The notes below the pieces were generated by a model. The model was not told where the DNA came from and ran no database searches. It saw only the letters and a program-made list of their open reading frames with translations. A program made the position numbers and the translations under genes. 54,825 nucleotides of DNA from Anaerolineae bacterium (GTDB taxonomy: Bacteria; Chloroflexota; Anaerolineae; Aggregatilineales; Phototrophicaceae): positions 1 to 54,825 of the forward strand of contig JABWBO010000018.1 in NCBI GenBank assembly GCA_013360465.1, written 5' to 3'. This document shows positions 1-54,825 of this stretch, piece by piece; within the stretch, counting starts at the first letter, position 1; every line of letters starts with the position of its first letter.

Positions 1-1
1 G

Positions 2-436
2 GCGGCGGCGTTCGACTGGATGGACCGCGCCGCCCGCGCTGCTCGCACCAACGGCGATTACTACGCCTCGCGCGCCCGCGCCCGCCTCGCCCTGGACCCG
101 GCGGACCCGCTGATCGAGATCGATCTGCGCCTTGCCGAACTGCTGGGCGCGCGTTATGAATCGCCGAACGCTATCCGCGCCGAGATCGCGCCGGATGAGG
201 AGACTCGGCGGCGGCTGTGGGCGAATGCTGTGCCGCCGCTGGTGGTCGCCCAGAATTTCGAGGGCGTCGGCTATGCCGGGCGGGGAGTCGGCTTCTGGAT
301 CGCCCCGTCGATGCGCCCGCCGGGCGTCGGGCTGGCGGTCTTGCAGCCCTGGGTCGCCCTGGCGGAAAGCTACGCCGCCGCCGGCGAGGTCGAAGCGGCG
401 GAGGCGGTCCGCCGCGCCATCGCCGAACGCCAGTAG
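2..436 (+). CDS. C-terminal part of an unidentified protein (5' end outside window)
   Basis: The reading frame is open from the first bases of the window to the TAG at 434-436, so this is the 3' end of a gene that starts upstream. The visible 144 residues are Ala/Arg-rich and mostly helical. The last 30 residues (around QPWVALAESYAAAG) resemble one tetratricopeptide-type helical hairpin, which would fit the tail of a TPR-containing or multi-domain membrane protein. I do not recognise the family. The stop lies 38 nt before the serine dehydratase start on the same strand, so the two may be cotranscribed. Confidence 0.6.
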   Translation, partial: AAAFDWMDRAARAARTNGDYYASRARARLALDPADPLIEIDLRLAELLGARYESPNAIRAEIAPDEETRRRLWANAVPPLVVAQNFEGVGYAGRGVGFWIAPSMRPPGVGLAVLQPWVALAESYAAAGEVEAAEAVRRAIAERQ

Positions 437-474
437 GGCGACCCACCGGGTCGCCCGCCACAAAGGACAATGCC

Positions 475-1896
475 ATGCCGCGCATCAGCGTCTTCGACAT
501 GCTCAAGATCGGCGTCGGACCTTCCAGCTCCCACACCATGGGACCCTGGCGCGCCGCCGCCCGCTTCCTCGCCGATCACTTCGCCGGCGCGGCGCTGGAC
601 CAGGTCGAACACCTGACCGCCCACCTTTACGGATCGCTGGCGAAGACCGGGCGCGGGCACGGCACGGATATCGCCCTGCTGATGGGCTTGAGCGGCGAAG
701 ACCCGGAGACCTTCGATACCGAAACGCTTTCGGCGCGCGTCGCGGAAATTCAGCAGGAGCGCCGTCTGTTCCTGCTTGGACGCCGCGCCATCCCTTTCGA
801 CCCAGCGCATAACATCCGCTTTCATTTCGAAGAGACGCTGCTCTACCACCCCAATGGTATGCGCTTCGCCGCCCGGCTGCATGATGGATCGCTGGTCACC
901 GCGACCTACTTTTCCATCGGCGGGGGCTTCATCGCCCACGAGAGCGAGACGGGTGCGCCGGCTGCCGACGAGGTGACGCTGCCTTACCCCGCCGATTCTG
1001 CCGACGAGGTGCGCACTCACTGCACGGCGCATGGTCTGCCGCTGTGGCGCATGGTCTGGGAGAACGAGCAGGCATGGCGCAGCCCCGACGCCGTTCGCGC
1101 CCGCCTGGATACGCTCTGGGACGCCATGCGCGGCTGCATCTATCGCGGCTGTCACACCCCTGGCGAACTGCCTGGCGGGCTGCGCGTCGCCCGGCGCGCC
1201 AGCCAGATTCACCAGCGTTTGATCGGCGGTGCGGCATATGGATCGCACGACGAGTGGATCGCCCGGATTCGCGACTGCGGCGCGACCTTCGCCGATGTGG
1301 TCAAATGGGTGAGCGTCTTCGCCCTGGCGGTCAACGAGGAGAACGCCTCGTTCGGGCGGGTGGTGACCGCGCCGACCAATGGGGCGGCAGGGGTCATCCC
1401 GGCGGTGCTGATGTACACCGTCTGTTTTCACGGTGCGGACGACGAAGCGGTCCGCCGTTTTCTGATGGTGGCGGGGGAGATCGGCACGCTGTTCAAGAAG
1501 GGCGCGACCATCTCGGCGGCGCTCGGCGGCTGTCAGGCGGAGATCGGCGTGTCGTCGGCGATGGCGGCGGCGGCGATGGCGGAATGTTTGGGGGGGACGG
1601 TCGATCAGGTGTTGATGGCGGCGGAGATCACGATGGAACACCATCTGGGGCTGACCTGCGACCCGGTCGGCGGGCTGGTACAGATTCCCTGCATCGAGCG
1701 CAACGCGATGGGGGCGATGAAGGCGATCACCGCCGCGACGCTGGCGCTGGAAAGCCTGCCGCAGAACGCCAAGGTCTCGCTGGACGCGGTGATCCGCACC
1801 ATGTGGCAGACGGCGCAGGACATGAGCGACAAGTACAAAGAGACCTCCGAGGGCGGCTTGGCGCTGCATATCCCGGTCAACGTGGCGGAGTGCTGA
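475..1896 (+). CDS. sdaA: L-serine ammonia-lyase, iron-sulfur-dependent, single-chain
   Basis: Converts L-serine to pyruvate and ammonia in the cytosol using a 4Fe-4S cluster. The 473-residue chain has the fused beta and alpha domains of the bacterial one-chain enzymes. Visible motifs are [11 protein letters not shown] near residue 15, [35 protein letters not shown], and the cluster cysteines in [12 protein letters not shown] and in [14 protein letters not shown]. The protein ends exactly in Cys (NVAEC), matching the C-terminal cysteine that in the Legionella enzyme enters the active site as the fourth cluster ligand. The ATG at 475 is chosen because AAAGGA lies about 8 nt upstream and homologs begin at this point; the frame is open further upstream but without support. 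Identification is firm. Confidence 0.95.
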
Positions 1897-1990
1897 AGCT
1901 GGGTGGGCGACCGTCGTGGGCGAGAAAGAACCGGGCGGGCGCAGGGGCGACCCGCCGGCACGCCCCGATGCAGAGCGCCGAGACCCGTCG

Positions 1991-3268
1991 TCAGCCCCGA
2001 ACCAGCCGGGGGATGTCACGCAGTCTGGGCATATTCCCCGCCAGCAGCACGCCGACGCGGAAGATGCGCCCCGCCAGCCACATCACTGCTACCACCGTCG
2101 CCGCCAGCAGCGCCAGGCTGATGAGGATCTCCAGCGGCGGCACGCTGGTCACCGCGAGCCGCTGGATCATCGCCATCGGGGCGGTGATCGGAACCAGGCT
2201 GAGGATCGTCGGCAGCGCCCCGTTGGGGTCGGTGGTGAACGCCTGGATGAAGTAGAGCGGCAGCATCGCCGGGATGGTGAAGATGACCGCGTACTGCGGA
2301 CCTTCGCGCATCGAGTTGGAGATGGCGCTGATGATGGCGTAGAACCCGGCGAAGAGCAGGTATGCCAGGACGAAATACGCCAGCAGCACCGGTAGGATCG
2401 ACGGTGAAATCTGGATGTTCGCCAGCGTGCCGATCACCCCGACCGTATCCGCCAGCCCGGACCCGCCCGCCAGCGCTACCGCCGCGAACAGCGTAGCGAC
2501 CCAGGCGACCACCTGGAACAAGCCGAGCAGCCCCATCGCCAGGATTTTCCCGCCTAGCAGGTCGCCCGGTCTGACGGTGGCGATCAGGATTTCGACCAGC
2601 CGCGTCTCTTTTTCCTCGATCACCGTCTGCATCATGTAGCCGTTGGTCATGAACAGGCTCAGGGTCAGCGTGATGGCGAAGACGTAGACCACCAAGAACG
2701 CGCCGCCCTCCAGATCGTCGGAGCTGCCTTCGCCGAGCGTCGTCAGCTGCAGGTTGGTGAAGGTGGTGTTCGACGGATCGAGCAGGCGGAAGCGGCGGTC
2801 GCCTTCGACATGTTCGGTCATGGCGTCCATCAGCAGGCTGACGATGGGCTGCTCCATGAGCTGCCCCAAGCCGAAGGTCGGCTGCACGATCTCGATGCGC
2901 CCGGTCTCCATATAGTCCGCCTGGACGATGTAGAACACCTGAATCTCGCCGGCGGTGAGCGCCGTTTCTCCGGCTTCGACTGTGTCGTAGCGGCGCATGA
3001 AGGCGGCGGCGTCGTCCGGCACAGCCTGGATCAAGCCGGAGAAATCGACGAAGCCGGCTGCCGTCAGGTCGCCGCCAAAAGTCTCGCTGACCGCCTCCGC
3101 CATCTCCTGCGGGTCCTGCGCTGCCAGGTCGCGCGCCAGAATTGACTGATAGGCGAACAGCCCGACGATCAGCAGGAGGGGCAGGGCGAAACTGGCGAAC
3201 AGGTAGCCGATGCGGCGCGCGTTGCGGCGCAGCTCATAACGAAAGACGACCCAGAAGTCGCGGCTCAT
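1991..3268 (-). CDS. ABC-2 type permease subunit (NatB-like)
   Basis: A 425-residue membrane subunit of an ABC exporter. An N-terminal membrane segment (near residues 20-45, ending in LLLIVGLFAY) is followed by a large extracytoplasmic domain of roughly 150 residues and then a cluster of about five hydrophobic segments in the C-terminal half. Typical ABC-2 motifs include ETRLVEILIATVRPGDLLGGK just before the second membrane segment. Its start overlaps the stop of the preceding permease by 4 nt (ATGA), so the two are translationally coupled and probably form a heterodimer. The ATPase partner is the first gene of the operon. NatB-like permeases have been linked to sodium or drug export, but the substrate cannot be read from the sequence. 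Confidence 0.88.
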   Translation of the reverse strand: MSRDFWVVFRYELRRNARRIGYLFASFALPLLLIVGLFAYQSILARDLAAQDPQEMAEAVSETFGGDLTAAGFVDFSGLIQAVPDDAAAFMRRYDTVEAGETALTAGEIQVFYIVQADYMETGRIEIVQPTFGLGQLMEQPIVSLLMDAMTEHVEGDRRFRLLDPSNTTFTNLQLTTLGEGSSDDLEGGAFLVVYVFAITLTLSLFMTNGYMMQTVIEEKETRLVEILIATVRPGDLLGGKILAMGLLGLFQVVAWVATLFAAVALAGGSGLADTVGVIGTLANIQISPSILPVLLAYFVLAYLLFAGFYAIISAISNSMREGPQYAVIFTIPAMLPLYFIQAFTTDPNGALPTILSLVPITAPMAMIQRLAVTSVPPLEILISLALLAATVVAVMWLAGRIFRVGVLLAGNMPRLRDIPRLVRG

Positions 3269-4533
3269 GTGGCGCTCCCTTCTCCGGCGCGGCTGATCAG
3301 CGCCGCCGAGGACGGCCGCCGCAGCAGCCCGATCATCTGGCGCAGATTCAGCTTTTTGCCGTACATCAGCAGCGCAAAACGGAAGATGCGCGCCGAGATC
3401 ACCAGGATAAGCAGGTTCAGCACGATCAGCAGCCCGATGCTGAGGGCGAACTGTTCCGCCGGGACCGCCGTGAAGGTCATGCGCAGGATCATCGATGTCG
3501 GCGCGGTGAACGGGATGATCGACAAGGCGGTCGGCAGGGGACCGCTGGGATCGGTGAAGAAGTTGATCAGCGCGAAGAACGGAACCGCCATCAGCAGGCT
3601 GAAGATGCCGGCGTACTGACGGCTTTCCTGTTCCGAGCCGACGATCACGCCGATGCTCGCCATCGCCGTCGCCAGGAAGAAGTAGCCCAGGATGAAGTAG
3701 ATCAGCCCGGCGAACGCCATATCCGGCGGGATGAAGATGCTGCTCAGGAGTTCCGATCCGCTCCGCTGCGCCAGCAGGCTGCCGCCCCCGGCGATCACCA
3801 GCCAGATCACCAGCTGCACCAAGCCGAGCGCCCCCAAGCCGATGATCTTCCCGGCGAGGAGCTGCGTCGGCGAGATGGAGGTGATGAGGATCTCCATGAT
3901 GCGGTTCGTCTTTTCCTCGACCACGCCGGACATCAGATAGCCGCTGGTGGTCTGTGCCGCGATCATGAAGATGGTGACGAAGATCAGCGGTGTCATGAAC
4001 AGCCCGAAGACGCCTTCAATGGGGATCGTCCGACCGGTGTTCAGGAAGCGGACGGACATGTCCGCCGGATGCATGATGCGTTCCAGCAGCGCCGGGTCGA
4101 GTCGTTCGCCCAGGTTGCGCAGCAGATAGGCGTCGATGCTTTCGGTAAGCGCCTCGGATGCGCCGGTGGATGAAATCAATCGCAGCGCGCCGTTCGACAG
4201 ATAGTCCGGCGGCAGGACTAAATATGCGCCGATCTGCTTGCCGTCCAGCGCCGCCTCCGCCGCTGCCTCATCCTCGTAACGGAGGAACATGGGCATGGGC
4301 GGCTCTTCGTAGGACAGTGTCATATCATCGTACTGCACGATCACCCCCGCCTGATCGACCACGCCGACGGTGGAAAAACGGCTGAGGTCGGTTTCGCTCT
4401 GAAGGGTGATGCCGATCACGACGACCATCAACAGGATCGTCATCAGCGGTCCCCCGATGGCGGCGAAGAGGAAGGATCGCTTGTGAATGTTGGTCAGGAA
4501 CTCCTGACGGGCGACCAGCCAGACCTTACGCAT
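3265..4533 (-). CDS. ABC-2 type permease subunit (NatB-like), paralog of its neighbour
   Basis: A 422-residue permease with the same architecture as the downstream gene: N-terminal transmembrane helix (about residues 20-45), an extracytoplasmic domain, then about five helices. The motif EEKTNRIMEILITSISPTQLLAGKI is the counterpart of the cytosolic element seen in the paralog, which suggests a gene duplication. It overlaps the ATPase gene upstream by 8 nt and the next permease by 4 nt, giving a compact three-gene export operon (ATPase, permease A, permease B). The likely product is a heterodimeric permease driven by one ATPase. Substrate unknown. Confidence 0.88.
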   Translation of the reverse strand: MRKVWLVARQEFLTNIHKRSFLFAAIGGPLMTILLMVVVIGITLQSETDLSRFSTVGVVDQAGVIVQYDDMTLSYEEPPMPMFLRYEDEAAAEAALDGKQIGAYLVLPPDYLSNGALRLISSTGASEALTESIDAYLLRNLGERLDPALLERIMHPADMSVRFLNTGRTIPIEGVFGLFMTPLIFVTIFMIAAQTTSGYLMSGVVEEKTNRIMEILITSISPTQLLAGKIIGLGALGLVQLVIWLVIAGGGSLLAQRSGSELLSSIFIPPDMAFAGLIYFILGYFFLATAMASIGVIVGSEQESRQYAGIFSLLMAVPFFALINFFTDPSGPLPTALSIIPFTAPTSMILRMTFTAVPAEQFALSIGLLIVLNLLILVISARIFRFALLMYGKKLNLRQMIGLLRRPSSAALISRAGEGSAT

Positions 4534-5464
4534 TGCCGTTCCTTTTCCCGTTCGGGCGGTTCTGCACGACGGCGACGAAGATCTCGCTCAGACTGGGCAC
4601 TGCCAGCTCGAAGCTACGAATGAAGAGGTCGGAGCGCGAGGCGATTTCGCCCAGCACCATGTCTGGGGTAGCGGCTGGCTTGAGGTAGAGTACCACCTCG
4701 CCGCGCCCGTTTTCCGGCATTTCGATGTGATCAACCGCCTTGATCGACGCCCAGTCGCCTTTGCCCTCCACGCGGACGGCGGGCAGCGCGAAGCCCTGGC
4801 GCACTTCTTCGACCGTGCCGTAGAGCGCCTGCCGCCCCTTGTCGATCATTAGCAGACGGTCTGCCATCTCTTCGATCTGGTGCATCTGATGGGTACTCAT
4901 GATCACCCCCTTACCGCGCTTGGCGAAGTCGAGCAGCAGGTCCTTCACGACCAGGGTGTTGACCGGGTCCAGCCCGCTGAATGGCTCATCAATGATGATC
5001 AGGTCCGGGTCGTGCAGCACGGTGACGGCGAACTGCACCTTCTGCTGCATGCCCTTGCTCAGCTCGCTGACCTTCTTCCTGGCGTGTTCGGCGAGTTCCA
5101 GACGTTCCAGCAGCGCCATGCTGCCGCGACGCGCGGCGGACGCCGACATCCCCTTGAGCGATCCGAGATAGACCATCATCTCCAGTACCGGCACGCCCCG
5201 ATATAGCCCGCGTTCTTCCGGTAGATAGCCGATGCGATCCTTCGCCTGGTCGTTGAGCGGTGCGCCAAGCACGGCGATTTTGCCGGTATCGGGCTTCAGA
5301 ATGTCCAGGATCATGCGGATGGTCGTGCTCTTGCCCGCCCCGTTGGGACCGAGCAGGGCGAAGATCTCGCCGGTGAACACTTCAAACGATAGATCGCTGA
5401 CCGCCTGAAAGCTGCCGTAGCTCTTGGAAATATGCTCGACGGTGACGGCGGTACGGTGGTTCAT
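4526..5464 (-). CDS. ABC transporter ATP-binding protein (NatA-like)
   Basis: Nucleotide-binding subunit that powers the two adjacent permeases. The 312 residues contain Walker A GPNGAGKST at 39-47, the signature LSKGMQQKVQ, Walker B LIIIDEPFSGLD and the H-loop STHQMHQ. A C-terminal extension of about 90 residues (ending near SFELAVPSLSEIFVAVV) matches the DUF4162-type tail of export ATPases. ATG start is preceded by AGGAGG (rc of cctcct at 5468-5473), with a short spacer. It is the first gene of the operon; a candidate promoter and operator lie about 100-130 nt upstream. Confidence 0.93.
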   Translation of the reverse strand: MNHRTAVTVEHISKSYGSFQAVSDLSFEVFTGEIFALLGPNGAGKSTTIRMILDILKPDTGKIAVLGAPLNDQAKDRIGYLPEERGLYRGVPVLEMMVYLGSLKGMSASAARRGSMALLERLELAEHARKKVSELSKGMQQKVQFAVTVLHDPDLIIIDEPFSGLDPVNTLVVKDLLLDFAKRGKGVIMSTHQMHQIEEMADRLLMIDKGRQALYGTVEEVRQGFALPAVRVEGKGDWASIKAVDHIEMPENGRGEVVLYLKPAATPDMVLGEIASRSDLFIRSFELAVPSLSEIFVAVVQNRPNGKRNGNA

Positions 5465-5565
5465 AGGTCCTCCTGTGCGGTGCTGATTGGGTGAAACCTG
5501 CCAGGATCACGGCGCAGTGTCCTTAACGCCTTGATCCCGCGCGAGTTATGAATTTTTCCCCTATT

Positions 5566-5595
5566 TCTATACGCAAACCCCCCTACCTATGGTAG
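5566..5595 (-). promoter_or_regulatory. Candidate promoter of the ABC export operon with palindrome over the -35
   Basis: On the minus strand a TATAGA box (5566-5571) lies 17 nt from TACCAT (5589-5594). The -35 sits inside the inverted repeat CTACC-TAT-GGTAG (5583-5595), which could be a repressor site. The -35 matches consensus poorly, so this is a proposal. Confidence 0.35.
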
Positions 5596-5646
5596 CATCT
5601 TATTGGTGAAGTTTACGTTTTTTCGATTCTTCGCTGCTGTACGCTG

Positions 5647-5676
5647 TTGCGCACATCTTTGTGGCGGTGGTACACT
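5647..5676 (+). promoter_or_regulatory. Candidate promoter of the receiver-domain gene
   Basis: TTGCGC (5647-5652), an 18-nt spacer and TACACT (5671-5676), about 77 nt before the ATG at 5754. The 289 nt between the divergent genes hold only this site, the ABC promoter/palindrome and T-rich sequence around 5610-5635. Confidence 0.4.
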
Positions 5677-5753
5677 CCCCACATTCAGAAAGATGCGATA
5701 GCTGGATGGTCGTCATCAAGGATCGCCGTTGAGAGGTGCAAGGACTCCAGCCG

Positions 5754-6137
5754 ATGAAAAACAAAGTCTTGGTCGTTGATGACGAGGCAGGCGCGCTGAC
5801 GCTGATCGGGATCATGCTGGATCGCGGGGGATTCGCGGTCGCCAAAGCGCGCGACGCTCAGGCGGCGCTGGAAATGCTGGAGACGGAAACGCCTGATCTG
5901 ATCATCCTTGACGTGATGATGCCGGAGATGGATGGCATTGAGCTGTGCCAGGTCATCCGCAAGCGCGGCGACACCCGCCAGACGCCGGTGCTGATCCTTT
6001 CCGCCAAGGGGGACGCCGACAGCATCATTCGCGGCATCGACGCCGGGGCGAACGACTATCTGCCCAAGCCCATCCTGCACCATGACCTGGTCTCAAAGGT
6101 GCGCGGCATGCTAGGGCTGAACCCGATGGAACACTGA
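5754..6137 (+). CDS. Stand-alone CheY-like response regulator receiver protein
   Basis: A 127-residue single receiver domain with no output domain. The acidic pair D9/D10, phospho-acceptor D53 (LIILDVMMPEMDG), the Ser of LSAKG and K105 (YLPKPI) are all present, so it should be phosphorylatable. The ATG at 5754 is chosen over the in-frame GTG at 5736 because AAGGA (5740-5744) is well placed for it. No histidine kinase lies nearby, so it presumably serves a distant kinase or acts as a phosphorelay intermediate. It is monocistronic: its own promoter lies upstream and a strong terminator directly downstream. Confidence 0.92.
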   Translation: MKNKVLVVDDEAGALTLIGIMLDRGGFAVAKARDAQAALEMLETETPDLIILDVMMPEMDGIELCQVIRKRGDTRQTPVLILSAKGDADSIIRGIDAGANDYLPKPILHHDLVSKVRGMLGLNPMEH

Positions 6138-6178
6138 TCCCGGCAGCGGGTCAAAGCGTCACAATGCCGGTCATCGTG

Positions 6179-6212
6179 AGCCGGCAGCCCGCTTCTAGGC
6201 TGCCGGCTTTTT
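6179..6212 (+). terminator. Rho-independent terminator after the receiver gene
   Basis: An 11-bp perfect stem (6179-6189 with 6198-6208), 8-nt loop and TTTTT at 6208-6212, 42 nt after the receiver stop codon. The T-run is on the plus strand only. Confidence 0.9.
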
Positions 6213-6230
6213 GTTGCGGACTCGGCGGCG

Positions 6231-6923
6231 CTACGCCAGCGCGCGTTCGACCGCCGTCTCGCAGTGGATGCGGGTGGTGTCGAACTGCGGCACGTGCGAG
6301 TCTTCCGGCTTGACCAACAGGGCGATCTCGGTGCAGCCCAGGATGATGCCTTCTGCGCCGCGCGCCTCCAGCCTCGCCATGATCTGCGCGTACGCCCGGC
6401 GCGACGACTCTTTGATCAGCCCCAGGCACAGTTCGTCGTAGATGACAGCGTGTACGACGGCGCGGTCTTCGGCGTCCGGGATCAGCACCCCCAAACCGAA
6501 GTGGTCGCGCAGGATGCCTTTGTAGAAATCCTGCTCCATCGTATACGCCGTCGCCAGCAGCCCAACCCGGCGGACGCCGGCATCGACGACGCGCTGAGCG
6601 GTAGCTCTGGCGATGTGCAGGAGCGGGATGCTCACCGCCGTCTCGATGGCAGGGGTGACTTTGTGCATGGTGTTGGTACACAGGACGATGAAATCGGCAC
6701 CGCCGCGCTCCAACTGCTCTGCCGCCTGCGCCAGCGCTGCCCCGGCGTCATCCCAGCGTCCCTCGCGCTGCATCCGCTCGATGTCGTGGAAGTTGACGGT
6801 GACCATGAGCGTCTGGGCGTTGTTCTGCCCGCCCAGTCGGTCGCGGGTGATCTGATTGATGAGTCGGTAGTATTCCAGCGACGATTCCCAGCTCATGCCG
6901 CCGATCAGTCCGATGGTCTTCAT
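6231..6923 (-). CDS. Aspartate/glutamate racemase family protein
   Basis: A PLP-independent amino-acid racemase of 230 residues. The two catalytic cysteines are C82 (IVLCTNTMHK) and C197 (IILGCTEIALL), each in its usual motif, and the N-terminus MKTIGLIGGMSWESS is typical of the RacD/YgeA group. Family members interconvert L and D forms of aspartate, glutamate or other amino acids, for cell wall or signalling pools. Which substrate is used cannot be decided here. The gene stands alone, facing away from the Uma2 gene only after a 170-nt gap that contains a repeat hairpin. Confidence 0.92.
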   Translation of the reverse strand: MKTIGLIGGMSWESSLEYYRLINQITRDRLGGQNNAQTLMVTVNFHDIERMQREGRWDDAGAALAQAAEQLERGGADFIVLCTNTMHKVTPAIETAVSIPLLHIARATAQRVVDAGVRRVGLLATAYTMEQDFYKGILRDHFGLGVLIPDAEDRAVVHAVIYDELCLGLIKESSRRAYAQIMARLEARGAEGIILGCTEIALLVKPEDSHVPQFDTTRIHCETAVERALA

Positions 6924-6973
6924 GAAGCGCTTCTTCTTTCTTTGCTAAGCCATGTTCCGAAACAATTCAATGT

Positions 6974-7040
6974 CCTCACCCCTGCTGCGCTTCGCTTAGC
7001 TTCCCCTCTCCATGAAAATGGAGAGGGGTCGGGGGTGAGG
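6974..7040. repeat. Short nested inverted repeat related to the mobile repeat at 9.2 and 23.8 kb
   Basis: Outer arms CCTCACCCC (6974-6982) and GGGGTGAGG (7032-7040) enclose an 11-bp hairpin stem with CCCCTCTCCAT (7003-7013), loop GAAA and its complement (7018-7028). The core matches the two longer elements but the TGTCTGCAAA termini are absent. It lies in the gap between the racemase and Uma2 genes. Confidence 0.7.
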
Positions 7041-7095
7041 TGTTTCGTGGCTGATCTTCGATTACTGGCTTAGGGGTTCGCAGCGCGCCGACCGA

Positions 7096-7791
7096 TCAGC
7101 TTTCCGTTGACTCGTCGCGCCGGGCTAGCGCAAGTCCCGTCATCTCGCCCGCCAAGGCGATCAGCGCCATCCCAGTCGGCGGCGCGTCCTGCCACATCAG
7201 GCGCGGGTCAAGGGCGAAACCGGGCAGCAGCCCGGAAGTCAAGCGCCCCTGCGGATCAAGCGGGCGAACCTGGTAGACTGCCCGGTCGTTCAGCATGACC
7301 AGTTCGTGTACGCGGGCTGCCTGACGGATGGGGTCGAGCAGCCAGTACTCCTGAACGCCTGCCGCCTCGTACTCGGCGAACTTTGCGCCATAATCACGCT
7401 CGACGCTCTCCACCGAGACGATCTCGATGGCGATGTCCGCCGGACCGGCGAGCCGCGTTGGCTGAATGCGATCCAGGTTCGCGTTCAAGATGATCATCAG
7501 GTCTGGCTCGCGGGCGGGCAGGTCGTCGTGCGTCTTCATGACGAACGGCGCGATCAGAACGCGCCCAATTTGCCGAAGCGACAGGTAAAGATTGAGCAGA
7601 CTGAGCAAAAAAATCAAGATGGATTGGTGTTGCTCGCTTGCCGCCATCTGCACCTCAACCCTGCCATCCGGGAACCATTCGGCGTGCTGACCGTCGTAGG
7701 CGACCAGGAATTCCTCGAAGGAAGTACCATCGTCCTGCGAGTGCAACCCGACTTGCCCTCTGTTCCTGGCAATCGTCTCGTCTTGCAGCAT
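7096..7791 (-). CDS. Uma2-family (DUF820) predicted endonuclease
   Basis: A 231-residue protein with the restriction-endonuclease-like fold of the Uma2 family. Putative catalytic residues are the Asp of AREPDLMIIL, the Glu of DIAIEIVSVES and the downstream Lys of YGAKFAEYEAAGVQEYWLLDP. The biological role of this family is unknown, though it is expanded in cyanobacteria and Chloroflexota. The ATG at 7791 is preferred to an upstream ATG at 7818 because AGAGG lies 8 nt before it and because a TACACT box (7820-7825) sits directly upstream of 7818. The N-terminal 60 residues are longer than in the other two copies of this window. Confidence 0.85.
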   Translation of the reverse strand: MLQDETIARNRGQVGLHSQDDGTSFEEFLVAYDGQHAEWFPDGRVEVQMAASEQHQSILIFLLSLLNLYLSLRQIGRVLIAPFVMKTHDDLPAREPDLMIILNANLDRIQPTRLAGPADIAIEIVSVESVERDYGAKFAEYEAAGVQEYWLLDPIRQAARVHELVMLNDRAVYQVRPLDPQGRLTSGLLPGFALDPRLMWQDAPPTGMALIALAGEMTGLALARRDESTES

Positions 7792-7819
7792 GATCGCCGC
7801 CTCTTCACCATTTCCCATC

Positions 7820-7860
7820 AGTGTAGCACATTGCCCGACGGCGTTGGACTCGCCTATAAT
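7820..7860. promoter_or_regulatory. Divergent promoters for the Uma2 gene and the membrane glycosyltransferase-like gene
   Basis: Plus strand: TTGCCC (7831-7836), 18-nt spacer, TATAAT (7855-7860), only 8 nt before the ATG at 7869, so the transcript would be nearly or fully leaderless. Minus strand: extended -10 TGCTACACT with the hexamer at 7820-7825, facing Uma2, without a clear -35. Confidence 0.6.
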
Positions 7861-7868
7861 GCCGCCTT

Positions 7869-9164
7869 ATGAAATCGCAAACTTCCTCCATCCTGGCGGC
7901 GCTGCTGGCGGCGGCGCTGATCGTCCGGCTGATCTTCGGGCTGGCGCAGGACCCGGTGGCGCCGTTCGAGCGTCAGGGCGGCGACTCCTGGTGGTATCTG
8001 GTCAACGGCGATGCTCTGGTTAGTGGGCGTTCACCCGACGACGTAAAGGTCGATCCCAGCCGGCTGCCGACCCCGCCGGGTTATCTGCTGCTCCTGGGCG
8101 GGGCGCAGGCGCTCTTCGGACCTTCCGCCGGGGCGGTGATCGCCGTGCGAGTCGTTCAGGCGGCGCTTTCGACGCTGATCTGCTGGTGCGGCTGGCGCAT
8201 TGCCTATCGGCTGACCGGACGCGAGGCGGTCGGATTGCTGGCGGCGCTGATCCTGACAGTTTCGCCCGCCTTCATCATCGAATCCGCCAGCATCCTGAGC
8301 GAGACGCTCTATATGGCGCTGCTGGCACTGGGGCTGACCGCCTCGGTCGAGCTGATCGCCCGCGCGCTCGCCGATCCGCAGCGCGCCGGCGCGCTGCGTC
8401 AGGCGACGCTGGCGGGAGTGTGGTTCGGTCTGGCGGCGTTAACCCGCGCCCCGATCCTGCTGTTTCCGGTCGGCGTCGCCATCCATCTGCTGATCGTCTT
8501 CGGGCTGCGTCGGGGCTGGCGACACGTCCTCGTCCTGCTGGTAGTCTATGCCGCCGTCGTTTCGACCTGGACGTTTTACAATGCTGCCCGCTGGGGACGG
8601 TGGGTGATCGCCGCCGATGGCTTCGCGGCGTTCCTGTACGTCGGCGCGACCGGATGGGAAGGTCCGCAGGCGGTGGATGAGCGGCTTGGCTCGACCGACG
8701 GCGGCGCGTCGGATCAGCAGTTCATCGATGCCGCCGCGCAGAGCATCACCGCCGACCCGCTGGCATACGTCCGCCGCCGCAGCCTGGAACTCGTCGAAGC
8801 GTTCCTACAGCCGCACGGGACGGTCTTTTTCGGCGGCGAGAGCCTGCGCGATCTGGCGCTGCGCTGGCTGCGCGAAGATCGCTCCCTCGACGGGCTGCTG
8901 GCGGTCTTTCGCGCCGACGCTTTCGCTCAGAAGGCGCTGCTCTACATCTTCCACTTCGGCGCGCTGTTCTTCGGGATGGTCGGCATGTGGCGCACCCGGC
9001 GGAACTGGCGTATCTCGCTGATCCTGATCGGCTTCATCGTCTATACGCTGCTGGTGCATCTGTTCCTGCTGGCGCTGCCCCGCTATCTCTTTCCCACAGC
9101 CCTGTGCTGGATCCTCTTCGCGGCGGCTGCTCTGCCGGCGAATCTCCGGTACAATAACAGGTAG
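7869..9164 (+). CDS. Multi-spanning membrane protein, glycosyltransferase family 39-like
   Basis: A 431-residue integral membrane protein with about nine to ten hydrophobic segments, starting with ILAALLAAALIVRLIFGLA. The organisation, with an acidic/aromatic loop after the first helix (QGGDSWWYLVNGDAL) and a later long extracytoplasmic stretch (about residues 250-330), resembles polyprenyl-phosphate-sugar-dependent transferases of the GT39/ArnT type. These move a sugar from a lipid carrier to a protein or lipid on the outer face of the membrane. Substrate unknown, family placement by pattern only. The ATG follows TATAAT by 8 nt, so no Shine-Dalgarno is possible and leaderless translation is likely. 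Confidence 0.7.
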   Translation: MKSQTSSILAALLAAALIVRLIFGLAQDPVAPFERQGGDSWWYLVNGDALVSGRSPDDVKVDPSRLPTPPGYLLLLGGAQALFGPSAGAVIAVRVVQAALSTLICWCGWRIAYRLTGREAVGLLAALILTVSPAFIIESASILSETLYMALLALGLTASVELIARALADPQRAGALRQATLAGVWFGLAALTRAPILLFPVGVAIHLLIVFGLRRGWRHVLVLLVVYAAVVSTWTFYNAARWGRWVIAADGFAAFLYVGATGWEGPQAVDERLGSTDGGASDQQFIDAAAQSITADPLAYVRRRSLELVEAFLQPHGTVFFGGESLRDLALRWLREDRSLDGLLAVFRADAFAQKALLYIFHFGALFFGMVGMWRTRRNWRISLILIGFIVYTLLVHLFLLALPRYLFPTALCWILFAAAALPANLRYNNR

Positions 9165-9166
9165 GG

Positions 9167-9311
9167 TCTAACAGCGTGTCTGCAAAGCCGGTTTTCACAC
9201 AACCTCACCCCGGAAACCTGACGGTTTCCTGCCCCTCTCCAATTGGAGAGGGGCGGTTGAGGGCAGCGAAACGGGGTGAGGTGAGCAGTTTGCAAACAGT
9301 CTCTAACAGCG
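9167..9311 (+). mobile_element. Miniature inverted-repeat element with flanking 10-bp direct repeats (copy 1)
   Basis: A non-coding element spans about 9177-9301. Its left end TGTCTGCAAA and right end TTTGCAAACA are near-perfect inverted repeats. It is bordered on both sides by TCTAACAGCG (9167-9176 and 9302-9311), a likely target-site duplication. Inside are a 22-nt perfect palindrome (9232-9253), a GGAAACC/GGTTTCC hairpin (9212-9229) and CCTCACCCC/GGGGTGAGG arms. The copy at 23.7-23.8 kb matches it in inverse orientation. No transposase is encoded, so it would need one in trans. Confidence 0.75.
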
Positions 9312-9321
9312 AGGCAGGTTT

Positions 9322-9861
9322 ATGGTCGATACCTTGACCACCCAGATGACGGCGGCGGAATTCTTCGAGCTACCCGAAACCAATCAGCCGACGCAGCTCA
9401 TTGACGGGGAGCTTATCGTGGCGGCATCGCCTATTCCATATCACCAAGAGCTTTCAGGCAATTTCTTCATCGGCGTCAAAGGGATTATCCCGAACGGCAA
9501 AGTCTATTTCTCGCCGCTTGATCTTTATCTGGACGATGCCAACGTTCCGCAGCCCGACCTGATCTGGGTCGCCGCCGATGGACGCTGCCTCATCACTCCG
9601 AAGCGCTTCGAAGGTCCTCCGGAACTGATCATCGAGATCCTCTCGCCCGGCACGGCGCGCGTCGACAAGATCAGAAAGTACCGTCTCTACGAACGGCACG
9701 GTGTCAGCGAGTACTGGATCGTCAACGCCGAGGAACGCTACGTCGAGGTCTTCACGCTGGTGGACGGCAGATATTCCCTGTACGGAGTATTCGACGAGGA
9801 GACGCCGCTGACTTCGCCGCGCCTTGGCGCGACGCTCGACCTGAAAGCGATCTTCACGTAA
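9322..9861 (+). CDS. Uma2-family (DUF820) predicted endonuclease
   Basis: A 179-residue, typical-length Uma2 protein starting with the usual MTAAEFFELPE-type helix and a loop with LIDGEL. The PD-(D/E)xK-like core has the Asp of PQPDLIWVA, the Glu of PELIIEILSPGT and the Lys of DKIRKYRLYERHGVSEYWIV. The C-terminal strands (RYVEVFTLVDGRYS) complete the fold. Function in the cell is unknown. The gene begins directly after the mobile repeat; GAGG in its leader (9311-9314) serves as a weak ribosome site. It converges on xdhC with 25 nt between stops. Confidence 0.88.
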   Translation: MVDTLTTQMTAAEFFELPETNQPTQLIDGELIVAASPIPYHQELSGNFFIGVKGIIPNGKVYFSPLDLYLDDANVPQPDLIWVAADGRCLITPKRFEGPPELIIEILSPGTARVDKIRKYRLYERHGVSEYWIVNAEERYVEVFTLVDGRYSLYGVFDEETPLTSPRLGATLDLKAIFT

Positions 9862-9886
9862 ACGGTGCGCTCGCTGGCGCGGCGTC

Positions 9887-10903
9887 TCAGCGGATTTTCC
9901 CGCTGCGCACCGCCAGAATCTCCGCCATCACCCCGACCGCGATCTCTTCCGGAGTGTTCGCGCCGATATCCAGCCCGATGGGCGTGTGAATGCGCGCCAG
10001 CAGTTCTTCGCTCAACCCCGCCTTGCGCAGCCGCTCCAACCGCGCCTCGTGCGTCTTGCGGCTGCTCAGCACGCCGATGTAGCGCGCCGGCGAGGGCAGC
10101 GCCGTGATCAGCGCTTTGTCGTCGATCTTCGGATCGTGAGTCAGCACCGCCACGTAGGTGTCCGCATCCAGCCCCAGCTCCGGCAGCGCGCGATCCGGGT
10201 AGCGGTGCGAGATCGCCGCTGCGTCGGGGAAACGCTCCGGGGTGGCGAACACCCTGCGCGGGTCGATCAGCGAAACCCGGAAGCCAACCTGTTTGGCGAA
10301 GGCGGTCAGCGGCATAGCGATATGCACGCCGCCGATCAGGATCAGATGGGGGCGCGGGCGCTGCACATCGATCATCACTTCGTAACCGGCGACTTCAGCG
10401 CGCCCTGGTTTGGCGGCGGCGGCAGCTGCCGCCGCGAATGCCACACCGGCAGAGTCGGGTAGGGCGGCGGTGTAGATCAGCGTCACCCCGTCAGAGGCAG
10501 CCTTCGCTCCGACGTGATCGCCGTTCAGGATGGTGAGGGTGATCACCGGCTGATCCGCCATGACGCGCGCGGCGGCGACCGCCCACCAGGCGCGATCCAG
10601 CGGTTCGACCAGCACGCCGATCCTGCCGCCACAGGTCAAGCCGACTTCCCAGGCATCGTCGTCGCTCACGCCGAACTGGAGCAGGCGGGGTCTGCCGTCG
10701 GCGCGCGCTTCCATCGCCTCGCGGATGACCGCCGTCTCCACGCACCCGCCGCTGACGGAGCCGATCATCGCCATGTCGTCGGTCACCGCCATTCTCGACC
10801 CGACGCCGCGCGGCGCGCTGCCCCAGGTTTCGGTGACGGTGGCGAGGGCGATACGCCGATCTTCGGCGATCCACCGCTGAACGGTCTCCAGGATGTCGCG
10901 CAT
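9887..10903 (-). CDS. xdhC: XdhC/CoxI family protein (xanthine dehydrogenase accessory)
   Basis: XdhC-type proteins bind molybdenum cofactor, promote its sulfuration and deliver it to xanthine dehydrogenase-family enzymes. The 338 residues have both family domains: the N-terminal XdhC_CoxI domain with IGSVSGGCVETAVIREA, and a C-terminal Rossmann domain with DPRRVFATPERFPDAA, THDPKIDDKALI and YIGVLSSRKTHEARLERL, ending in the usual IGLDIGANTPEEIAVGVMAEI. The ATG at 10903 has GGGAGA 6 nt upstream; an in-frame extension toward 11134 overlaps the next gene and is not used. No molybdenum hydroxylase genes lie in this window, so its client is elsewhere. Confidence 0.92.
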   Translation of the reverse strand: MRDILETVQRWIAEDRRIALATVTETWGSAPRGVGSRMAVTDDMAMIGSVSGGCVETAVIREAMEARADGRPRLLQFGVSDDDAWEVGLTCGGRIGVLVEPLDRAWWAVAAARVMADQPVITLTILNGDHVGAKAASDGVTLIYTAALPDSAGVAFAAAAAAAAKPGRAEVAGYEVMIDVQRPRPHLILIGGVHIAMPLTAFAKQVGFRVSLIDPRRVFATPERFPDAAAISHRYPDRALPELGLDADTYVAVLTHDPKIDDKALITALPSPARYIGVLSSRKTHEARLERLRKAGLSEELLARIHTPIGLDIGANTPEEIAVGVMAEILAVRSGKIR

Positions 10904-10929
10904 GATTGTCTCCCTTTTTTTCGACGTGA

Positions 10930-12306
10930 TCAGAACAGCGGCGTGATCGCCGGTTCGATGAATGTCGCGGTCGGCAGGACGCCGGTCGGGACGGGCGCGG
11001 GGCTGCCGCCGCTGGTGAGCAGATAGACGATGATGTTGGCGGCGATCACCAGCAGCAGCAGGACCGCCAGGAAGCGCAGGATGCGGCTGCTGTCCGGGCG
11101 CGCCGGCGGGCGTTCTGGTGGCGCGGCGCGCCACCGTTCGACGGGAACCTGCGCGGAAGGCGCTGCCCGCGAGCGGGTGCGCCCGCCGGCGTTTTCCAGC
11201 AGCCAGGTCATGAACAGCCCGGCGCGGACGCTTACGCCTTCGGGAGTCGACACCAGCAGATGCCGATAGGTCAAACCGCGCAGCGCCGCCTGAATGGTGG
11301 TGACATCCATCGGCATGTCGGTCTCTACCAGCCAGCGTTGAATCGTCTCGGCGGTGGCTTTGCGCAGCGGATCGTCGTAGTGCAAGCCCGCCAGCGCGCC
11401 CAGGGCGATCTGCTCGTTGGCGGTCAGACGCTCCCAGACGGTGCGGTGTTCGTCTTCGCTGCGCAGATAGAGCGTGGGCTGCACCGCGCGCACATCCTGC
11501 GCGCGAATCGTGCCCAGTTCTGGGGCGCTGCGCCAGCGCTCGTAAAGGTGGAAGCCGAGCCGCTGCGCCAGCGCGGGAAAGCTTCCGGTCAGCGCCAGCG
11601 CCGCCTTGATCGCCTCGTCCAGGAAGGCGTATTCGGTCGCCACCGGCGCGGTGAGGAGCCAGCGGACATCATCCGGTTCGAGCGGTTCGAGCCGGAAGAC
11701 ATCGGTCATGCCGATCAGCGGCGCGAGTAGCGGGATGTCGTCTTCGTGGTCTTCGTCCAGCGTCAGGATCAGGTGCAGGGCTGGCGTTCGGGTCAGCAGC
11801 GCGCTCAGAAAGGCGAAAGTATCCGCCGGTAAGGTTTCGTCGCGCACCGCCTGAATCAAGCCATCCACATCGTCCAGCATCAGCATCATGCGGCGGTTCG
11901 GATGCAGCGCGCCGAGCGTGGGCAGCAGGAAGACCTCCTCAAACCAGCGGCGGGGGTTTTCGCCGGGCGGCTCGATCTGTGAAAGGCGGCTCAGGGTGAA
12001 GTTGGCATCGACCAGCGCCGAGGTGATCGCCTCCGCCAGGCTCACCAGCCAGCTCGTCTCGTCCCTGGGTGGGCTGCCGGCAGGGGCGATCACGCCGACG
12101 AAAGAATCGGGCATGGTCGAGGCGATGGCATGGAGCAGCGCGGTCTTGCCCGATCCGTGCCAGCCGATGAACAGCAGTCCGTCGGGACGCCCGGCTTTGG
12201 TGACCAGCGCCCCGACGCGCGCCATTGCTGCCTGCCGTCCGGCAAAGGGGGCGTAGATCAGCCGCGCTGGATCGCCATTATGGTACGGGTTGTCGAACTG
12301 CATCAT
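10930..12306 (-). CDS. Tail-anchored P-loop ATPase (AAA/STAND-like)
   Basis: A 458-residue protein. The N-terminal part is an Orc1/STAND-like ATPase: an Nx(F)-type start (PFAGRQAAMARV), Walker A IGWHGSGKTALLHAIA near residue 50, and Walker B RMMLMLDDVDGL near residue 135. A helical and winged-helix-like region follows, with TANEQIALGALAGLHYDDP. After a Pro/Arg-rich linker the protein ends in a single transmembrane helix (ILRFLAVLLLLVIAANIIVYLL) and a short outside tail, so the ATPase faces the cytosol. No effector domain is seen. It may be cotranscribed with xdhC, 26 nt downstream. Role unknown; membrane-tethered regulator or stress ATPase are guesses. Confidence 0.72.
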   Translation of the reverse strand: MMQFDNPYHNGDPARLIYAPFAGRQAAMARVGALVTKAGRPDGLLFIGWHGSGKTALLHAIASTMPDSFVGVIAPAGSPPRDETSWLVSLAEAITSALVDANFTLSRLSQIEPPGENPRRWFEEVFLLPTLGALHPNRRMMLMLDDVDGLIQAVRDETLPADTFAFLSALLTRTPALHLILTLDEDHEDDIPLLAPLIGMTDVFRLEPLEPDDVRWLLTAPVATEYAFLDEAIKAALALTGSFPALAQRLGFHLYERWRSAPELGTIRAQDVRAVQPTLYLRSEDEHRTVWERLTANEQIALGALAGLHYDDPLRKATAETIQRWLVETDMPMDVTTIQAALRGLTYRHLLVSTPEGVSVRAGLFMTWLLENAGGRTRSRAAPSAQVPVERWRAAPPERPPARPDSSRILRFLAVLLLLVIAANIIVYLLTSGGSPAPVPTGVLPTATFIEPAITPLF

Positions 12307-12343
12307 GCAGCCTCATCCAGTCAAGGAGCGGTCACAACTGGGG

Positions 12344-12379
12344 TTGATTATAGCCCAAAGATGATCCGTCGTTTATAAT
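12344..12379. promoter_or_regulatory. Divergent -10 boxes between the tail-anchored ATPase and the kinase
   Basis: TATAAT on the minus strand (12347-12352) faces the ATPase gene, and TATAAT on the plus strand (12374-12379) faces the kinase 30 nt downstream. -35 elements are weak for both. Confidence 0.5.
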
Positions 12380-12408
12380 CCCGCCCGGTTGGATGGGGGA
12401 GGTGGCGA

Positions 12409-12978
12409 GTGACTGTGAAGAAGCGCGCGATTGCGCTGGTTGGCATGCCTGGCGCGGGAAAATCGACCTGCGCGGCGCATCTGGCGAAGCGGGGGCTGTA
12501 CACATTCCGGTTCGGCAGCATCGTCACCAGCGAAGTCGTCCGGCGCGGTTGGGCGCTGACCCCCACCAACGAGCGGATCGTCCGCGAGGAGCTGCGCGCC
12601 AAAGACGGCATGGAAGTCATGGCGAAGCGGGCGCTTCCCTATCTGCGCAATGCTCTGAAAGACCATGATCTGATCGTCATCGACGGTCTGTACAGCTTCA
12701 GCGAGTACGTCATGCTGCTGAAGGAGTTGAAGGCGGAGCTGATCGTGATCGCCATCGTCAGCGACCGCAAGGTGCGCTACGGTCGGCTGGCGTCGCGCGC
12801 CGAACGCCCGCTGACGCGCGCGGAAGCCGAACAGCGCGACATCGCGGAGATCGTCAACCTGGAAAAAGGCGGACCCATCGCCATCGCCGATTACACGCTG
12901 CTGAACAACCATTCGCCCGCCGAACTGAACGCCGCGCTCGACGCCGTGATCGACGCGCTGCTGGCGGAGGCGACGTAG
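12409..12978 (+). CDS. UPF0200-like P-loop kinase (adenylate/dephospho-CoA kinase fold)
   Basis: A 189-residue nucleotide-binding protein. The P-loop is GMPGAGKST at 12-20, followed by FGSIVTSEVVRRGWALTPTNE, a lid-like region (GMEVMAKRALPYLR), the Walker B-like HDLIVIDGLYS and the C-terminal IADYTLLNNHS. The motif order is that of the UPF0200 family, best known from archaea, where related proteins are annotated as dephospho-CoA kinase-like. The phosphate acceptor is unknown. GTG start with GGGGGAGG 6 nt upstream. The last 10 codons and the stop lie in a 48-bp sequence repeated at 15134-15181, so its 3' end marks the left edge of the Septu-like cassette. Confidence 0.8.
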   Translation: MTVKKRAIALVGMPGAGKSTCAAHLAKRGLYTFRFGSIVTSEVVRRGWALTPTNERIVREELRAKDGMEVMAKRALPYLRNALKDHDLIVIDGLYSFSEYVMLLKELKAELIVIAIVSDRKVRYGRLASRAERPLTRAEAEQRDIAEIVNLEKGGPIAIADYTLLNNHSPAELNAALDAVIDALLAEAT

Positions 12979-12996
12979 CGGCGAGGGCGATCAGCG
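12949..12996. repeat. 48-bp direct repeat, left copy (edge of the defence cassette)
   Basis: Identical over 48 bp to 15134-15181. It holds the kinase C-terminal codons, the kinase TAG (12976-12978) and, on the opposite strand, the TGA (12991-12993) that ends the HNH gene. With one mismatch the match extends 5 bp further left (12944). Confidence 0.95.
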
Positions 12997-13809
12997 CTCA
13001 AGCTGCCAGGTGAGCGCTTCAGGGACACGCTGGAACAACGCGGTGAGTTCAGGGATTTTGTCCCAGAGGCGTGTCATCTCGAACCAGACGCTCGGATGCG
13101 GCGACAGACGCCGCGTCTCTTTCAAAGCTTCCAGTTCATCGTCCGGCTTACCCTGTTCCTCTTTGAGCGCGTAAAGTTCCAGCAGATTCCGGTAGTTCCC
13201 ATAGGCGTTTCGCCGCGCCCGCAGGAGGACATCGCGATTGAGATTCAGGACATCGATGGTGTATTTCGCCCGCTGCTGATCCGATGCGTGCAGATCAGGA
13301 TAGGGGAGGAATGCGAACGTGCCGCGCAGGTCGAGGATCAGGAAGCGGGTAGGAGCCTCCTGACGCGGATTAAGGAACACGTCACGCCCGGCGGGCGGCG
13401 GAACGACAGGATCGCCATGTTTTCTGGAAACTGGGAGGATCTGCGCCGTCGCATCGTCGAAGACTGCATAACTGTCGTTCTTGCCGCCGTTACAGATTCC
13501 GCAGGCGTAGAGGTAGTTTTCCCAGACGAAAACGGCTTCCGGATAGAAGTTCTTCGGTTTGATGTGTTCCACCTCATCGGCGCAGGAATCTTCGCAGTAC
13601 ATGCAGCGGTTGGCTCCAGAACACATCTCGGTCAGCGCGCCGCGAATCTCCTGGAAAACCGGATTATCCTTCCTGTTTCTGCCGGAAAAACGATCTTTCG
13701 CCAGCCCGACGCGCGCCGCATAATCGGGCTCGGCATCGACTTCCTGCTGGTAACGCTGCAGTTCGGTCTGCGCTGCGGCGGGCAGCGCCTTCGCCGGGAC
13801 CTGTATCAT
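12991..13809 (-). CDS. ptuB: HNH endonuclease, PtuB-like (Septu-type effector)
   Basis: A 272-residue HNH nuclease, the likely DNA-cutting partner of the ATPase encoded just upstream. The zinc-braced HNH core shows C69-x2-C72 (NRCMYCEDS), E81/H82 (EHIKPKNFYP), W96-E-N98 and C103-x2-C106-N-x2-K110 (CGICNGGKND). This layout is that of the TIGR02646/PtuB proteins found in Septu and in Ec78-type retrons. Helical regions flank the core. Its ATG overlaps the ATPase stop by 4 nt, so the pair is translationally coupled. The last two codons plus stop (CGC TGA) fall inside the left 48-bp repeat. No reverse transcriptase lies nearby, so a plain Septu-type pair is favoured over a retron. Confidence 0.82.
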   Translation of the reverse strand: MIQVPAKALPAAAQTELQRYQQEVDAEPDYAARVGLAKDRFSGRNRKDNPVFQEIRGALTEMCSGANRCMYCEDSCADEVEHIKPKNFYPEAVFVWENYLYACGICNGGKNDSYAVFDDATAQILPVSRKHGDPVVPPPAGRDVFLNPRQEAPTRFLILDLRGTFAFLPYPDLHASDQQRAKYTIDVLNLNRDVLLRARRNAYGNYRNLLELYALKEEQGKPDDELEALKETRRLSPHPSVWFEMTRLWDKIPELTALFQRVPEALTWQLER

Positions 13810-15077
13810 GAGTCGTTCTCGGAGGTATTCGCCTGGGTGGGCAGGATCGCCCGCAGATGGGACTGTTCTTTGCGCTCGGGGTCACTCAACCCCCTGAATA
13901 CTTCTTGCAGATTGAGCTGCGCTAGGCGTTCCAGCTTCGCTTTGCCTTCGTCGGCGCGCGTGTCGGTGATGCCGAACAACCGCGTACTGTAGGCATCGAC
14001 CAGATCGCCATAGAGCAGGCGATCCAGGTCCTGCCCCTCGACGCGGCGGCACACTTCGTCCGTGCCGGGCTTGGGCAGCTTCCAGACCGACCCATTGACC
14101 GCCGCCTGACAGACGAGTGGGCTGTGGGTGGTGACGATGAACTGCAGGTTCGGAAAATGCTCGTGCAGCCAGAAGCCGATTCGCCGCTGCCACGTCGGGT
14201 GCAGGTGCGCATCGACTTCATCAATCAGGACGACGCCGGACGCGATGACCTTTGCCGAGTCTTCCGAGAAAATCTCCCGATCGCCGAAGGCGTTTTTCAT
14301 GTGCCGAATCAGGTCGAAGGTCATGCTCAGGATGGATCGGTAGCCGTCGCTCAGGTTATCGACGCTGACGCGCTGACCATTGGCATCCTCAAAGAAAACG
14401 CCGTCCGAGGTGACATCGACCAGCTTCGCGCGATGGGGCAGGAAACCATCCTGGTTGACGAACGTCTCGATGCGATCCAGTAATCCTCCTTCAGTTCTTT
14501 CTTCCAGTTGTTTGAACTTTAGTTCACGAAGCCACTCCTGTGTCTCGGTCAGCGCTGCATCTTCGCCGAAGATGGTGAGGTGTGGGGCGAGGCGCGGAAA
14601 ACTCTGTGTCAGCTTGGTGTACTCTGCGCCGCCGGTGAAGCGGCGAAATGGTCCGTAGCTGGCAGAGAAGTTCGCGCCGCCTCTATCGAACGCCCACATC
14701 CATTCACCCCTGAAGCTGGGCGCTCCCGCCTCAAGATAGGATCCTCGCCCGCGATCTCGCCGAATCAACACCTTCGCGATTTCCTGTCGCATCGCCTTCG
14801 ACTGCTGCGGTTCGTGACCCGGCTCGTCAACGAGGAGCATGAGTTCGGCGACACCAAACTCACCTGCGCCGGAAAGCCAGTCACCCCAGTTCTGGCGCAG
14901 CGCCTGTGCTGGATCGGGACCGATCAGTGCCAGCGCTGCCGCGCGCAGCACGGTGGACTTGCCCGATCCGTTCTCGCCGATGAAGACGTGCCAGCCGGGA
15001 CACTCTTCCGGCGCAAGTTCGAAATTCAAGCGCTGGATCGACCGGATATGATCAATCTGCATCGCCTGGATGTACAT
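13806..15077 (-). CDS. ptuA: AAA/OLD-like ATPase, PtuA-like (Septu-type)
   Basis: A 423-residue SMC/OLD-type ATPase. Walker A GENGSGKST is at 34-42, the ABC-like signature is LSDGYRS, and Walker B plus adjacent motif is VVLIDEVDAHLHPTWQRRI, followed by the switch region FIVTTHSPLVCQAA. No Toprim domain follows, which separates it from OLD nucleases. In Septu systems PtuA forms ring-like oligomers that recruit the PtuB nuclease and block phage replication; that function is inferred here. Start ATG 15077 is chosen because GTGAAGGA lies 7 nt upstream; an in-frame ATG at 15122 overlaps the promoter. First gene of the two-gene operon. Confidence 0.85.
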   Translation of the reverse strand: MYIQAMQIDHIRSIQRLNFELAPEECPGWHVFIGENGSGKSTVLRAAALALIGPDPAQALRQNWGDWLSGAGEFGVAELMLLVDEPGHEPQQSKAMRQEIAKVLIRRDRGRGSYLEAGAPSFRGEWMWAFDRGGANFSASYGPFRRFTGGAEYTKLTQSFPRLAPHLTIFGEDAALTETQEWLRELKFKQLEERTEGGLLDRIETFVNQDGFLPHRAKLVDVTSDGVFFEDANGQRVSVDNLSDGYRSILSMTFDLIRHMKNAFGDREIFSEDSAKVIASGVVLIDEVDAHLHPTWQRRIGFWLHEHFPNLQFIVTTHSPLVCQAAVNGSVWKLPKPGTDEVCRRVEGQDLDRLLYGDLVDAYSTRLFGITDTRADEGKAKLERLAQLNLQEVFRGLSDPERKEQSHLRAILPTQANTSENDS

Positions 15078-15107
15078 GGCTTGATCCTTCACCTCACTGA
15101 TAGCCAG

Positions 15108-15113
15108 ATTATA
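15108..15113 (-). promoter_or_regulatory. -10 box of the Septu-like operon
   Basis: TATAAT on the minus strand within GGGTATAATC, about 30 nt before the ATG at 15077. A 17-nt spacing would put the -35 (GATGAC, weak) inside the right 48-bp repeat. Confidence 0.55.
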
Positions 15114-15133
15114 CCCTGGCATTGCAGTCCGTC

Positions 15134-15181
15134 ATCGACGCGCTGCTGGCGGAGGCGACGTAGCGGCGAGGGCGATCAGCG
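15134..15181. repeat. 48-bp direct repeat, right copy (edge of the defence cassette)
   Basis: Identical to 12949-12996. It keeps the last codons and stop of the kinase gene as an orphan fragment (reading VIDALLAEAT then stop), and its minus strand holds the TGA (15176-15178) that ends the membrane-protein gene to the right. Confidence 0.95.
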
Positions 15182-15769
15182 GCGCAGCAGGCGGCGGATT
15201 AGCAGGCGCAGGATGCCGCCGATGCCACCCACCAGCGCGCCGATCGGGGCGTAAACGAAGATGAACAGCAGGAGGACCCCGAAGTCGATGGGGAACCCCG
15301 CCATGCCGCCGATGAACCCGCCCATGAAGGTGCTGACGTAGACGCTCAGCACGAAGCCATCGAGCAGCAGGCTCAGCGCCAGCAGCAGAGGCACGAAGAG
15401 GAAGGCAAGCCCCAAGCCGCCGATGACGGCATCGGGCAGTTCGACCACCAGCACATCGAGAGTCAGCGTGCTGACGAGGACGGCGAACACGGCTGCCGGA
15501 GCGATCATCACGATCATCCAGACGGCTGAATAGCCCTTGTGCAGCACCCGCCAGTACCACAAGCCGGCAGTCAGCGCCAGCACCACCAGCCCGATCCACG
15601 GCGCGCCCACGCCGGAAAGCAGACCGAGAAATCCGCTGCCGATGCCCATACCGGCGACCACGACGACTGCGAACGGCAGCGGCGCGTAGAGGCGGTTGGG
15701 CAGCCCGAAGGTATTCTGCTGCGCTTTCCACCACCGCGCCCGTCCTTCTTGCGGGAGCCTTTCGTTCAT
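15176..15769 (-). CDS. Hypothetical integral membrane protein
   Basis: A 197-residue hydrophobic protein with about five to six membrane segments, starting after a basic N-terminus (KAQQNTFGLPNRLYAP) and ending in an Arg-rich cytosolic tail (LIRRLLRR). Gly-rich helices such as GGFIGGMAGFPIDFG and PIGALVGGIGGILRLLI suggest tightly packed helices. I do not recognise a family. Of two adjacent ATGs (15772 and 15769) the second is better spaced from GGGGGA. Its stop codon lies in the right 48-bp repeat. Before the cassette arrived this gene probably converged on the kinase gene with 12 nt between the stops. Confidence 0.7.
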   Translation of the reverse strand: MNERLPQEGRARWWKAQQNTFGLPNRLYAPLPFAVVVVAGMGIGSGFLGLLSGVGAPWIGLVVLALTAGLWYWRVLHKGYSAVWMIVMIAPAAVFAVLVSTLTLDVLVVELPDAVIGGLGLAFLFVPLLLALSLLLDGFVLSVYVSTFMGGFIGGMAGFPIDFGVLLLFIFVYAPIGALVGGIGGILRLLIRRLLRR

Positions 15770-15860
15770 CATTCCCCCTTTTTTCCTTCGCAGCCTGCTG
15801 GAACAGCGTCGGTTTCTGCGTCAGAACCAGGTCAGCGAATGATTTGTGAAATCTGTCTCA

Positions 15861-15913
15861 ATTATAGCCCGCTGCGCAAGCCGGTGCGCGCCGGAGGGGA
15901 CGTGGTGTACAAT
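15861..15913. promoter_or_regulatory. Divergent -10 boxes; leaderless start of the flippase gene
   Basis: Minus strand: TATAAT (15861-15866) facing the membrane protein. Plus strand: TACAAT (15908-15913), 7 nt before the flippase ATG. The stretch AATGCCGCCT before the start codon is the same as that before the ATG at 7869. Confidence 0.55.
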
Positions 15914-15920
15914 GCCGCCT

Positions 15921-17420
15921 ATGACCACTCAACAGCTATCCGCCGCCAACGCCCGCCGCGCCGCCCGCAACGCCGGCGCAATCGCCCTGGCGCGGGTGAT
16001 CAGCAGCGCCGCTCAGTTCGGTTGGCAGATCATCCTGGGGCGTGCCCTCGGCGACGCCATCTACGGTGTATACGGCACGGTCAACGCCCTCTTCGCCGTC
16101 GGCGTGACCATCGCTTCGTTCAGCATCAGCCTGATCGTCATCCGCGAAGTGGCGCGCCAGCCGGAACGCGCCGGGCGCTACTGGAGCGCCGCGCTGTTCA
16201 TCCAGACGGTCGCCAGCCTGATCGCCTACCTGGGCATCAACGCCGCCGCGCTCGGCTACGACGAGGGCATTCGCGCCTATGCCGCCATCGCCGGCTTGAG
16301 CCTGTTCATCGACACCTTTGGCACGCACTGCTACGATCAACTGCTGGCGCAGGAACGCATGGTCACCACCTCGCTGGTCGAGATCGGTCACATCGCTGCC
16401 CGACTCACTCTGGCGGGCGCTGCCCTGGCGCTGGGCGGCGGCTTGCTCGGCGTCTACGCCGCGACGCTGATCACCGGGGTGGGGCGGACGGCGGCGCTGT
16501 GGCATCTCCTGCGGCGGACCGGCGTGCATCCGCAGTTCCCGGCGGATCGCGGCGTGATCGCTGCGCTGCTGCGCGATGCCTTTCCCCTGACGATCTACGC
16601 CTTCATCGGCATGACCTACACCCAGATCGACCGCCTGCTCACGTCCAGTCTGCTCACTGATGCCGACACCGGTCAGCTGACGGCGGCGATGGTCATCGTC
16701 ATGGGCGCGGTCGAGATCCTGAGTACGACGGTGCTGGTCGCGCTGTATCCGATGCTGTCGCGCAGCGCGCAGGGTGACGACGACGGCGCTGGGTTCCGCT
16801 TCATGGTGGACAAGCTGGCGTTTTTCACGCTGCTGATCGTCGTGCCGATGTGGCTGATCTTCGCCTTCTTCGCTCCGACGGTGATCGTCCCGCTGTTCGG
16901 CGAGAAATTTCTGGCGGCTGCCGAGGTGCTGCGCCTGCTGATGGGGTTCGCCGCTGCCACGATGGTCTCGAACGTCTTTGCCCAGGCGATGTTCGCCCAG
17001 AATCGCCAGCGCCGCCTGGTCGTCTTTCGCCTGGTCGGGCTGGCGCTCAAGCTGATCCTCAGCCTGGCGCTGCTGCCGCGCGTCGGCGTCGTCGGGGCTG
17101 CTGCCGCTGCCGCACTTTCGGAGATCGCCGTGCTGGCGCTGCTGACGCGGGATTACAGGGTGGACTGGCGGCGCTGGTCGTCGCGCCTGCTGCGGTTGGG
17201 CACGCTGACGGCGGTCTCGGCGGCGGCGATGGCGATCTTTGGCGGGCTGCATGTCTACGCCGGCATCCTCCTGGGCGGCGCGATCTATGCCGCCGGCGTG
17301 CTGGCGGGGCGGGTGCTGGCGGCGGACGACTGGGATCTGCTCTACCGTCTGGCGGCGGCTATGCCCGGCGGCGCGCGCATCCGACGCTACTGGCGGCGCG
17401 ACACGCCGATCCGCTGGTAA
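15921..17420 (+). CDS. Wzx-type oligosaccharide flippase (MATE/MVF-like)
   Basis: A 499-residue membrane protein with about twelve to fourteen helices in the polysaccharide-transporter fold. The N-terminal stretch NAGAIALARVISSAAQFGWQIILGRALGDAIYGVYG is the usual beginning, and FGEKFLAAAEVLRLLMGFAAATMVSNVFAQ is the family's central motif. Such proteins flip lipid-linked oligosaccharides or related lipids across the membrane. With a GT39-like protein in the window it may serve surface glycosylation, though not as neighbours. The ATG at 15921 is chosen over an upstream in-frame start at 15846 because the TACAAT box lies between them. Confidence 0.85.
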   Translation: MTTQQLSAANARRAARNAGAIALARVISSAAQFGWQIILGRALGDAIYGVYGTVNALFAVGVTIASFSISLIVIREVARQPERAGRYWSAALFIQTVASLIAYLGINAAALGYDEGIRAYAAIAGLSLFIDTFGTHCYDQLLAQERMVTTSLVEIGHIAARLTLAGAALALGGGLLGVYAATLITGVGRTAALWHLLRRTGVHPQFPADRGVIAALLRDAFPLTIYAFIGMTYTQIDRLLTSSLLTDADTGQLTAAMVIVMGAVEILSTTVLVALYPMLSRSAQGDDDGAGFRFMVDKLAFFTLLIVVPMWLIFAFFAPTVIVPLFGEKFLAAAEVLRLLMGFAAATMVSNVFAQAMFAQNRQRRLVVFRLVGLALKLILSLALLPRVGVVGAAAAAALSEIAVLALLTRDYRVDWRRWSSRLLRLGTLTAVSAAAMAIFGGLHVYAGILLGGAIYAAGVLAGRVLAADDWDLLYRLAAAMPGGARIRRYWRRDTPIRW

Positions 17421-17441
17421 GAGGGCAGGTCGCCTGGCGCT

Positions 17442-18782
17442 TCACGGGGATGCCGTCTGTATGATGACGGCGTCGTGATCGGGCAGGCGGTCCTCGGCAT
17501 CCCGCACGACCGGCGTAAGATAACCGATGACGCCGACCAGCATTCCGCCGATGCCGGCAAAGACCAGGATCAGCGCCATACCCGCCCCCGGTCCCGTGCC
17601 GACCAGAGGACCGAACACTCCCGTCAGCGCGCCGCCTTCGCGCATCGCCGGCTCCATCATGCCGTCTGCCAGCGGACCCGCGATGAGCGCGGCGATCCAG
17701 TTGCCGCTCCAGGCGATCATGCGCCGGATCGCGAAGACCTTGCCCTGAACGTCTGGCGGGACCTTCGCCTGCCAGATCGCTTGGTTCGATCCGTTCACCG
17801 CCGCAACGATGATGGAGGAGAAAAACCCGGCGACCGCCCAGACCGGCAGCGTTCGACCCAGCCCGACCAGCAGCATGCCGCACAGACTGCTGAAGAACCA
17901 GCCGCCGAGGACGCCGTGTACGCGCCGTTTTGGTCCGCCCCAGGCGCTCAGGAACAGCCCGCCGACCAGCCCGCCGATCCCCAGCGCCGACAGGGCGACG
18001 CCGAGCACGCCTTCGTCATTGCCGGTCCGCGCCAGGATCATCGGCGCTTGCAGCGTGAACGCCATCGTCGCCATCAGGTTGCCGAATAGAAAGACCATCT
18101 GCAAGCCCAGCAGGCTGCGCCGCGCCAGGATGTAGCGAAAACCGAAAGCCATTTCTGACAACATACCGCCGCTGTTGGCTGCGGCTCCTGCGGCGCTGCG
18201 CTCGGTGCGCGGTACGGCGATGAACAGCAGCGTCCCGATTGCCGCGACGAATGAGATGATGTCCAGCGCCATGACGCCCTGGATGCCAATCAGGGCGATC
18301 AACCCGGCTGCCAGCGCCGGCGCGAGGATGCCAGAGGCGCTCTCCGCCAGCCCGTGCAGCGCGTTGGCGCGGGTGTACTGGTCCTTCGGGACCATGACGG
18401 CGATGGCGGCGGAATAGGCGGGCCACTGGAACAGCCCGAAGACGCTGGCGACGAACGCCCCGGCGTAGAGATGCCAGACCTGAAGCTGGTCGGCGCTCAG
18501 CAGCAGGAAGTAGAGGATGGTCACCGCGCCCGCGCCGAGATCGCTGAGCATCATGGTCAGCCTGCGATCCCAGCGGTCTACCAGCGCTCCGATCAGCGGG
18601 CTGAACAGGATCGGCAGGGCATTAGCGACGGCGATCCAGGTGAACGGTGTGGCTTCGCCGGTCTTTTGCCAAATCCAGATGCCCAGTGCAAACTGCGTCA
18701 TGATGCTGCCGGTCAGCGAGATGAACTGACCGACGGCGACGATCAGAAATGCGCGCATCCCTGTCAGATGTCTGGTCGGCAT
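17442..18782 (-). CDS. MFS transporter (EntS/MFS_3-like exporter)
   Basis: A 446-residue major facilitator with twelve predicted helices. The loop after helix 2 has LVDRWDRRLTMMLSD, matching the D-R-x-x-R-R signature between helices 2 and 3, and the ATG start is preceded by AAGGAAG. This subfamily usually exports siderophores, macrolides or other small molecules by proton antiport. Substrate unknown. It converges with the flippase gene (21 nt between stops) and is divergent from the FHA gene; the roughly 200-nt gap holds a clear promoter for the latter. Confidence 0.85.
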   Translation of the reverse strand: MPTRHLTGMRAFLIVAVGQFISLTGSIMTQFALGIWIWQKTGEATPFTWIAVANALPILFSPLIGALVDRWDRRLTMMLSDLGAGAVTILYFLLLSADQLQVWHLYAGAFVASVFGLFQWPAYSAAIAVMVPKDQYTRANALHGLAESASGILAPALAAGLIALIGIQGVMALDIISFVAAIGTLLFIAVPRTERSAAGAAANSGGMLSEMAFGFRYILARRSLLGLQMVFLFGNLMATMAFTLQAPMILARTGNDEGVLGVALSALGIGGLVGGLFLSAWGGPKRRVHGVLGGWFFSSLCGMLLVGLGRTLPVWAVAGFFSSIIVAAVNGSNQAIWQAKVPPDVQGKVFAIRRMIAWSGNWIAALIAGPLADGMMEPAMREGGALTGVFGPLVGTGPGAGMALILVFAGIGGMLVGVIGYLTPVVRDAEDRLPDHDAVIIQTASP

Positions 18783-18918
18783 GCGGTCTTCCTTTTCTGG
18801 TGTAGGCTTTCTCGCTGTGGCGGAGTAGAACGAATGGTCATTCTAGCCACCTTGCCTTCATCAGTCAACATTCCGCCAGCCCTTCATCCGACGTTTTCCC
18901 GGTCATTTCCCGCCTCCT

Positions 18919-18948
18919 TTGCGTGAATCGCAGGCAACCCGTTACAAT
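18919..18948 (+). promoter_or_regulatory. Promoter of the FHA-hydrolase-pcm operon
   Basis: TTGCGT (18919-18924), 18-nt spacer, TACAAT (18943-18948), followed by a leader of about 40 nt with AAGGAG before the ATG at 18995. The rest of the 18783-18994 gap shows no other site I can name. Confidence 0.6.
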
Positions 18949-18994
18949 GGACACCGGATAAAGCGCCGGATAGCGCAGGCAAGGAGAGACCGTT

Positions 18995-21007
18995 ATGACC
19001 TACGGGCGGCTCGATGTCTTTTTGCCCGACGGTCAATTCAAGACCTTCACCTTGAGCGACGAAAGCGTCTCTATCGGGCGATCTTCAGGCAGTACGATCG
19101 CCCTCGATACCGAGGCGCTCTCTCGTTATCATGCCAGCGTTACCTATCAGAACGGCGAGGTCTTCCTGACCGATCTGGATTCGGTCAACGGCACTTTCGT
19201 CGATGGTGTCCGTCTGGAAGCTAATCAGCCGCATGTCCTGTACGGCGGCGAAGAGATCACCATCGGCGACCTGCGCATGATCTTCCAGAGCCTCGATGAT
19301 TCCCCGACCCGTCCGATCCTGGTGTTGGAAGATGCCACCCGCCGGCTAGAGAGGGCGGAGCTGCCGTTTTATGTCGAGATCGAACAGCCGGAACACGCCA
19401 TCCCGCCCGGCGCGCACATCTCCTCGACCGTCACGATCACCAATACCGGCGGGGAACCACGCCGCTTCCGTGTCGAGGTGAGCGGGCTGCCGGAAGGCTG
19501 GGCGCGGCTGGACCGGCGCGAGATCGACATCCCGCCCGGCGACTCCGGCTCGGTGGTGGTGAACTTCAAACCGCGCCGGCGCAGCGCCAGCACCCCCGGC
19601 GATTACTCGGTGACGCTGACCATCAGCGAGACGATGAATCCCGACATGCGCCTTTCGGGCGTCGTCATCCTGCGCGTGCTGGCATTCGGTGGATTCGGCA
19701 TGGCGCTGGATTCGGACGCGGCGCGTGCCGGGACTCCGCTGCGCCTGCATCTTCAGAATCAGGGGAGCGCGCCGCTGGCGCTGCGCCTGATCGTGAGGGA
19801 CATCGGCGAGACGCTGCGCCTGCGCATCGAGCCGGCGCAGGTGACTCTGCCGCCGGGCGGGCGCGCCACCGCGCAGATCGCGGCACGTCCCCGGCGCACC
19901 AAGCTGTTCGGCGACGCGCAGCAGCATACCTTCGACGTGATCGCCCGTTCCGGCGATGCGGCGGCGTTCATGGTTCCGCTGCGCGCCACCCTGGAAGAAC
20001 ATCCTCCGCTGCCCGGCTGGGCGGCGTTCGTCTTGGGCGGGCTGGGGATCGCCATCGCGGCGCTGATGCTGGTGGGGTTGGTCCTGCTCCTTCAACCGCC
20101 GCCGACACAGCCGGTCATCGACAGCTTCATCCTGCTTTCGGATCACGTCGCCCAGGATGAGCCGCTGCGCATGCAGTGGGAGACGACCGCTGCCACGTCG
20201 ATCCGCTTTCTGGTCGATGATCTGGAGATTCGGCGCACCGGCGTGATGGATGGCGAGGGATTCCTTGACACGCGCGGACTTTCCGGGGATCATGTCGCCT
20301 CGCTGGTGGCGTCGCAGGGCAGCGCCGAGGCGCGGATGGATCTGCCATTTCGCGTCTACATCCCGCTGGAAGTGGAATCCTTCGACTATTCGCCGCGTCC
20401 GGTCGTACTCTACGTCGCGCAAAGCCTGACCCTGGAATGGAACGTGAGCGGAGCAGCAGTCACCCGTATCACCGGGCTGGAGAACTTCACTATCGCGCAG
20501 ACGGATACCAGTTTCGGACCCGGAGGCTCCCTCACTATCAGCGGTATCCCGACCGCGCCGCTGACGGCGGTACTTTACGCCGAAGGCGATCAGTCGCAGT
20601 TGGAGACGCGCCTGCCCCTGGAAGTGATCGCACCGCAGTGCAGCCCGATGGACGCCGACGTTCCGCTGCGGGCGCTTCCGGTAGAGACCGGGCAGGTCGT
20701 CGGGACGATCCCGCGCGGGACGACCGTCGTCGTCGATGCGCAGGATGCCCTGGGACGCTGGCTGCGGGTTCAGCTCAGCGGTGGGGCGCATGGCTGGGGG
20801 CTGCGTTCAGCGCTGACCTGCGCCGAGACGTTCTCGCCCGATGATCTGGTCAAGGAACTGGTCAATCTGCCGCCGACTCCCGGTCCCGGCGGGACCATCA
20901 CACCCCCGCCGATCATCCTCGGCACGGAAAGCGCGGCAGCGCAGCTGTCGCCCCTGTCTGCTGAATCCGCTGCGCCTGCTCCGGCGACTCCTACGCCTGC
21001 GGGGTGA
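18995..21007 (+). CDS. FHA - Ig-like - transmembrane - SH3 domain protein
   Basis: A 670-residue signalling or scaffold protein. Residues about 20-100 form an FHA phosphothreonine-binding domain (SIGRSSGSTIALD, SRYHASVTYQ, DLDSVNGTFVDG). Residues about 125-340 hold Ig-like COG1470-type repeats (IPPGAHISSTVTITNTGGEP). One transmembrane helix follows (WAAFVLGGLGIAIAALMLVG, about 345-365), then further beta-rich domains, a bacterial SH3-like domain (about 545-610; VPLRALPVETGQVVGTIPRG) and a Pro/Thr-rich tail. No signal peptide is present, so FHA and the Ig-like domains should be cytosolic and the SH3 side outside. The stop overlaps the next gene's region by a few bases, so this heads a three-gene operon. 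No Ser/Thr kinase is in the window. Confidence 0.85.
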   Translation: MTYGRLDVFLPDGQFKTFTLSDESVSIGRSSGSTIALDTEALSRYHASVTYQNGEVFLTDLDSVNGTFVDGVRLEANQPHVLYGGEEITIGDLRMIFQSLDDSPTRPILVLEDATRRLERAELPFYVEIEQPEHAIPPGAHISSTVTITNTGGEPRRFRVEVSGLPEGWARLDRREIDIPPGDSGSVVVNFKPRRRSASTPGDYSVTLTISETMNPDMRLSGVVILRVLAFGGFGMALDSDAARAGTPLRLHLQNQGSAPLALRLIVRDIGETLRLRIEPAQVTLPPGGRATAQIAARPRRTKLFGDAQQHTFDVIARSGDAAAFMVPLRATLEEHPPLPGWAAFVLGGLGIAIAALMLVGLVLLLQPPPTQPVIDSFILLSDHVAQDEPLRMQWETTAATSIRFLVDDLEIRRTGVMDGEGFLDTRGLSGDHVASLVASQGSAEARMDLPFRVYIPLEVESFDYSPRPVVLYVAQSLTLEWNVSGAAVTRITGLENFTIAQTDTSFGPGGSLTISGIPTAPLTAVLYAEGDQSQLETRLPLEVIAPQCSPMDADVPLRALPVETGQVVGTIPRGTTVVVDAQDALGRWLRVQLSGGAHGWGLRSALTCAETFSPDDLVKELVNLPPTPGPGGTITPPPIILGTESAAAQLSPLSAESAAPAPATPTPAG

Positions 21008-21009
21008 TC

Positions 21010-21858
21010 ATGACCACGATGGAGCAGCTTGCGCGGTGGTACAGCTCCGGCGAGACGATCAGCGCCGCCGGATGGCGCATCTTCGCGCGCGTCGAAGGGC
21101 AGGGCGACCCCCTGCTGATGCTGCACGGCTTTCCGACCGCCGGTTTCGACTACGCCCGGCTGATCCCGCTGCTGCGCGACCGCTTCCGCTGTATCACCTT
21201 CGATTTCCTGGGCTTCGGCTTTTCACAGAAACCCCGCCCACATGCCTATTCCCTGTTCGAACAGGCGGACATCGCTGAAGCGGCTGCCGCCCACTTCGGG
21301 CTGACGAAGCTGACGCTGCTCACCCACGATATGGGCAACAGCGTTACGCTTGAACTGTTGAAGCGCGGTCGTCTGGATGTTCGCCGGGTGGTCATGCTCA
21401 ACGGCAGCGTGCTGCTGCGCCACTACCGCCCGGTGCTGCTTCAGCGGCTGCTGCTGCACCCGGTGGTCGGTCCGGCGCTGACGGCGCTGCGGCTGGTCGG
21501 GCGTGCCGGGTTCGGCAGGCAGTTCGCCGGCGTATTCGCTCAGCCGCCGCCCGCCGATGAGATCGACGCCTTCTGGGCGCTGGTCGCTCATCACGACGGC
21601 GCGCGCATCTATGATCGGCTGATCCAGTATCTCAACGAGCGCAAGGTACACGAACTGGCATGGCTGGAGGCGCTGGAACGGCATCGTGCGCCGCTGACGG
21701 TCGTCTGGGGGCAGCGCGATCCGGTGAGCGTGCCGCAGATCGCCCAGGCGGTGCTGGAACGCAGACCCGACGCGCGTTACGTCCCGCTGGCGGAGGTCGG
21801 CCACTATCCGCAGTGGGAAGCGCCGGAAGCGGTAGCGAAAGCGGTGAACGAAAGCTAA
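21010..21858 (+). CDS. Alpha/beta hydrolase with Asp nucleophile (epoxide hydrolase/haloalkane dehalogenase-like)
   Basis: A 282-residue alpha/beta hydrolase. The HG oxyanion motif is LMLHGFPTAGFD. The nucleophile elbow is THDMGNSV with Asp (D107) where esterases have Ser, the acid is in VWGQRDPVSVP, and the catalytic His is in EVGHYPQWEAP. An Asp nucleophile is characteristic of epoxide hydrolases and haloalkane dehalogenases, so hydrolysis of an epoxide or C-halogen bond is suggested, with substrate unknown. ATG 21010 follows the FHA stop by 2 nt; a GTG at 21004 overlapping that stop is an alternative. Six nt separate it from the next gene. Confidence 0.82.
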   Translation: MTTMEQLARWYSSGETISAAGWRIFARVEGQGDPLLMLHGFPTAGFDYARLIPLLRDRFRCITFDFLGFGFSQKPRPHAYSLFEQADIAEAAAAHFGLTKLTLLTHDMGNSVTLELLKRGRLDVRRVVMLNGSVLLRHYRPVLLQRLLLHPVVGPALTALRLVGRAGFGRQFAGVFAQPPPADEIDAFWALVAHHDGARIYDRLIQYLNERKVHELAWLEALERHRAPLTVVWGQRDPVSVPQIAQAVLERRPDARYVPLAEVGHYPQWEAPEAVAKAVNES

Positions 21859-21864
21859 TCGATC

Positions 21865-22542
21865 ATGTCCGCAGAAGATCCTTTTGCCGCAGAACGCGCC
21901 CGGATGATCCGCGAACAGCTTCAGAGCCGAGGAATCACCGACGCCCGTGTGCTGGAGGCGATGGGGCGCATCCCCCGCCATCTCTTCGTCGCGGAAGACC
22001 AGCAGATCGAAGCCTACAGCGACCACGCGCTGCCCATCGACGATGGACAGACCATCTCTCAGCCGTACATCGTTGGCTTGATGTCGCAGGCGCTGCGGTT
22101 GAGCGGCAGCGAGCGCGTCCTGGAGGTGGGTTCGGGGTCGGGCTATCAGACGGCGATCCTCTGCCTGCTGGCGCGGGAGGTCTACAGCATCGAGCAGTCG
22201 CGCCTGCTGGCAGAAAAGACGGTCGGGCGGCTGGCGCAGCTGGGGCTGAAGAATGCCCGTGTGTTCGTCGGCGATGGCGGTTATGGGCTGGTGGAATTTG
22301 CCCCCTACGACGCCATCCTGTGCGCTGCCGCGCCGCCCTCCGTGCCGGACCCGCTGCGTCAGCAGTTGACGCCGCAGGGGGGCAGGCTGGTCCTGCCGGT
22401 CGGCGGTGCGCAGCGCCAATTCCTGCTGCTGATCGAACGCACAGGCGAGCAGTTTCGCGCTCGGCGGCTGAGCGCGGTGCGCTTCGTGCCGCTGGTCGGG
22501 CGCTATGGCGAACACTCAGACGCGGGGGATCGAACGCCCTGA
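21865..22542 (+). CDS. pcm: Protein-L-isoaspartate O-methyltransferase
   Basis: Repairs isoaspartyl residues in aged proteins by SAM-dependent methylation in the cytosol. The 225-residue chain begins with the usual RARMIREQLQSRGITDARVLEAM and IPRHLFVAED, then DGQTISQPYIVGLM, the SAM-binding VLEVGSGSGYQTAIL, and the later Asp motif YDAILCAAAP plus GGRLVLPVG. All catalytic and cofactor motifs are intact and length is normal. It is the third gene of the FHA operon, which is an unusual setting, and I see no reason why. About 100 nt of nondescript sequence follow before the next gene, which is convergent. Confidence 0.93.
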   Translation: MSAEDPFAAERARMIREQLQSRGITDARVLEAMGRIPRHLFVAEDQQIEAYSDHALPIDDGQTISQPYIVGLMSQALRLSGSERVLEVGSGSGYQTAILCLLAREVYSIEQSRLLAEKTVGRLAQLGLKNARVFVGDGGYGLVEFAPYDAILCAAAPPSVPDPLRQQLTPQGGRLVLPVGGAQRQFLLLIERTGEQFRARRLSAVRFVPLVGRYGEHSDAGDRTP

Positions 22543-22645
22543 GAGCAGGACCCGCGCCTTGATGATGGTCTAACCGACGACTCGCCCCACCATTGATGAC
22601 GCCGTAGTCCCGATCCGCCCGGTGGCGCTCGTGCAGAACGTCACT

Positions 22646-23530
22646 TCAGGATTTTGTCCCGCCGCCGTTCATTCGGACGCGATAGTCGCGGATGAAACCG
22701 CCGTCATTAGTGGCGATCAGCACCCCGCTGAGTTTTTCGACTGAGAGTTCGCCAAAATGCTTGATGATGCGGGTGATCTGGTCGCGGATGACCAGCATGA
22801 TATCGTCCCATTTCACGCCGAGTGGGAGCAGCGGTTCGCGCAGGGGACGCCAGGTCTCCAGATAGCGCAGCGCCGGCACGGGGTCCGGGAAGACCAGCGT
22901 TCCGGGAAGGTCGTGGCGGACGACGGCGTAGAAGTGCTGTGCCATCTGCTGTGCGCCGTTTTCCAGCGAGAAGGAGATGTGCGGCGGCAGGAGCGGCGTC
23001 ATCGACGTGCCGGGCTTGCTCATGAGCAGGATGCCGCGCCGCATCAGTTCGACGAACTGGGGCATGGAGCTGGCGCTGTTCGTCGCCGCGACGACGATCC
23101 CGCCCGGCTTGAGGATGCGCCGCATCTCGCTGAGCGCCAGGTAGATATCGGGGATGTGGTAGAGCATGTGGTTCGCCATCACCACATCGAAACTGCCCGA
23201 TGGAAAGGGCAGCGCGGTCGCCGCCCCGACAATGCGCTGCTCGGCAGGATGGCTGCTCAGCATCGGCGGTGCGTTATCCAGCGCCGTGTAAGCGATATCC
23301 GGGAAGCGCGCTCGCAGGCTGGCGTAGTAGCGTCCGGTTCCCGCGCCGATGTCCAGGATATGCTCGTCGCCGCGCAGGTCGCAGCGGTCCAGGACCCAAC
23401 CAGGGAAATCGATGTGCGGGAACGTGTACTGATCATGCGTCTCCTGCATGATTTGCAGGTAGGCAGGATCGGCGAACTGCCGCTGAACCGCCTCGGAGTC
23501 AGCCCCCATGAAGATCGGCAAATCGTCCAT
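22646..23530 (-). CDS. Class I SAM-dependent methyltransferase
   Basis: A 294-residue methyltransferase. The SAM-binding motif I is ILDIGAGTGRYYASL, followed by a second motif with Asp (YTALDNAPPMLSSH), FDVVMANHMLYHIPD and LKPGGIVVAATN. The fold and length fit the UbiE/MenG-like and general methyltransferase_11/25 groups, but the substrate cannot be named. C-terminal residues (about 190-294) are family-specific. ATG 23530 has a weak ribosome site; a TATAAT box with a palindrome lies about 40 nt upstream. Convergent with pcm. Confidence 0.85.
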   Translation of the reverse strand: MDDLPIFMGADSEAVQRQFADPAYLQIMQETHDQYTFPHIDFPGWVLDRCDLRGDEHILDIGAGTGRYYASLRARFPDIAYTALDNAPPMLSSHPAEQRIVGAATALPFPSGSFDVVMANHMLYHIPDIYLALSEMRRILKPGGIVVAATNSASSMPQFVELMRRGILLMSKPGTSMTPLLPPHISFSLENGAQQMAQHFYAVVRHDLPGTLVFPDPVPALRYLETWRPLREPLLPLGVKWDDIMLVIRDQITRIIKHFGELSVEKLSGVLIATNDGGFIRDYRVRMNGGGTKS

Positions 23531-23560
23531 CCCGTTTGATCCGTGTCATGTGCAGGAACA

Positions 23561-23575
23561 GCGCTATTATAGCGC
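23561..23575 (-). promoter_or_regulatory. -10 box of the methyltransferase gene inside a small palindrome
   Basis: TATAAT (minus strand, 23566-23571) is embedded in GCGCTA-TTA-TAGCGC (23561-23575), a perfect inverted repeat. It may be an operator or coincidence; no good -35 is seen. Confidence 0.45.
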
Positions 23576-23700
23576 AGATTCGCAAGGTGTTTCGTATCTG
23601 TTCGCGGTGTGGGTGAAGACGGGAAACAGAGACGGCGGGCGCGCTTCGCCAGCCGCACCCGCCGCCTCCTTCTCGCTTCGCTTGACTGTGAAGAAGAAAC

Positions 23701-23832
23701 CTAGAGTATGTCTGCAAACGGCTCACCTCACCCCGTTTCGCTGCGCTCAACCGCCCCTCTCCGATTGGAGAGGGGCAGGGGGTGAGGTTGGGATGAGGTT
23801 GTGTGAAAACCGGGTTTGCAGACAGAGCCTAG
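23701..23832 (-). mobile_element. Miniature inverted-repeat element (copy 2, inverse orientation)
   Basis: A 132-bp non-coding element bordered by CTAG at both ends, with 19-bp terminal inverted repeats (23701-23719 and 23814-23832, 16 of 19 matching) ending in TGTCTGCAAAC. Inside are a CCCCTCTCC/GGAGAGGGG hairpin (23754-23775) and CCTCACCCC/GGGGTGAGG arms. The reverse complement matches the copy at 9.2 kb nearly throughout. Its right-hand CTAG supplies the stop codon of the secreted-protein gene next door. No target duplication is visible here. Confidence 0.75.
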
Positions 23833-24449
23833 TTGACGACGTTCTCCGCTGGGACGAAGATGTTGGTCGCCTGACAGGCGATCCACACCTCGACGAAGCC
23901 ATCTTCAGCCGTGCCGGTATACCAGGTCTCGCCCGCCGGCAGGTTAAAGCCGGTGTAGGCGTCCAGGCTTGCCTTGAAGAAGGTCAGCGCGCCGGCAGGG
24001 ATGGAGCGGACCACAAAGCCCGACGGCGTGGGGTTCGGGCAGTCGGCGGAGGCTGCTACAGGATCCGTCCACTCGCTGCCGTTGCAGTCGCCGAAGTCAG
24101 GGTTATAGGGGTCTTCGTCGTCATAATAGGTGCCGCCGCTGGCGGCTGAGTAGATGTAGACGCCGATACCGGCTGAGTCCTGGGCGACTGGACCGATGGC
24201 CATGGTGTAGGCAACCGTCGCGCCTGCGGCAGTCGCCCCGCCGACCGCGTATTCCAGGACGCCATCATCCCAGATCTGCACGTAGTAGTCGCCGGCATCC
24301 TGAACGGTGAAGGTGACCGTCAGGGTGCAGTCAGCAGTGTTTACGACGAGGCTGTCGATGGTCGCGCCCTGTGCCGCCATCGATGGCAGTGCCGCGACGA
24401 ACAAACCGATAATCAGTGCGAGCATGACGCCCAAACGCAGGAAACGCAT
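23829..24449 (-). CDS. Small secreted protein of unknown function
   Basis: A 206-residue protein with a clear signal peptide (MRFLRLGVMLALIIGLFVAALPSMAAQG, cleavage likely after AAQ or nearby). The mature part is Asp/Thr-rich with a beta-sandwich look (DCTLTVTFTVQDAGDYYVQIWDDG) and a few Cys; the C-terminal part (GFVVRSIPAGALTFFKASLDAYTGF) is also beta-rich. I recognise no family. The ATG at 24449 has GGGAGG upstream. The stop codon TAG is in the terminal CTAG of the adjacent mobile element, so the natural C-terminus could have been altered by its insertion. Confidence 0.75.
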   Translation of the reverse strand: MRFLRLGVMLALIIGLFVAALPSMAAQGATIDSLVVNTADCTLTVTFTVQDAGDYYVQIWDDGVLEYAVGGATAAGATVAYTMAIGPVAQDSAGIGVYIYSAASGGTYYDDEDPYNPDFGDCNGSEWTDPVAASADCPNPTPSGFVVRSIPAGALTFFKASLDAYTGFNLPAGETWYTGTAEDGFVEVWIACQATNIFVPAENVVN

Positions 24450-24500
24450 ATCGCCTCCCAAAACAGGTACACTGGGTAGCTCAGTTGACCCACGTTCCTC

Positions 24501-24530
24501 ATTATAAGCCAGAAACCCCTCGGGTCGCAA
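24501..24530 (-). promoter_or_regulatory. Promoter of the small secreted protein
   Basis: Minus strand TTGCGA (24525-24530), 18-nt spacer, TATAAT (24501-24506), about 50 nt before the ATG. Confidence 0.55.
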
Positions 24531-24641
24531 TCGAGTCTGTAATTAACGAGCGGTGTTATGCGCGTATAGATCGCGCTGGTTCCTCGGCGAAGGCTTGTGC
24601 GCTATGAACAAGAGGATTGTGACGGAGATCGCCATGAAGTC

Positions 24642-24647
24642 TATAAT
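24642..24647 (+). promoter_or_regulatory. -10 box before the 907-residue protein
   Basis: TATAAT 12 nt before the ATG at 24660, with TTGTGA (24617-24622) as a poorly spaced -35. The leader would be very short, or translation may use the ATG at 24687, which follows GGGGAA. Confidence 0.45.
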
Positions 24648-24659
24648 CGGGTCTTTCGG

Positions 24660-27383
24660 ATGGACGTGACCGCTGTCGGGGAAACCATGCCCAGCCAACT
24701 TGTTCCTTCAACACTTTCTGCCGACGGCGCGATCTGCCACTGGCTGAGCGCCGGCGTCTACACGACCCCGCTGCGTCATCTGGCGGCACACGTGCGCGAA
24801 AGCGGATCGCCCTTTGGCGAACGGGGCAGGTGGGCGATGAACTTCTGGGCGTTTGACCCGGACGTCGCCGATCTCAAGCTGCGCGCCTATCGGGGGCTGC
24901 CCGCTAGCGAGGTTCAGAGTCAACTCCTGGATATTGCCGAGCCTGTTCTGGGCGGTCCCGCGCCGGGCGGCGGAGTCTGGCGCTGCGCTGCGACGGAAGA
25001 AGACGGTGTGATCGACTTCAGCCGCTTCAACTTCAACCCGACGCTGATGGAAGGGTGGCTGTGTGCGCTGATCGACTCTCCGGCGGATGCTGCGTTATGG
25101 GCGAACCTGCTGACTATCGGACCGGCGCGGCTGTGGCTCAACGGGCAGTGCGTGGAAGATTTCGCCGAACACTTCAGCTACGTCGCCCTTCAGCGTGTGC
25201 CGGTCCGCCTGACATTGCGCGCCGGCTTGAACACGCTGCTGCTGCACGGGGCGATGCTCGGCTGGCGCGAGGCTCGGTTGGCGCTGGGGCTGCGCCTGCT
25301 CAACGATCCCGAATCCGGTGGGCTGCCCGAAGGGCTGAGCGTGCGTCTGCCCGTCGGCGCGTATGACGCCGACGTTTGGGAGATGACGGCGGCGCAGATG
25401 GAACTGGTGCAGGTGCGCGCCTTCGCATTTCCGACCCTTCCCGGACGCCTGTGGTGTGACCCGGCGGCAGAGGCTCCGATCACCGTCGATGTCGAGGTCG
25501 GCATCCCCCTCCCGGATACGCCCTGGGCGAAGCTGATCGGGCTGACGCTGCCGCGGGGTCGGGCGCGCCTGACGCTGGAGCCGGGGAAACCAGCCGATCT
25601 GCCGATCACGCCGGAACTGGCGGAGGCATTCGCGCATCTGCCGGGCGAAAATGCGCTTTCCCTGGTCGTCCGTCCGATCAACGGCATCCCGCTGGAAGTG
25701 CGCCGCGAGATCTGGGCGAGCGCCAACGCTTACAGTCGTGCGCCCTATGGAACCTACGACGAGCGCATCGCCGAGGCGCGGCGGCATCTGGCGTCCATGC
25801 CCTATGATGTGCCGGCGTCGATGGCAGCGGTGGCGACCGGCGCGGCGGCGCAGATCGATTCCAATGCCGTCGCCGTCGCCTGCGCTTTCCTGAACGACCG
25901 CGCCGACTGCGCCGACTTCTACGCCGTTGGGCTGCTGGCGGCGCTGGAATGGTACGGCGGCAGTCCGGCGCTGAAACAGGAAGACCAGGCGAAGATCGAA
26001 GACGCCCTGCGGCGCTTCAAGTACTGGATCGACGAGCCGGGTATCGACGCCATGTGCTACTTCACCGAGAACCACCAGATCCTTTTCCACGTCACGCAGT
26101 ATCTCGCCGGTCAGCGCTACCCCGAATGGACCTTCGACAACAGCGGGCTGACCGGCAGAGAGCAGCAGGCGCTCGCGGCTCCGCGCATTGATGCCTGGAT
26201 ACGGCGGCGGCTGCGCGGCATGTTCAGCGAATGGGATAGCAACGCCTATCTGACGCTCGACGCCTTCGCCATGCTGGCGCTGGTCGAATTCGCCCGTGAC
26301 GAGGCGCTGGTTCGGCTGGCGGGGCTTCTGCTGGACAAGGTCTTCTTCAGCCTGGCGGCGCAGACCTACCGGGGGACGCTCGGCAGTTCACATGGACGGT
26401 GCTACACCGTCGCCCTGAAGTCGGCGCGGGTCGAAAACACCTCGCCGCTGTGCCGCATCGCCTTCGGCATGGGCGTCTTCAACGGCGAGACGCGGGCGAC
26501 CGGGCTGCTGGCGCTGTCGCGGCGCTACCGCGTGCCGGAGATCATCCAGCGTATCGGCGCGGACGTGGACGCGGTGGTCACCACGCGGGCGCGGGCGTAC
26601 GGCGCGCTCACGTCGGAGTCCGACATGAAATCGGGCGTCTGGGACGTCCGCACGATCACCTATCGTACCCCCGACGGCATGCTCTCCGCTGCCCTCGATC
26701 ACCGACCGGGCGCGATGGGCATTCAGGAGCATCTGTGGCAGGCGACCCTCTCGCCAGAGGCGGCGGTCTTCACCACCTATCCCGGCAACGCCCAGGAACA
26801 CGGCAATGCCCGCCCGAACTTCTGGGCAGGGTCGGCACGGCTGCCGCGCGTGGGCATGTCCGCGCGGGACCTGATCTGTCTGTACCGCCTAGAGCCGGGC
26901 ATAGGCATGGGATTCACACATGCCTACTTCCCGACGGAAGCCTTCGACGAGTGGCGCATCGAAGTCCGGTGGGCGTTCGCCCGCGTTGGCGATGGCTACG
27001 CGGCGTTGTGGGGCGATGGCGATCTGCTTCTGACGGCGAGCGGGCGGCACGCCCATCAGGAACTGCGCAGCAGTGGCGCGGGGCAGGTCTGGCTGTGCCG
27101 GCTGGGACGCCGGGCGGACGACGGCGATTTTGCGCAGTTCTGCGCGAGCCTGGCAGCGACCGCGCCGCAGGTGGACGCCGACGGGATCGGCGTCCGCTGG
27201 ACGACTCCTGACGAGCGTCGGCTGGCGTTTGCCTGGGACGGCGTGTTCACGGTGAATGCGGTCGTCGAAGATTGGGGCGATTTCCCGCACTACGCCAATG
27301 GCTATACGGATACCCCACACGGCGCAGAATCGATGATCCTCCGCTTCCGGGGCGAATCGCTGACCCTGGATTACGGCGGCTGA
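24660..27383 (+). CDS. Large cytosolic protein of unknown function, helical toroid-like
   Basis: A 907-residue protein with no signal peptide or membrane segment. The N-terminal third is beta-rich (for example IGPARLWLNGQCVEDFAEHF, FPTLPGRLWCDPAAEAP). The middle (about residues 370-620) has repeated helices with aromatic and acidic residues: CYFTENHQILFHVTQYLAG, FSEWDSNAYLTLDAFAMLAL. This resembles the alpha/alpha-toroid seen in six-hairpin glycosidases and polysaccharide lyases, but that is pattern-matching, not a recognised family. The C-terminal part is again beta-rich, like the sandwich domains that follow such toroids. A glycan-acting enzyme is a reasonable guess. Monocistronic. Confidence 0.6.
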   Translation: MDVTAVGETMPSQLVPSTLSADGAICHWLSAGVYTTPLRHLAAHVRESGSPFGERGRWAMNFWAFDPDVADLKLRAYRGLPASEVQSQLLDIAEPVLGGPAPGGGVWRCAATEEDGVIDFSRFNFNPTLMEGWLCALIDSPADAALWANLLTIGPARLWLNGQCVEDFAEHFSYVALQRVPVRLTLRAGLNTLLLHGAMLGWREARLALGLRLLNDPESGGLPEGLSVRLPVGAYDADVWEMTAAQMELVQVRAFAFPTLPGRLWCDPAAEAPITVDVEVGIPLPDTPWAKLIGLTLPRGRARLTLEPGKPADLPITPELAEAFAHLPGENALSLVVRPINGIPLEVRREIWASANAYSRAPYGTYDERIAEARRHLASMPYDVPASMAAVATGAAAQIDSNAVAVACAFLNDRADCADFYAVGLLAALEWYGGSPALKQEDQAKIEDALRRFKYWIDEPGIDAMCYFTENHQILFHVTQYLAGQRYPEWTFDNSGLTGREQQALAAPRIDAWIRRRLRGMFSEWDSNAYLTLDAFAMLALVEFARDEALVRLAGLLLDKVFFSLAAQTYRGTLGSSHGRCYTVALKSARVENTSPLCRIAFGMGVFNGETRATGLLALSRRYRVPEIIQRIGADVDAVVTTRARAYGALTSESDMKSGVWDVRTITYRTPDGMLSAALDHRPGAMGIQEHLWQATLSPEAAVFTTYPGNAQEHGNARPNFWAGSARLPRVGMSARDLICLYRLEPGIGMGFTHAYFPTEAFDEWRIEVRWAFARVGDGYAALWGDGDLLLTASGRHAHQELRSSGAGQVWLCRLGRRADDGDFAQFCASLAATAPQVDADGIGVRWTTPDERRLAFAWDGVFTVNAVVEDWGDFPHYANGYTDTPHGAESMILRFRGESLTLDYGG

Positions 27384-27440
27384 TCGCCCGATGAACTGCC
27401 CCCGCCGCATACGCCGAAGCGAGGGCCGCCCGCCGGCGGA

Positions 27441-29813
27441 TCAGGGCATGGTCTCGCCGGCTTGCCCGAAGTTCGCCGCCAGCAGCGAGAAGTCGCTGAT
27501 ATTCACGATCTGGTTGTTGTCGAAGTCGGCGCGCGCATCATAGGTTGCGCCACCCTCCGATGTGCCAAAGCTGGATGCCAAAATCGAGAAGTCGCTGATG
27601 TTGACGACGTTGTCGTTGTTGGCGTCGCCTTCGCGCAGCAGACCGAAGTCGATGACGTTGTTTCCGTTATCCAGATCGCTGACGATCAATGCCGCCAGCG
27701 TATGATCGTGCTTGACCCACAGCAGGTAGCTTTCCGGCGGAATGCCGTTCGGCGTCGTTCCAGAGAAGACCATCCTCCCGCTGTCGTCGGTGGTGACGTA
27801 GGCGTCGTAGATCGCCGCGCCGCCGCCTCCTGGGACCACCCGCACCCGCACCGGGACGACCCAGCGCAAATCCGGCGGCGTGCCGTGCCCCTCCAGGGCG
27901 ACATCGCCGATGACCGAAGCGTGCGGATCGCTCAGCCCGCCGTCCTGCCACAGGTTGTTCAGGCTGCCCGCCGCAAACAAGCGCGTTTCGGTGCAGCCGA
28001 TGCCGTTGCCGGTGTCCGTCGGGTTGATATCGCTGTCGACCGAGTCGTCGAAGAGGATGATGGGATCGTTCTGGTCCTTGAGCGTGATGGTCTCGCCCGT
28101 GTAGGTTGTCAGGCAGATGTGGTAGCTGCCCTCTTCCGGGGCGACCAGCGTGTAATTGCCGAAGCGGTCGGTGGTCGTGCTGACAACCGTATAGAAACGC
28201 CCAAACAGGAATTGGCGCAAGCGTACCCGTCTGCCCGCCAACCCCGATTCGCGCCCATTCTGAATGCCGTCGCCATCGGCGTCGTACCACACCTTGCTGC
28301 CGACATTGACCGGGTCGGCGGTGATGATACCGGCGTCGATATTGGTGATCGAGATGACGTTGCTGGCGATATTGAAGATGTCGGTGTAGCCGGCATCCGC
28401 GCCGGTCGGGTTGAAGTCGCTGTCTTTGGTGTTGTCCCCGCTCGCGTCCTTCGGCGAGAAATCGTCGACGCTGGACGGCTTGATCACCCGGATGCGATAG
28501 TTACCGGGAATCGGCGCGACCACGAAGTAACTGCCCGTCGCGCTGGTTTCTGTTTCGTACAGCATCACGCTCTTGTCGGAATTCCAGAGCTGCACGGTCA
28601 CGCCGGCGATACCCGGTTCGCCGGCATCCTGGAAACCATCCTCGTCCAGGTCGTCCCAGACGAAATTGCCGATGTTGATCGGCGTCGGGGTGCGGGTGGG
28701 GGTAGGGGTGCGGAACTTGATGATGCCGGCATCGATGCTGCTGATGGAGATGACGTTGCTGCCGACGGCGATGATGTCGGTGAAGCCGCCGTCTTCCCCG
28801 GAGGGGTTAATGTCGCTGTCGTCGGTGTCGTCGCCTCCTGCCAGGTCTTTCGGCGAGAACTGGTCGTTGATGCTGGGCAGGACGACGCGCACCCGGTAGT
28901 TCCCCGGTCCCGACGACTGGAGGGTGTAGTTACCGCTGGCGTTCGTCACCGTCGTATCCAGTAGAGCCGATTTTGCCGAATTCCAAAGCTGCACGGTGAC
29001 GCCCGACAGACCGGGTTCGCCGGCGTCCTGGCGACCATCCTGATCCAGATCGTCCCAGACGAAGTTGCCGAAATTGACCGGCGTCGGCGTGCGCGTCGGG
29101 GTAGGGGTGCGGTACTTGATGATGCCGGCGTCGATGCTGCTGATCGAGATGACGTTGCTGGCGATGGAGAGGATGTCGGTGAAGCCGGTATGAGCGCCGG
29201 TGGGGTTGATGTCGCTGTCGTCGGTATCGTCGCCCCCCGCCAGGTCTTTCGGCGAGAACTGGTCGTTGATGCTGGGCAGGACGACGCGCACGCGGTAGCT
29301 CCCCGATGTCGGGGCGACGACGGTGTAGATGCCGTTGGCGTCGGTTGAGTCAACGTCGATCAGCGTTGTCTTCGTCGAATTCCAGAGCTGCACGGTGACA
29401 CCCGACAAGCCGGGTTCGCCGGCGTCCTGGCGGCCATCCTGATCCAGATCGTCCCAGACGAAGTTGCCGATATTGATCGGCGTCGGGGTGCGGGTCGGCG
29501 TGGCGGTGGCGTTGATACCCACCGCGTCGGTGGCGCGCGGCGCATCGGTGCTGATCTCCTCCATGAAGACGATGCCGTTGTCGTCGGCGGGGAGCGGAGT
29601 CTCAGTGCCTCTGCCGCTCGCCGGAAGGGTGGCGTCAAGCGTTGCGGTGATGAAGTAGGTGTCCCCGTCCGCCTGCACAACATCGCCGGCGTCGGAGGCA
29701 CTGGCTGCGGTCAGGCTTTGCTGCGCGGCGATCAGATAAAACAGCGCTGCGCAGGTGAAGCATAGCAGCATAAGCATAGAGAGATTAACTCTGCGCATAA
29801 GATACAGATCCAC
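27441..29813 (-). CDS. Secreted SdrD-like B-repeat protein with C-terminal beta-module and dockerin
   Basis: A 790-residue surface or secreted protein. The N-terminal hydrophobic segment (LSMLMLLCFTCAALFYLI, after MRR) is an export signal. Three near-identical SdrD-like B-type repeats, period about 133 residues, cover 113-235, 246-368 and 379-501, each opening with NFVWDDLDQDGRQDAGEPG and separated by TPTRTPTP linkers; a fourth, divergent one follows (about 505-625). Residues 638-790 are a beta-module plus type I dockerin with two Ca-binding loops (DANNDNVVNISD and DFDNNQIVNISD). GTG 29813 has no good ribosome site; ATG 29798 is an alternative start. Secreted adhesion or scaffold role is inferred. 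Confidence 0.85.
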   Translation of the reverse strand: MDLYLMRRVNLSMLMLLCFTCAALFYLIAAQQSLTAASASDAGDVVQADGDTYFITATLDATLPASGRGTETPLPADDNGIVFMEEISTDAPRATDAVGINATATPTRTPTPINIGNFVWDDLDQDGRQDAGEPGLSGVTVQLWNSTKTTLIDVDSTDANGIYTVVAPTSGSYRVRVVLPSINDQFSPKDLAGGDDTDDSDINPTGAHTGFTDILSIASNVISISSIDAGIIKYRTPTPTRTPTPVNFGNFVWDDLDQDGRQDAGEPGLSGVTVQLWNSAKSALLDTTVTNASGNYTLQSSGPGNYRVRVVLPSINDQFSPKDLAGGDDTDDSDINPSGEDGGFTDIIAVGSNVISISSIDAGIIKFRTPTPTRTPTPINIGNFVWDDLDEDGFQDAGEPGIAGVTVQLWNSDKSVMLYETETSATGSYFVVAPIPGNYRIRVIKPSSVDDFSPKDASGDNTKDSDFNPTGADAGYTDIFNIASNVISITNIDAGIITADPVNVGSKVWYDADGDGIQNGRESGLAGRRVRLRQFLFGRFYTVVSTTTDRFGNYTLVAPEEGSYHICLTTYTGETITLKDQNDPIILFDDSVDSDINPTDTGNGIGCTETRLFAAGSLNNLWQDGGLSDPHASVIGDVALEGHGTPPDLRWVVPVRVRVVPGGGGAAIYDAYVTTDDSGRMVFSGTTPNGIPPESYLLWVKHDHTLAALIVSDLDNGNNVIDFGLLREGDANNDNVVNISDFSILASSFGTSEGGATYDARADFDNNQIVNISDFSLLAANFGQAGETMP
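28300..29477 (-). repeat. Tandem coding repeats (SdrD-like, about 400 bp period)
   Basis: Three strongly similar copies of about 400 bp within the 790-residue gene, with TPTRTPTP-coding linkers. High DNA identity between copies makes recombination and assembly collapse possible. Confidence 0.75.
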
Positions 29814-29924
29814 TCATTTAGTGCGACCACAACACACTTTTTTATGATATGCGAAATGAAATTACATGCCACTAACCATAGGTACGGGCAGCGCAGGTGT
29901 CAAGAACCCGTGAGGAAGGAGACA

Positions 29925-29957
29925 AAGAGGCTGGGAAGTTACACTTCCCAGCCTCTT
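29925..29957 (-). terminator. Terminator-like hairpin after the 1024-residue gene
   Basis: A 15-bp perfect stem (29925-29939 with 29943-29957) and 3-nt loop, about 45 nt past the stop at 30003, followed on the minus strand by TTTGTCTCCTT after the stem. The T-run is imperfect but the stem is strong. Confidence 0.7.
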
Positions 29958-30002
29958 CAGGTGTATATATTACGGGTCGTCCGGCGACCTTGCGGGCGTT
30001 GG

Positions 30003-33000
30003 TTACGGAGCGCCGGACTGCGTGAAGCTGCTCGCCAGCAGCGAGAAGTCGCTGATGTTGACGATGCCGTCGTCCGTGAAGTCGGCGCGAGCGTCGTAGC
30101 CCGGCAGCCCTTCAGCGGTGGCGAACGCCGCTGCTAGGATGGAAAAGTCGGTGATGTTCACGCCGTTGTTATTGTTGGCGTCGCCTTCGATCAGCATGCC
30201 GAGATCGACCGGGTTCGCGCCGTAATGGAGCAGGACGACGACGGCGTTCGCCAGGCTGTGTTCGCCCTTGACGCGCAGCCGGTAGAGACCGGGCGTGAAG
30301 CCGGGCAGGTCGGACGTGGTGATGACGAAGTGTCCGTTCTGGTCAGTGTTCAGGGGTCCGCTGAAGATCACCGCACCTGCGCCGCCGTCCGCCGTGATGG
30401 CGACCTGAAGCGTCATCACCCAGCGCGGATCGGGCGCTGTGCCGTGTCCTTGCAGCATGACCGACCCGGCGATGCTGCGCGCCAGCGTGAAGTCGATGTC
30501 TGACACGGTTTGTCCGAGGAGAACGTTCACCGGCGTGGCGTCGGCGGGCGCGCTGACCCCGTTGAAGTACTGTGTGGGGAACGCCGCCTGATCGCTGCAC
30601 ATGCCGACCTCGGCTTTGATAACGTGGCTGCCCGCCGGCACATAGATGCGGTAGCTGCCATCCGGTTGACTGCATTCGGGGTAGGTCCCGTCGGCAAGCG
30701 AGACCGTCACCCCGTCGAGCGGCTGACCGTTTTCATCGGTGATGTGCCCGCTGATAACGCCTGCCAGCGGCAGCGAGAAGTCGATGTCCGGCGTGGTCGT
30801 TCCGGTGGTCACGGCGACCGGGGCTGCGCCGTCGAAGGTTGGCGACTGGTTGTAGAACAGGCGCAGGCGGTCCCCAGGGAACAGCCAGACCCGATAGGTA
30901 TCGGTCGCCAGCCCAGTGATCTGATAGCCGCCGCCTGGACCGGTCTGCGCGCAGAACCAGTGGGGGACGAGGTTGAGCGCCGCCGCGCCATAATCGAATG
31001 CGCATACCCAGATGTCAGGGAGCGGCGCGCCGTCTTCAGCCGCCGTCACCGTCCCGCTGATCGCACCGCCAGCGTCGAGTGTGAAGTTGATCCCGGTCAC
31101 CGGGCTGGTTGCCGGGTTCACGGGCAGAGGGGTGGCGCTGCCGGGGTCGGCGGCTTCCTGCCACCACTCTAGCAGGAAGCTCTGCGCTGGACCGGGGCAG
31201 AAGGTTGCGCCGGCGAAGACCTTGTAGGTGCCGCCCAGGGGGACCAGCAGCGAATAGGTTCCGTCATTGTTGGTGCAGAAGCGGTCGACAACCGGATCGC
31301 CGCCGCCGCTGCTGCCGCTGTCCGCGCCCACGCCGACGTTCACCAGCGGGGTGACGCCGTCCGCAGCGTAGACCGTGCCGCTGATCAGCCCGGCGGGAGT
31401 GAGCGTGAAATTGATCCCCGTCTGGTTCGGCGCGCCGCTGTTCACCGAGAGCAGTACCGCAGCATCCCAACTGGGCGTCTCCTGCCAGAACTCCTGCATG
31501 TAGGTTTTGCTGCTGCACCAGTTGCCGCCGCCAGCGCTCACCCGGAACTGCACGTTGTGGGGGATGCCGAGCAGTTGGTATGTGCCGTCGGGATTGGTGC
31601 AGACACCGATGGTGTCGTTGGCGAAATGGGCGGTCACCGACATACCCCCGATGGGCTGCCCGGTGGCGGCATCGGTGACGATGCCGGACACCGTTCCGCC
31701 GGGGGTGAGCGTGAAGTCGATGCCCGTCGGGTTGCGGTTTGCCAGCGTCAGGGTGATCGGCGTGGCGCTCGTCACATCTGCTGCTTCCTGCCACCATTCC
31801 ACCACATGGGTCTGGTTCTGGCTGGCGCACCAGTTGAAGCTGTCACGCGCTGCCGCCACGCGGATGGGCTGGTTCAGCGGCAGATGCATCAGGGTGTAGT
31901 GTCCGTTTTCATCGGTGCACACGCCCACCCAGACTTCGTTCGTGTTGACCGGCATGTTCGCCAGCGGGGTGATGCCGTCTTCGGCGTAAACCGTGCCGCT
32001 GATCGTGCCGCCGGGGTCGAGCGTGAAATCGACATCCGGGACGACCGCGCCTGCGGCGACGATCACCGGCGTCGCCAGGCTGCCGTCAAAACCGGCTTCG
32101 TCGTAGAATTCCAGCGCGTAGCCCGCACCTTCGGCGCGCACCCGATACGTCCCTGGGGTGATGCCGATCATGGTGAAGCTGCCATCCGGGTTCGACCCCG
32201 CGCCGACCCAGTCGCCCCCGCTGATCGGTTCGGCGCTGATCCAGACGCTCGTCGTGATGGGCGTCACGCCATCGCTCTCGTAGACGTGCCCGGTGATCGT
32301 GCCGCCGGGGTCCAGTGTGAAATTGATGTTGGTCGGCGGCGGGACGGGGGGGGCCAGCACGATGGGGTCGGCCGCATTCTGGTTTTCTTCCTCAAACCAG
32401 TATTCTCTCAGGTAACTCGCGCTGCTGCACCAGTTGCCGCTGCCGCCGGCGCTGACCGTCAGCGTGACGTTGAAAGGCAGACCGGTGAATTCGTAGTGCC
32501 CGGTGGAGTTGGTGCAGACCTCGGTGAAGAAGCTGCCGCCGTCGAGGTTCACGACCATGCTAGGAATGGGATCGCCGGTGACGGAGTCGACCACCGTCCC
32601 GCTCAGCGATCCGCCGACTTCAAGGGTGAAATTCCTGCCGGTGACCGGCGACGTCGTGCTGTCCACCAGGATCGGCGTGGCGGCGTCGGTGGTAGCGGCT
32701 TCCTGCCACCATTCGCGTACGTAAATCTGTGGACCGCCGGCGCAGAAGTTGCTGCCGCCGGCGGTGATCTTGTAGGCAGTATCGAGCGGGACGGTGAGCG
32801 TGTAGTTGCCCGCAGCGTCCGTACAGGCGCCCATGCCGCCCTGTTCGACATCGACGCCGATGTTTTCCAGCGGGTCGCCGGTCGTCTGATCGGTGACCGT
32901 GCCGCTGATCGTTCCAGACGGACTCTGCAATCGGGCTGCGGAAAGTGCGCTCACTTCATCGGTTGCTGCGCCGATCCCCTCAGGTGAGCGGGCTGCGAAG

Positions 33001-33077
33001 GAAGGGGGGATGAACAAGAGCAGGAGTGCCAGGAAAAAGAGCGAACTGATTGTGAGAGAAAACCGTGCATGGCTCAT
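30003..33077 (-). CDS. Secreted multi-repeat carboxypeptidase-regulatory-like protein with beta-module and dockerin
   Basis: A 1024-residue secreted protein. The signal peptide is FSLTISSLFFLALLLLFIPPSFAARS. About eight CarboxypepD_reg-like beta-sandwich repeats of roughly 100 residues follow, each opening with a GTISGTV-type strand and holding an aromatic motif such as REWWQEAA or VEWWQEAA with a later ATPI. The C-terminal 152 residues are the same beta-module plus type I dockerin (GDANNNNGVNITDF and ADFTDDGIVNISDF) as in two other genes here. ATG 33077 is chosen because GGGAGG lies about 7 nt upstream; the in-frame start at 33227 has none and lies upstream of the promoter. Divergent from the S9 peptidase gene. 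Confidence 0.85.
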   Translation of the reverse strand: MSHARFSLTISSLFFLALLLLFIPPSFAARSPEGIGAATDEVSALSAARLQSPSGTISGTVTDQTTGDPLENIGVDVEQGGMGACTDAAGNYTLTVPLDTAYKITAGGSNFCAGGPQIYVREWWQEAATTDAATPILVDSTTSPVTGRNFTLEVGGSLSGTVVDSVTGDPIPSMVVNLDGGSFFTEVCTNSTGHYEFTGLPFNVTLTVSAGGSGNWCSSASYLREYWFEEENQNAADPIVLAPPVPPPTNINFTLDPGGTITGHVYESDGVTPITTSVWISAEPISGGDWVGAGSNPDGSFTMIGITPGTYRVRAEGAGYALEFYDEAGFDGSLATPVIVAAGAVVPDVDFTLDPGGTISGTVYAEDGITPLANMPVNTNEVWVGVCTDENGHYTLMHLPLNQPIRVAAARDSFNWCASQNQTHVVEWWQEAADVTSATPITLTLANRNPTGIDFTLTPGGTVSGIVTDAATGQPIGGMSVTAHFANDTIGVCTNPDGTYQLLGIPHNVQFRVSAGGGNWCSSKTYMQEFWQETPSWDAAVLLSVNSGAPNQTGINFTLTPAGLISGTVYAADGVTPLVNVGVGADSGSSGGGDPVVDRFCTNNDGTYSLLVPLGGTYKVFAGATFCPGPAQSFLLEWWQEAADPGSATPLPVNPATSPVTGINFTLDAGGAISGTVTAAEDGAPLPDIWVCAFDYGAAALNLVPHWFCAQTGPGGGYQITGLATDTYRVWLFPGDRLRLFYNQSPTFDGAAPVAVTTGTTTPDIDFSLPLAGVISGHITDENGQPLDGVTVSLADGTYPECSQPDGSYRIYVPAGSHVIKAEVGMCSDQAAFPTQYFNGVSAPADATPVNVLLGQTVSDIDFTLARSIAGSVMLQGHGTAPDPRWVMTLQVAITADGGAGAVIFSGPLNTDQNGHFVITTSDLPGFTPGLYRLRVKGEHSLANAVVVLLHYGANPVDLGMLIEGDANNNNGVNITDFSILAAAFATAEGLPGYDARADFTDDGIVNISDFSLLASSFTQSGAP

Positions 33078-33136
33078 TGATACCTCCCTTGACGGTATGC
33101 TGCGAAGAACTAAGGTCAATTTTTCAAAGCCAGCAG

Positions 33137-33165
33137 ACTTTATTTCATTGTGAATTACAGAACAA
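33137..33165 (-). promoter_or_regulatory. Candidate promoter of the 1024-residue gene
   Basis: Minus strand TTGTTC (33160-33165), 17-nt spacer, TAAAGT (33137-33142), about 60 nt before the ATG. Confidence 0.45.
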
Positions 33166-33216
33166 GTGAGATTCGTCACCTCTCTGGCATGGGCATCTTT
33201 TCGGGAAATCCGCTGG

Positions 33217-33246
33217 TTGACTCGCACGCGGCGTTGCGGCTAAACT
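33217..33246 (+). promoter_or_regulatory. Promoter of the S9 peptidase gene
   Basis: TTGACT (33217-33222), 18-nt spacer, TAAACT (33241-33246). The leader ends with AGAGAGGTGAG before the ATG at 33292. Confidence 0.6.
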
Positions 33247-33291
33247 ACTCTCAATCGTTTGAATAATTTTCAAAGAGAGGTGAGCGCGTCA

Positions 33292-35118
33292 ATGCCTGAC
33301 AAGATTCCCTTCCAGCAGTACGCCGCGACCCGCATCTACACGCCGGCGGTCGCCTATTCTCCCGACGGAAGGCTGATCGCCCATGTGACCAACACCACCG
33401 GGCAGTTCAACCTGTGGACGATCCCCTCTGGCGGCGGCATCCCGCGCCAGCTTACCGCCTACAACGACGATACGGTGCGCGGCATCGCCTGGAGACCGGA
33501 CGGCAAAGCGATCCTCTTCAATGCTGATTCCAACGGCACAGAACAGCACGCCATCTACATCATCCCGGCTTCGGGGGGCGTTCCGAAGCCGGTCACGACG
33601 GCGAAGGCACAGCACTATCTGGCGACCACGCCCTATTCGCCGGACATGAAGACCATCGCCTACTGCGGTAACGACCTGACCCCGGAGAACATGGAGATCA
33701 TCCTGCGCGATGTCGAGACGGGCGAGAGCGGACGTCCCTTCCCGGCGGGTGGGGCGATGTACTTCCCGGCGGACTGGTCTCCCAACGGGCGCTATCTGAC
33801 GGCGGGCAGGCTGGTCTCGAACACCAAGCAGGACATCTTCATGCTCGATACCGTTGGCGGCGAAGTGCTGCGAGTCACCGAGACGGACGAAGAAGTTGTG
33901 TTCGCGCCTGGACCCTGGCTGCCCGACAGCAGCGGGTTCTACATCGTCACCAACCAGGGGCGCGAATTCACCGGTCTGGCGCTATATCGACTCGCCGAAC
34001 GCGCCTGGACGTGGGTCGAGACCCCCGAACACGACATCGAGCTGGTCGCCGTCTCGCGCGATGGGCGGGTGCTGGTCTGGGCGGTCAACGAGGACGGCGC
34101 ATCCAGGCTATATGGACGGTCGCTGACCACCGGCAACCCGCTGGCGCTGCCCGATATGCCGCTGGGCGTCATTGACGCCATCGACATCAACCCGGACGGC
34201 TCCAAGGTGGCGCTGATCTTCGCCGGCGCCAAGGAAGCGCCGAACCTCTACGAATTCGATCTACGCAGCGGCGAGATGCTGGCGCTGGGGCAGAGCATGA
34301 TCGGCGGTATCGACCCGGCGGCGATGGTCGATCCGGAGCTGATCTACTATCCGACCCACGACGGACGGCAGATTCCCGCCTGGCTCTACCGCCCGGCTGC
34401 CAATCTGCATCCCAGCGGCAGGACGCCGGTGCTGCTGTCGATTCACGGGGGACCGGAAGCACAGGAACGCCCACGCTACAACTACCTGGGCTTCTACCAG
34501 TACCTCGTCAGCCGGGGATACGCCGTCCTTGCGCCGAATATTCGCGGTTCGACGGGTTACGGGCAGACCTACCAGAAGCTCATCCACCGCGACTGGGGCG
34601 GCGCGGAACTGGGCGACATCCGCCAGGCGGCGGAGTGGCTGCGCGCGCAGCCCTGGGTCGATGCCGAGCGGCTGATCGTCTTCGGCGGCAGCTTCGGCGG
34701 CTTTGCCACGCTCAGCGCCGTGACGCGCCTGCCGGAATACTGGGCGCTCGGCGTGGACATCGTCGGACCCTCGAACCTGATCACTTTCGTCCGGTCCGTG
34801 CCGCCGCACTGGCGCAGCTTCACCCGTGACTGGGTGGGCGACCCGGAGGAAGATCGTGAGATGCTCATCGAACGATCGCCGATCACCCATGTCGATGCCA
34901 TCCGCGCCCCGCTGCTGGTCATCCAGGGCGCCAACGATCCGCGCGTGGTGCAGGCGGAAAGCGACCAGATGGTCGAGCGGATTCGCCAGAACGGCGGCGA
35001 AGTGACCTACTATGTCGATCCTGACGAAGGACATGGCACGACGCGGCGCGCCAACGCCCTGAGGTGGTATCAGATGATCGTCGATACCATCGAAGCGAAG
35101 GTGCCGAACGACGACTGA
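33292..35118 (+). CDS. S9 family prolyl oligopeptidase/acylaminoacyl peptidase
   Basis: A 608-residue cytosolic serine peptidase. The N-terminal part (about 1-345) is a beta-propeller with WD40/TolB-like repeats (YSPDGRLIAHV, WRPDGKAILFN, YSPDMKTIAYC, WSPNGRYLTAG). The C-terminal part is an alpha/beta hydrolase with Ser467 (FGGSFGGFATL), Asp549 (QGANDPRVV) and His581 (DEGHGTTRR). These enzymes cleave short peptides that fit through the propeller. ATG 33292 is preferred to a TTG at 33259 because AGAGAGGTG lies before it. No signal peptide. Confidence 0.92.
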   Translation: MPDKIPFQQYAATRIYTPAVAYSPDGRLIAHVTNTTGQFNLWTIPSGGGIPRQLTAYNDDTVRGIAWRPDGKAILFNADSNGTEQHAIYIIPASGGVPKPVTTAKAQHYLATTPYSPDMKTIAYCGNDLTPENMEIILRDVETGESGRPFPAGGAMYFPADWSPNGRYLTAGRLVSNTKQDIFMLDTVGGEVLRVTETDEEVVFAPGPWLPDSSGFYIVTNQGREFTGLALYRLAERAWTWVETPEHDIELVAVSRDGRVLVWAVNEDGASRLYGRSLTTGNPLALPDMPLGVIDAIDINPDGSKVALIFAGAKEAPNLYEFDLRSGEMLALGQSMIGGIDPAAMVDPELIYYPTHDGRQIPAWLYRPAANLHPSGRTPVLLSIHGGPEAQERPRYNYLGFYQYLVSRGYAVLAPNIRGSTGYGQTYQKLIHRDWGGAELGDIRQAAEWLRAQPWVDAERLIVFGGSFGGFATLSAVTRLPEYWALGVDIVGPSNLITFVRSVPPHWRSFTRDWVGDPEEDREMLIERSPITHVDAIRAPLLVIQGANDPRVVQAESDQMVERIRQNGGEVTYYVDPDEGHGTTRRANALRWYQMIVDTIEAKVPNDD

Positions 35119-35148
35119 CGCCCTGCAACATTGTTCGCGCCGCCGTCG

Positions 35149-35154
35149 TATAAT
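35149..35154 (+). promoter_or_regulatory. -10 box before the 119-residue protein
   Basis: TATAAT 32 nt before the GTG at 35187. No well-spaced -35. Confidence 0.4.
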
Positions 35155-35186
35155 GGTGTAACAGACAGTTAACGAGGATCACGGAA

Positions 35187-35546
35187 GTGAGCGACGCGAA
35201 CAACAACAATCACTACGCGGCGGAAACGCCGGCGGATGCGGCACAGGACAGCCGTCCGAACGAGCCGCTGAAGGAATTCATCGAGCATCAGCGCAAGGCG
35301 CTGGAGGAGACCGGCAAGGCGCTCGACGCCCTGGTTCCCGATGGCTTCAAGGAACACAGCGCGGAAGCGCGCCGCGAGTTCGTCAAGGGCATGAAGGTGC
35401 TGGTGGATGCCGCCCTGACGGAGCTGGAGAAAACCAGCCGCGAGTTCGATAAGAGCTTCGCCCGCCGCCCTGCGCCAACCCCGCCGGCGGCGGAGGATCG
35501 TCCGTCATCGACCGGGACCACCAAGGTCAAGGTGCAGGTGGACTGA
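35187..35546 (+). CDS. Small helical hypothetical protein
   Basis: A 119-residue acidic cytosolic protein. The N-terminus is Asn/Asp-rich and disordered (MSDANNNNHYAAETPAD); residues about 28-92 form two or three amphipathic helices (LKEFIEHQRKALEETGKALD, AEARREFVKGMKVLVDAAL) that could self-associate as a coiled coil; the tail is Pro-rich and ends KVKVQVD. I recognise no family. GTG start, with GAGG at 35173-35176 as a distant, weak ribosome site. It has its own promoter and terminator. Confidence 0.65.
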   Translation: MSDANNNNHYAAETPADAAQDSRPNEPLKEFIEHQRKALEETGKALDALVPDGFKEHSAEARREFVKGMKVLVDAALTELEKTSREFDKSFARRPAPTPPAAEDRPSSTGTTKVKVQVD

Positions 35547-35576
35547 GCCGGAACTTTCAGGCGCGACAGCATACGA

Positions 35577-35616
35577 GGGGCATGGCGTGCGGTGAGGAAC
35601 CGGCACGCCGTGCCCC
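35577..35616 (+). terminator. Terminator after the 119-residue protein gene
   Basis: A 14-bp stem (35577-35590 with 35603-35616, one G-U pair) with a 12-nt loop, followed by TTTCTCTGTTTT on the plus strand, 30 nt past the stop. Confidence 0.75.
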
Positions 35617-35639
35617 TTTCTCTGTTTTCCGCTGTCGGA

Positions 35640-36092
35640 TCACGTCTCGACGGCGTAGCCGGCTGCCTGCCAGTCGATGATGCCGCCCAGGTCGTAAATC
35701 TGTGTGTAACCCGCCTGGCTCAGGATCTGCGCCGCCTGTGCGCTGCGGTTGCCGCTGCGGCAGTAGACGACCACCGGCACGTCTTTCGGCACGCCGGCGA
35801 GGTTCGCGGCGAGAGTTTCGACGGCGATATTGGCGGCATTGGCGATGTGCCCCCCGGCGAACTCTTCGGGCGTGCGCACGTCGAGCAGATAATGGGCGAC
35901 GCTGGCTTCGGCGAACTGCGAGACGTAATTCTGCGGTGTGAGATCGGCGACCGCCGCGCTGTTCGATGGGGCGGGCGCGCCGGTGAGCAGGATCGCCGCG
36001 ATCACCGCGACGGCGGCGAGCGCGATCACCACGCCGACGAGAGGAAGGCTGCTGCGCTGCGGCTGCGCCTTTGCCGGTGTACGTTTGGTCAT
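35640..36092 (-). CDS. Membrane-anchored rhodanese-domain protein
   Basis: A 150-residue protein with one N-terminal membrane helix or signal anchor (LPLVGVVIALAAVAVIAAILL, residues about 16-36) and a single rhodanese domain outside. The active-site loop is CRSGNRS, with the catalytic Cys in VVVYCRSGNRSAQAA; LLDVRTPEEFAGGHIANAANI is the standard substrate-side motif. It could transfer sulfur or handle thiosulfate, cyanide or protein thiols in the periplasm-facing space. It converges with the preceding small gene. AAGGAT is the ribosome site. Function beyond sulfurtransferase is not evident. Confidence 0.9.
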   Translation of the reverse strand: MTKRTPAKAQPQRSSLPLVGVVIALAAVAVIAAILLTGAPAPSNSAAVADLTPQNYVSQFAEASVAHYLLDVRTPEEFAGGHIANAANIAVETLAANLAGVPKDVPVVVYCRSGNRSAQAAQILSQAGYTQIYDLGGIIDWQAAGYAVET

Positions 36093-36214
36093 CAGAAATC
36101 CTTTTGGACAGCCTTTGTGAAATCAAGCACAAGAATAGAACGCCAGGCGGCGGCGCGATCTTACCTGCGCTGTACCCCCGCCTTTCGGGGCGCACCCGGC
36201 GAGGCGGGACGCGC

Positions 36215-36220
36215 TACAAT
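36215..36220 (+). promoter_or_regulatory. -10 box of the DUF4432 gene
   Basis: TACAAT, 41 nt before the ATG at 36262; no clear -35. A TTG at 36229 lies 8 nt after it but the AAGGA-preceded ATG is better. Confidence 0.4.
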
Positions 36221-36261
36221 ACGCCCTATTGAATTATTCTTTCACGTCAAGGACTGCCAGC

Positions 36262-37284
36262 ATGTTCACACGTTCCGCCCTTGAAGCGCACAGCCTCGAC
36301 CTCCGCCAGTTCATCGGCTTCCGCGAATCCACGCTTGCCAACGGGCAGCGGGTCATCGACGCCACCAACAGCAGCGGACTGGACTTCACGCTGCTGCCCG
36401 ACCGGGGCATGGACATCCACGCCGCCCACTGGAACGGCTTGCCCCTGACCTGGATCAGCCAGGGATCGCCCTTCGCCTCCGATTTCGCCGGCTCCTGGCT
36501 GCGCCTGTTCAACGGCGGGCTGCTGACCACCTGCGGGCTGCTCCACGCCGGGGCGGCGGACGTGGACCCGGTGACGGGCGAGAAACGCGATCTGCACGGG
36601 CGCTACACCCGGCTGAGCGCCTATGAGATCGCCGCCTGCACGTTCTGGGATGGCGACGCGCTGGTCTCCGAGCTGACCTGCGCCGTCAGCGAAAACACCC
36701 TCTTTGGCGAGCAGCTTCGGCTGGAGCGCACCTACCGGCTGGTCGTCGGTGAGCCGTCGGTGACCCTCCTCGACCGGGTGGAGAATCGCGGTGATCAGCC
36801 GTCGCCCTTCATGATCCTCTATCATTTCAACGTCGGTTATCCGCTGGTGCGCGCCGGCGCGCGGCTGATCAGCCCGGCGGAGAAGATCGAGCCGCGCGAT
36901 GACGCCGCCCGCCCCGGTTTCGACCGCTGGGCGGAGTACGACGCGCCGATCCCGCGCTACGCCGAGCAGGTCTTCTTCCACGCGATCCCTCCGAAGGACG
37001 GCATGGCATCGGTGGCGCTGGTCAACGCCGATTACGGTCTGCGCGTCGATTGGGACCCGACCTACAGCCCCTATTTCACCCAGTGGAAGAATGTGCGCCA
37101 GGGCATCTACGTCAACGGTCTGGAACCTGCCAACTGCCTGCCGGAAGGGCAGGCGGCGGCGAAGGCGAACAACCGCCTGGTGACTTTGCAGCCCGGCGAG
37201 GCGCACAGCTTCCGCAACGTGCTGACCATCCTGCCGGATCGTCAGTCCATCGCCGCGGTCGAGGCGGAACTAAACGCCTGGTGA
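36262..37284 (+). CDS. DUF4432 family aldose 1-epimerase-like protein
   Basis: A 340-residue protein of the galactose-mutarotase-like beta-supersandwich superfamily. Visible features are the N-terminal LDFTLLPDRGMDIHAAHW, FNGGLLTTCGLLHAGAADV, YHFNVGYPLVRAGARLISP with the His, and the C-terminal FTQWKNVRQGIYVNGLEPANCL. Such proteins may interconvert sugar anomers, but DUF4432 members are largely uncharacterised. ATG 36262 has AAGGA 9 nt upstream. Short gap (50 nt) to the VIT-vWA gene, same strand, so possibly one transcript. Confidence 0.85.
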   Translation: MFTRSALEAHSLDLRQFIGFRESTLANGQRVIDATNSSGLDFTLLPDRGMDIHAAHWNGLPLTWISQGSPFASDFAGSWLRLFNGGLLTTCGLLHAGAADVDPVTGEKRDLHGRYTRLSAYEIAACTFWDGDALVSELTCAVSENTLFGEQLRLERTYRLVVGEPSVTLLDRVENRGDQPSPFMILYHFNVGYPLVRAGARLISPAEKIEPRDDAARPGFDRWAEYDAPIPRYAEQVFFHAIPPKDGMASVALVNADYGLRVDWDPTYSPYFTQWKNVRQGIYVNGLEPANCLPEGQAAAKANNRLVTLQPGEAHSFRNVLTILPDRQSIAAVEAELNAW

Positions 37285-37334
37285 GATCGTCTAACTCCCG
37301 TTGAAATACGCAAGCAGGGGAAGGATCAAGAACG

Positions 37335-39713
37335 ATGACACTCAGTAGTTCGGATCAGCTTCAGTTCGGGGCGCTGCTGCTCGTTCAATCGGGCGAAACA
37401 GCGTCGCCGCTGCCGCTGGAACACACCGCCGTCAGCGCCGCCATCACCGGTGGGCTGGCGCAGGTGACGGTCGTCCAGCGTTTCGGCAATCCGTTTGACC
37501 ACCCGGTCGAACTGGAATACCTCTTTCCCCTGCCGCATCAAGCCGCCGTCGTCGATTTCACCCTGCGCGTCGGGGTCCGCCGCATCAGCGCCGCCATCAA
37601 AGAGACCGAGGCGGCGCGCCAGACATACGCAGCCGCCTCTGCCGCGGGGCAGCGCGCCGGGCTGCTGGAACAGCGCCGCCCGAACCTGTTCGCCCTGCGC
37701 CTCGCCAACATCCAGCCCGGCGAAAACATCTTCAGCGAGATCGTCTACGACGACCGGCTGTCGTTCGAAGATGTCGGCTACACCTTCACCTTTCCGATGG
37801 GCATCACGCCGCGCTATCACAGCCCGGCGCACCCCGCGCCCGGCGGGCGCGTCGATGCGCCGTACGTCCTGGAGGACGCGCAGATCGCGCCGGTCGAGAT
37901 TCGCCTGACGCTCGACGCCGGCGTGCCGATCAGCGATCCGACCAGCCCGTCGCACCCGATCCGGGTCGAGCGCGTCGAAGGTGGGCTGGCGCAGGTCGCT
38001 CTCGACGGGCGGCACATCCCCAACAAGGACTTCGTCCTGCGCTACGAGGCATCTGGCAAGACGGTGCAGTCCAGTCTGTGGACGCACCCCGACGGCGAGA
38101 GCGAGGCGGCGCTGCTGACGCTGATCCCGCCCCGGCTGAGCGTCGATCTGGTCGTTCCGCCGCGCGAGTTCATCTTCGTGATCGACCGTTCCGGTTCGAT
38201 GTCCACCGAGCCGATGGACCAGGCGCGGCGGGCGCTCAAAGCCTGTCTGCGGGCGCTCAACCCGGACGACGCCTTCACCATTCAGGCGTTCGATCATCAG
38301 ATTGAGTGGTTCTATGGCAGGGGCGCTCTGGCGGTGACACAGGAGCACGTCGATCAGGCGGATCGCTGGCTGGACGGCATCAAGTCGCGCGGTGGCACGG
38401 AAATCCTGCCCGCTATCGATGCGGCGCTGGCGCTGCCCGCCGACGCCTCCCGCGCGCGTTATCTCGTCTTCCTGACCGACGGATCGGTGAGCGCCGATGA
38501 CGCCGCCCTTCAAAAAGTCGCCCGCAGCGCCGGCAGGGCGCGCATCTTCACCTTCGGCATTGGTCCGTCGGTCAACCGCTATCTGCTCAGCAAGATGGCG
38601 GAGTTCGGGCGCGGCGCGGCAGAGTTCATCAGCAGCCACGAACCGATTGAGCCGGTCGTCGCCCGCTTCCAGGACCGGGTCAGCTATCCTGCCCTGCGCG
38701 ACCTGACGCTGACCGGTCAGGGCGTCGATTTGTGGGATGTCTACCCGCCAGCACTGCCCGATCTATACGTCGGTCAGCCGCTCGAAATTGCCGCGCGCCT
38801 GCTGCGCCAGGCGGATCACGCCGAAGCGCCTGCGCTGACGATCCGGGGTGAACTGGGTGGTGTGCCGCAGCAGTTCAGCCTGCCCCTGCCGCCGGGCGCT
38901 GCTTCCGAACTGGTCGGGCGGCTGTGGGCGCGGGCGCGCGTTGAATCGCTGCTGGATCGGCTGATCGCGCACCCGGAGGACAGGGAGACGATCCGCCAGC
39001 AGGTGATCGCGCTGGGGCTGGGCGCGCGGCTGGTCACCCCGTATACGTCGTTCGTCGCCGTTGACAGCGAGGTCACGACCGGCGGGACAGCGGAGACCGT
39101 ACTGGTCGCGCAGCCGCTGCCGGAAGGTCTGGAGTGGGGTAGTTTCGTCGGAGGGGGTCCAGCCTTCATGACGATGTCCGCGCCGGCTTCTCCGCCCTCC
39201 AGCATGCCTCAGCTTCACTTCATGCGAAGCCGCAGCCAGCCCTTAGGGTCGGCGGGAAGCGGCGCGCGGGACAAGCACACCCTTGTCGATGCCATCACAC
39301 CGGAGTACGAGCGGCCGATTGCGATGGACGAACCCGCAGGTCAAGAGACCGAGGAAGATCTGCTGATCGCCGCGCTGGATCAGAAAGCCGCGCAGCCACA
39401 TGCCGGGCGGATCGCGGACATCCTGGATGTCGCCCAGAAGCCCAGCCCGGCGGTGCTGCAAACGCTGGCGAGTACGCAGCGGGTGAATGGCAGTTGGGAC
39501 GATGACCCTGCGAAGACCGCCGTCCGGCTCGCCCTGTTCATTCAGGCAGGGTACACCACCCGCGCCGGGAGCTATCGCGCGCAGGTGCGCAAGGCGGCGC
39601 TTTGGCTGCGCGCAGCCGCGCCGGTGGCGCTGGACCGAGCGCGCGGCTTGATCGCCGAGACGCTGAAGATGCTCTCGGAGGCGACCGGCGAAGATTGGAG
39701 CCTGACGCCATAG
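37335..39713 (+). CDS. VIT and von Willebrand factor A domain protein
   Basis: A 792-residue protein of the inter-alpha-trypsin-inhibitor heavy-chain type. Residues about 15-150 form a VIT domain (VTVVQRFGNPFDHPVELEY, ANIQPGENIFSEIVYDD). Residues about 277-450 form a vWA domain with an intact MIDAS (DRSGSMS at about 284, later LTDGS). The rest is beta-rich and helical, and the last 100 residues are helical (TPERA-like, GRIADILDVAQK). No signal peptide or transmembrane helix is seen, so it may act inside, though VIT-vWA proteins are often extracytoplasmic. AAGGA lies 10 nt before the ATG. Metal-dependent protein binding is the likely activity. Confidence 0.88.
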   Translation: MTLSSSDQLQFGALLLVQSGETASPLPLEHTAVSAAITGGLAQVTVVQRFGNPFDHPVELEYLFPLPHQAAVVDFTLRVGVRRISAAIKETEAARQTYAAASAAGQRAGLLEQRRPNLFALRLANIQPGENIFSEIVYDDRLSFEDVGYTFTFPMGITPRYHSPAHPAPGGRVDAPYVLEDAQIAPVEIRLTLDAGVPISDPTSPSHPIRVERVEGGLAQVALDGRHIPNKDFVLRYEASGKTVQSSLWTHPDGESEAALLTLIPPRLSVDLVVPPREFIFVIDRSGSMSTEPMDQARRALKACLRALNPDDAFTIQAFDHQIEWFYGRGALAVTQEHVDQADRWLDGIKSRGGTEILPAIDAALALPADASRARYLVFLTDGSVSADDAALQKVARSAGRARIFTFGIGPSVNRYLLSKMAEFGRGAAEFISSHEPIEPVVARFQDRVSYPALRDLTLTGQGVDLWDVYPPALPDLYVGQPLEIAARLLRQADHAEAPALTIRGELGGVPQQFSLPLPPGAASELVGRLWARARVESLLDRLIAHPEDRETIRQQVIALGLGARLVTPYTSFVAVDSEVTTGGTAETVLVAQPLPEGLEWGSFVGGGPAFMTMSAPASPPSSMPQLHFMRSRSQPLGSAGSGARDKHTLVDAITPEYERPIAMDEPAGQETEEDLLIAALDQKAAQPHAGRIADILDVAQKPSPAVLQTLASTQRVNGSWDDDPAKTAVRLALFIQAGYTTRAGSYRAQVRKAALWLRAAAPVALDRARGLIAETLKMLSEATGEDWSLTP

Positions 39714-39749
39714 AGAGGGGCGAACTTTGCCGTCATGGGTGGAAGGGCG

Positions 39750-40736
39750 TCACGGACCCGAACCGGGCGTGACGCCCGTCGCGAGCGGCTCAATCAGCAG
39801 CGTCTCGGCGGAGAGGGGTTCGCCGCTCCCGAAGTTCTCCGCCAGGATAGAAAAATCGCCGATCTCGATGCGCCCGTCGCCATCGAAGTCCGCCGACTCA
39901 AGATATGCCGCTTCGCCGGCGGCGGCGCCGAACGCCATCGCCAGCATCGAGAAATCGGTGATGTCCACACGGCGGTCGCCGTTGGCGTCGCCGGCGACCG
40001 GCTGCGCTTGAGAGTCCGTCATCAGGAAGATGTCGATTTCGGACGTTTCACCGCCTTCTTCGACCTGAATAGTCTCGATGGTCAGCGCGCTGGAGGTCGT
40101 CACGGCGATGTCCAGCGCGTGAAATGCCGGTCGGAAACCCTTCGCCGATGCGCTGACCCGATAGTCTCCCGGCGCGAGCCGGCTGAGGCGGTAGCCGCCC
40201 GCCGCGTCGGCGATCTCCGACGCCACCCACCCGCCGCCGACCGTCCACACGTCGATCTTGGCGAAAGGGATGGGCGCGCCGTCGTCCTGAGTCTGCACCC
40301 TACCGCTGATCGTCCCCCAGCGCTCCAGCATCACGGTGATGCCGAGGCTTCCACCTTCGGGAGGGATTGTCAGGAGGTCGGCAGCGGCGAACCTGGACTG
40401 GCGATTGTAGAATGCCGGCAGGTATTCCGCCGGCGGTACTGCCCACAGCTTGTAATCTCCCGGAGGCAGCAGGTCAAAACCGAACGAGCCATCTTCGGCG
40501 CTGGACGCTTCCGCCAGGAAGACATCGCTTGCGGAATACAGGAGCAGCGCTACCTGAGGGATCGGCGTCGTGCCATTCACCCGGCTGACCGTGCCCTGTA
40601 TCGCACCGGTTGGGCTGGACGTGGGGATGCCGGTCGCTTGGTCACGCGAATCCTGGGCGCTCAGCGCGGCAGGGCTGCCGACGATCAGGATCAAAAGCAG
40701 CGCCAGTGTCCGCGCCAGGTTCCGCGAAATCCCCAT
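39750..40736 (-). CDS. Secreted carboxypeptidase-regulatory-like protein with dockerin
   Basis: A 328-residue secreted protein. The signal peptide is ARTLALLLILIVGSPAALSAQ. Two CarboxypepD_reg-type repeats follow (about residues 45-130 and 135-215; GAIQGTVSRVNGTTPIP, GTISGRVQTQDDGAPIP), then a short linker and a type I dockerin (GDANGDRRVDITDF and DFDGDGRIEIGDF) with two Ca loops. It lacks the beta-module that precedes the dockerin in the other three. A GGGCGTCACG/CGTGACGCCC inverted repeat overlaps its stop codon, shared with the convergent VIT-vWA end. The 40778-40783 TATAAT (minus strand) is its likely -10. Confidence 0.85.
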   Translation of the reverse strand: MGISRNLARTLALLLILIVGSPAALSAQDSRDQATGIPTSSPTGAIQGTVSRVNGTTPIPQVALLLYSASDVFLAEASSAEDGSFGFDLLPPGDYKLWAVPPAEYLPAFYNRQSRFAAADLLTIPPEGGSLGITVMLERWGTISGRVQTQDDGAPIPFAKIDVWTVGGGWVASEIADAAGGYRLSRLAPGDYRVSASAKGFRPAFHALDIAVTTSSALTIETIQVEEGGETSEIDIFLMTDSQAQPVAGDANGDRRVDITDFSMLAMAFGAAAGEAAYLESADFDGDGRIEIGDFSILAENFGSGEPLSAETLLIEPLATGVTPGSGP

Positions 40737-40777
40737 ATGACTCGATCCTCAGTGTAGTCCATACGCACGCCGCGAGG

Positions 40778-40783
40778 ATTATA
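40778..40783 (-). promoter_or_regulatory. -10 box of the 328-residue dockerin gene
   Basis: TATAAT on the minus strand, 42 nt before the start codon at 40736. No good -35. Confidence 0.45.
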
Positions 40784-40850
40784 GCGCACCTGCGCCCGCC
40801 GAGGAGGCGGAAATCCGACTCCCCCGGCGGGCGCAGCGGCGTCGGCACGT

Positions 40851-42578
40851 CTACGGCGCGCCGGTCTCCCCGAAGCTCGCTGCCAGCAGCGAGAAATCGC
40901 CGATGGTGATGGCGTCGTCCTCGTTGAAATCTGCTTCGGGCGCGAAGCCCTCCTGACCCTGCGCCTTGCCGAAGGCGAGCGCCAGCAGCGAGAAGTCGGA
41001 GATGTTGACCTGGTTGTCGTTGGTGGCGTCGCCTTCGCGCAGTGTGCCCAGGTCTGCCGCGTTGCTCCCGGTCACCAGCGTCACGCCGATGACGTTCGCC
41101 AGCGCATGGCTGTGCTTGATCCGCACCTGGTATGCGCCCGGCGGGATGCCTGGGATGCTGAAGACGCCGTTAAGGTCGGTGAATACGGTGTCGCTGTAGA
41201 TCGGGCTGAGCGCGCTGTCGGCGGTGATGGTCACCTGAAGGGGCATACTCCAGGCGATGTTCGGCTTGGCGACGCTGCGCTGGAAGGCGACCATCCCGTC
41301 GAGGGTCGCGGCATCGACGGGCGAGAAGAAGATCATATCGATGGCGCTGACCTGCGTGTTGGGCGGCACCGATACGGCGTCGGAGGCTTGCAGGGTGAGC
41401 TTCTGGTCGTAGTAAATTGTCCCGAACGCCGGCGAGACGGCGCTGAAATAATACGTGCCTTCGAGGACCGGTCGGGAGTAGGCTCCGTTCGCCAGCGTCG
41501 TCGTCGAGTAGGTGTGAATCGCGGCGCTCGGGCTGTCGTAGATCAGCACCGATACGCCGCCCGCCGGGGTGATACCATCCGGTTGATAGACCGAGCCGCT
41601 GACCGCGCCGACGCCCGCCAGCGCGAAGACCATGCCGCCGCGCGTCTGCCCGGCGTCGATGGTCAGCGGTTCGGCGGCGCGCTGCGCCATGTCGCTGTTG
41701 TAGTCGCGCGCTTCGTGGTTGAACTGGTAAGCGGTCAGTTGGTAGGTCCCGGCGGGGACGGGCAGGGCGAATGTCCCGTCGCTGTGCGATTCTATCCAGG
41801 CGACCGGCTCAGCGCCACCATACTCGTAGGCGTAGACCGCCGCGCGCGAGATCGGCGTGATCCCGTCGGCTTCGGTGACGATGCCGGTGAACAGCGCCGC
41901 CGGCTGCATGACGAAATCGACCCCCTGGGTGATCGTCCCGCCGCCGACGCCGACCGGCGGCGCGCTTTCGGCGTTGAACGATCCGCCGGTGTAGGCGCTG
42001 ACGCTGCCCATGCTGACCGCCTTGACCAGATACTCACCCGGCGCGAGGTAGTTGATGGCGTACCAGCCATCCGGCGTGGTGAAGGTCAAGCCCAGGCTGC
42101 GCCCGCTGGCATAGTCGTAGACATAGACCGCCGCCGAATCCAGCGGCGTTGTACCGTCGGCGGCAGTGATCATCCCGCTGATGCCGCCGGGCAGGGCGAG
42201 GGCGAAGTCGATGCGATAGGCATTGACGCCGGTGACGGGCAGAAATTCGGCGCGTTCCAGGGAGGGGCTGCCGTTGGAGTAGGATTCGACATAGCCGATA
42301 CGCTCCGCCTTCACGCGGTAGGAGCCGACCGGGATGTTGTTGAAGGTGTAAGTCCCGTCGCCGCCAGTCACCCGAAAACCGACCGGTTCGCCGGTCACAT
42401 CGATGAGCAGGACCTGGGCGTCGGCGAGCGGCGTCACGCCGTCGGCGGCATAGACCACGCCGCTGATGCTGGCGTCGCTTCCGCCCGGCGGATGACTCTC
42501 CTGCGCCAGCGCAGCCCCCGGCAGCAGACAGCCGGCGCAGAGGATCAGCCAGGATAGGATCGATCTCGCGTGAGCCAC
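40851..42578 (-). CDS. Secreted carboxypeptidase-regulatory-like repeat protein with beta-module and dockerin
   Basis: A 575-residue secreted protein. Signal peptide: ILSWLILCAGCLLPGAALAQ. About four CarboxypepD_reg-type repeats of roughly 90-100 residues follow (SISGVVYAADGVTPLADAQV, GISGMITAADGTTPLDSA, FTGIVTEADGITPISRAAV, SGSVYQPDGITPAGGVSV), with aromatic/acidic motifs between. The last 149 residues form the beta-module and type I dockerin (GDATNDNQVNISDF, ADFNEDDAITIGDF). GTG start with GAGGGG about 7 nt upstream. Same strand as the 328-residue dockerin gene, 114 nt apart; each has its own -10. Confidence 0.85.
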   Translation of the reverse strand: MAHARSILSWLILCAGCLLPGAALAQESHPPGGSDASISGVVYAADGVTPLADAQVLLIDVTGEPVGFRVTGGDGTYTFNNIPVGSYRVKAERIGYVESYSNGSPSLERAEFLPVTGVNAYRIDFALALPGGISGMITAADGTTPLDSAAVYVYDYASGRSLGLTFTTPDGWYAINYLAPGEYLVKAVSMGSVSAYTGGSFNAESAPPVGVGGGTITQGVDFVMQPAALFTGIVTEADGITPISRAAVYAYEYGGAEPVAWIESHSDGTFALPVPAGTYQLTAYQFNHEARDYNSDMAQRAAEPLTIDAGQTRGGMVFALAGVGAVSGSVYQPDGITPAGGVSVLIYDSPSAAIHTYSTTTLANGAYSRPVLEGTYYFSAVSPAFGTIYYDQKLTLQASDAVSVPPNTQVSAIDMIFFSPVDAATLDGMVAFQRSVAKPNIAWSMPLQVTITADSALSPIYSDTVFTDLNGVFSIPGIPPGAYQVRIKHSHALANVIGVTLVTGSNAADLGTLREGDATNDNQVNISDFSLLALAFGKAQGQEGFAPEADFNEDDAITIGDFSLLAASFGETGAP

Positions 42579-42619
42579 AGTGAAACCCCTCTGATTCCGC
42601 AGGATGCAGGATGCGCTGG

Positions 42620-42625
42620 ATTATA
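42620..42625 (-). promoter_or_regulatory. -10 box of the 575-residue dockerin gene
   Basis: TATAAT (minus strand) 42 nt before the GTG at 42578, the same distance as in the 328-residue gene; -35 not clear. Confidence 0.45.
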
Positions 42626-42658
42626 AAGGTTTCAGGTGTGCCCTGCCACCCGAACCGC

Positions 42659-43402
42659 TCAGCGTTCGCGCAGGGTGAGGGTGGCGATGCCCAGCAGGAA
42701 AACGCCGTAGACGATCAGCCCGACCCAGCCGGACATCGGATCGGATGCTGCCGCGCCGCCGGCGTCGATCAACCCCTGAATGCCGTTGTTGGCGTAGTAC
42801 ATCGGCGTGATGAAGCGGGCGGGCTGGATGAATTCCGGCAGCTTCTCGATGGGTAGGAGGATACCGGAGAAGAACACCGAGAAGAGGACGACCAGCGGGA
42901 TCATCGGGAAGATCTGCCCCTCGCTGCGGGCGAAATTGGAGACCAGCATCCCCAGGGTGATGCTGAGCAGCGCCAGCAGCCAGATGATCGCCACCAGCGC
43001 GGCGAAGGTCTCGACGCTGTAGCCCAGGTTGAAGAGCAGGCTCAAGCCAGTCAGCACGATCAGGCTTTGCAGCAGCGCCAGACCGGAGTAGGCGATCAGG
43101 TAGCCGCTGATGACATCGGCTGGACGGTAGCCGTTGATGAACATGCGCCCCAGCGTGCCGCTGGCGCGTTCCCGCACCAGGACGAGCGCGCACAGGGCGT
43201 AGGTGAGAAAGTGGATGATGTACGCGCCTACCGGCACGACGAACTTTTCCGGCTGGAAGATCGGCACATCCACCCCTTCGAAGAACAGGCTGAGCATGTA
43301 GACGATCAGCACCGGCATGAGCAGCGAGAGCGCCACAAAGCGCGGATCGCGCCGGAGCTGGCTCAGGACCCGCAGGGCGACGGACAGCATGTTGACGACC
43401 AT
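42659..43402 (-). CDS. ABC-2 type permease (DrrB-like)
   Basis: A 247-residue permease with about six helices, starting with a cytosolic/amphipathic segment (LRVLSQLRRDPRFVALSLLM) and the usual ABC-2 loop ERASGTLGRMFINGYRPADVISGYL. Its shape fits daunorubicin-type DrrB or other small-molecule exporters. GGAGG lies 7 nt before the ATG. It is the last gene of the TetR-ABC operon; 56 nt separate it from the ATPase gene. A single permease gene implies a homodimer with two copies of the ATPase. Confidence 0.88.
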   Translation of the reverse strand: MVVNMLSVALRVLSQLRRDPRFVALSLLMPVLIVYMLSLFFEGVDVPIFQPEKFVVPVGAYIIHFLTYALCALVLVRERASGTLGRMFINGYRPADVISGYLIAYSGLALLQSLIVLTGLSLLFNLGYSVETFAALVAIIWLLALLSITLGMLVSNFARSEGQIFPMIPLVVLFSVFFSGILLPIEKLPEFIQPARFITPMYYANNGIQGLIDAGGAAASDPMSGWVGLIVYGVFLLGIATLTLRER

Positions 43403-43458
43403 CTCGATCCTCCGTTACACGGGAAAGTTCTGCGACAGGATGACGGCGCGCCGGCGAT

Positions 43459-44313
43459 CTACGAGCGAGAGTCGATCAGGCGCAGCACGATAGATTCCAG
43501 CGGCTCGCGTTCGACGGTGATGCGCCGCACGTCGGCGCTCAGGGGGTGTGCGCGCAGCAGTTCCGGCAGGGCGTGGGCGTAATCGGTCAGGTGATACTGC
43601 GCACTGCCTGTGGTGGTCTCGATCTCGACGTGCGCTCGCGCTCCGGCAAACAAGCCCGCCGGCGAATCACACGCCAGGACCGCCCCTTCGCGCATGATGG
43701 CGAGGCGGTCGCAGGCAGCCGCTTCGTCCATCTGATGCGTGCTGATGAGGATCGTCGCGCCTGCCGCCGTCATGGCGCGAAATGTTTCCCAGAACGTCTG
43801 GCGGAGTTTGGGATCGACTCCTGTGGTCGGCTCGTCGAGCAGCAGCAGGCGGGGGCGATGCGCCAGGGCGCAGGCGAGGGACAGCCGCTGCTTCATGCCG
43901 CCGCTGAAGGTGTGGACGGGGTCGTCGGCGCGCGCGCTCAGGCTGACCAGCGCCAGGGTCTCATCGACCTGCCGCCGCAGATCGGGCAGGCGGTGAGCGC
44001 GCGTCCAGAAGATCAGGTTTTCGCGCGCGGTCAGGTCGTCGTACAGCACCGGCGACTGCGGCATGTAACCGACCTGTTGGCGCAGCGCCCGCGCTTCGCG
44101 CACCGGGTCCAGCCCCAGCGTGCGAATCTGCCCGGAATCAGGCTGAAGCAGCCCGATCAGCAGCTTGATCAGCGTGGTCTTGCCTGCGCCGTTCGCGCCC
44201 AGCAGACCGAAAATCTCCCCCTGCTCAACCTTCAAATCGAGATGATCGACCGCGACCAGATCGCCATAACGCTTCACCGCACCCGCGATTTCCAGTGCCG
44301 GCATGAGGATCAT
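43459..44313 (-). CDS. ABC transporter ATP-binding protein (DrrA-like)
   Basis: A 284-residue ATPase. Walker A GANGAGKTT (near residue 38), signature FSGGMKQRLSL, Walker B LLLLDEPTTGVD and ISTHQMDEA H-loop are intact. A C-terminal region of about 80 residues holds the regulatory tail common to drug-export ATPases. The ATG overlaps the TetR stop by 4 nt, so regulator and ATPase are coupled, which supports feedback control of efflux. Partner permease directly downstream. Confidence 0.92.
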   Translation of the reverse strand: MILMPALEIAGAVKRYGDLVAVDHLDLKVEQGEIFGLLGANGAGKTTLIKLLIGLLQPDSGQIRTLGLDPVREARALRQQVGYMPQSPVLYDDLTARENLIFWTRAHRLPDLRRQVDETLALVSLSARADDPVHTFSGGMKQRLSLACALAHRPRLLLLDEPTTGVDPKLRQTFWETFRAMTAAGATILISTHQMDEAAACDRLAIMREGAVLACDSPAGLFAGARAHVEIETTTGSAQYHLTDYAHALPELLRAHPLSADVRRITVEREPLESIVLRLIDSRS

Positions 44314-44924
44314 TCCTTTTCTGCGTGCAGTCCGTCGAGGAGCTGGCTGATGAGCGCCGTGATGTACTCGTCGGTCGTGGGCAGCCCGTCGCCCAGGACC
44401 GGGACGACGACGGTTCCCAGGATGTAGATGATCAGGGAGCCGATGAACATGCGCATGCTGACTTCGATGTTGTGCGGGCGCAGCTCACCGCGTTCGACCG
44501 CCGCCTCGAAGCAGCGTCGCAGCACCCCCAGGACCGCGCCCGGACCCGCCATCAGTACGTCAATATTCTCATCCTGTTTGTAGAGCAGCTCGGCGAGGAT
44601 GACCTTGAAGGCGTTGACCAGTGGCGGGCGCTGGTAGGCGGTCAGCAGGGCGGCGGCGACCAGCCGCAGGGTCAGCGCGATGGGCTGGGCGGTCAGCGCT
44701 GAGAGATCGGCTTCCGGGGCGACGGGCGGCATGATGCGGGCGATCACGCCGCGCATCAAGTCGGCTTTGCCGGGAAAATACCAGTAGAGCAGCGCCGGCG
44801 ACTTGATCCCGGCGCGCCGGGCGATGGCTTTGATGGTGGCGCGCGCGTAGCCGACCTCGGCGAAGACTTCGAGCGCCGCGTCGAGGATGGCTTCGCGTCT
44901 GGCGCTGCTTTCGGCGTCGGTCAA
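44310..44924 (-). CDS. TetR/AcrR-family repressor of the ABC operon
   Basis: A 204-residue regulator. The N-terminal helix-turn-helix is REAILDAALEVFAEVGYARATIKAIARRAGIKSPALLYWYFPGK region; the C-terminal part (about 60-204) is the all-helical ligand-binding and dimer domain. TTG start with AGAGGA 8 nt upstream; no better codon is available. First gene of the operon. Two palindromes bracket its promoter (44942-44963 and 44980-44997), which makes autorepression, relieved by an unknown ligand, the natural reading. Confidence 0.9.
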   Translation of the reverse strand: MTDAESSARREAILDAALEVFAEVGYARATIKAIARRAGIKSPALLYWYFPGKADLMRGVIARIMPPVAPEADLSALTAQPIALTLRLVAAALLTAYQRPPLVNAFKVILAELLYKQDENIDVLMAGPGAVLGVLRRCFEAAVERGELRPHNIEVSMRMFIGSLIIYILGTVVVPVLGDGLPTTDEYITALISQLLDGLHAEKE

Positions 44925-44941
44925 TGCTGTATCCTCTCATG

Positions 44942-44997
44942 CTTGATTGAACGTTCAATCAAGGATCAGTATAGCAGCGCTTGAATCTCGATTCAAG
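44942..44997 (-). promoter_or_regulatory. TetR-operon promoter bracketed by two palindromes
   Basis: TATACT (minus strand 44968-44973) lies 17 nt from TTGAAT (44991-44996). Downstream of the -10 is a 22-nt perfect palindrome (44942-44963) with arms CTTGATTGAAC. A second palindrome of 18 nt (44980-44997), perfect but for its centre, with arms CTTGAATC, covers the -35. The arms are related (CTTGATTGA and CTTGAATC), as expected for paired operators of one repressor. Confidence 0.8.
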
Positions 44998-45143
44998 TGA
45001 CTCGTGCAGTCGTCACAATCTTATTCGACAGGGTGGGGGATTCCATGCCATAATGTTACAAAATAGGTCATATCGCGCCTTCCTTCTTGAAATAAACGCT
45101 GTTCGCCGATGTCGTCGATAATGCTTAACGCTGGGAGGCAGCG

Positions 45144-46148
45144 ATGGAATTATGTGTCATCGAGGGTGATGGCATTGGGCATGAAGTCGTCCCGGCAGCG
45201 GTGCGTGTACTCCGTCTTGTCGCGCCAGACATTCAGGTGCATCATGCCGAGGCGGGTTGGGACTGCTTCGAAAAAGCAGGCAGCCCACTGCCAGAGGAGG
45301 CGCTGAATCTGGCGCTGCGCAGCGGCGCAGTCCTGTTCGGCGCAGCAGCATCCCCCCCCTATCCTGTTGATGGCTACTACGTCCCGGTTGTCCGCCTGCG
45401 GCGCGAGCTGAAGACGTACGCGGCGCTGCGCCCGGCGCGCTATCTGCCGGTCCCCACCGCCCGGCGCGGCGTCGATCTAATCGTGGTGCGGGAGATGACC
45501 GAAGATCTCTATGTTGGTCACGAACACACCGAGGATGAAGGGCGCACTGGCGTTTCGGAAAAGGTCATCACCCGCGAAGCTACCGAAAACGTCGCCCACC
45601 AGGCATATCTCCTTGCCGACCGGGAAGGGCGGTCGAAGGTCACCATCGTCCACAAGGCGAGCGTGCTGGTGCAGTCGGATGGCTTGTTCCGCAAAGTGGC
45701 GCTGGAGATCGGCGCGGAGTTCCCGCACATCACCACCGAAGAGCTGCTGGTTGATACGGCGGCATACTGGATGGTCAAGGACCCGCTCCGCTTCGATCTC
45801 ATCCTGACGTCCAACCTCTATGGCGATATCCTTTCGGACATGGCTGCGGCTTGGGGCGGCGGACTGGGTCTCGCGCCTTCCTTGAGCCTGGGCGACGGTG
45901 TGGCGCTGGCGGAGCCGGTACACGGCTGTGCGCCGGATATCGCCGGCAAGAACGTCGCCAACCCGACCGCCGCGCTGATGAGTCTGGCGCTGCTGCTGCG
46001 CTATCACTGGCATCTCGACGCCGCCGGAGTGCGGATCGAGGACGCGGTGCGCCGCACGCTGGAAGACGGCATCTATACCGCCGACATCGGCGCAGTCGAA
46101 CCGGTCTCGACCACAGCGTTCGTCGATGCGGTGTGCGACCGGCTGTGA
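45144..46148 (+). CDS. Isocitrate/isopropylmalate-family NAD(P) dehydrogenase
   Basis: A 334-residue beta-decarboxylating dehydrogenase. The nucleotide-site beginning is VIEGDGIGHEVVPAAVRVL; the catalytic REMTEDLYVGHEHTE, KASVLVQSDGLF region, Lys/Asp motif of SNLYGDILSDMAAAWGGGLGLAP and cofactor-site EPVHGCAPDIAGKNVANPTA are all present. The Thr-Glu-Asp-Leu-Tyr motif looks more like isocitrate/homoisocitrate dehydrogenase than 3-isopropylmalate dehydrogenase, but substrate cannot be settled by eye. GGGAGG lies 6 nt before the ATG. Fifty-four nt separate it from a small gene on the same strand. Confidence 0.85.
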   Translation: MELCVIEGDGIGHEVVPAAVRVLRLVAPDIQVHHAEAGWDCFEKAGSPLPEEALNLALRSGAVLFGAAASPPYPVDGYYVPVVRLRRELKTYAALRPARYLPVPTARRGVDLIVVREMTEDLYVGHEHTEDEGRTGVSEKVITREATENVAHQAYLLADREGRSKVTIVHKASVLVQSDGLFRKVALEIGAEFPHITTEELLVDTAAYWMVKDPLRFDLILTSNLYGDILSDMAAAWGGGLGLAPSLSLGDGVALAEPVHGCAPDIAGKNVANPTAALMSLALLLRYHWHLDAAGVRIEDAVRRTLEDGIYTADIGAVEPVSTTAFVDAVCDRL

Positions 46149-46202
46149 GGATTTTGCGTATAGTCAGTACGTGATCAACATGAGCAAGAATGGAGCGTGC
46201 TG

Positions 46203-46415
46203 ATGAACCGCACGTCAAAAAACCTGATCGTCATCGCCGCCGCCGGGGTGGCGCTGCTTTATCTGATCAACCCGACGCTGGGCGTCTTCGAGTTCATCCC
46301 GGACAACCTTCCGCTGATCGGCAACCTGGACGAAGTCGGCGCGACGGCGATTCTGATCGCCGCGCTGCGCTATTACGGCGTTGACCCGACCCAGTTCTTC
46401 AAGCGCGACGAATAG
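46203..46415 (+). CDS. Small membrane protein, DUF1232-like
   Basis: A 70-residue protein with two hydrophobic stretches (NLIVIAAAGVALLYLINP and VGATAILIAALRYYG) linked by FIPDNLPLIGNLDEVG, the loop typical of DUF1232 proteins. It ends in a charged tail. Family function unknown. ATG 46203 is preceded by GGAG; a GTG at 46197 is possible. Likely cotranscribed with the dehydrogenase gene upstream. Confidence 0.75.
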   Translation: MNRTSKNLIVIAAAGVALLYLINPTLGVFEFIPDNLPLIGNLDEVGATAILIAALRYYGVDPTQFFKRDE

Positions 46416-46521
46416 CGGCAGAAGTTATCTCTCCTCGTTTTTCAGCGGGCGAGCCAATCGGCTCGCCCCGGCGGCATCTCACAGCCAGCGGGATACGCCG
46501 GGGCGCCCGCCTGTGGAGTCT

Positions 46522-47136
46522 TCAGGGCAGCAGTTCGCGGACGGGAAGCCGACCGACTTCCCGTCCTTCCAGCACCACCGGCACGGCATCCTCAATGCCA
46601 TAGACGACAGAAACCTGGTAACCAGGTGAAAACCCCTCGGTATGGGGCGTCTGGAATACTTCCACGCGGCGCTCCGGCAGGTTGATGATCCAGTACTCTG
46701 GGATACCTGCTCTGGCATAGATGCGCGCCTTCCAGTTACGGTCGTCACGCGGCGATGAGTCCGCAACCTCGATCACCAGGACGACTTCGGAAGGCGTTGG
46801 TTTGCGACGGCTGAAATCACGACGAGTTCCCCGAAGCACCACACTATCCGGTTCCGGCTGACTATCCGACGTCACAATCGGCTCTTGATCACGCACGATG
46901 TAACCAGAAGGGATGATCGAAGGCAGCCAATCCCGCAGAAACTGTGTTGTGTCGCTGTGTTCGGGGTTCTTCATCATCTTCTCGACTATCCAACCTTCCA
47001 GCAGCTCAACGTTGTCGTCTTCGCGAAGAACGTCCGTCTGGATCATGGATTCGTACTCGGAAACGCTGATTCGCCGAAATACGCGATCCGTCAGCGGCGG
47101 CACGACGTCCGACGCCAGCATTGGCTTATCGGTCAT
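46522..47136 (-). CDS. Uma2-family (DUF820) predicted endonuclease
   Basis: A 204-residue Uma2 protein, third copy in the window. Features are LREDDNVELLEGWIVEKM at the N-terminus, the Asp of PEPDSVVLRG, Glu of EVVLVIEVADSSPRDDR and the Lys of WKARIYARAGIPEYWIINLPERRVEVF. ATG 47136 has GGAGGA 6 nt upstream; the frame extends to 47157 without support. It follows the carboxylase operon on the same strand at a distance of about 50 nt, so read-through is possible. Function unknown. Confidence 0.87.
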   Translation of the reverse strand: MTDKPMLASDVVPPLTDRVFRRISVSEYESMIQTDVLREDDNVELLEGWIVEKMMKNPEHSDTTQFLRDWLPSIIPSGYIVRDQEPIVTSDSQPEPDSVVLRGTRRDFSRRKPTPSEVVLVIEVADSSPRDDRNWKARIYARAGIPEYWIINLPERRVEVFQTPHTEGFSPGYQVSVVYGIEDAVPVVLEGREVGRLPVRELLP

Positions 47137-47183
47137 CCCAATCCTCCTGCTTGCCATTACCCCATAGCATACAGCGGATTCGC

Positions 47184-47674
47184 CTAGCCTATCGTCATCA
47201 GCGGTTTGTTCTGTTCGACGCTTTGCCCCTGGGCGATGTGAACCTTCTGGACGACGCCATCCTTGGGCGCTTTCAACTCATTCTGCATCTTCATGCTCTC
47301 CAGGATGACGATGGTCTGCCCCTTACGCACTTCTTCGCCTTCGCTGACCGGCACGGCGACGATCAGACCGGGCATGGGAGCCTTGACCACGACATCGCCA
47401 TGTTCGCCTTCGACCTCGCCGCGCGTTTCCGCCAGCAGCAGCGCGCGTTCATCCATGACGCGGGCGGCATAGAGCCTGCCGCGCATCTGCACTTCGACCT
47501 CACCCTCGCGCTCTTCGACCAGCACCTCGTAGGAGTGGTTGTCCATCAGGATCGAATAGAGCGACCCGGCGAGCGGAAGAAAATCGACCTCGCGGATGCG
47601 TCCGTTGACGGTGACTGCGCCGGTGCGGTCGATCTCAATCTCGTACTTCTTGTCGTTGATGTACGTCACGTATT

Positions 47675-47678
<4 letters not shown>
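47184..47678 (-). CDS. Biotin carboxyl carrier protein of an acyl-CoA carboxylase
   Basis: A 164-residue biotin carrier. The biotinylation motif ESMKMQNEL has its Lys at 130, in the C-terminal barrel domain (about 90-164) that starts near VVVKAPMPGLI. The N-terminal 80 residues (KYVTYINDKKYEIEIDRTG) form the BT-like domain that contacts carboxyltransferase in propionyl-CoA carboxylases. In PCC and MCC this domain is fused to the biotin carboxylase; here it is a separate protein. The ATG at 47678 overlaps the biotin carboxylase stop by 4 nt. Confidence 0.88.
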
Positions 47679-49204
<1,526 letters not shown>

Positions 49205-49219
49205 GTCATCCTCCTGGCG

Positions 49220-50779
49220 CTACAGCGGCATGTTGCCGTGTTTCTTCGGCGGGTTGCTGTCGCGCTTGTTCTGGAAGACCTCCAGACCGTTGATCAGGCG
49301 AGCGCGGGTGTCGCTGGGGACGATCACGTCATCGATGTAGCCGCGTTCGGCAGCGACGTACGGATTCGCGAGCTTCTGACGGTACTCGTCGGCGAGCTGC
49401 TTCTTGAGCGCGGCGGGGTCTTCGGCAGATTGCAGCTGGCGGCGGTAGACGATCTCCACCGCGCCTTCGGGTCCCATGACGGCGATCTCGGCGGTGGGCC
49501 AGGCGAGATTGAGGTCGCCGCGAATGTGCTTGCTGCTCATGACGCAGTAGGCTCCGCCGTAGCTCTTGCGGGTGGTGACGGTCAGCTTGGGGACGGTCGC
49601 CTCGCAGTAGGCGAAGAGCAGCTTGGCTCCAGAGCGGATGATGCCGTTGTGTTCCTGCGAGACGCCGGGCAGGTAGCCGGGGACATCGACGAAGGTCACG
49701 ATAGGGAGGTTGAAGCAGTCGCAGAAACGGATGAAGCGCGCCGCTTTTTCGCTGGCGGCGATATCCAGCACGCCCGCCAGCACCGTCGGCTGATTGGCGA
49801 CGATACCCACGCTGTGTCCCCCCAGGCGGGCGAAGCCGACCACGATGTTCGCCGCGAAATCGGGCTGCACTTCGAAGAAGATGCCCTCATCGACGATGTG
49901 GTGGATGATCTCTTTCATATCATAAGGTTTATTGGGATTTTCAGGGATAATGCTGTCCAGCTCGATGTCGGCGCGCAGCGGGTCATCCTTGGTTGCCAGG
50001 AAGGGCGGGTCTTCCATGTTGTTCTGCGGCAGGTAGCTGAACATTTCGCGCACCAGCAGCAGCGTCTGGTTTTCGGTATTGCCGACGACGTGGCAGACGC
50101 CGCTGCGCGCGCCATGCACCGAAGCGCCGCCCAGCTCCTCGTGGGTCACTTCTTCATGCGTCACCTGCTTGACCACATCGGGACCGGTGATGTACATGTA
50201 GCTGGTGTCTTTGACCATGAAGATGAAGTCGGTCAGCGCCGGGCTGTAGACCGCGCCGCCGGCGCACGGTCCCATGATGACGCTGATCTGCGGGATGACG
50301 CCGCTGGCGAGCGTGTTGCGCAGGAAGATATCGGCGAAGCCGCCCAGGCTCATCACGCCCTCCTGAATGCGCGCCCCGCCGCTGTCGTTCAGTCCGATCA
50401 GCGGCGCGCCGACCTTCATCGCCGCCTCCATCACCTTGCAGATCTTTTCGGCGTGGGCTTCGCTCAGGCTGCCGCCCAGGACGGTGAAATCCTGCGAGTA
50501 GACGTAGACCAGCCGTCCGTTGATCGTCCCCCAGCCGGTGACGACGCTGTCGCCGGGGAAGTCGGTCTGATCCATGCCGAAGTCGCGCGCGCGGTGTTTG
50601 ACGAAAGCGTCCAACTCGCGAAAGCTGCCCGGATCGAGCAGGATGTCCAGGCGCTCGTAGGCGGTATTGCGCCCGGCATCGTGCTGACGCTTCACCCGAT
50701 CAGGTCCGCCGCCGGCGTGGCTTTTGGTGCGCATCTCGCGGAGTTGTTCAATTTTCGCGTTGTGTCCGTTCGTGGTCAT
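49220..50779 (-). CDS. Acyl-CoA carboxylase beta subunit (propionyl-CoA carboxylase/MmdA-like)
   Basis: A 519-residue carboxyltransferase. Typical features are [18 protein letters not shown], the oxyanion-hole motifs [19 protein letters not shown] and [27 protein letters not shown], and the C-terminal [22 protein letters not shown]. It transfers CO2 from biotin to an acyl-CoA, most likely propionyl-CoA. ATG 50779 has GGAGGAGG 5 nt upstream; the longer open frame upstream is not used. Sixteen nt to the biotin carboxylase. A decarboxylase role (as in sodium-pumping MmdA) is unlikely since a biotin carboxylase is encoded beside it. Confidence 0.92.
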
Positions 50780-51204
50780 GAAGCCTCCTCCATCTGGTGC
50801 GTCCTTTCTCGCCTTCGCCGGAGCGCGGGACGCTGAATTGTGATCCACAGCGAAACCGTCAAGCACACCGCCGCCGCGACGATCAGGGGCAGCCGTCCCC
50901 GGTCGTAATCCGCCCCGGCAAACAGCCAGAGCCGCGCCGCCGTGTAATCGACGCAGAGTACGCACAGCCCGGCTCCCAGGCGCAGCGCGCCGGCTGCCGA
51001 AACCGCCAGGCGATACGCTCCGACGGCGAAACCACACCCCCAGAGTACGGCGGCGGCGAATTCAAGCCCCGGATTCAGGCGGACCTCCGGCGGCAGATCG
51101 AGCGCCTGCGCGGCTGCACGCACCTGAACGACCGCCGTCGTCAGGCAGGCGCACAGGAGTATCCACCGCGCCCGGCGCTGCCAGGTTGAGGACTGTACGT
51201 TCAT
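50776..51204 (-). CDS. Hypothetical membrane protein, leader gene of the carboxylase operon
   Basis: A 142-residue protein with about four helices ([77 protein letters not shown]) and an Arg-rich cytosolic tail. It overlaps the carboxyltransferase start by 4 nt (ATGA). No similarity to the beta or gamma subunits of sodium-pumping decarboxylases could be seen. It may tether the carboxylase to the membrane, or simply share the transcript. Unknown family. Confidence 0.65.
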
Positions 51205-51280
51205 AGACGAAGAGTATAGGCAGAAAATGCGCCTATTGCATCCCCTGGCACTGGCGTGGGCGTCGGCGCCGCGCCCGGCA

Positions 51281-52834
<1,554 letters not shown>

Positions 52835-52977
52835 AGGCTTTCCAAGAATGATCTTTCCAACAACAGCCTCCATTGTAAATCATCCGCCCCGGCAAATGCA
52901 CGAATCGTCGAGGGCTTTGTGCAACCTGGACAGGGAGCGCGTCGCACAATCAACACTGATCAGCGGCGGCGGCGGGG

Positions 52978-52983
52978 TGTAAA
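52978..52983 (+). promoter_or_regulatory. -10 box of the serine-synthesis operon
   Basis: TAAAAT on the plus strand 44 nt before the ATG at 53027. -35 not clear. The rest of 52835-53026 shows no feature I can name. Confidence 0.4.
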
Positions 52984-53026
52984 ATGGCGGGCGGCATTCA
53001 CCCATAGGCAGGTCTCACAAGCGCTC

Positions 53027-53890
53027 ATGACCGACACCCGCTGGACGAGTTTCGACCTCATCTTCTTCGACTGTGACAGCACCCTGAGCGCCATCGAGGG
53101 CATCGACGAGCTGGCGCGTTTCAAGGGCAAGGAATGGCGCGTCTCCGTCCTCACCCAGAAGGCGATGGACGGCGACCTGGACCTGCGCGAGGTCTATGGC
53201 AAGCGGCTGGCGGCGATTCGCCCCACGCGCGGGCAGTTGAAAGCCATCGAACACCGCTATTTCGAGACGATGGTCCCGGATACCGAGGCGGTGCTGGCGG
53301 CGCTGCGCTTTCTGAACAAGCACGTCTTCATCGTCAGCGGCGGGCTGGCGGACCCGGTGCGCGGCTTCGGCGCGCGGTTGGGCGTGCCGCCGGAACGCAT
53401 CCGCGCCGTCGATCTGGAATACAACGAGCTGGCGGGGGAATGGTGGCGCTATCACGAACCCTGGACTCAGCAGGGACAGACCTACTTCGCCTATGACGAG
53501 GGACCGCTGACCCTTTCCAGCGGCAAGCCGCAGATCGTCGGCGAACTGGCGGGCGACCTGCCCGGACGCCGCATGATGATCGGCGACGGCGCGAGCGATC
53601 TGGCGGTGAAAGGGGTGGTGGACCTGTTCGTCGGCTTCGGCGGGGTGGTGGCGCGCCCCAAAGTGCGCGACGCCTCCGATGCCTTCGTCAAGGTCAACTC
53701 GCTGGCGCCGATCCTGCCGCTGGCGGTCGGCATGCGCGGCGCGGCGCGGCTGCTCGGCACGCCTCATCAGCCGGTGCTGGAACGCGGTCTGGGACTGGCG
53801 CTGGACTCGGAGTGTCTGACGCTGCGCCCGGACCTCCAAGAAGCTTTCGTCACGGAATTCGCGCCGCTGATCAGCGGCGGTCGGGAGTGA
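53027..53890 (+). CDS. serB: Phosphoserine phosphatase-like HAD enzyme
   Basis: A 287-residue HAD phosphatase. The nucleophile motif is FFDCDSTLSAIEGIDELA (D15, D17), motif II VFIVSGGLADP, Lys of SSGKPQIVG, and the acidic MIGDGASDLAV. The GFGGVVARPKVRD stretch resembles the equivalent GFGG motif of animal phosphoserine phosphatases. It should hydrolyse phosphoserine to serine, the last step of serine synthesis, which is supported by a phosphoglycerate dehydrogenase start in the same operon. The ATG at 53027 is used; the open frame continues far upstream antisense to the synthetase and is not coding. Seven nt to the next gene. Confidence 0.85.
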   Translation: MTDTRWTSFDLIFFDCDSTLSAIEGIDELARFKGKEWRVSVLTQKAMDGDLDLREVYGKRLAAIRPTRGQLKAIEHRYFETMVPDTEAVLAALRFLNKHVFIVSGGLADPVRGFGARLGVPPERIRAVDLEYNELAGEWWRYHEPWTQQGQTYFAYDEGPLTLSSGKPQIVGELAGDLPGRRMMIGDGASDLAVKGVVDLFVGFGGVVARPKVRDASDAFVKVNSLAPILPLAVGMRGAARLLGTPHQPVLERGLGLALDSECLTLRPDLQEAFVTEFAPLISGGRE

Positions 53891-53897
53891 AAACGCA

Positions 53898-54581
53898 ATG
53901 AGACCGATCAATTTCTGCCCGCGCGCCGTCATCTTCGACATGGACGGGCTGCTCGTCAACAGCGAACATGTGTGGGAAGTGGTGGAAGGCGATATGCTGA
54001 TCGCCCGGAACGTGCAGCTGAACCAGGCGATCCGCGCCCAGTTCATCGGCATGCGCATGGGCGACTTCTGGCGCGGTATGCACGCCTCGTTCCACCTCGC
54101 CGAGCCGGTCGAAGACCTGATCGCCGAAGCCGTGCAGGGCATGGTCGAGCGGGTCGGCGCGGAAGCCGAGCCGCAGCCGGGCGCGCTGGCGCTGATCGAC
54201 TTCGTGGTCGCCCGGCGCATCCCCTGCGCCATCGCCTCCAGTTCGCCCATGCCGATCATCGAGGCGGTGGTCGGGGCGCACGGCTGGGGGGAGGTGTTCG
54301 CGCTGCGGGTGTGCGGCGACGACGTGCAGCACGGCAAACCCGCGCCGGACATCTACCTGGAGACGGCGCGGCGGCTGGGCGTGCCGCCGCAAGCCTGTCT
54401 GGCGCTGGAAGACAGCGTTAACGGGGCGCGCGCCGCCGTCGCCGCCGGCATGATCACCATCGCCGTGCCGGATGCCGCCCACACCACCGCCGAAGCCTTC
54501 CGGGGGGTGACCGATCACGTGTATCCCACGCTGCACGAGGTGCGCGCCGCCCTGGAGGAGTGCGACTTTGCCGCTCTTTGA
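53898..54581 (+). CDS. HAD-IA family hydrolase (sugar-phosphatase-like)
   Basis: A 227-residue HAD hydrolase with cap domain. Motif I is VIFDMDGLLVNSE (D14, D16), motif II IASSSP, the Lys of VQHGKPAPDIYLE, and motif IV LALEDSVNGARAAVAAGM. Members of this subgroup act on small sugar phosphates such as 2-deoxyglucose-6-phosphate or on phosphoglycolate. Substrate unknown. It sits 7 nt after the phosphoserine phosphatase gene and its 3' end overlaps the phosphoglycerate dehydrogenase start by 14 nt, so it is firmly inside the serine operon. Confidence 0.87.
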   Translation: MRPINFCPRAVIFDMDGLLVNSEHVWEVVEGDMLIARNVQLNQAIRAQFIGMRMGDFWRGMHASFHLAEPVEDLIAEAVQGMVERVGAEAEPQPGALALIDFVVARRIPCAIASSSPMPIIEAVVGAHGWGEVFALRVCGDDVQHGKPAPDIYLETARRLGVPPQACLALEDSVNGARAAVAAGMITIAVPDAAHTTAEAFRGVTDHVYPTLHEVRAALEECDFAAL

Positions 54582-54825
54582 GATCGCCGTCGCCACCGAC
54601 CTGACCGAAGAGGGACTCAACCTGCTGCGCGGCGAGGGCGACCTGCGCGTCGCCGCCGTCCGTCCGGCCCGCCGCGAGGTGAGCGCCGCTTTGACGACGG
54701 CGCACGCCCTGATCGCCCGCGACGACCTGAGCATTGATGCGGCGCTGCTGGCGGATGCGCCGCGCCTGCGCGTGATCGGGCGGGTGGGGGCGAGCCTGAA
54801 CGGCATCGACATCGACGCCGCCTCG
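54568..54825 (+). CDS. serA: D-3-phosphoglycerate dehydrogenase, N-terminal part (gene continues past window)
   Basis: The 86 visible residues match the start of 2-hydroxyacid dehydrogenases of the SerA type: EIAVATDLTEEGLNLLRGEG, LIARDDLSIDAALLADAP, LRVIGRVGASLNGIDIDAA. The enzyme oxidises 3-phosphoglycerate, the first step of serine synthesis. TTG start, with GGAGGAG 7 nt upstream, overlapping the previous gene by 14 nt. The catalytic and NAD-binding parts lie outside the window. Confidence 0.85.
   Translation, partial: MPLFEIAVATDLTEEGLNLLRGEGDLRVAAVRPARREVSAALTTAHALIARDDLSIDAALLADAPRLRVIGRVGASLNGIDIDAAS

What the first reader, a model, noticed from the sequence alone, without database searches (positions are those of the whole stretch)
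27441..42578. Four dockerin proteins, three sharing a longer C-terminal beta-module plus dockerin
Genes of 790, 1024 and 575 residues end in a related 150-residue unit (27441-27902, 30003-30461, 40851-41300): a strand-rich module with LQGHGTAPDPRW/LEGHGTPPDLRW or a diverged form, PPGxYxLRVKHxHxLAN, (D/N)LGxLREGDAN, then two Ca loops with NISDF. The fourth protein (328 residues) has the dockerin only. No cohesin is in the window. The unit may be a surface-sorting or assembly tag that works without a classical cohesin.
Basis: partly seen in the sequence, partly recalled or inferred. Interest (0 to 1): 0.65.

Follow-up and report, generated by a model that had tools for sequence, protein, structure and literature searches.

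The report
Docking tag on Chloroflexota exoproteins
The shared C-terminal unit is the known "X-module plus dockerin" plug, and possible socket proteins (cohesins) are encoded elsewhere in the same bacterial genome, so these secreted proteins are probably plugged onto the cell surface; the parts are familiar, but their use on proteases and adhesin-like proteins instead of cellulases, with cohesins fused to wall-binding domains in sister species, is an unusual variant.

Summary
In detail: three window genes end in the same ~150-residue unit; a fourth has the dockerin without it. The unit is not a new module. Its profile matches solved X-module–type II dockerin dyads (XDoc) across both modules, and an AlphaFold2 model of a window unit (pLDDT 94.8) superposes on them as one body (Z 14.2–15.4; next row 8.3). 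"No cohesin" is true of the window only: the genome has four cohesins over Pfam's cut-off, a weaker fifth and a fragment. 18 of its 19 dockerin sites carry the unit. In 41 genomes (own plus 40 relatives), strong XDoc and strong cohesin mark the same 6. In one sister species three XDoc genes lie between two cohesin genes, one with three LysM domains; another has cohesin–LysM and cohesin–SH3 proteins. Best reading: a non-cellulosomal cohesin–XDoc system attaching proteases, a nuclease-like protein and adhesin-like exoproteins to the cell. Binding is inferred. Notable: propeller–XDoc–cohesin proteins carry plug and socket in one chain. New variant of a known kind.

The parts
27441..29813 (-). Exoprotein 1 (790 aa): hydrophobic N-terminus (by eye), SdrD_B-like repeats joined by TPTRTPTP linkers, C-terminal X-module plus dockerin
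27960..29480 (-). SdrD_B-like repeat region of exoprotein 1 (bounds approximate)
   Evidence: Pfam SdrD_B, 4 stretches, E 5e-82
27630..27914 (-). X-module of exoprotein 1 (seven-stranded beta-sandwich with a short turn of helix after strand 1)
   Evidence: bounds from unit match 27456-27914 less dockerin 27474-27629
27474..27629 (-). Type II-like dockerin of exoprotein 1, two Ca loops, NISDFSILA / NISDFSLLA
30003..33227 (-). Exoprotein 2 (1024 aa from the inner ATG): CarboxypepD_reg repeats, then X-module plus dockerin
30186..30473 (-). X-module of exoprotein 2
   Evidence: unit match 30012-30473 (a row of the profile); 52% identity to the unit of exoprotein 1
30033..30185 (-). Dockerin of exoprotein 2
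39750..40736 (-). Exoprotein 3 (328 aa): CarboxypepD_reg domains and a dockerin, no match to this X-module
39837..39995 (-). Dockerin of exoprotein 3, the best Dockerin_1 score of the genome
   Evidence: 37 bits, E 2.5e-8
40851..42578 (-). Exoprotein 4 (575 aa): CarboxypepD_reg repeats, then X-module plus dockerin
41034..41303 (-). X-module of exoprotein 4 (diverged front)
   Evidence: unit match 40860-41303 (a row of the profile); 43% identity to the unit of exoprotein 1
40881..41033 (-). Dockerin of exoprotein 4

Best explanation
The unit is an X-module-type II dockerin dyad used as a C-terminal docking tag. Secreted proteins carrying it (subtilisin-like, M64-like and reprolysin-like proteases, a nuclease-like protein, beta-helix-like and repeat proteins, beta-propellers) fold the dockerin around two calcium ions and plug onto single-cohesin proteins made by the same cell. 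In sister species some cohesins are fused, in part through Pro/Thr-rich linkers, to LysM or SH3 domains that would hold them on the wall. In this genome one cohesin protein has the same front (hydrophobic N-terminus, cohesin, Pro/Thr linker) but is cut by the contig end, and another ends in LPETGG. Four propeller proteins carry the dyad; behind it one has a cohesin, one has the start of a cohesin before the contig ends, one has a cohesin in another frame, and one is cut inside the dockerin. They could act as adaptors that dock and offer a new socket. Shown by computation: identity and fold of the dyad, presence of cohesins, co-occurrence, gene clustering, LysM/SH3 fusions in sister species. 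Inferred: binding, calcium dependence, who binds whom, and surface location.
For: (1) The profile of 17 own-genome units matches PDB XDoc dyads over module and dockerin: 4u3s_B E 1.2e-11, 4wi0_B 1.4e-11, 2b59_B 1.4e-10. (2) The model of window:27444-27938 (pLDDT 94.8, pTM 0.87) has Foldseek ranks 1-10 all chains that contain an XDoc (best E 2.0e-9) and VIA Z 14.2-15.4 over 142-150 residues at rmsd 2.5-3.0, next row Z 8.3, so the X/dockerin orientation matches too. (3) Own-genome cohesins: C87, C157:1140, C201 and C137 over Pfam's cut-off, a weaker one at C157:3-806 (20.5 bits against 24.1), and a fragment on C221 (E 0.0012). (4) The cohesin profile's best PDB relatives are the type II cohesins of A. 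cellulolyticus ScaB (3l8q E 2e-6; 5g5d_A and 4u3s_A, partners of XDocs above, E 0.003-0.004); Foldseek of the XDoc-Coh model also lists 1qzn and 3l8q (E 6e-4 and 7e-4, low TM). (5) In 301 genomes of the phylum, unit/dockerin matches occur in 35, cohesin in 33 (29 over cut-off), both in 27 (Fisher p 1e-25, not corrected for kinship). (6) In 41 genomes (own plus 40 relatives), XDoc at E<1e-30 and cohesin at E<1e-20 occur in the same 6 and in none of the other 35 (thresholds set after seeing the tables). (7) Outside the own genome, 33 of 53 well-covered unit hits have a cohesin hit within 10 kb, in 20 of 25 genomes; 23 of 53 share an open frame with one. (8) G311: one-strand run Coh-XDoc-XDoc-XDoc-Coh(3 LysM); G312: Coh-2 LysM and Coh-2 SH3_3; G304: protease-XDoc gene divergent from a cohesin gene. 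(9) The two dockerin helices are alike (mean 8.2 of 12 identical) with an aromatic at the place of Phe27/Phe60 of B. cellulosolvens DocCel48 in 17 of 17 units (PMC8063739 passages).
Against: No binding data. In the own genome no cohesin protein has a proven anchor: C157:3-806 is cut by the contig end, C157:996-2108 ends LPETGG with no transmembrane segment after it, no SLH domain was found, and none of the 34 LysM matches lies on a contig with a cohesin match. Several cohesins are weak or unseen by Pfam: C157:3-806 and the G312 SH3 protein (18.2 bits) fall below the cut-off, and L101:2510-4393 and L104:3440-4612 have no Pfam match at all, resting on my own profile. That profile was built partly from XDoc-linked cohesins and own sequences, so own-genome hits and part of the match in point 6 are favoured by construction. 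8 of 35 phylum genomes with unit matches have no PF00963 hit (G064, G070, G086, G177, G197, G238, G246, G273), including G177 with three strong units (74% complete); six have cohesin only. Five of 25 genomes show no cohesin within 10 kb of a well-covered unit. In the closest 41, unit-only weak matches occur in G301, G313, G317, G324 and cohesin-only weak ones in G307, G309, G314. Met17/Met50 of DocCel48 is mostly Ile here and Met21 is Ser; two propeller-type units have Thr at the Met50 place in the second repeat.
Confidence: 0.8

Rival explanations
1. Self-assembling network: propeller-XDoc-cohesin proteins link head to tail (dyad of one into the cohesin of the next), forming a chain or mesh on which XDoc-only exoproteins are end caps. 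Not exclusive of the best explanation.
For: XDoc directly followed by cohesin in one open frame on C87 and (running off the contig) C137 of the own genome, and on G306:C5; 8 of 46 public loci have, read by eye, XDoc followed by a cohesin; 23 of 53 unit hits, in 15 other genomes, share a frame with a cohesin, 15 on the N side, 5 on the C side, 3 on both. The XDoc-Coh model shows a disordered linker and no confident intramolecular docking (pTM 0.51).
Against: The two modules on one chain may have different specificities (as in adaptor scaffoldins), which would stop chaining. Only 8 rows cover the cohesin in that model, so a missed intramolecular contact is possible. No measurement.
Confidence: 0.2
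2. One reading: the unit binds a new, non-cohesin partner.
For: Eight genomes with unit matches lack a PF00963 hit; own-genome cohesins are few and weak by the Pfam model (25.8-35.2 bits over the cut-off; one at 20.5).
Against: Close sequence and fold match to XDocs whose partners are cohesins; cohesins in the same genome, in the same gene runs and even in the same chains.
Confidence: 0.06
3. A true cellulosome for plant polysaccharides.
For: Same parts; a sister species has one GH44-XDoc protein (L103).
Against: No glycoside hydrolase or CBM family over cut-off in Pfam scans of the 19 own dockerin proteins, two of them cut by contig ends; no own protein with two cohesin matches.
Confidence: 0.03
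4. Passive structural tail: one more transthyretin-like repeat plus a calcium-binding pair that only stabilises the C-terminus.
For: The same proteins carry many CarboxypepD_reg and SdrD_B repeats, and the X-module shares that general fold.
Against: The dyad keeps its place at the C-terminus, or ahead of a cohesin, in 18 varied own proteins, keeps two alike helix faces, and co-occurs with cohesins.
Confidence: 0.04

Closest known systems
X-module-type II dockerin dyad (C. thermocellum CipA/CipB, A. cellulolyticus ScaA; PDB 2b59, 5k39, 5g5d, 5m0y, 4u3s, 4wi0; PMC5141474, passages)
   Same: Seven-stranded X-module with short helix after strand 1, packed on a two-loop calcium dockerin; same mutual orientation; sequence similarity across both modules.
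   Different: There it sits on scaffoldins and hooks a cellulosome to the cell. Here it sits directly on many different exoproteins. 18-23% identity in the structure alignments.
Non-cellulosomal cohesin/dockerin systems (Archaeoglobus fulgidus, PMC9705933 passages; ANME archaea, PMC9012536 section 32; Peer et al. 2009, cited there, not read)
   Same: Cohesins and dockerins outside cellulose breakdown; in ANME dockerin and cohesins also on one protein; attachment to the outer layer suspected there.
   Different: No X-dockerin dyad is mentioned in the ANME section read. Here the dyad is the rule, and some cohesins are fused to LysM or SH3 in sister species.
Adaptor scaffoldins (A. cellulolyticus ScaB, PMC5141474 passages; R. 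flavefaciens ScaC, recalled)
   Same: Dockerin and cohesin on one chain.
   Different: The carrier here is a beta-propeller protein with a single cohesin right after the dyad.
Anchoring scaffoldins using SLH or sortase (PMC12484212, passages)
   Same: Cohesin fused to a wall-attachment device.
   Different: LysM or SH3 in sister species; the held text of that review has no occurrence of LysM.

Membership tests
X-module-type II dockerin dyad | Two-loop calcium-binding dockerin | tested here: met
   Dockerin_1 above cut-off for all four window genes in the genome search (29.2, 29.7, 37.0, 25.2 bits); in hmmscan two of the four fall just under 22.9 bits (22.8, 21.1). Ca-ligand pattern kept in alignment A2, read by eye.
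X-module-type II dockerin dyad | Seven-stranded X-module directly ahead of the dockerin | tested here: met
   Model: strands 7-15, 29-36, 44-49, 55-59, 69-76, 83-89, 92-101 with a three-residue helix between strands 1 and 2; agrees with the description in PMC5141474.
X-module-type II dockerin dyad | Mutual orientation and sequence similarity across both modules | tested here: met
   Z 14.2-15.4 over 142-150 residues; HMM matches columns 38-148 of 149.
X-module-type II dockerin dyad | Tight binding to a type II cohesin | not testable with these tools
   Only indirect: cohesins in the genome, nearest PDB relatives are type II cohesins.
Cellulosome | Dockerin-bearing plant-polysaccharide enzymes and carbohydrate-binding modules | tested here: not met
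   None over cut-off in Pfam scans of the own genome's 19 dockerin proteins, two of them cut by contig ends.
Cellulosome | Scaffoldin with several cohesins | tested here: not met
   No own protein shows two cohesin matches; contig ends cut two of the five cohesin proteins, and G323 does have proteins with two.
Non-cellulosomal cohesin-dockerin system | Cohesin and dockerin modules in one genome without dockerin-bearing cellulases | tested here: met
Sortase-anchored surface protein (the C157 cohesin protein) | LPXTG followed by transmembrane segment and charged tail | tested here: not met
   Ends LPETGG then stop; same end in G306. A sortase gene exists.
Adaptor scaffoldin (propeller-XDoc-cohesin proteins) | Dockerin and cohesin on one chain with different partners | tested here: inconclusive
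   Both modules on one chain; partners not testable here.

The most novel reading that the evidence does not exclude
A non-cellulosomal surface polymer: proteins with plug (X-dockerin) and socket (cohesin) on one chain link head to tail, are held on the peptidoglycan by LysM- or SH3-cohesin proteins, and are decorated by XDoc-tagged proteases and adhesins, making a modular, calcium-held protein coat in Chloroflexota.
Probability: 0.2. Interest if true: 0.65.

Novelty: new variant of a known kind. Interest (0 to 1): 0.42.

Why it matters
It also suggests that X-dockerins serve as a general C-terminal tag for displaying many kinds of exoprotein in uncultured Chloroflexota, with single-cohesin proteins, some bearing LysM or SH3 domains, in place of large scaffoldins. 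That gives a list of plug and socket candidates to test, a way to predict which secreted proteins stay on the cell, and possible new orthogonal pairs for surface display. One paper reports no cohesin or dockerin in six other Anaerolineae genomes (PMC4877987, passage), in line with the patchy spread seen here.

Tried and rejected
Pfam and NCBIfam gave no family of its own for the module, only CarboxypepD_reg or SdrD_B for the repeats (and for some units) and Dockerin_1; that looked like a new module until the PDB profile search. A sortase route for one cohesin protein was considered (LPETGG end, one sortase) and left open, since no transmembrane tail follows. An S-layer route was tested: no SLH match. 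I looked for the missing rest of the cut C157 cohesin protein among the own genome's LysM proteins: of 34 matches I scanned 13 loci by a pattern and read C28 in its three forward frames; none shown was its continuation, and the rest were not read. Intramolecular docking of XDoc to the cohesin behind it was tested by folding; no confident arrangement came out. The phylum scan scored at most 13 candidates per genome, so unit counts per genome there are lower bounds (own genome 13 there, 19 when all were scored). An early note says 11 of 20 unit hits have a cohesin within about 100 nt; the listing gives 10, and one search replaces it. One search uses the 53 non-own hits that cover at least 100 of 149 columns (shorter ones dropped) and the 94 non-own cohesin hits; "same open frame" there means same contig, strand and frame length. 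So I do not claim that this is unprinted.
Full report
What is there. Four minus-strand genes between 27441 and 42578 encode proteins of 790, 1024, 328 and 575 residues with hydrophobic N-termini (by eye). The first is built of SdrD_B-like repeats, the others of CarboxypepD_reg repeats. Three end in a shared unit of about 150 residues; the fourth has the dockerin but does not match the preceding module, though a CarboxypepD_reg domain sits ahead of it. Three unit hits and one dockerin-only hit also lie together on one contig of a very near relative, G306:C15; coordinates there equal those of record JAEURA010000337.1, Anaerolineae MAG-265, so I take G306 to be that MAG. The names of near relatives also make me call the phylum Chloroflexota; the tool does not name it.

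The genome. Dockerin_1 finds 19 sites at E<=0.1, 18 over the curated cut-off. Read by eye, 18 of the 19 carry the module ahead of the dockerin; 14 of these end the protein and four sit behind beta-propellers. The proteins in front vary: two subtilisin-like proteases (C76), an M64-like and a reprolysin-like metalloprotease (C6), a nuclease-like protein (C118), a Beta_helix protein (C133), a Chlam_PMP-repeat one (C95) and two that look alike to me without a Pfam match (C65, C256), one with a Laminin_G_3 lectin-like domain (C72), one with weak cadherin/Ig-like matches (C212), the propellers (C87, C117, C137, C201), and the window's repeat proteins. No glycoside hydrolase or carbohydrate-binding module came over cut-off in those scans.

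What the unit is. Against all PDB chain sequences the unit profile finds the X-module-type II dockerin dyads of Acetivibrio cellulolyticus ScaA (4u3s_B E 1.2e-11, 4wi0_B 1.4e-11) and Clostridium thermocellum CipA/CipB (2b59_B 1.4e-10, 5g5d, 5k39/5m0y), matched from within the X-module to the end of the dockerin; the single best row is a lone dockerin, 2y3n_B. AlphaFold2 on the window's first unit with 35 rows gives pLDDT 94.8 and pTM 0.87: seven strands, a turn of helix after strand 1, then the two dockerin helices. Foldseek's ten best PDB matches all contain an XDoc; VIA-align gives Z 14.2-15.4 over 142-150 residues, against 8.3 for the next row. This agrees with the published description of the X-module, including its likeness to carboxypeptidase D domain II (PMC5141474, passages; 1qmu is in both lists). 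So the module is known.

Cohesins exist. PF00963 gives four own-genome matches over the cut-off, on C87, C157, C201 and C137. A second C157 protein (3-806), seen by eye, scores 20.5 bits, under the cut-off of 24.1. A profile of four own cohesins finds them again by construction, plus the C137 piece and a fragment at the start of C221. On C87 and C137 the cohesin follows the dyad in the same open frame, behind a beta-propeller; on C201 it lies in another frame, while an intact like gene exists in G306. The wider cohesin profile's nearest solved relatives are the type II cohesins of A. cellulolyticus ScaB (3l8q E 2e-6), from the scaffoldin whose cohesin is crystallised with the ScaA XDocs found above; 1g1k and 2vn5 (type I, recalled) follow at E 4-5e-3. 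Foldseek of the XDoc-Coh model also lists 1qzn and 3l8q, at E 6e-4 and 7e-4 with low TM.

Do they go together? In 301 genomes of the phylum, unit or dockerin matches occur in 35, cohesin in 33 (29 over cut-off), both in 27 (Fisher p 1e-25, with no correction for kinship). Exceptions: eight genomes with unit matches lack a cohesin hit, and six have cohesin only. In 41 genomes (own plus 40 relatives), XDoc at E<1e-30 and cohesin at E<1e-20 mark the same six (G000, G304, G306, G311, G312, G323) and none of the other 35; weak matches to both occur in G322 and to one alone in seven more. The thresholds were set after seeing the tables, and the cohesin profile was partly built from XDoc-linked cohesins, which favours this. 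Outside the own genome, 33 of 53 well-covered unit hits have a cohesin within 10 kb (20 of 25 genomes), and 23 of 53 share a frame with one.

Anchors. In G311 a one-strand run holds a cohesin protein (by my profile; no Pfam match), three XDoc proteins and a cohesin protein with three LysM stretches (LysM E 2.6e-46). G312 has a cohesin-Pro/Thr linker-two LysM protein and a cohesin-linker-two SH3_3 protein (Pfam cohesin 18.2 bits, under cut-off), four tandem XDoc genes (GH44, beta-helix, unknown, CAP) and a cohesin-fasciclin protein with a weaker XDoc-like end and no Dockerin_1 match. G304 has a subtilisin-XDoc gene divergent from a cohesin gene that Pfam does not see. The own C157 cohesin protein at 3-806 has the same front and Pro/Thr linker but leaves the contig. 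The other C157 cohesin protein ends LPETGG, as does its 95% identical partner in G306, with no transmembrane tail; LPETGG followed by TAA or TGA occurs once in the genome. One sortase and no SLH domain were found. None of the 34 own LysM matches shares a contig with an own cohesin match.

How it most likely works. Exoproteins are exported, the dockerin folds on calcium, and the dyad plugs onto single cohesins presented on the wall. The two dockerin helices are alike (mean 8.2 of 12 positions identical; an aromatic at the outer contact place in 17 of 17 units), as in dockerins that bind in two orientations (PMC8063739, passages); the key Met of that dockerin is mostly Ile here. Propeller-XDoc-cohesin proteins could serve as adaptors or chain links; folding a like chain from MAG-265 gave no confident internal docking. 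Binding, specificity and surface position are inferences.

Compared with what is known. The dyad itself is an X-dockerin. The setting is not a cellulosome. Non-cellulosomal cohesin-dockerin sets are known in archaea and bacteria (PMC9012536, section 32 read). What is unusual is the X-dockerin as a general tag on many exoproteins, LysM or SH3 cohesin proteins in sister species, and plug and socket on one propeller protein. A 2025 cellulosome review names SLH and sortase anchors and its held text has no LysM (PMC12484212, passages). I therefore rate it a new variant of a known kind, of moderate interest.

Noticed in passing
L024:996-2108 (own contig C157): A cohesin protein ends exactly in LPETGG before the stop, with no transmembrane tail; a 95% identical protein in G306 ends the same way; the pattern (with TAA or TGA) occurs once in the genome.
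   Followed up: partly
L026:1530-3580 (own contig C201): Propeller-XDoc gene and its cohesin lie in different frames (natural or assembly frameshift); an intact like gene exists in G306.
   Followed up: partly
L067 / L101 (JAHHHY010000010.1): Contig labelled Pleurocapsa minor (a cyanobacterium) has the same length and hit end as G311:C17, which is placed in the window's own genus; the public label looks wrong.
   Followed up: partly
L051 (JALXAQ010000137.1): A MAG labelled Thiotrichaceae has an XDoc (48% identity to the query unit) followed by a cohesin-like stretch: transfer between phyla or a binning error.
   Followed up: no
L068, L069, L072, L075-L078 (JALHPH01, Fimbriimonadaceae bin.224): Seven loci of one MAG end in a related but diverged unit with a VGPxDFS-like signature: possibly a second large set.
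   Followed up: no
39750-40736: The dockerin protein without the X-module has a CarboxypepD_reg domain ahead of its dockerin and the best dockerin score of the genome; it may be a diverged dyad.
   Followed up: partly
37335-39713: Plus-strand protein with a von Willebrand A-like stretch (FVIDRSGSMS, by eye) amid the docking genes; not domain-scanned.
   Followed up: no
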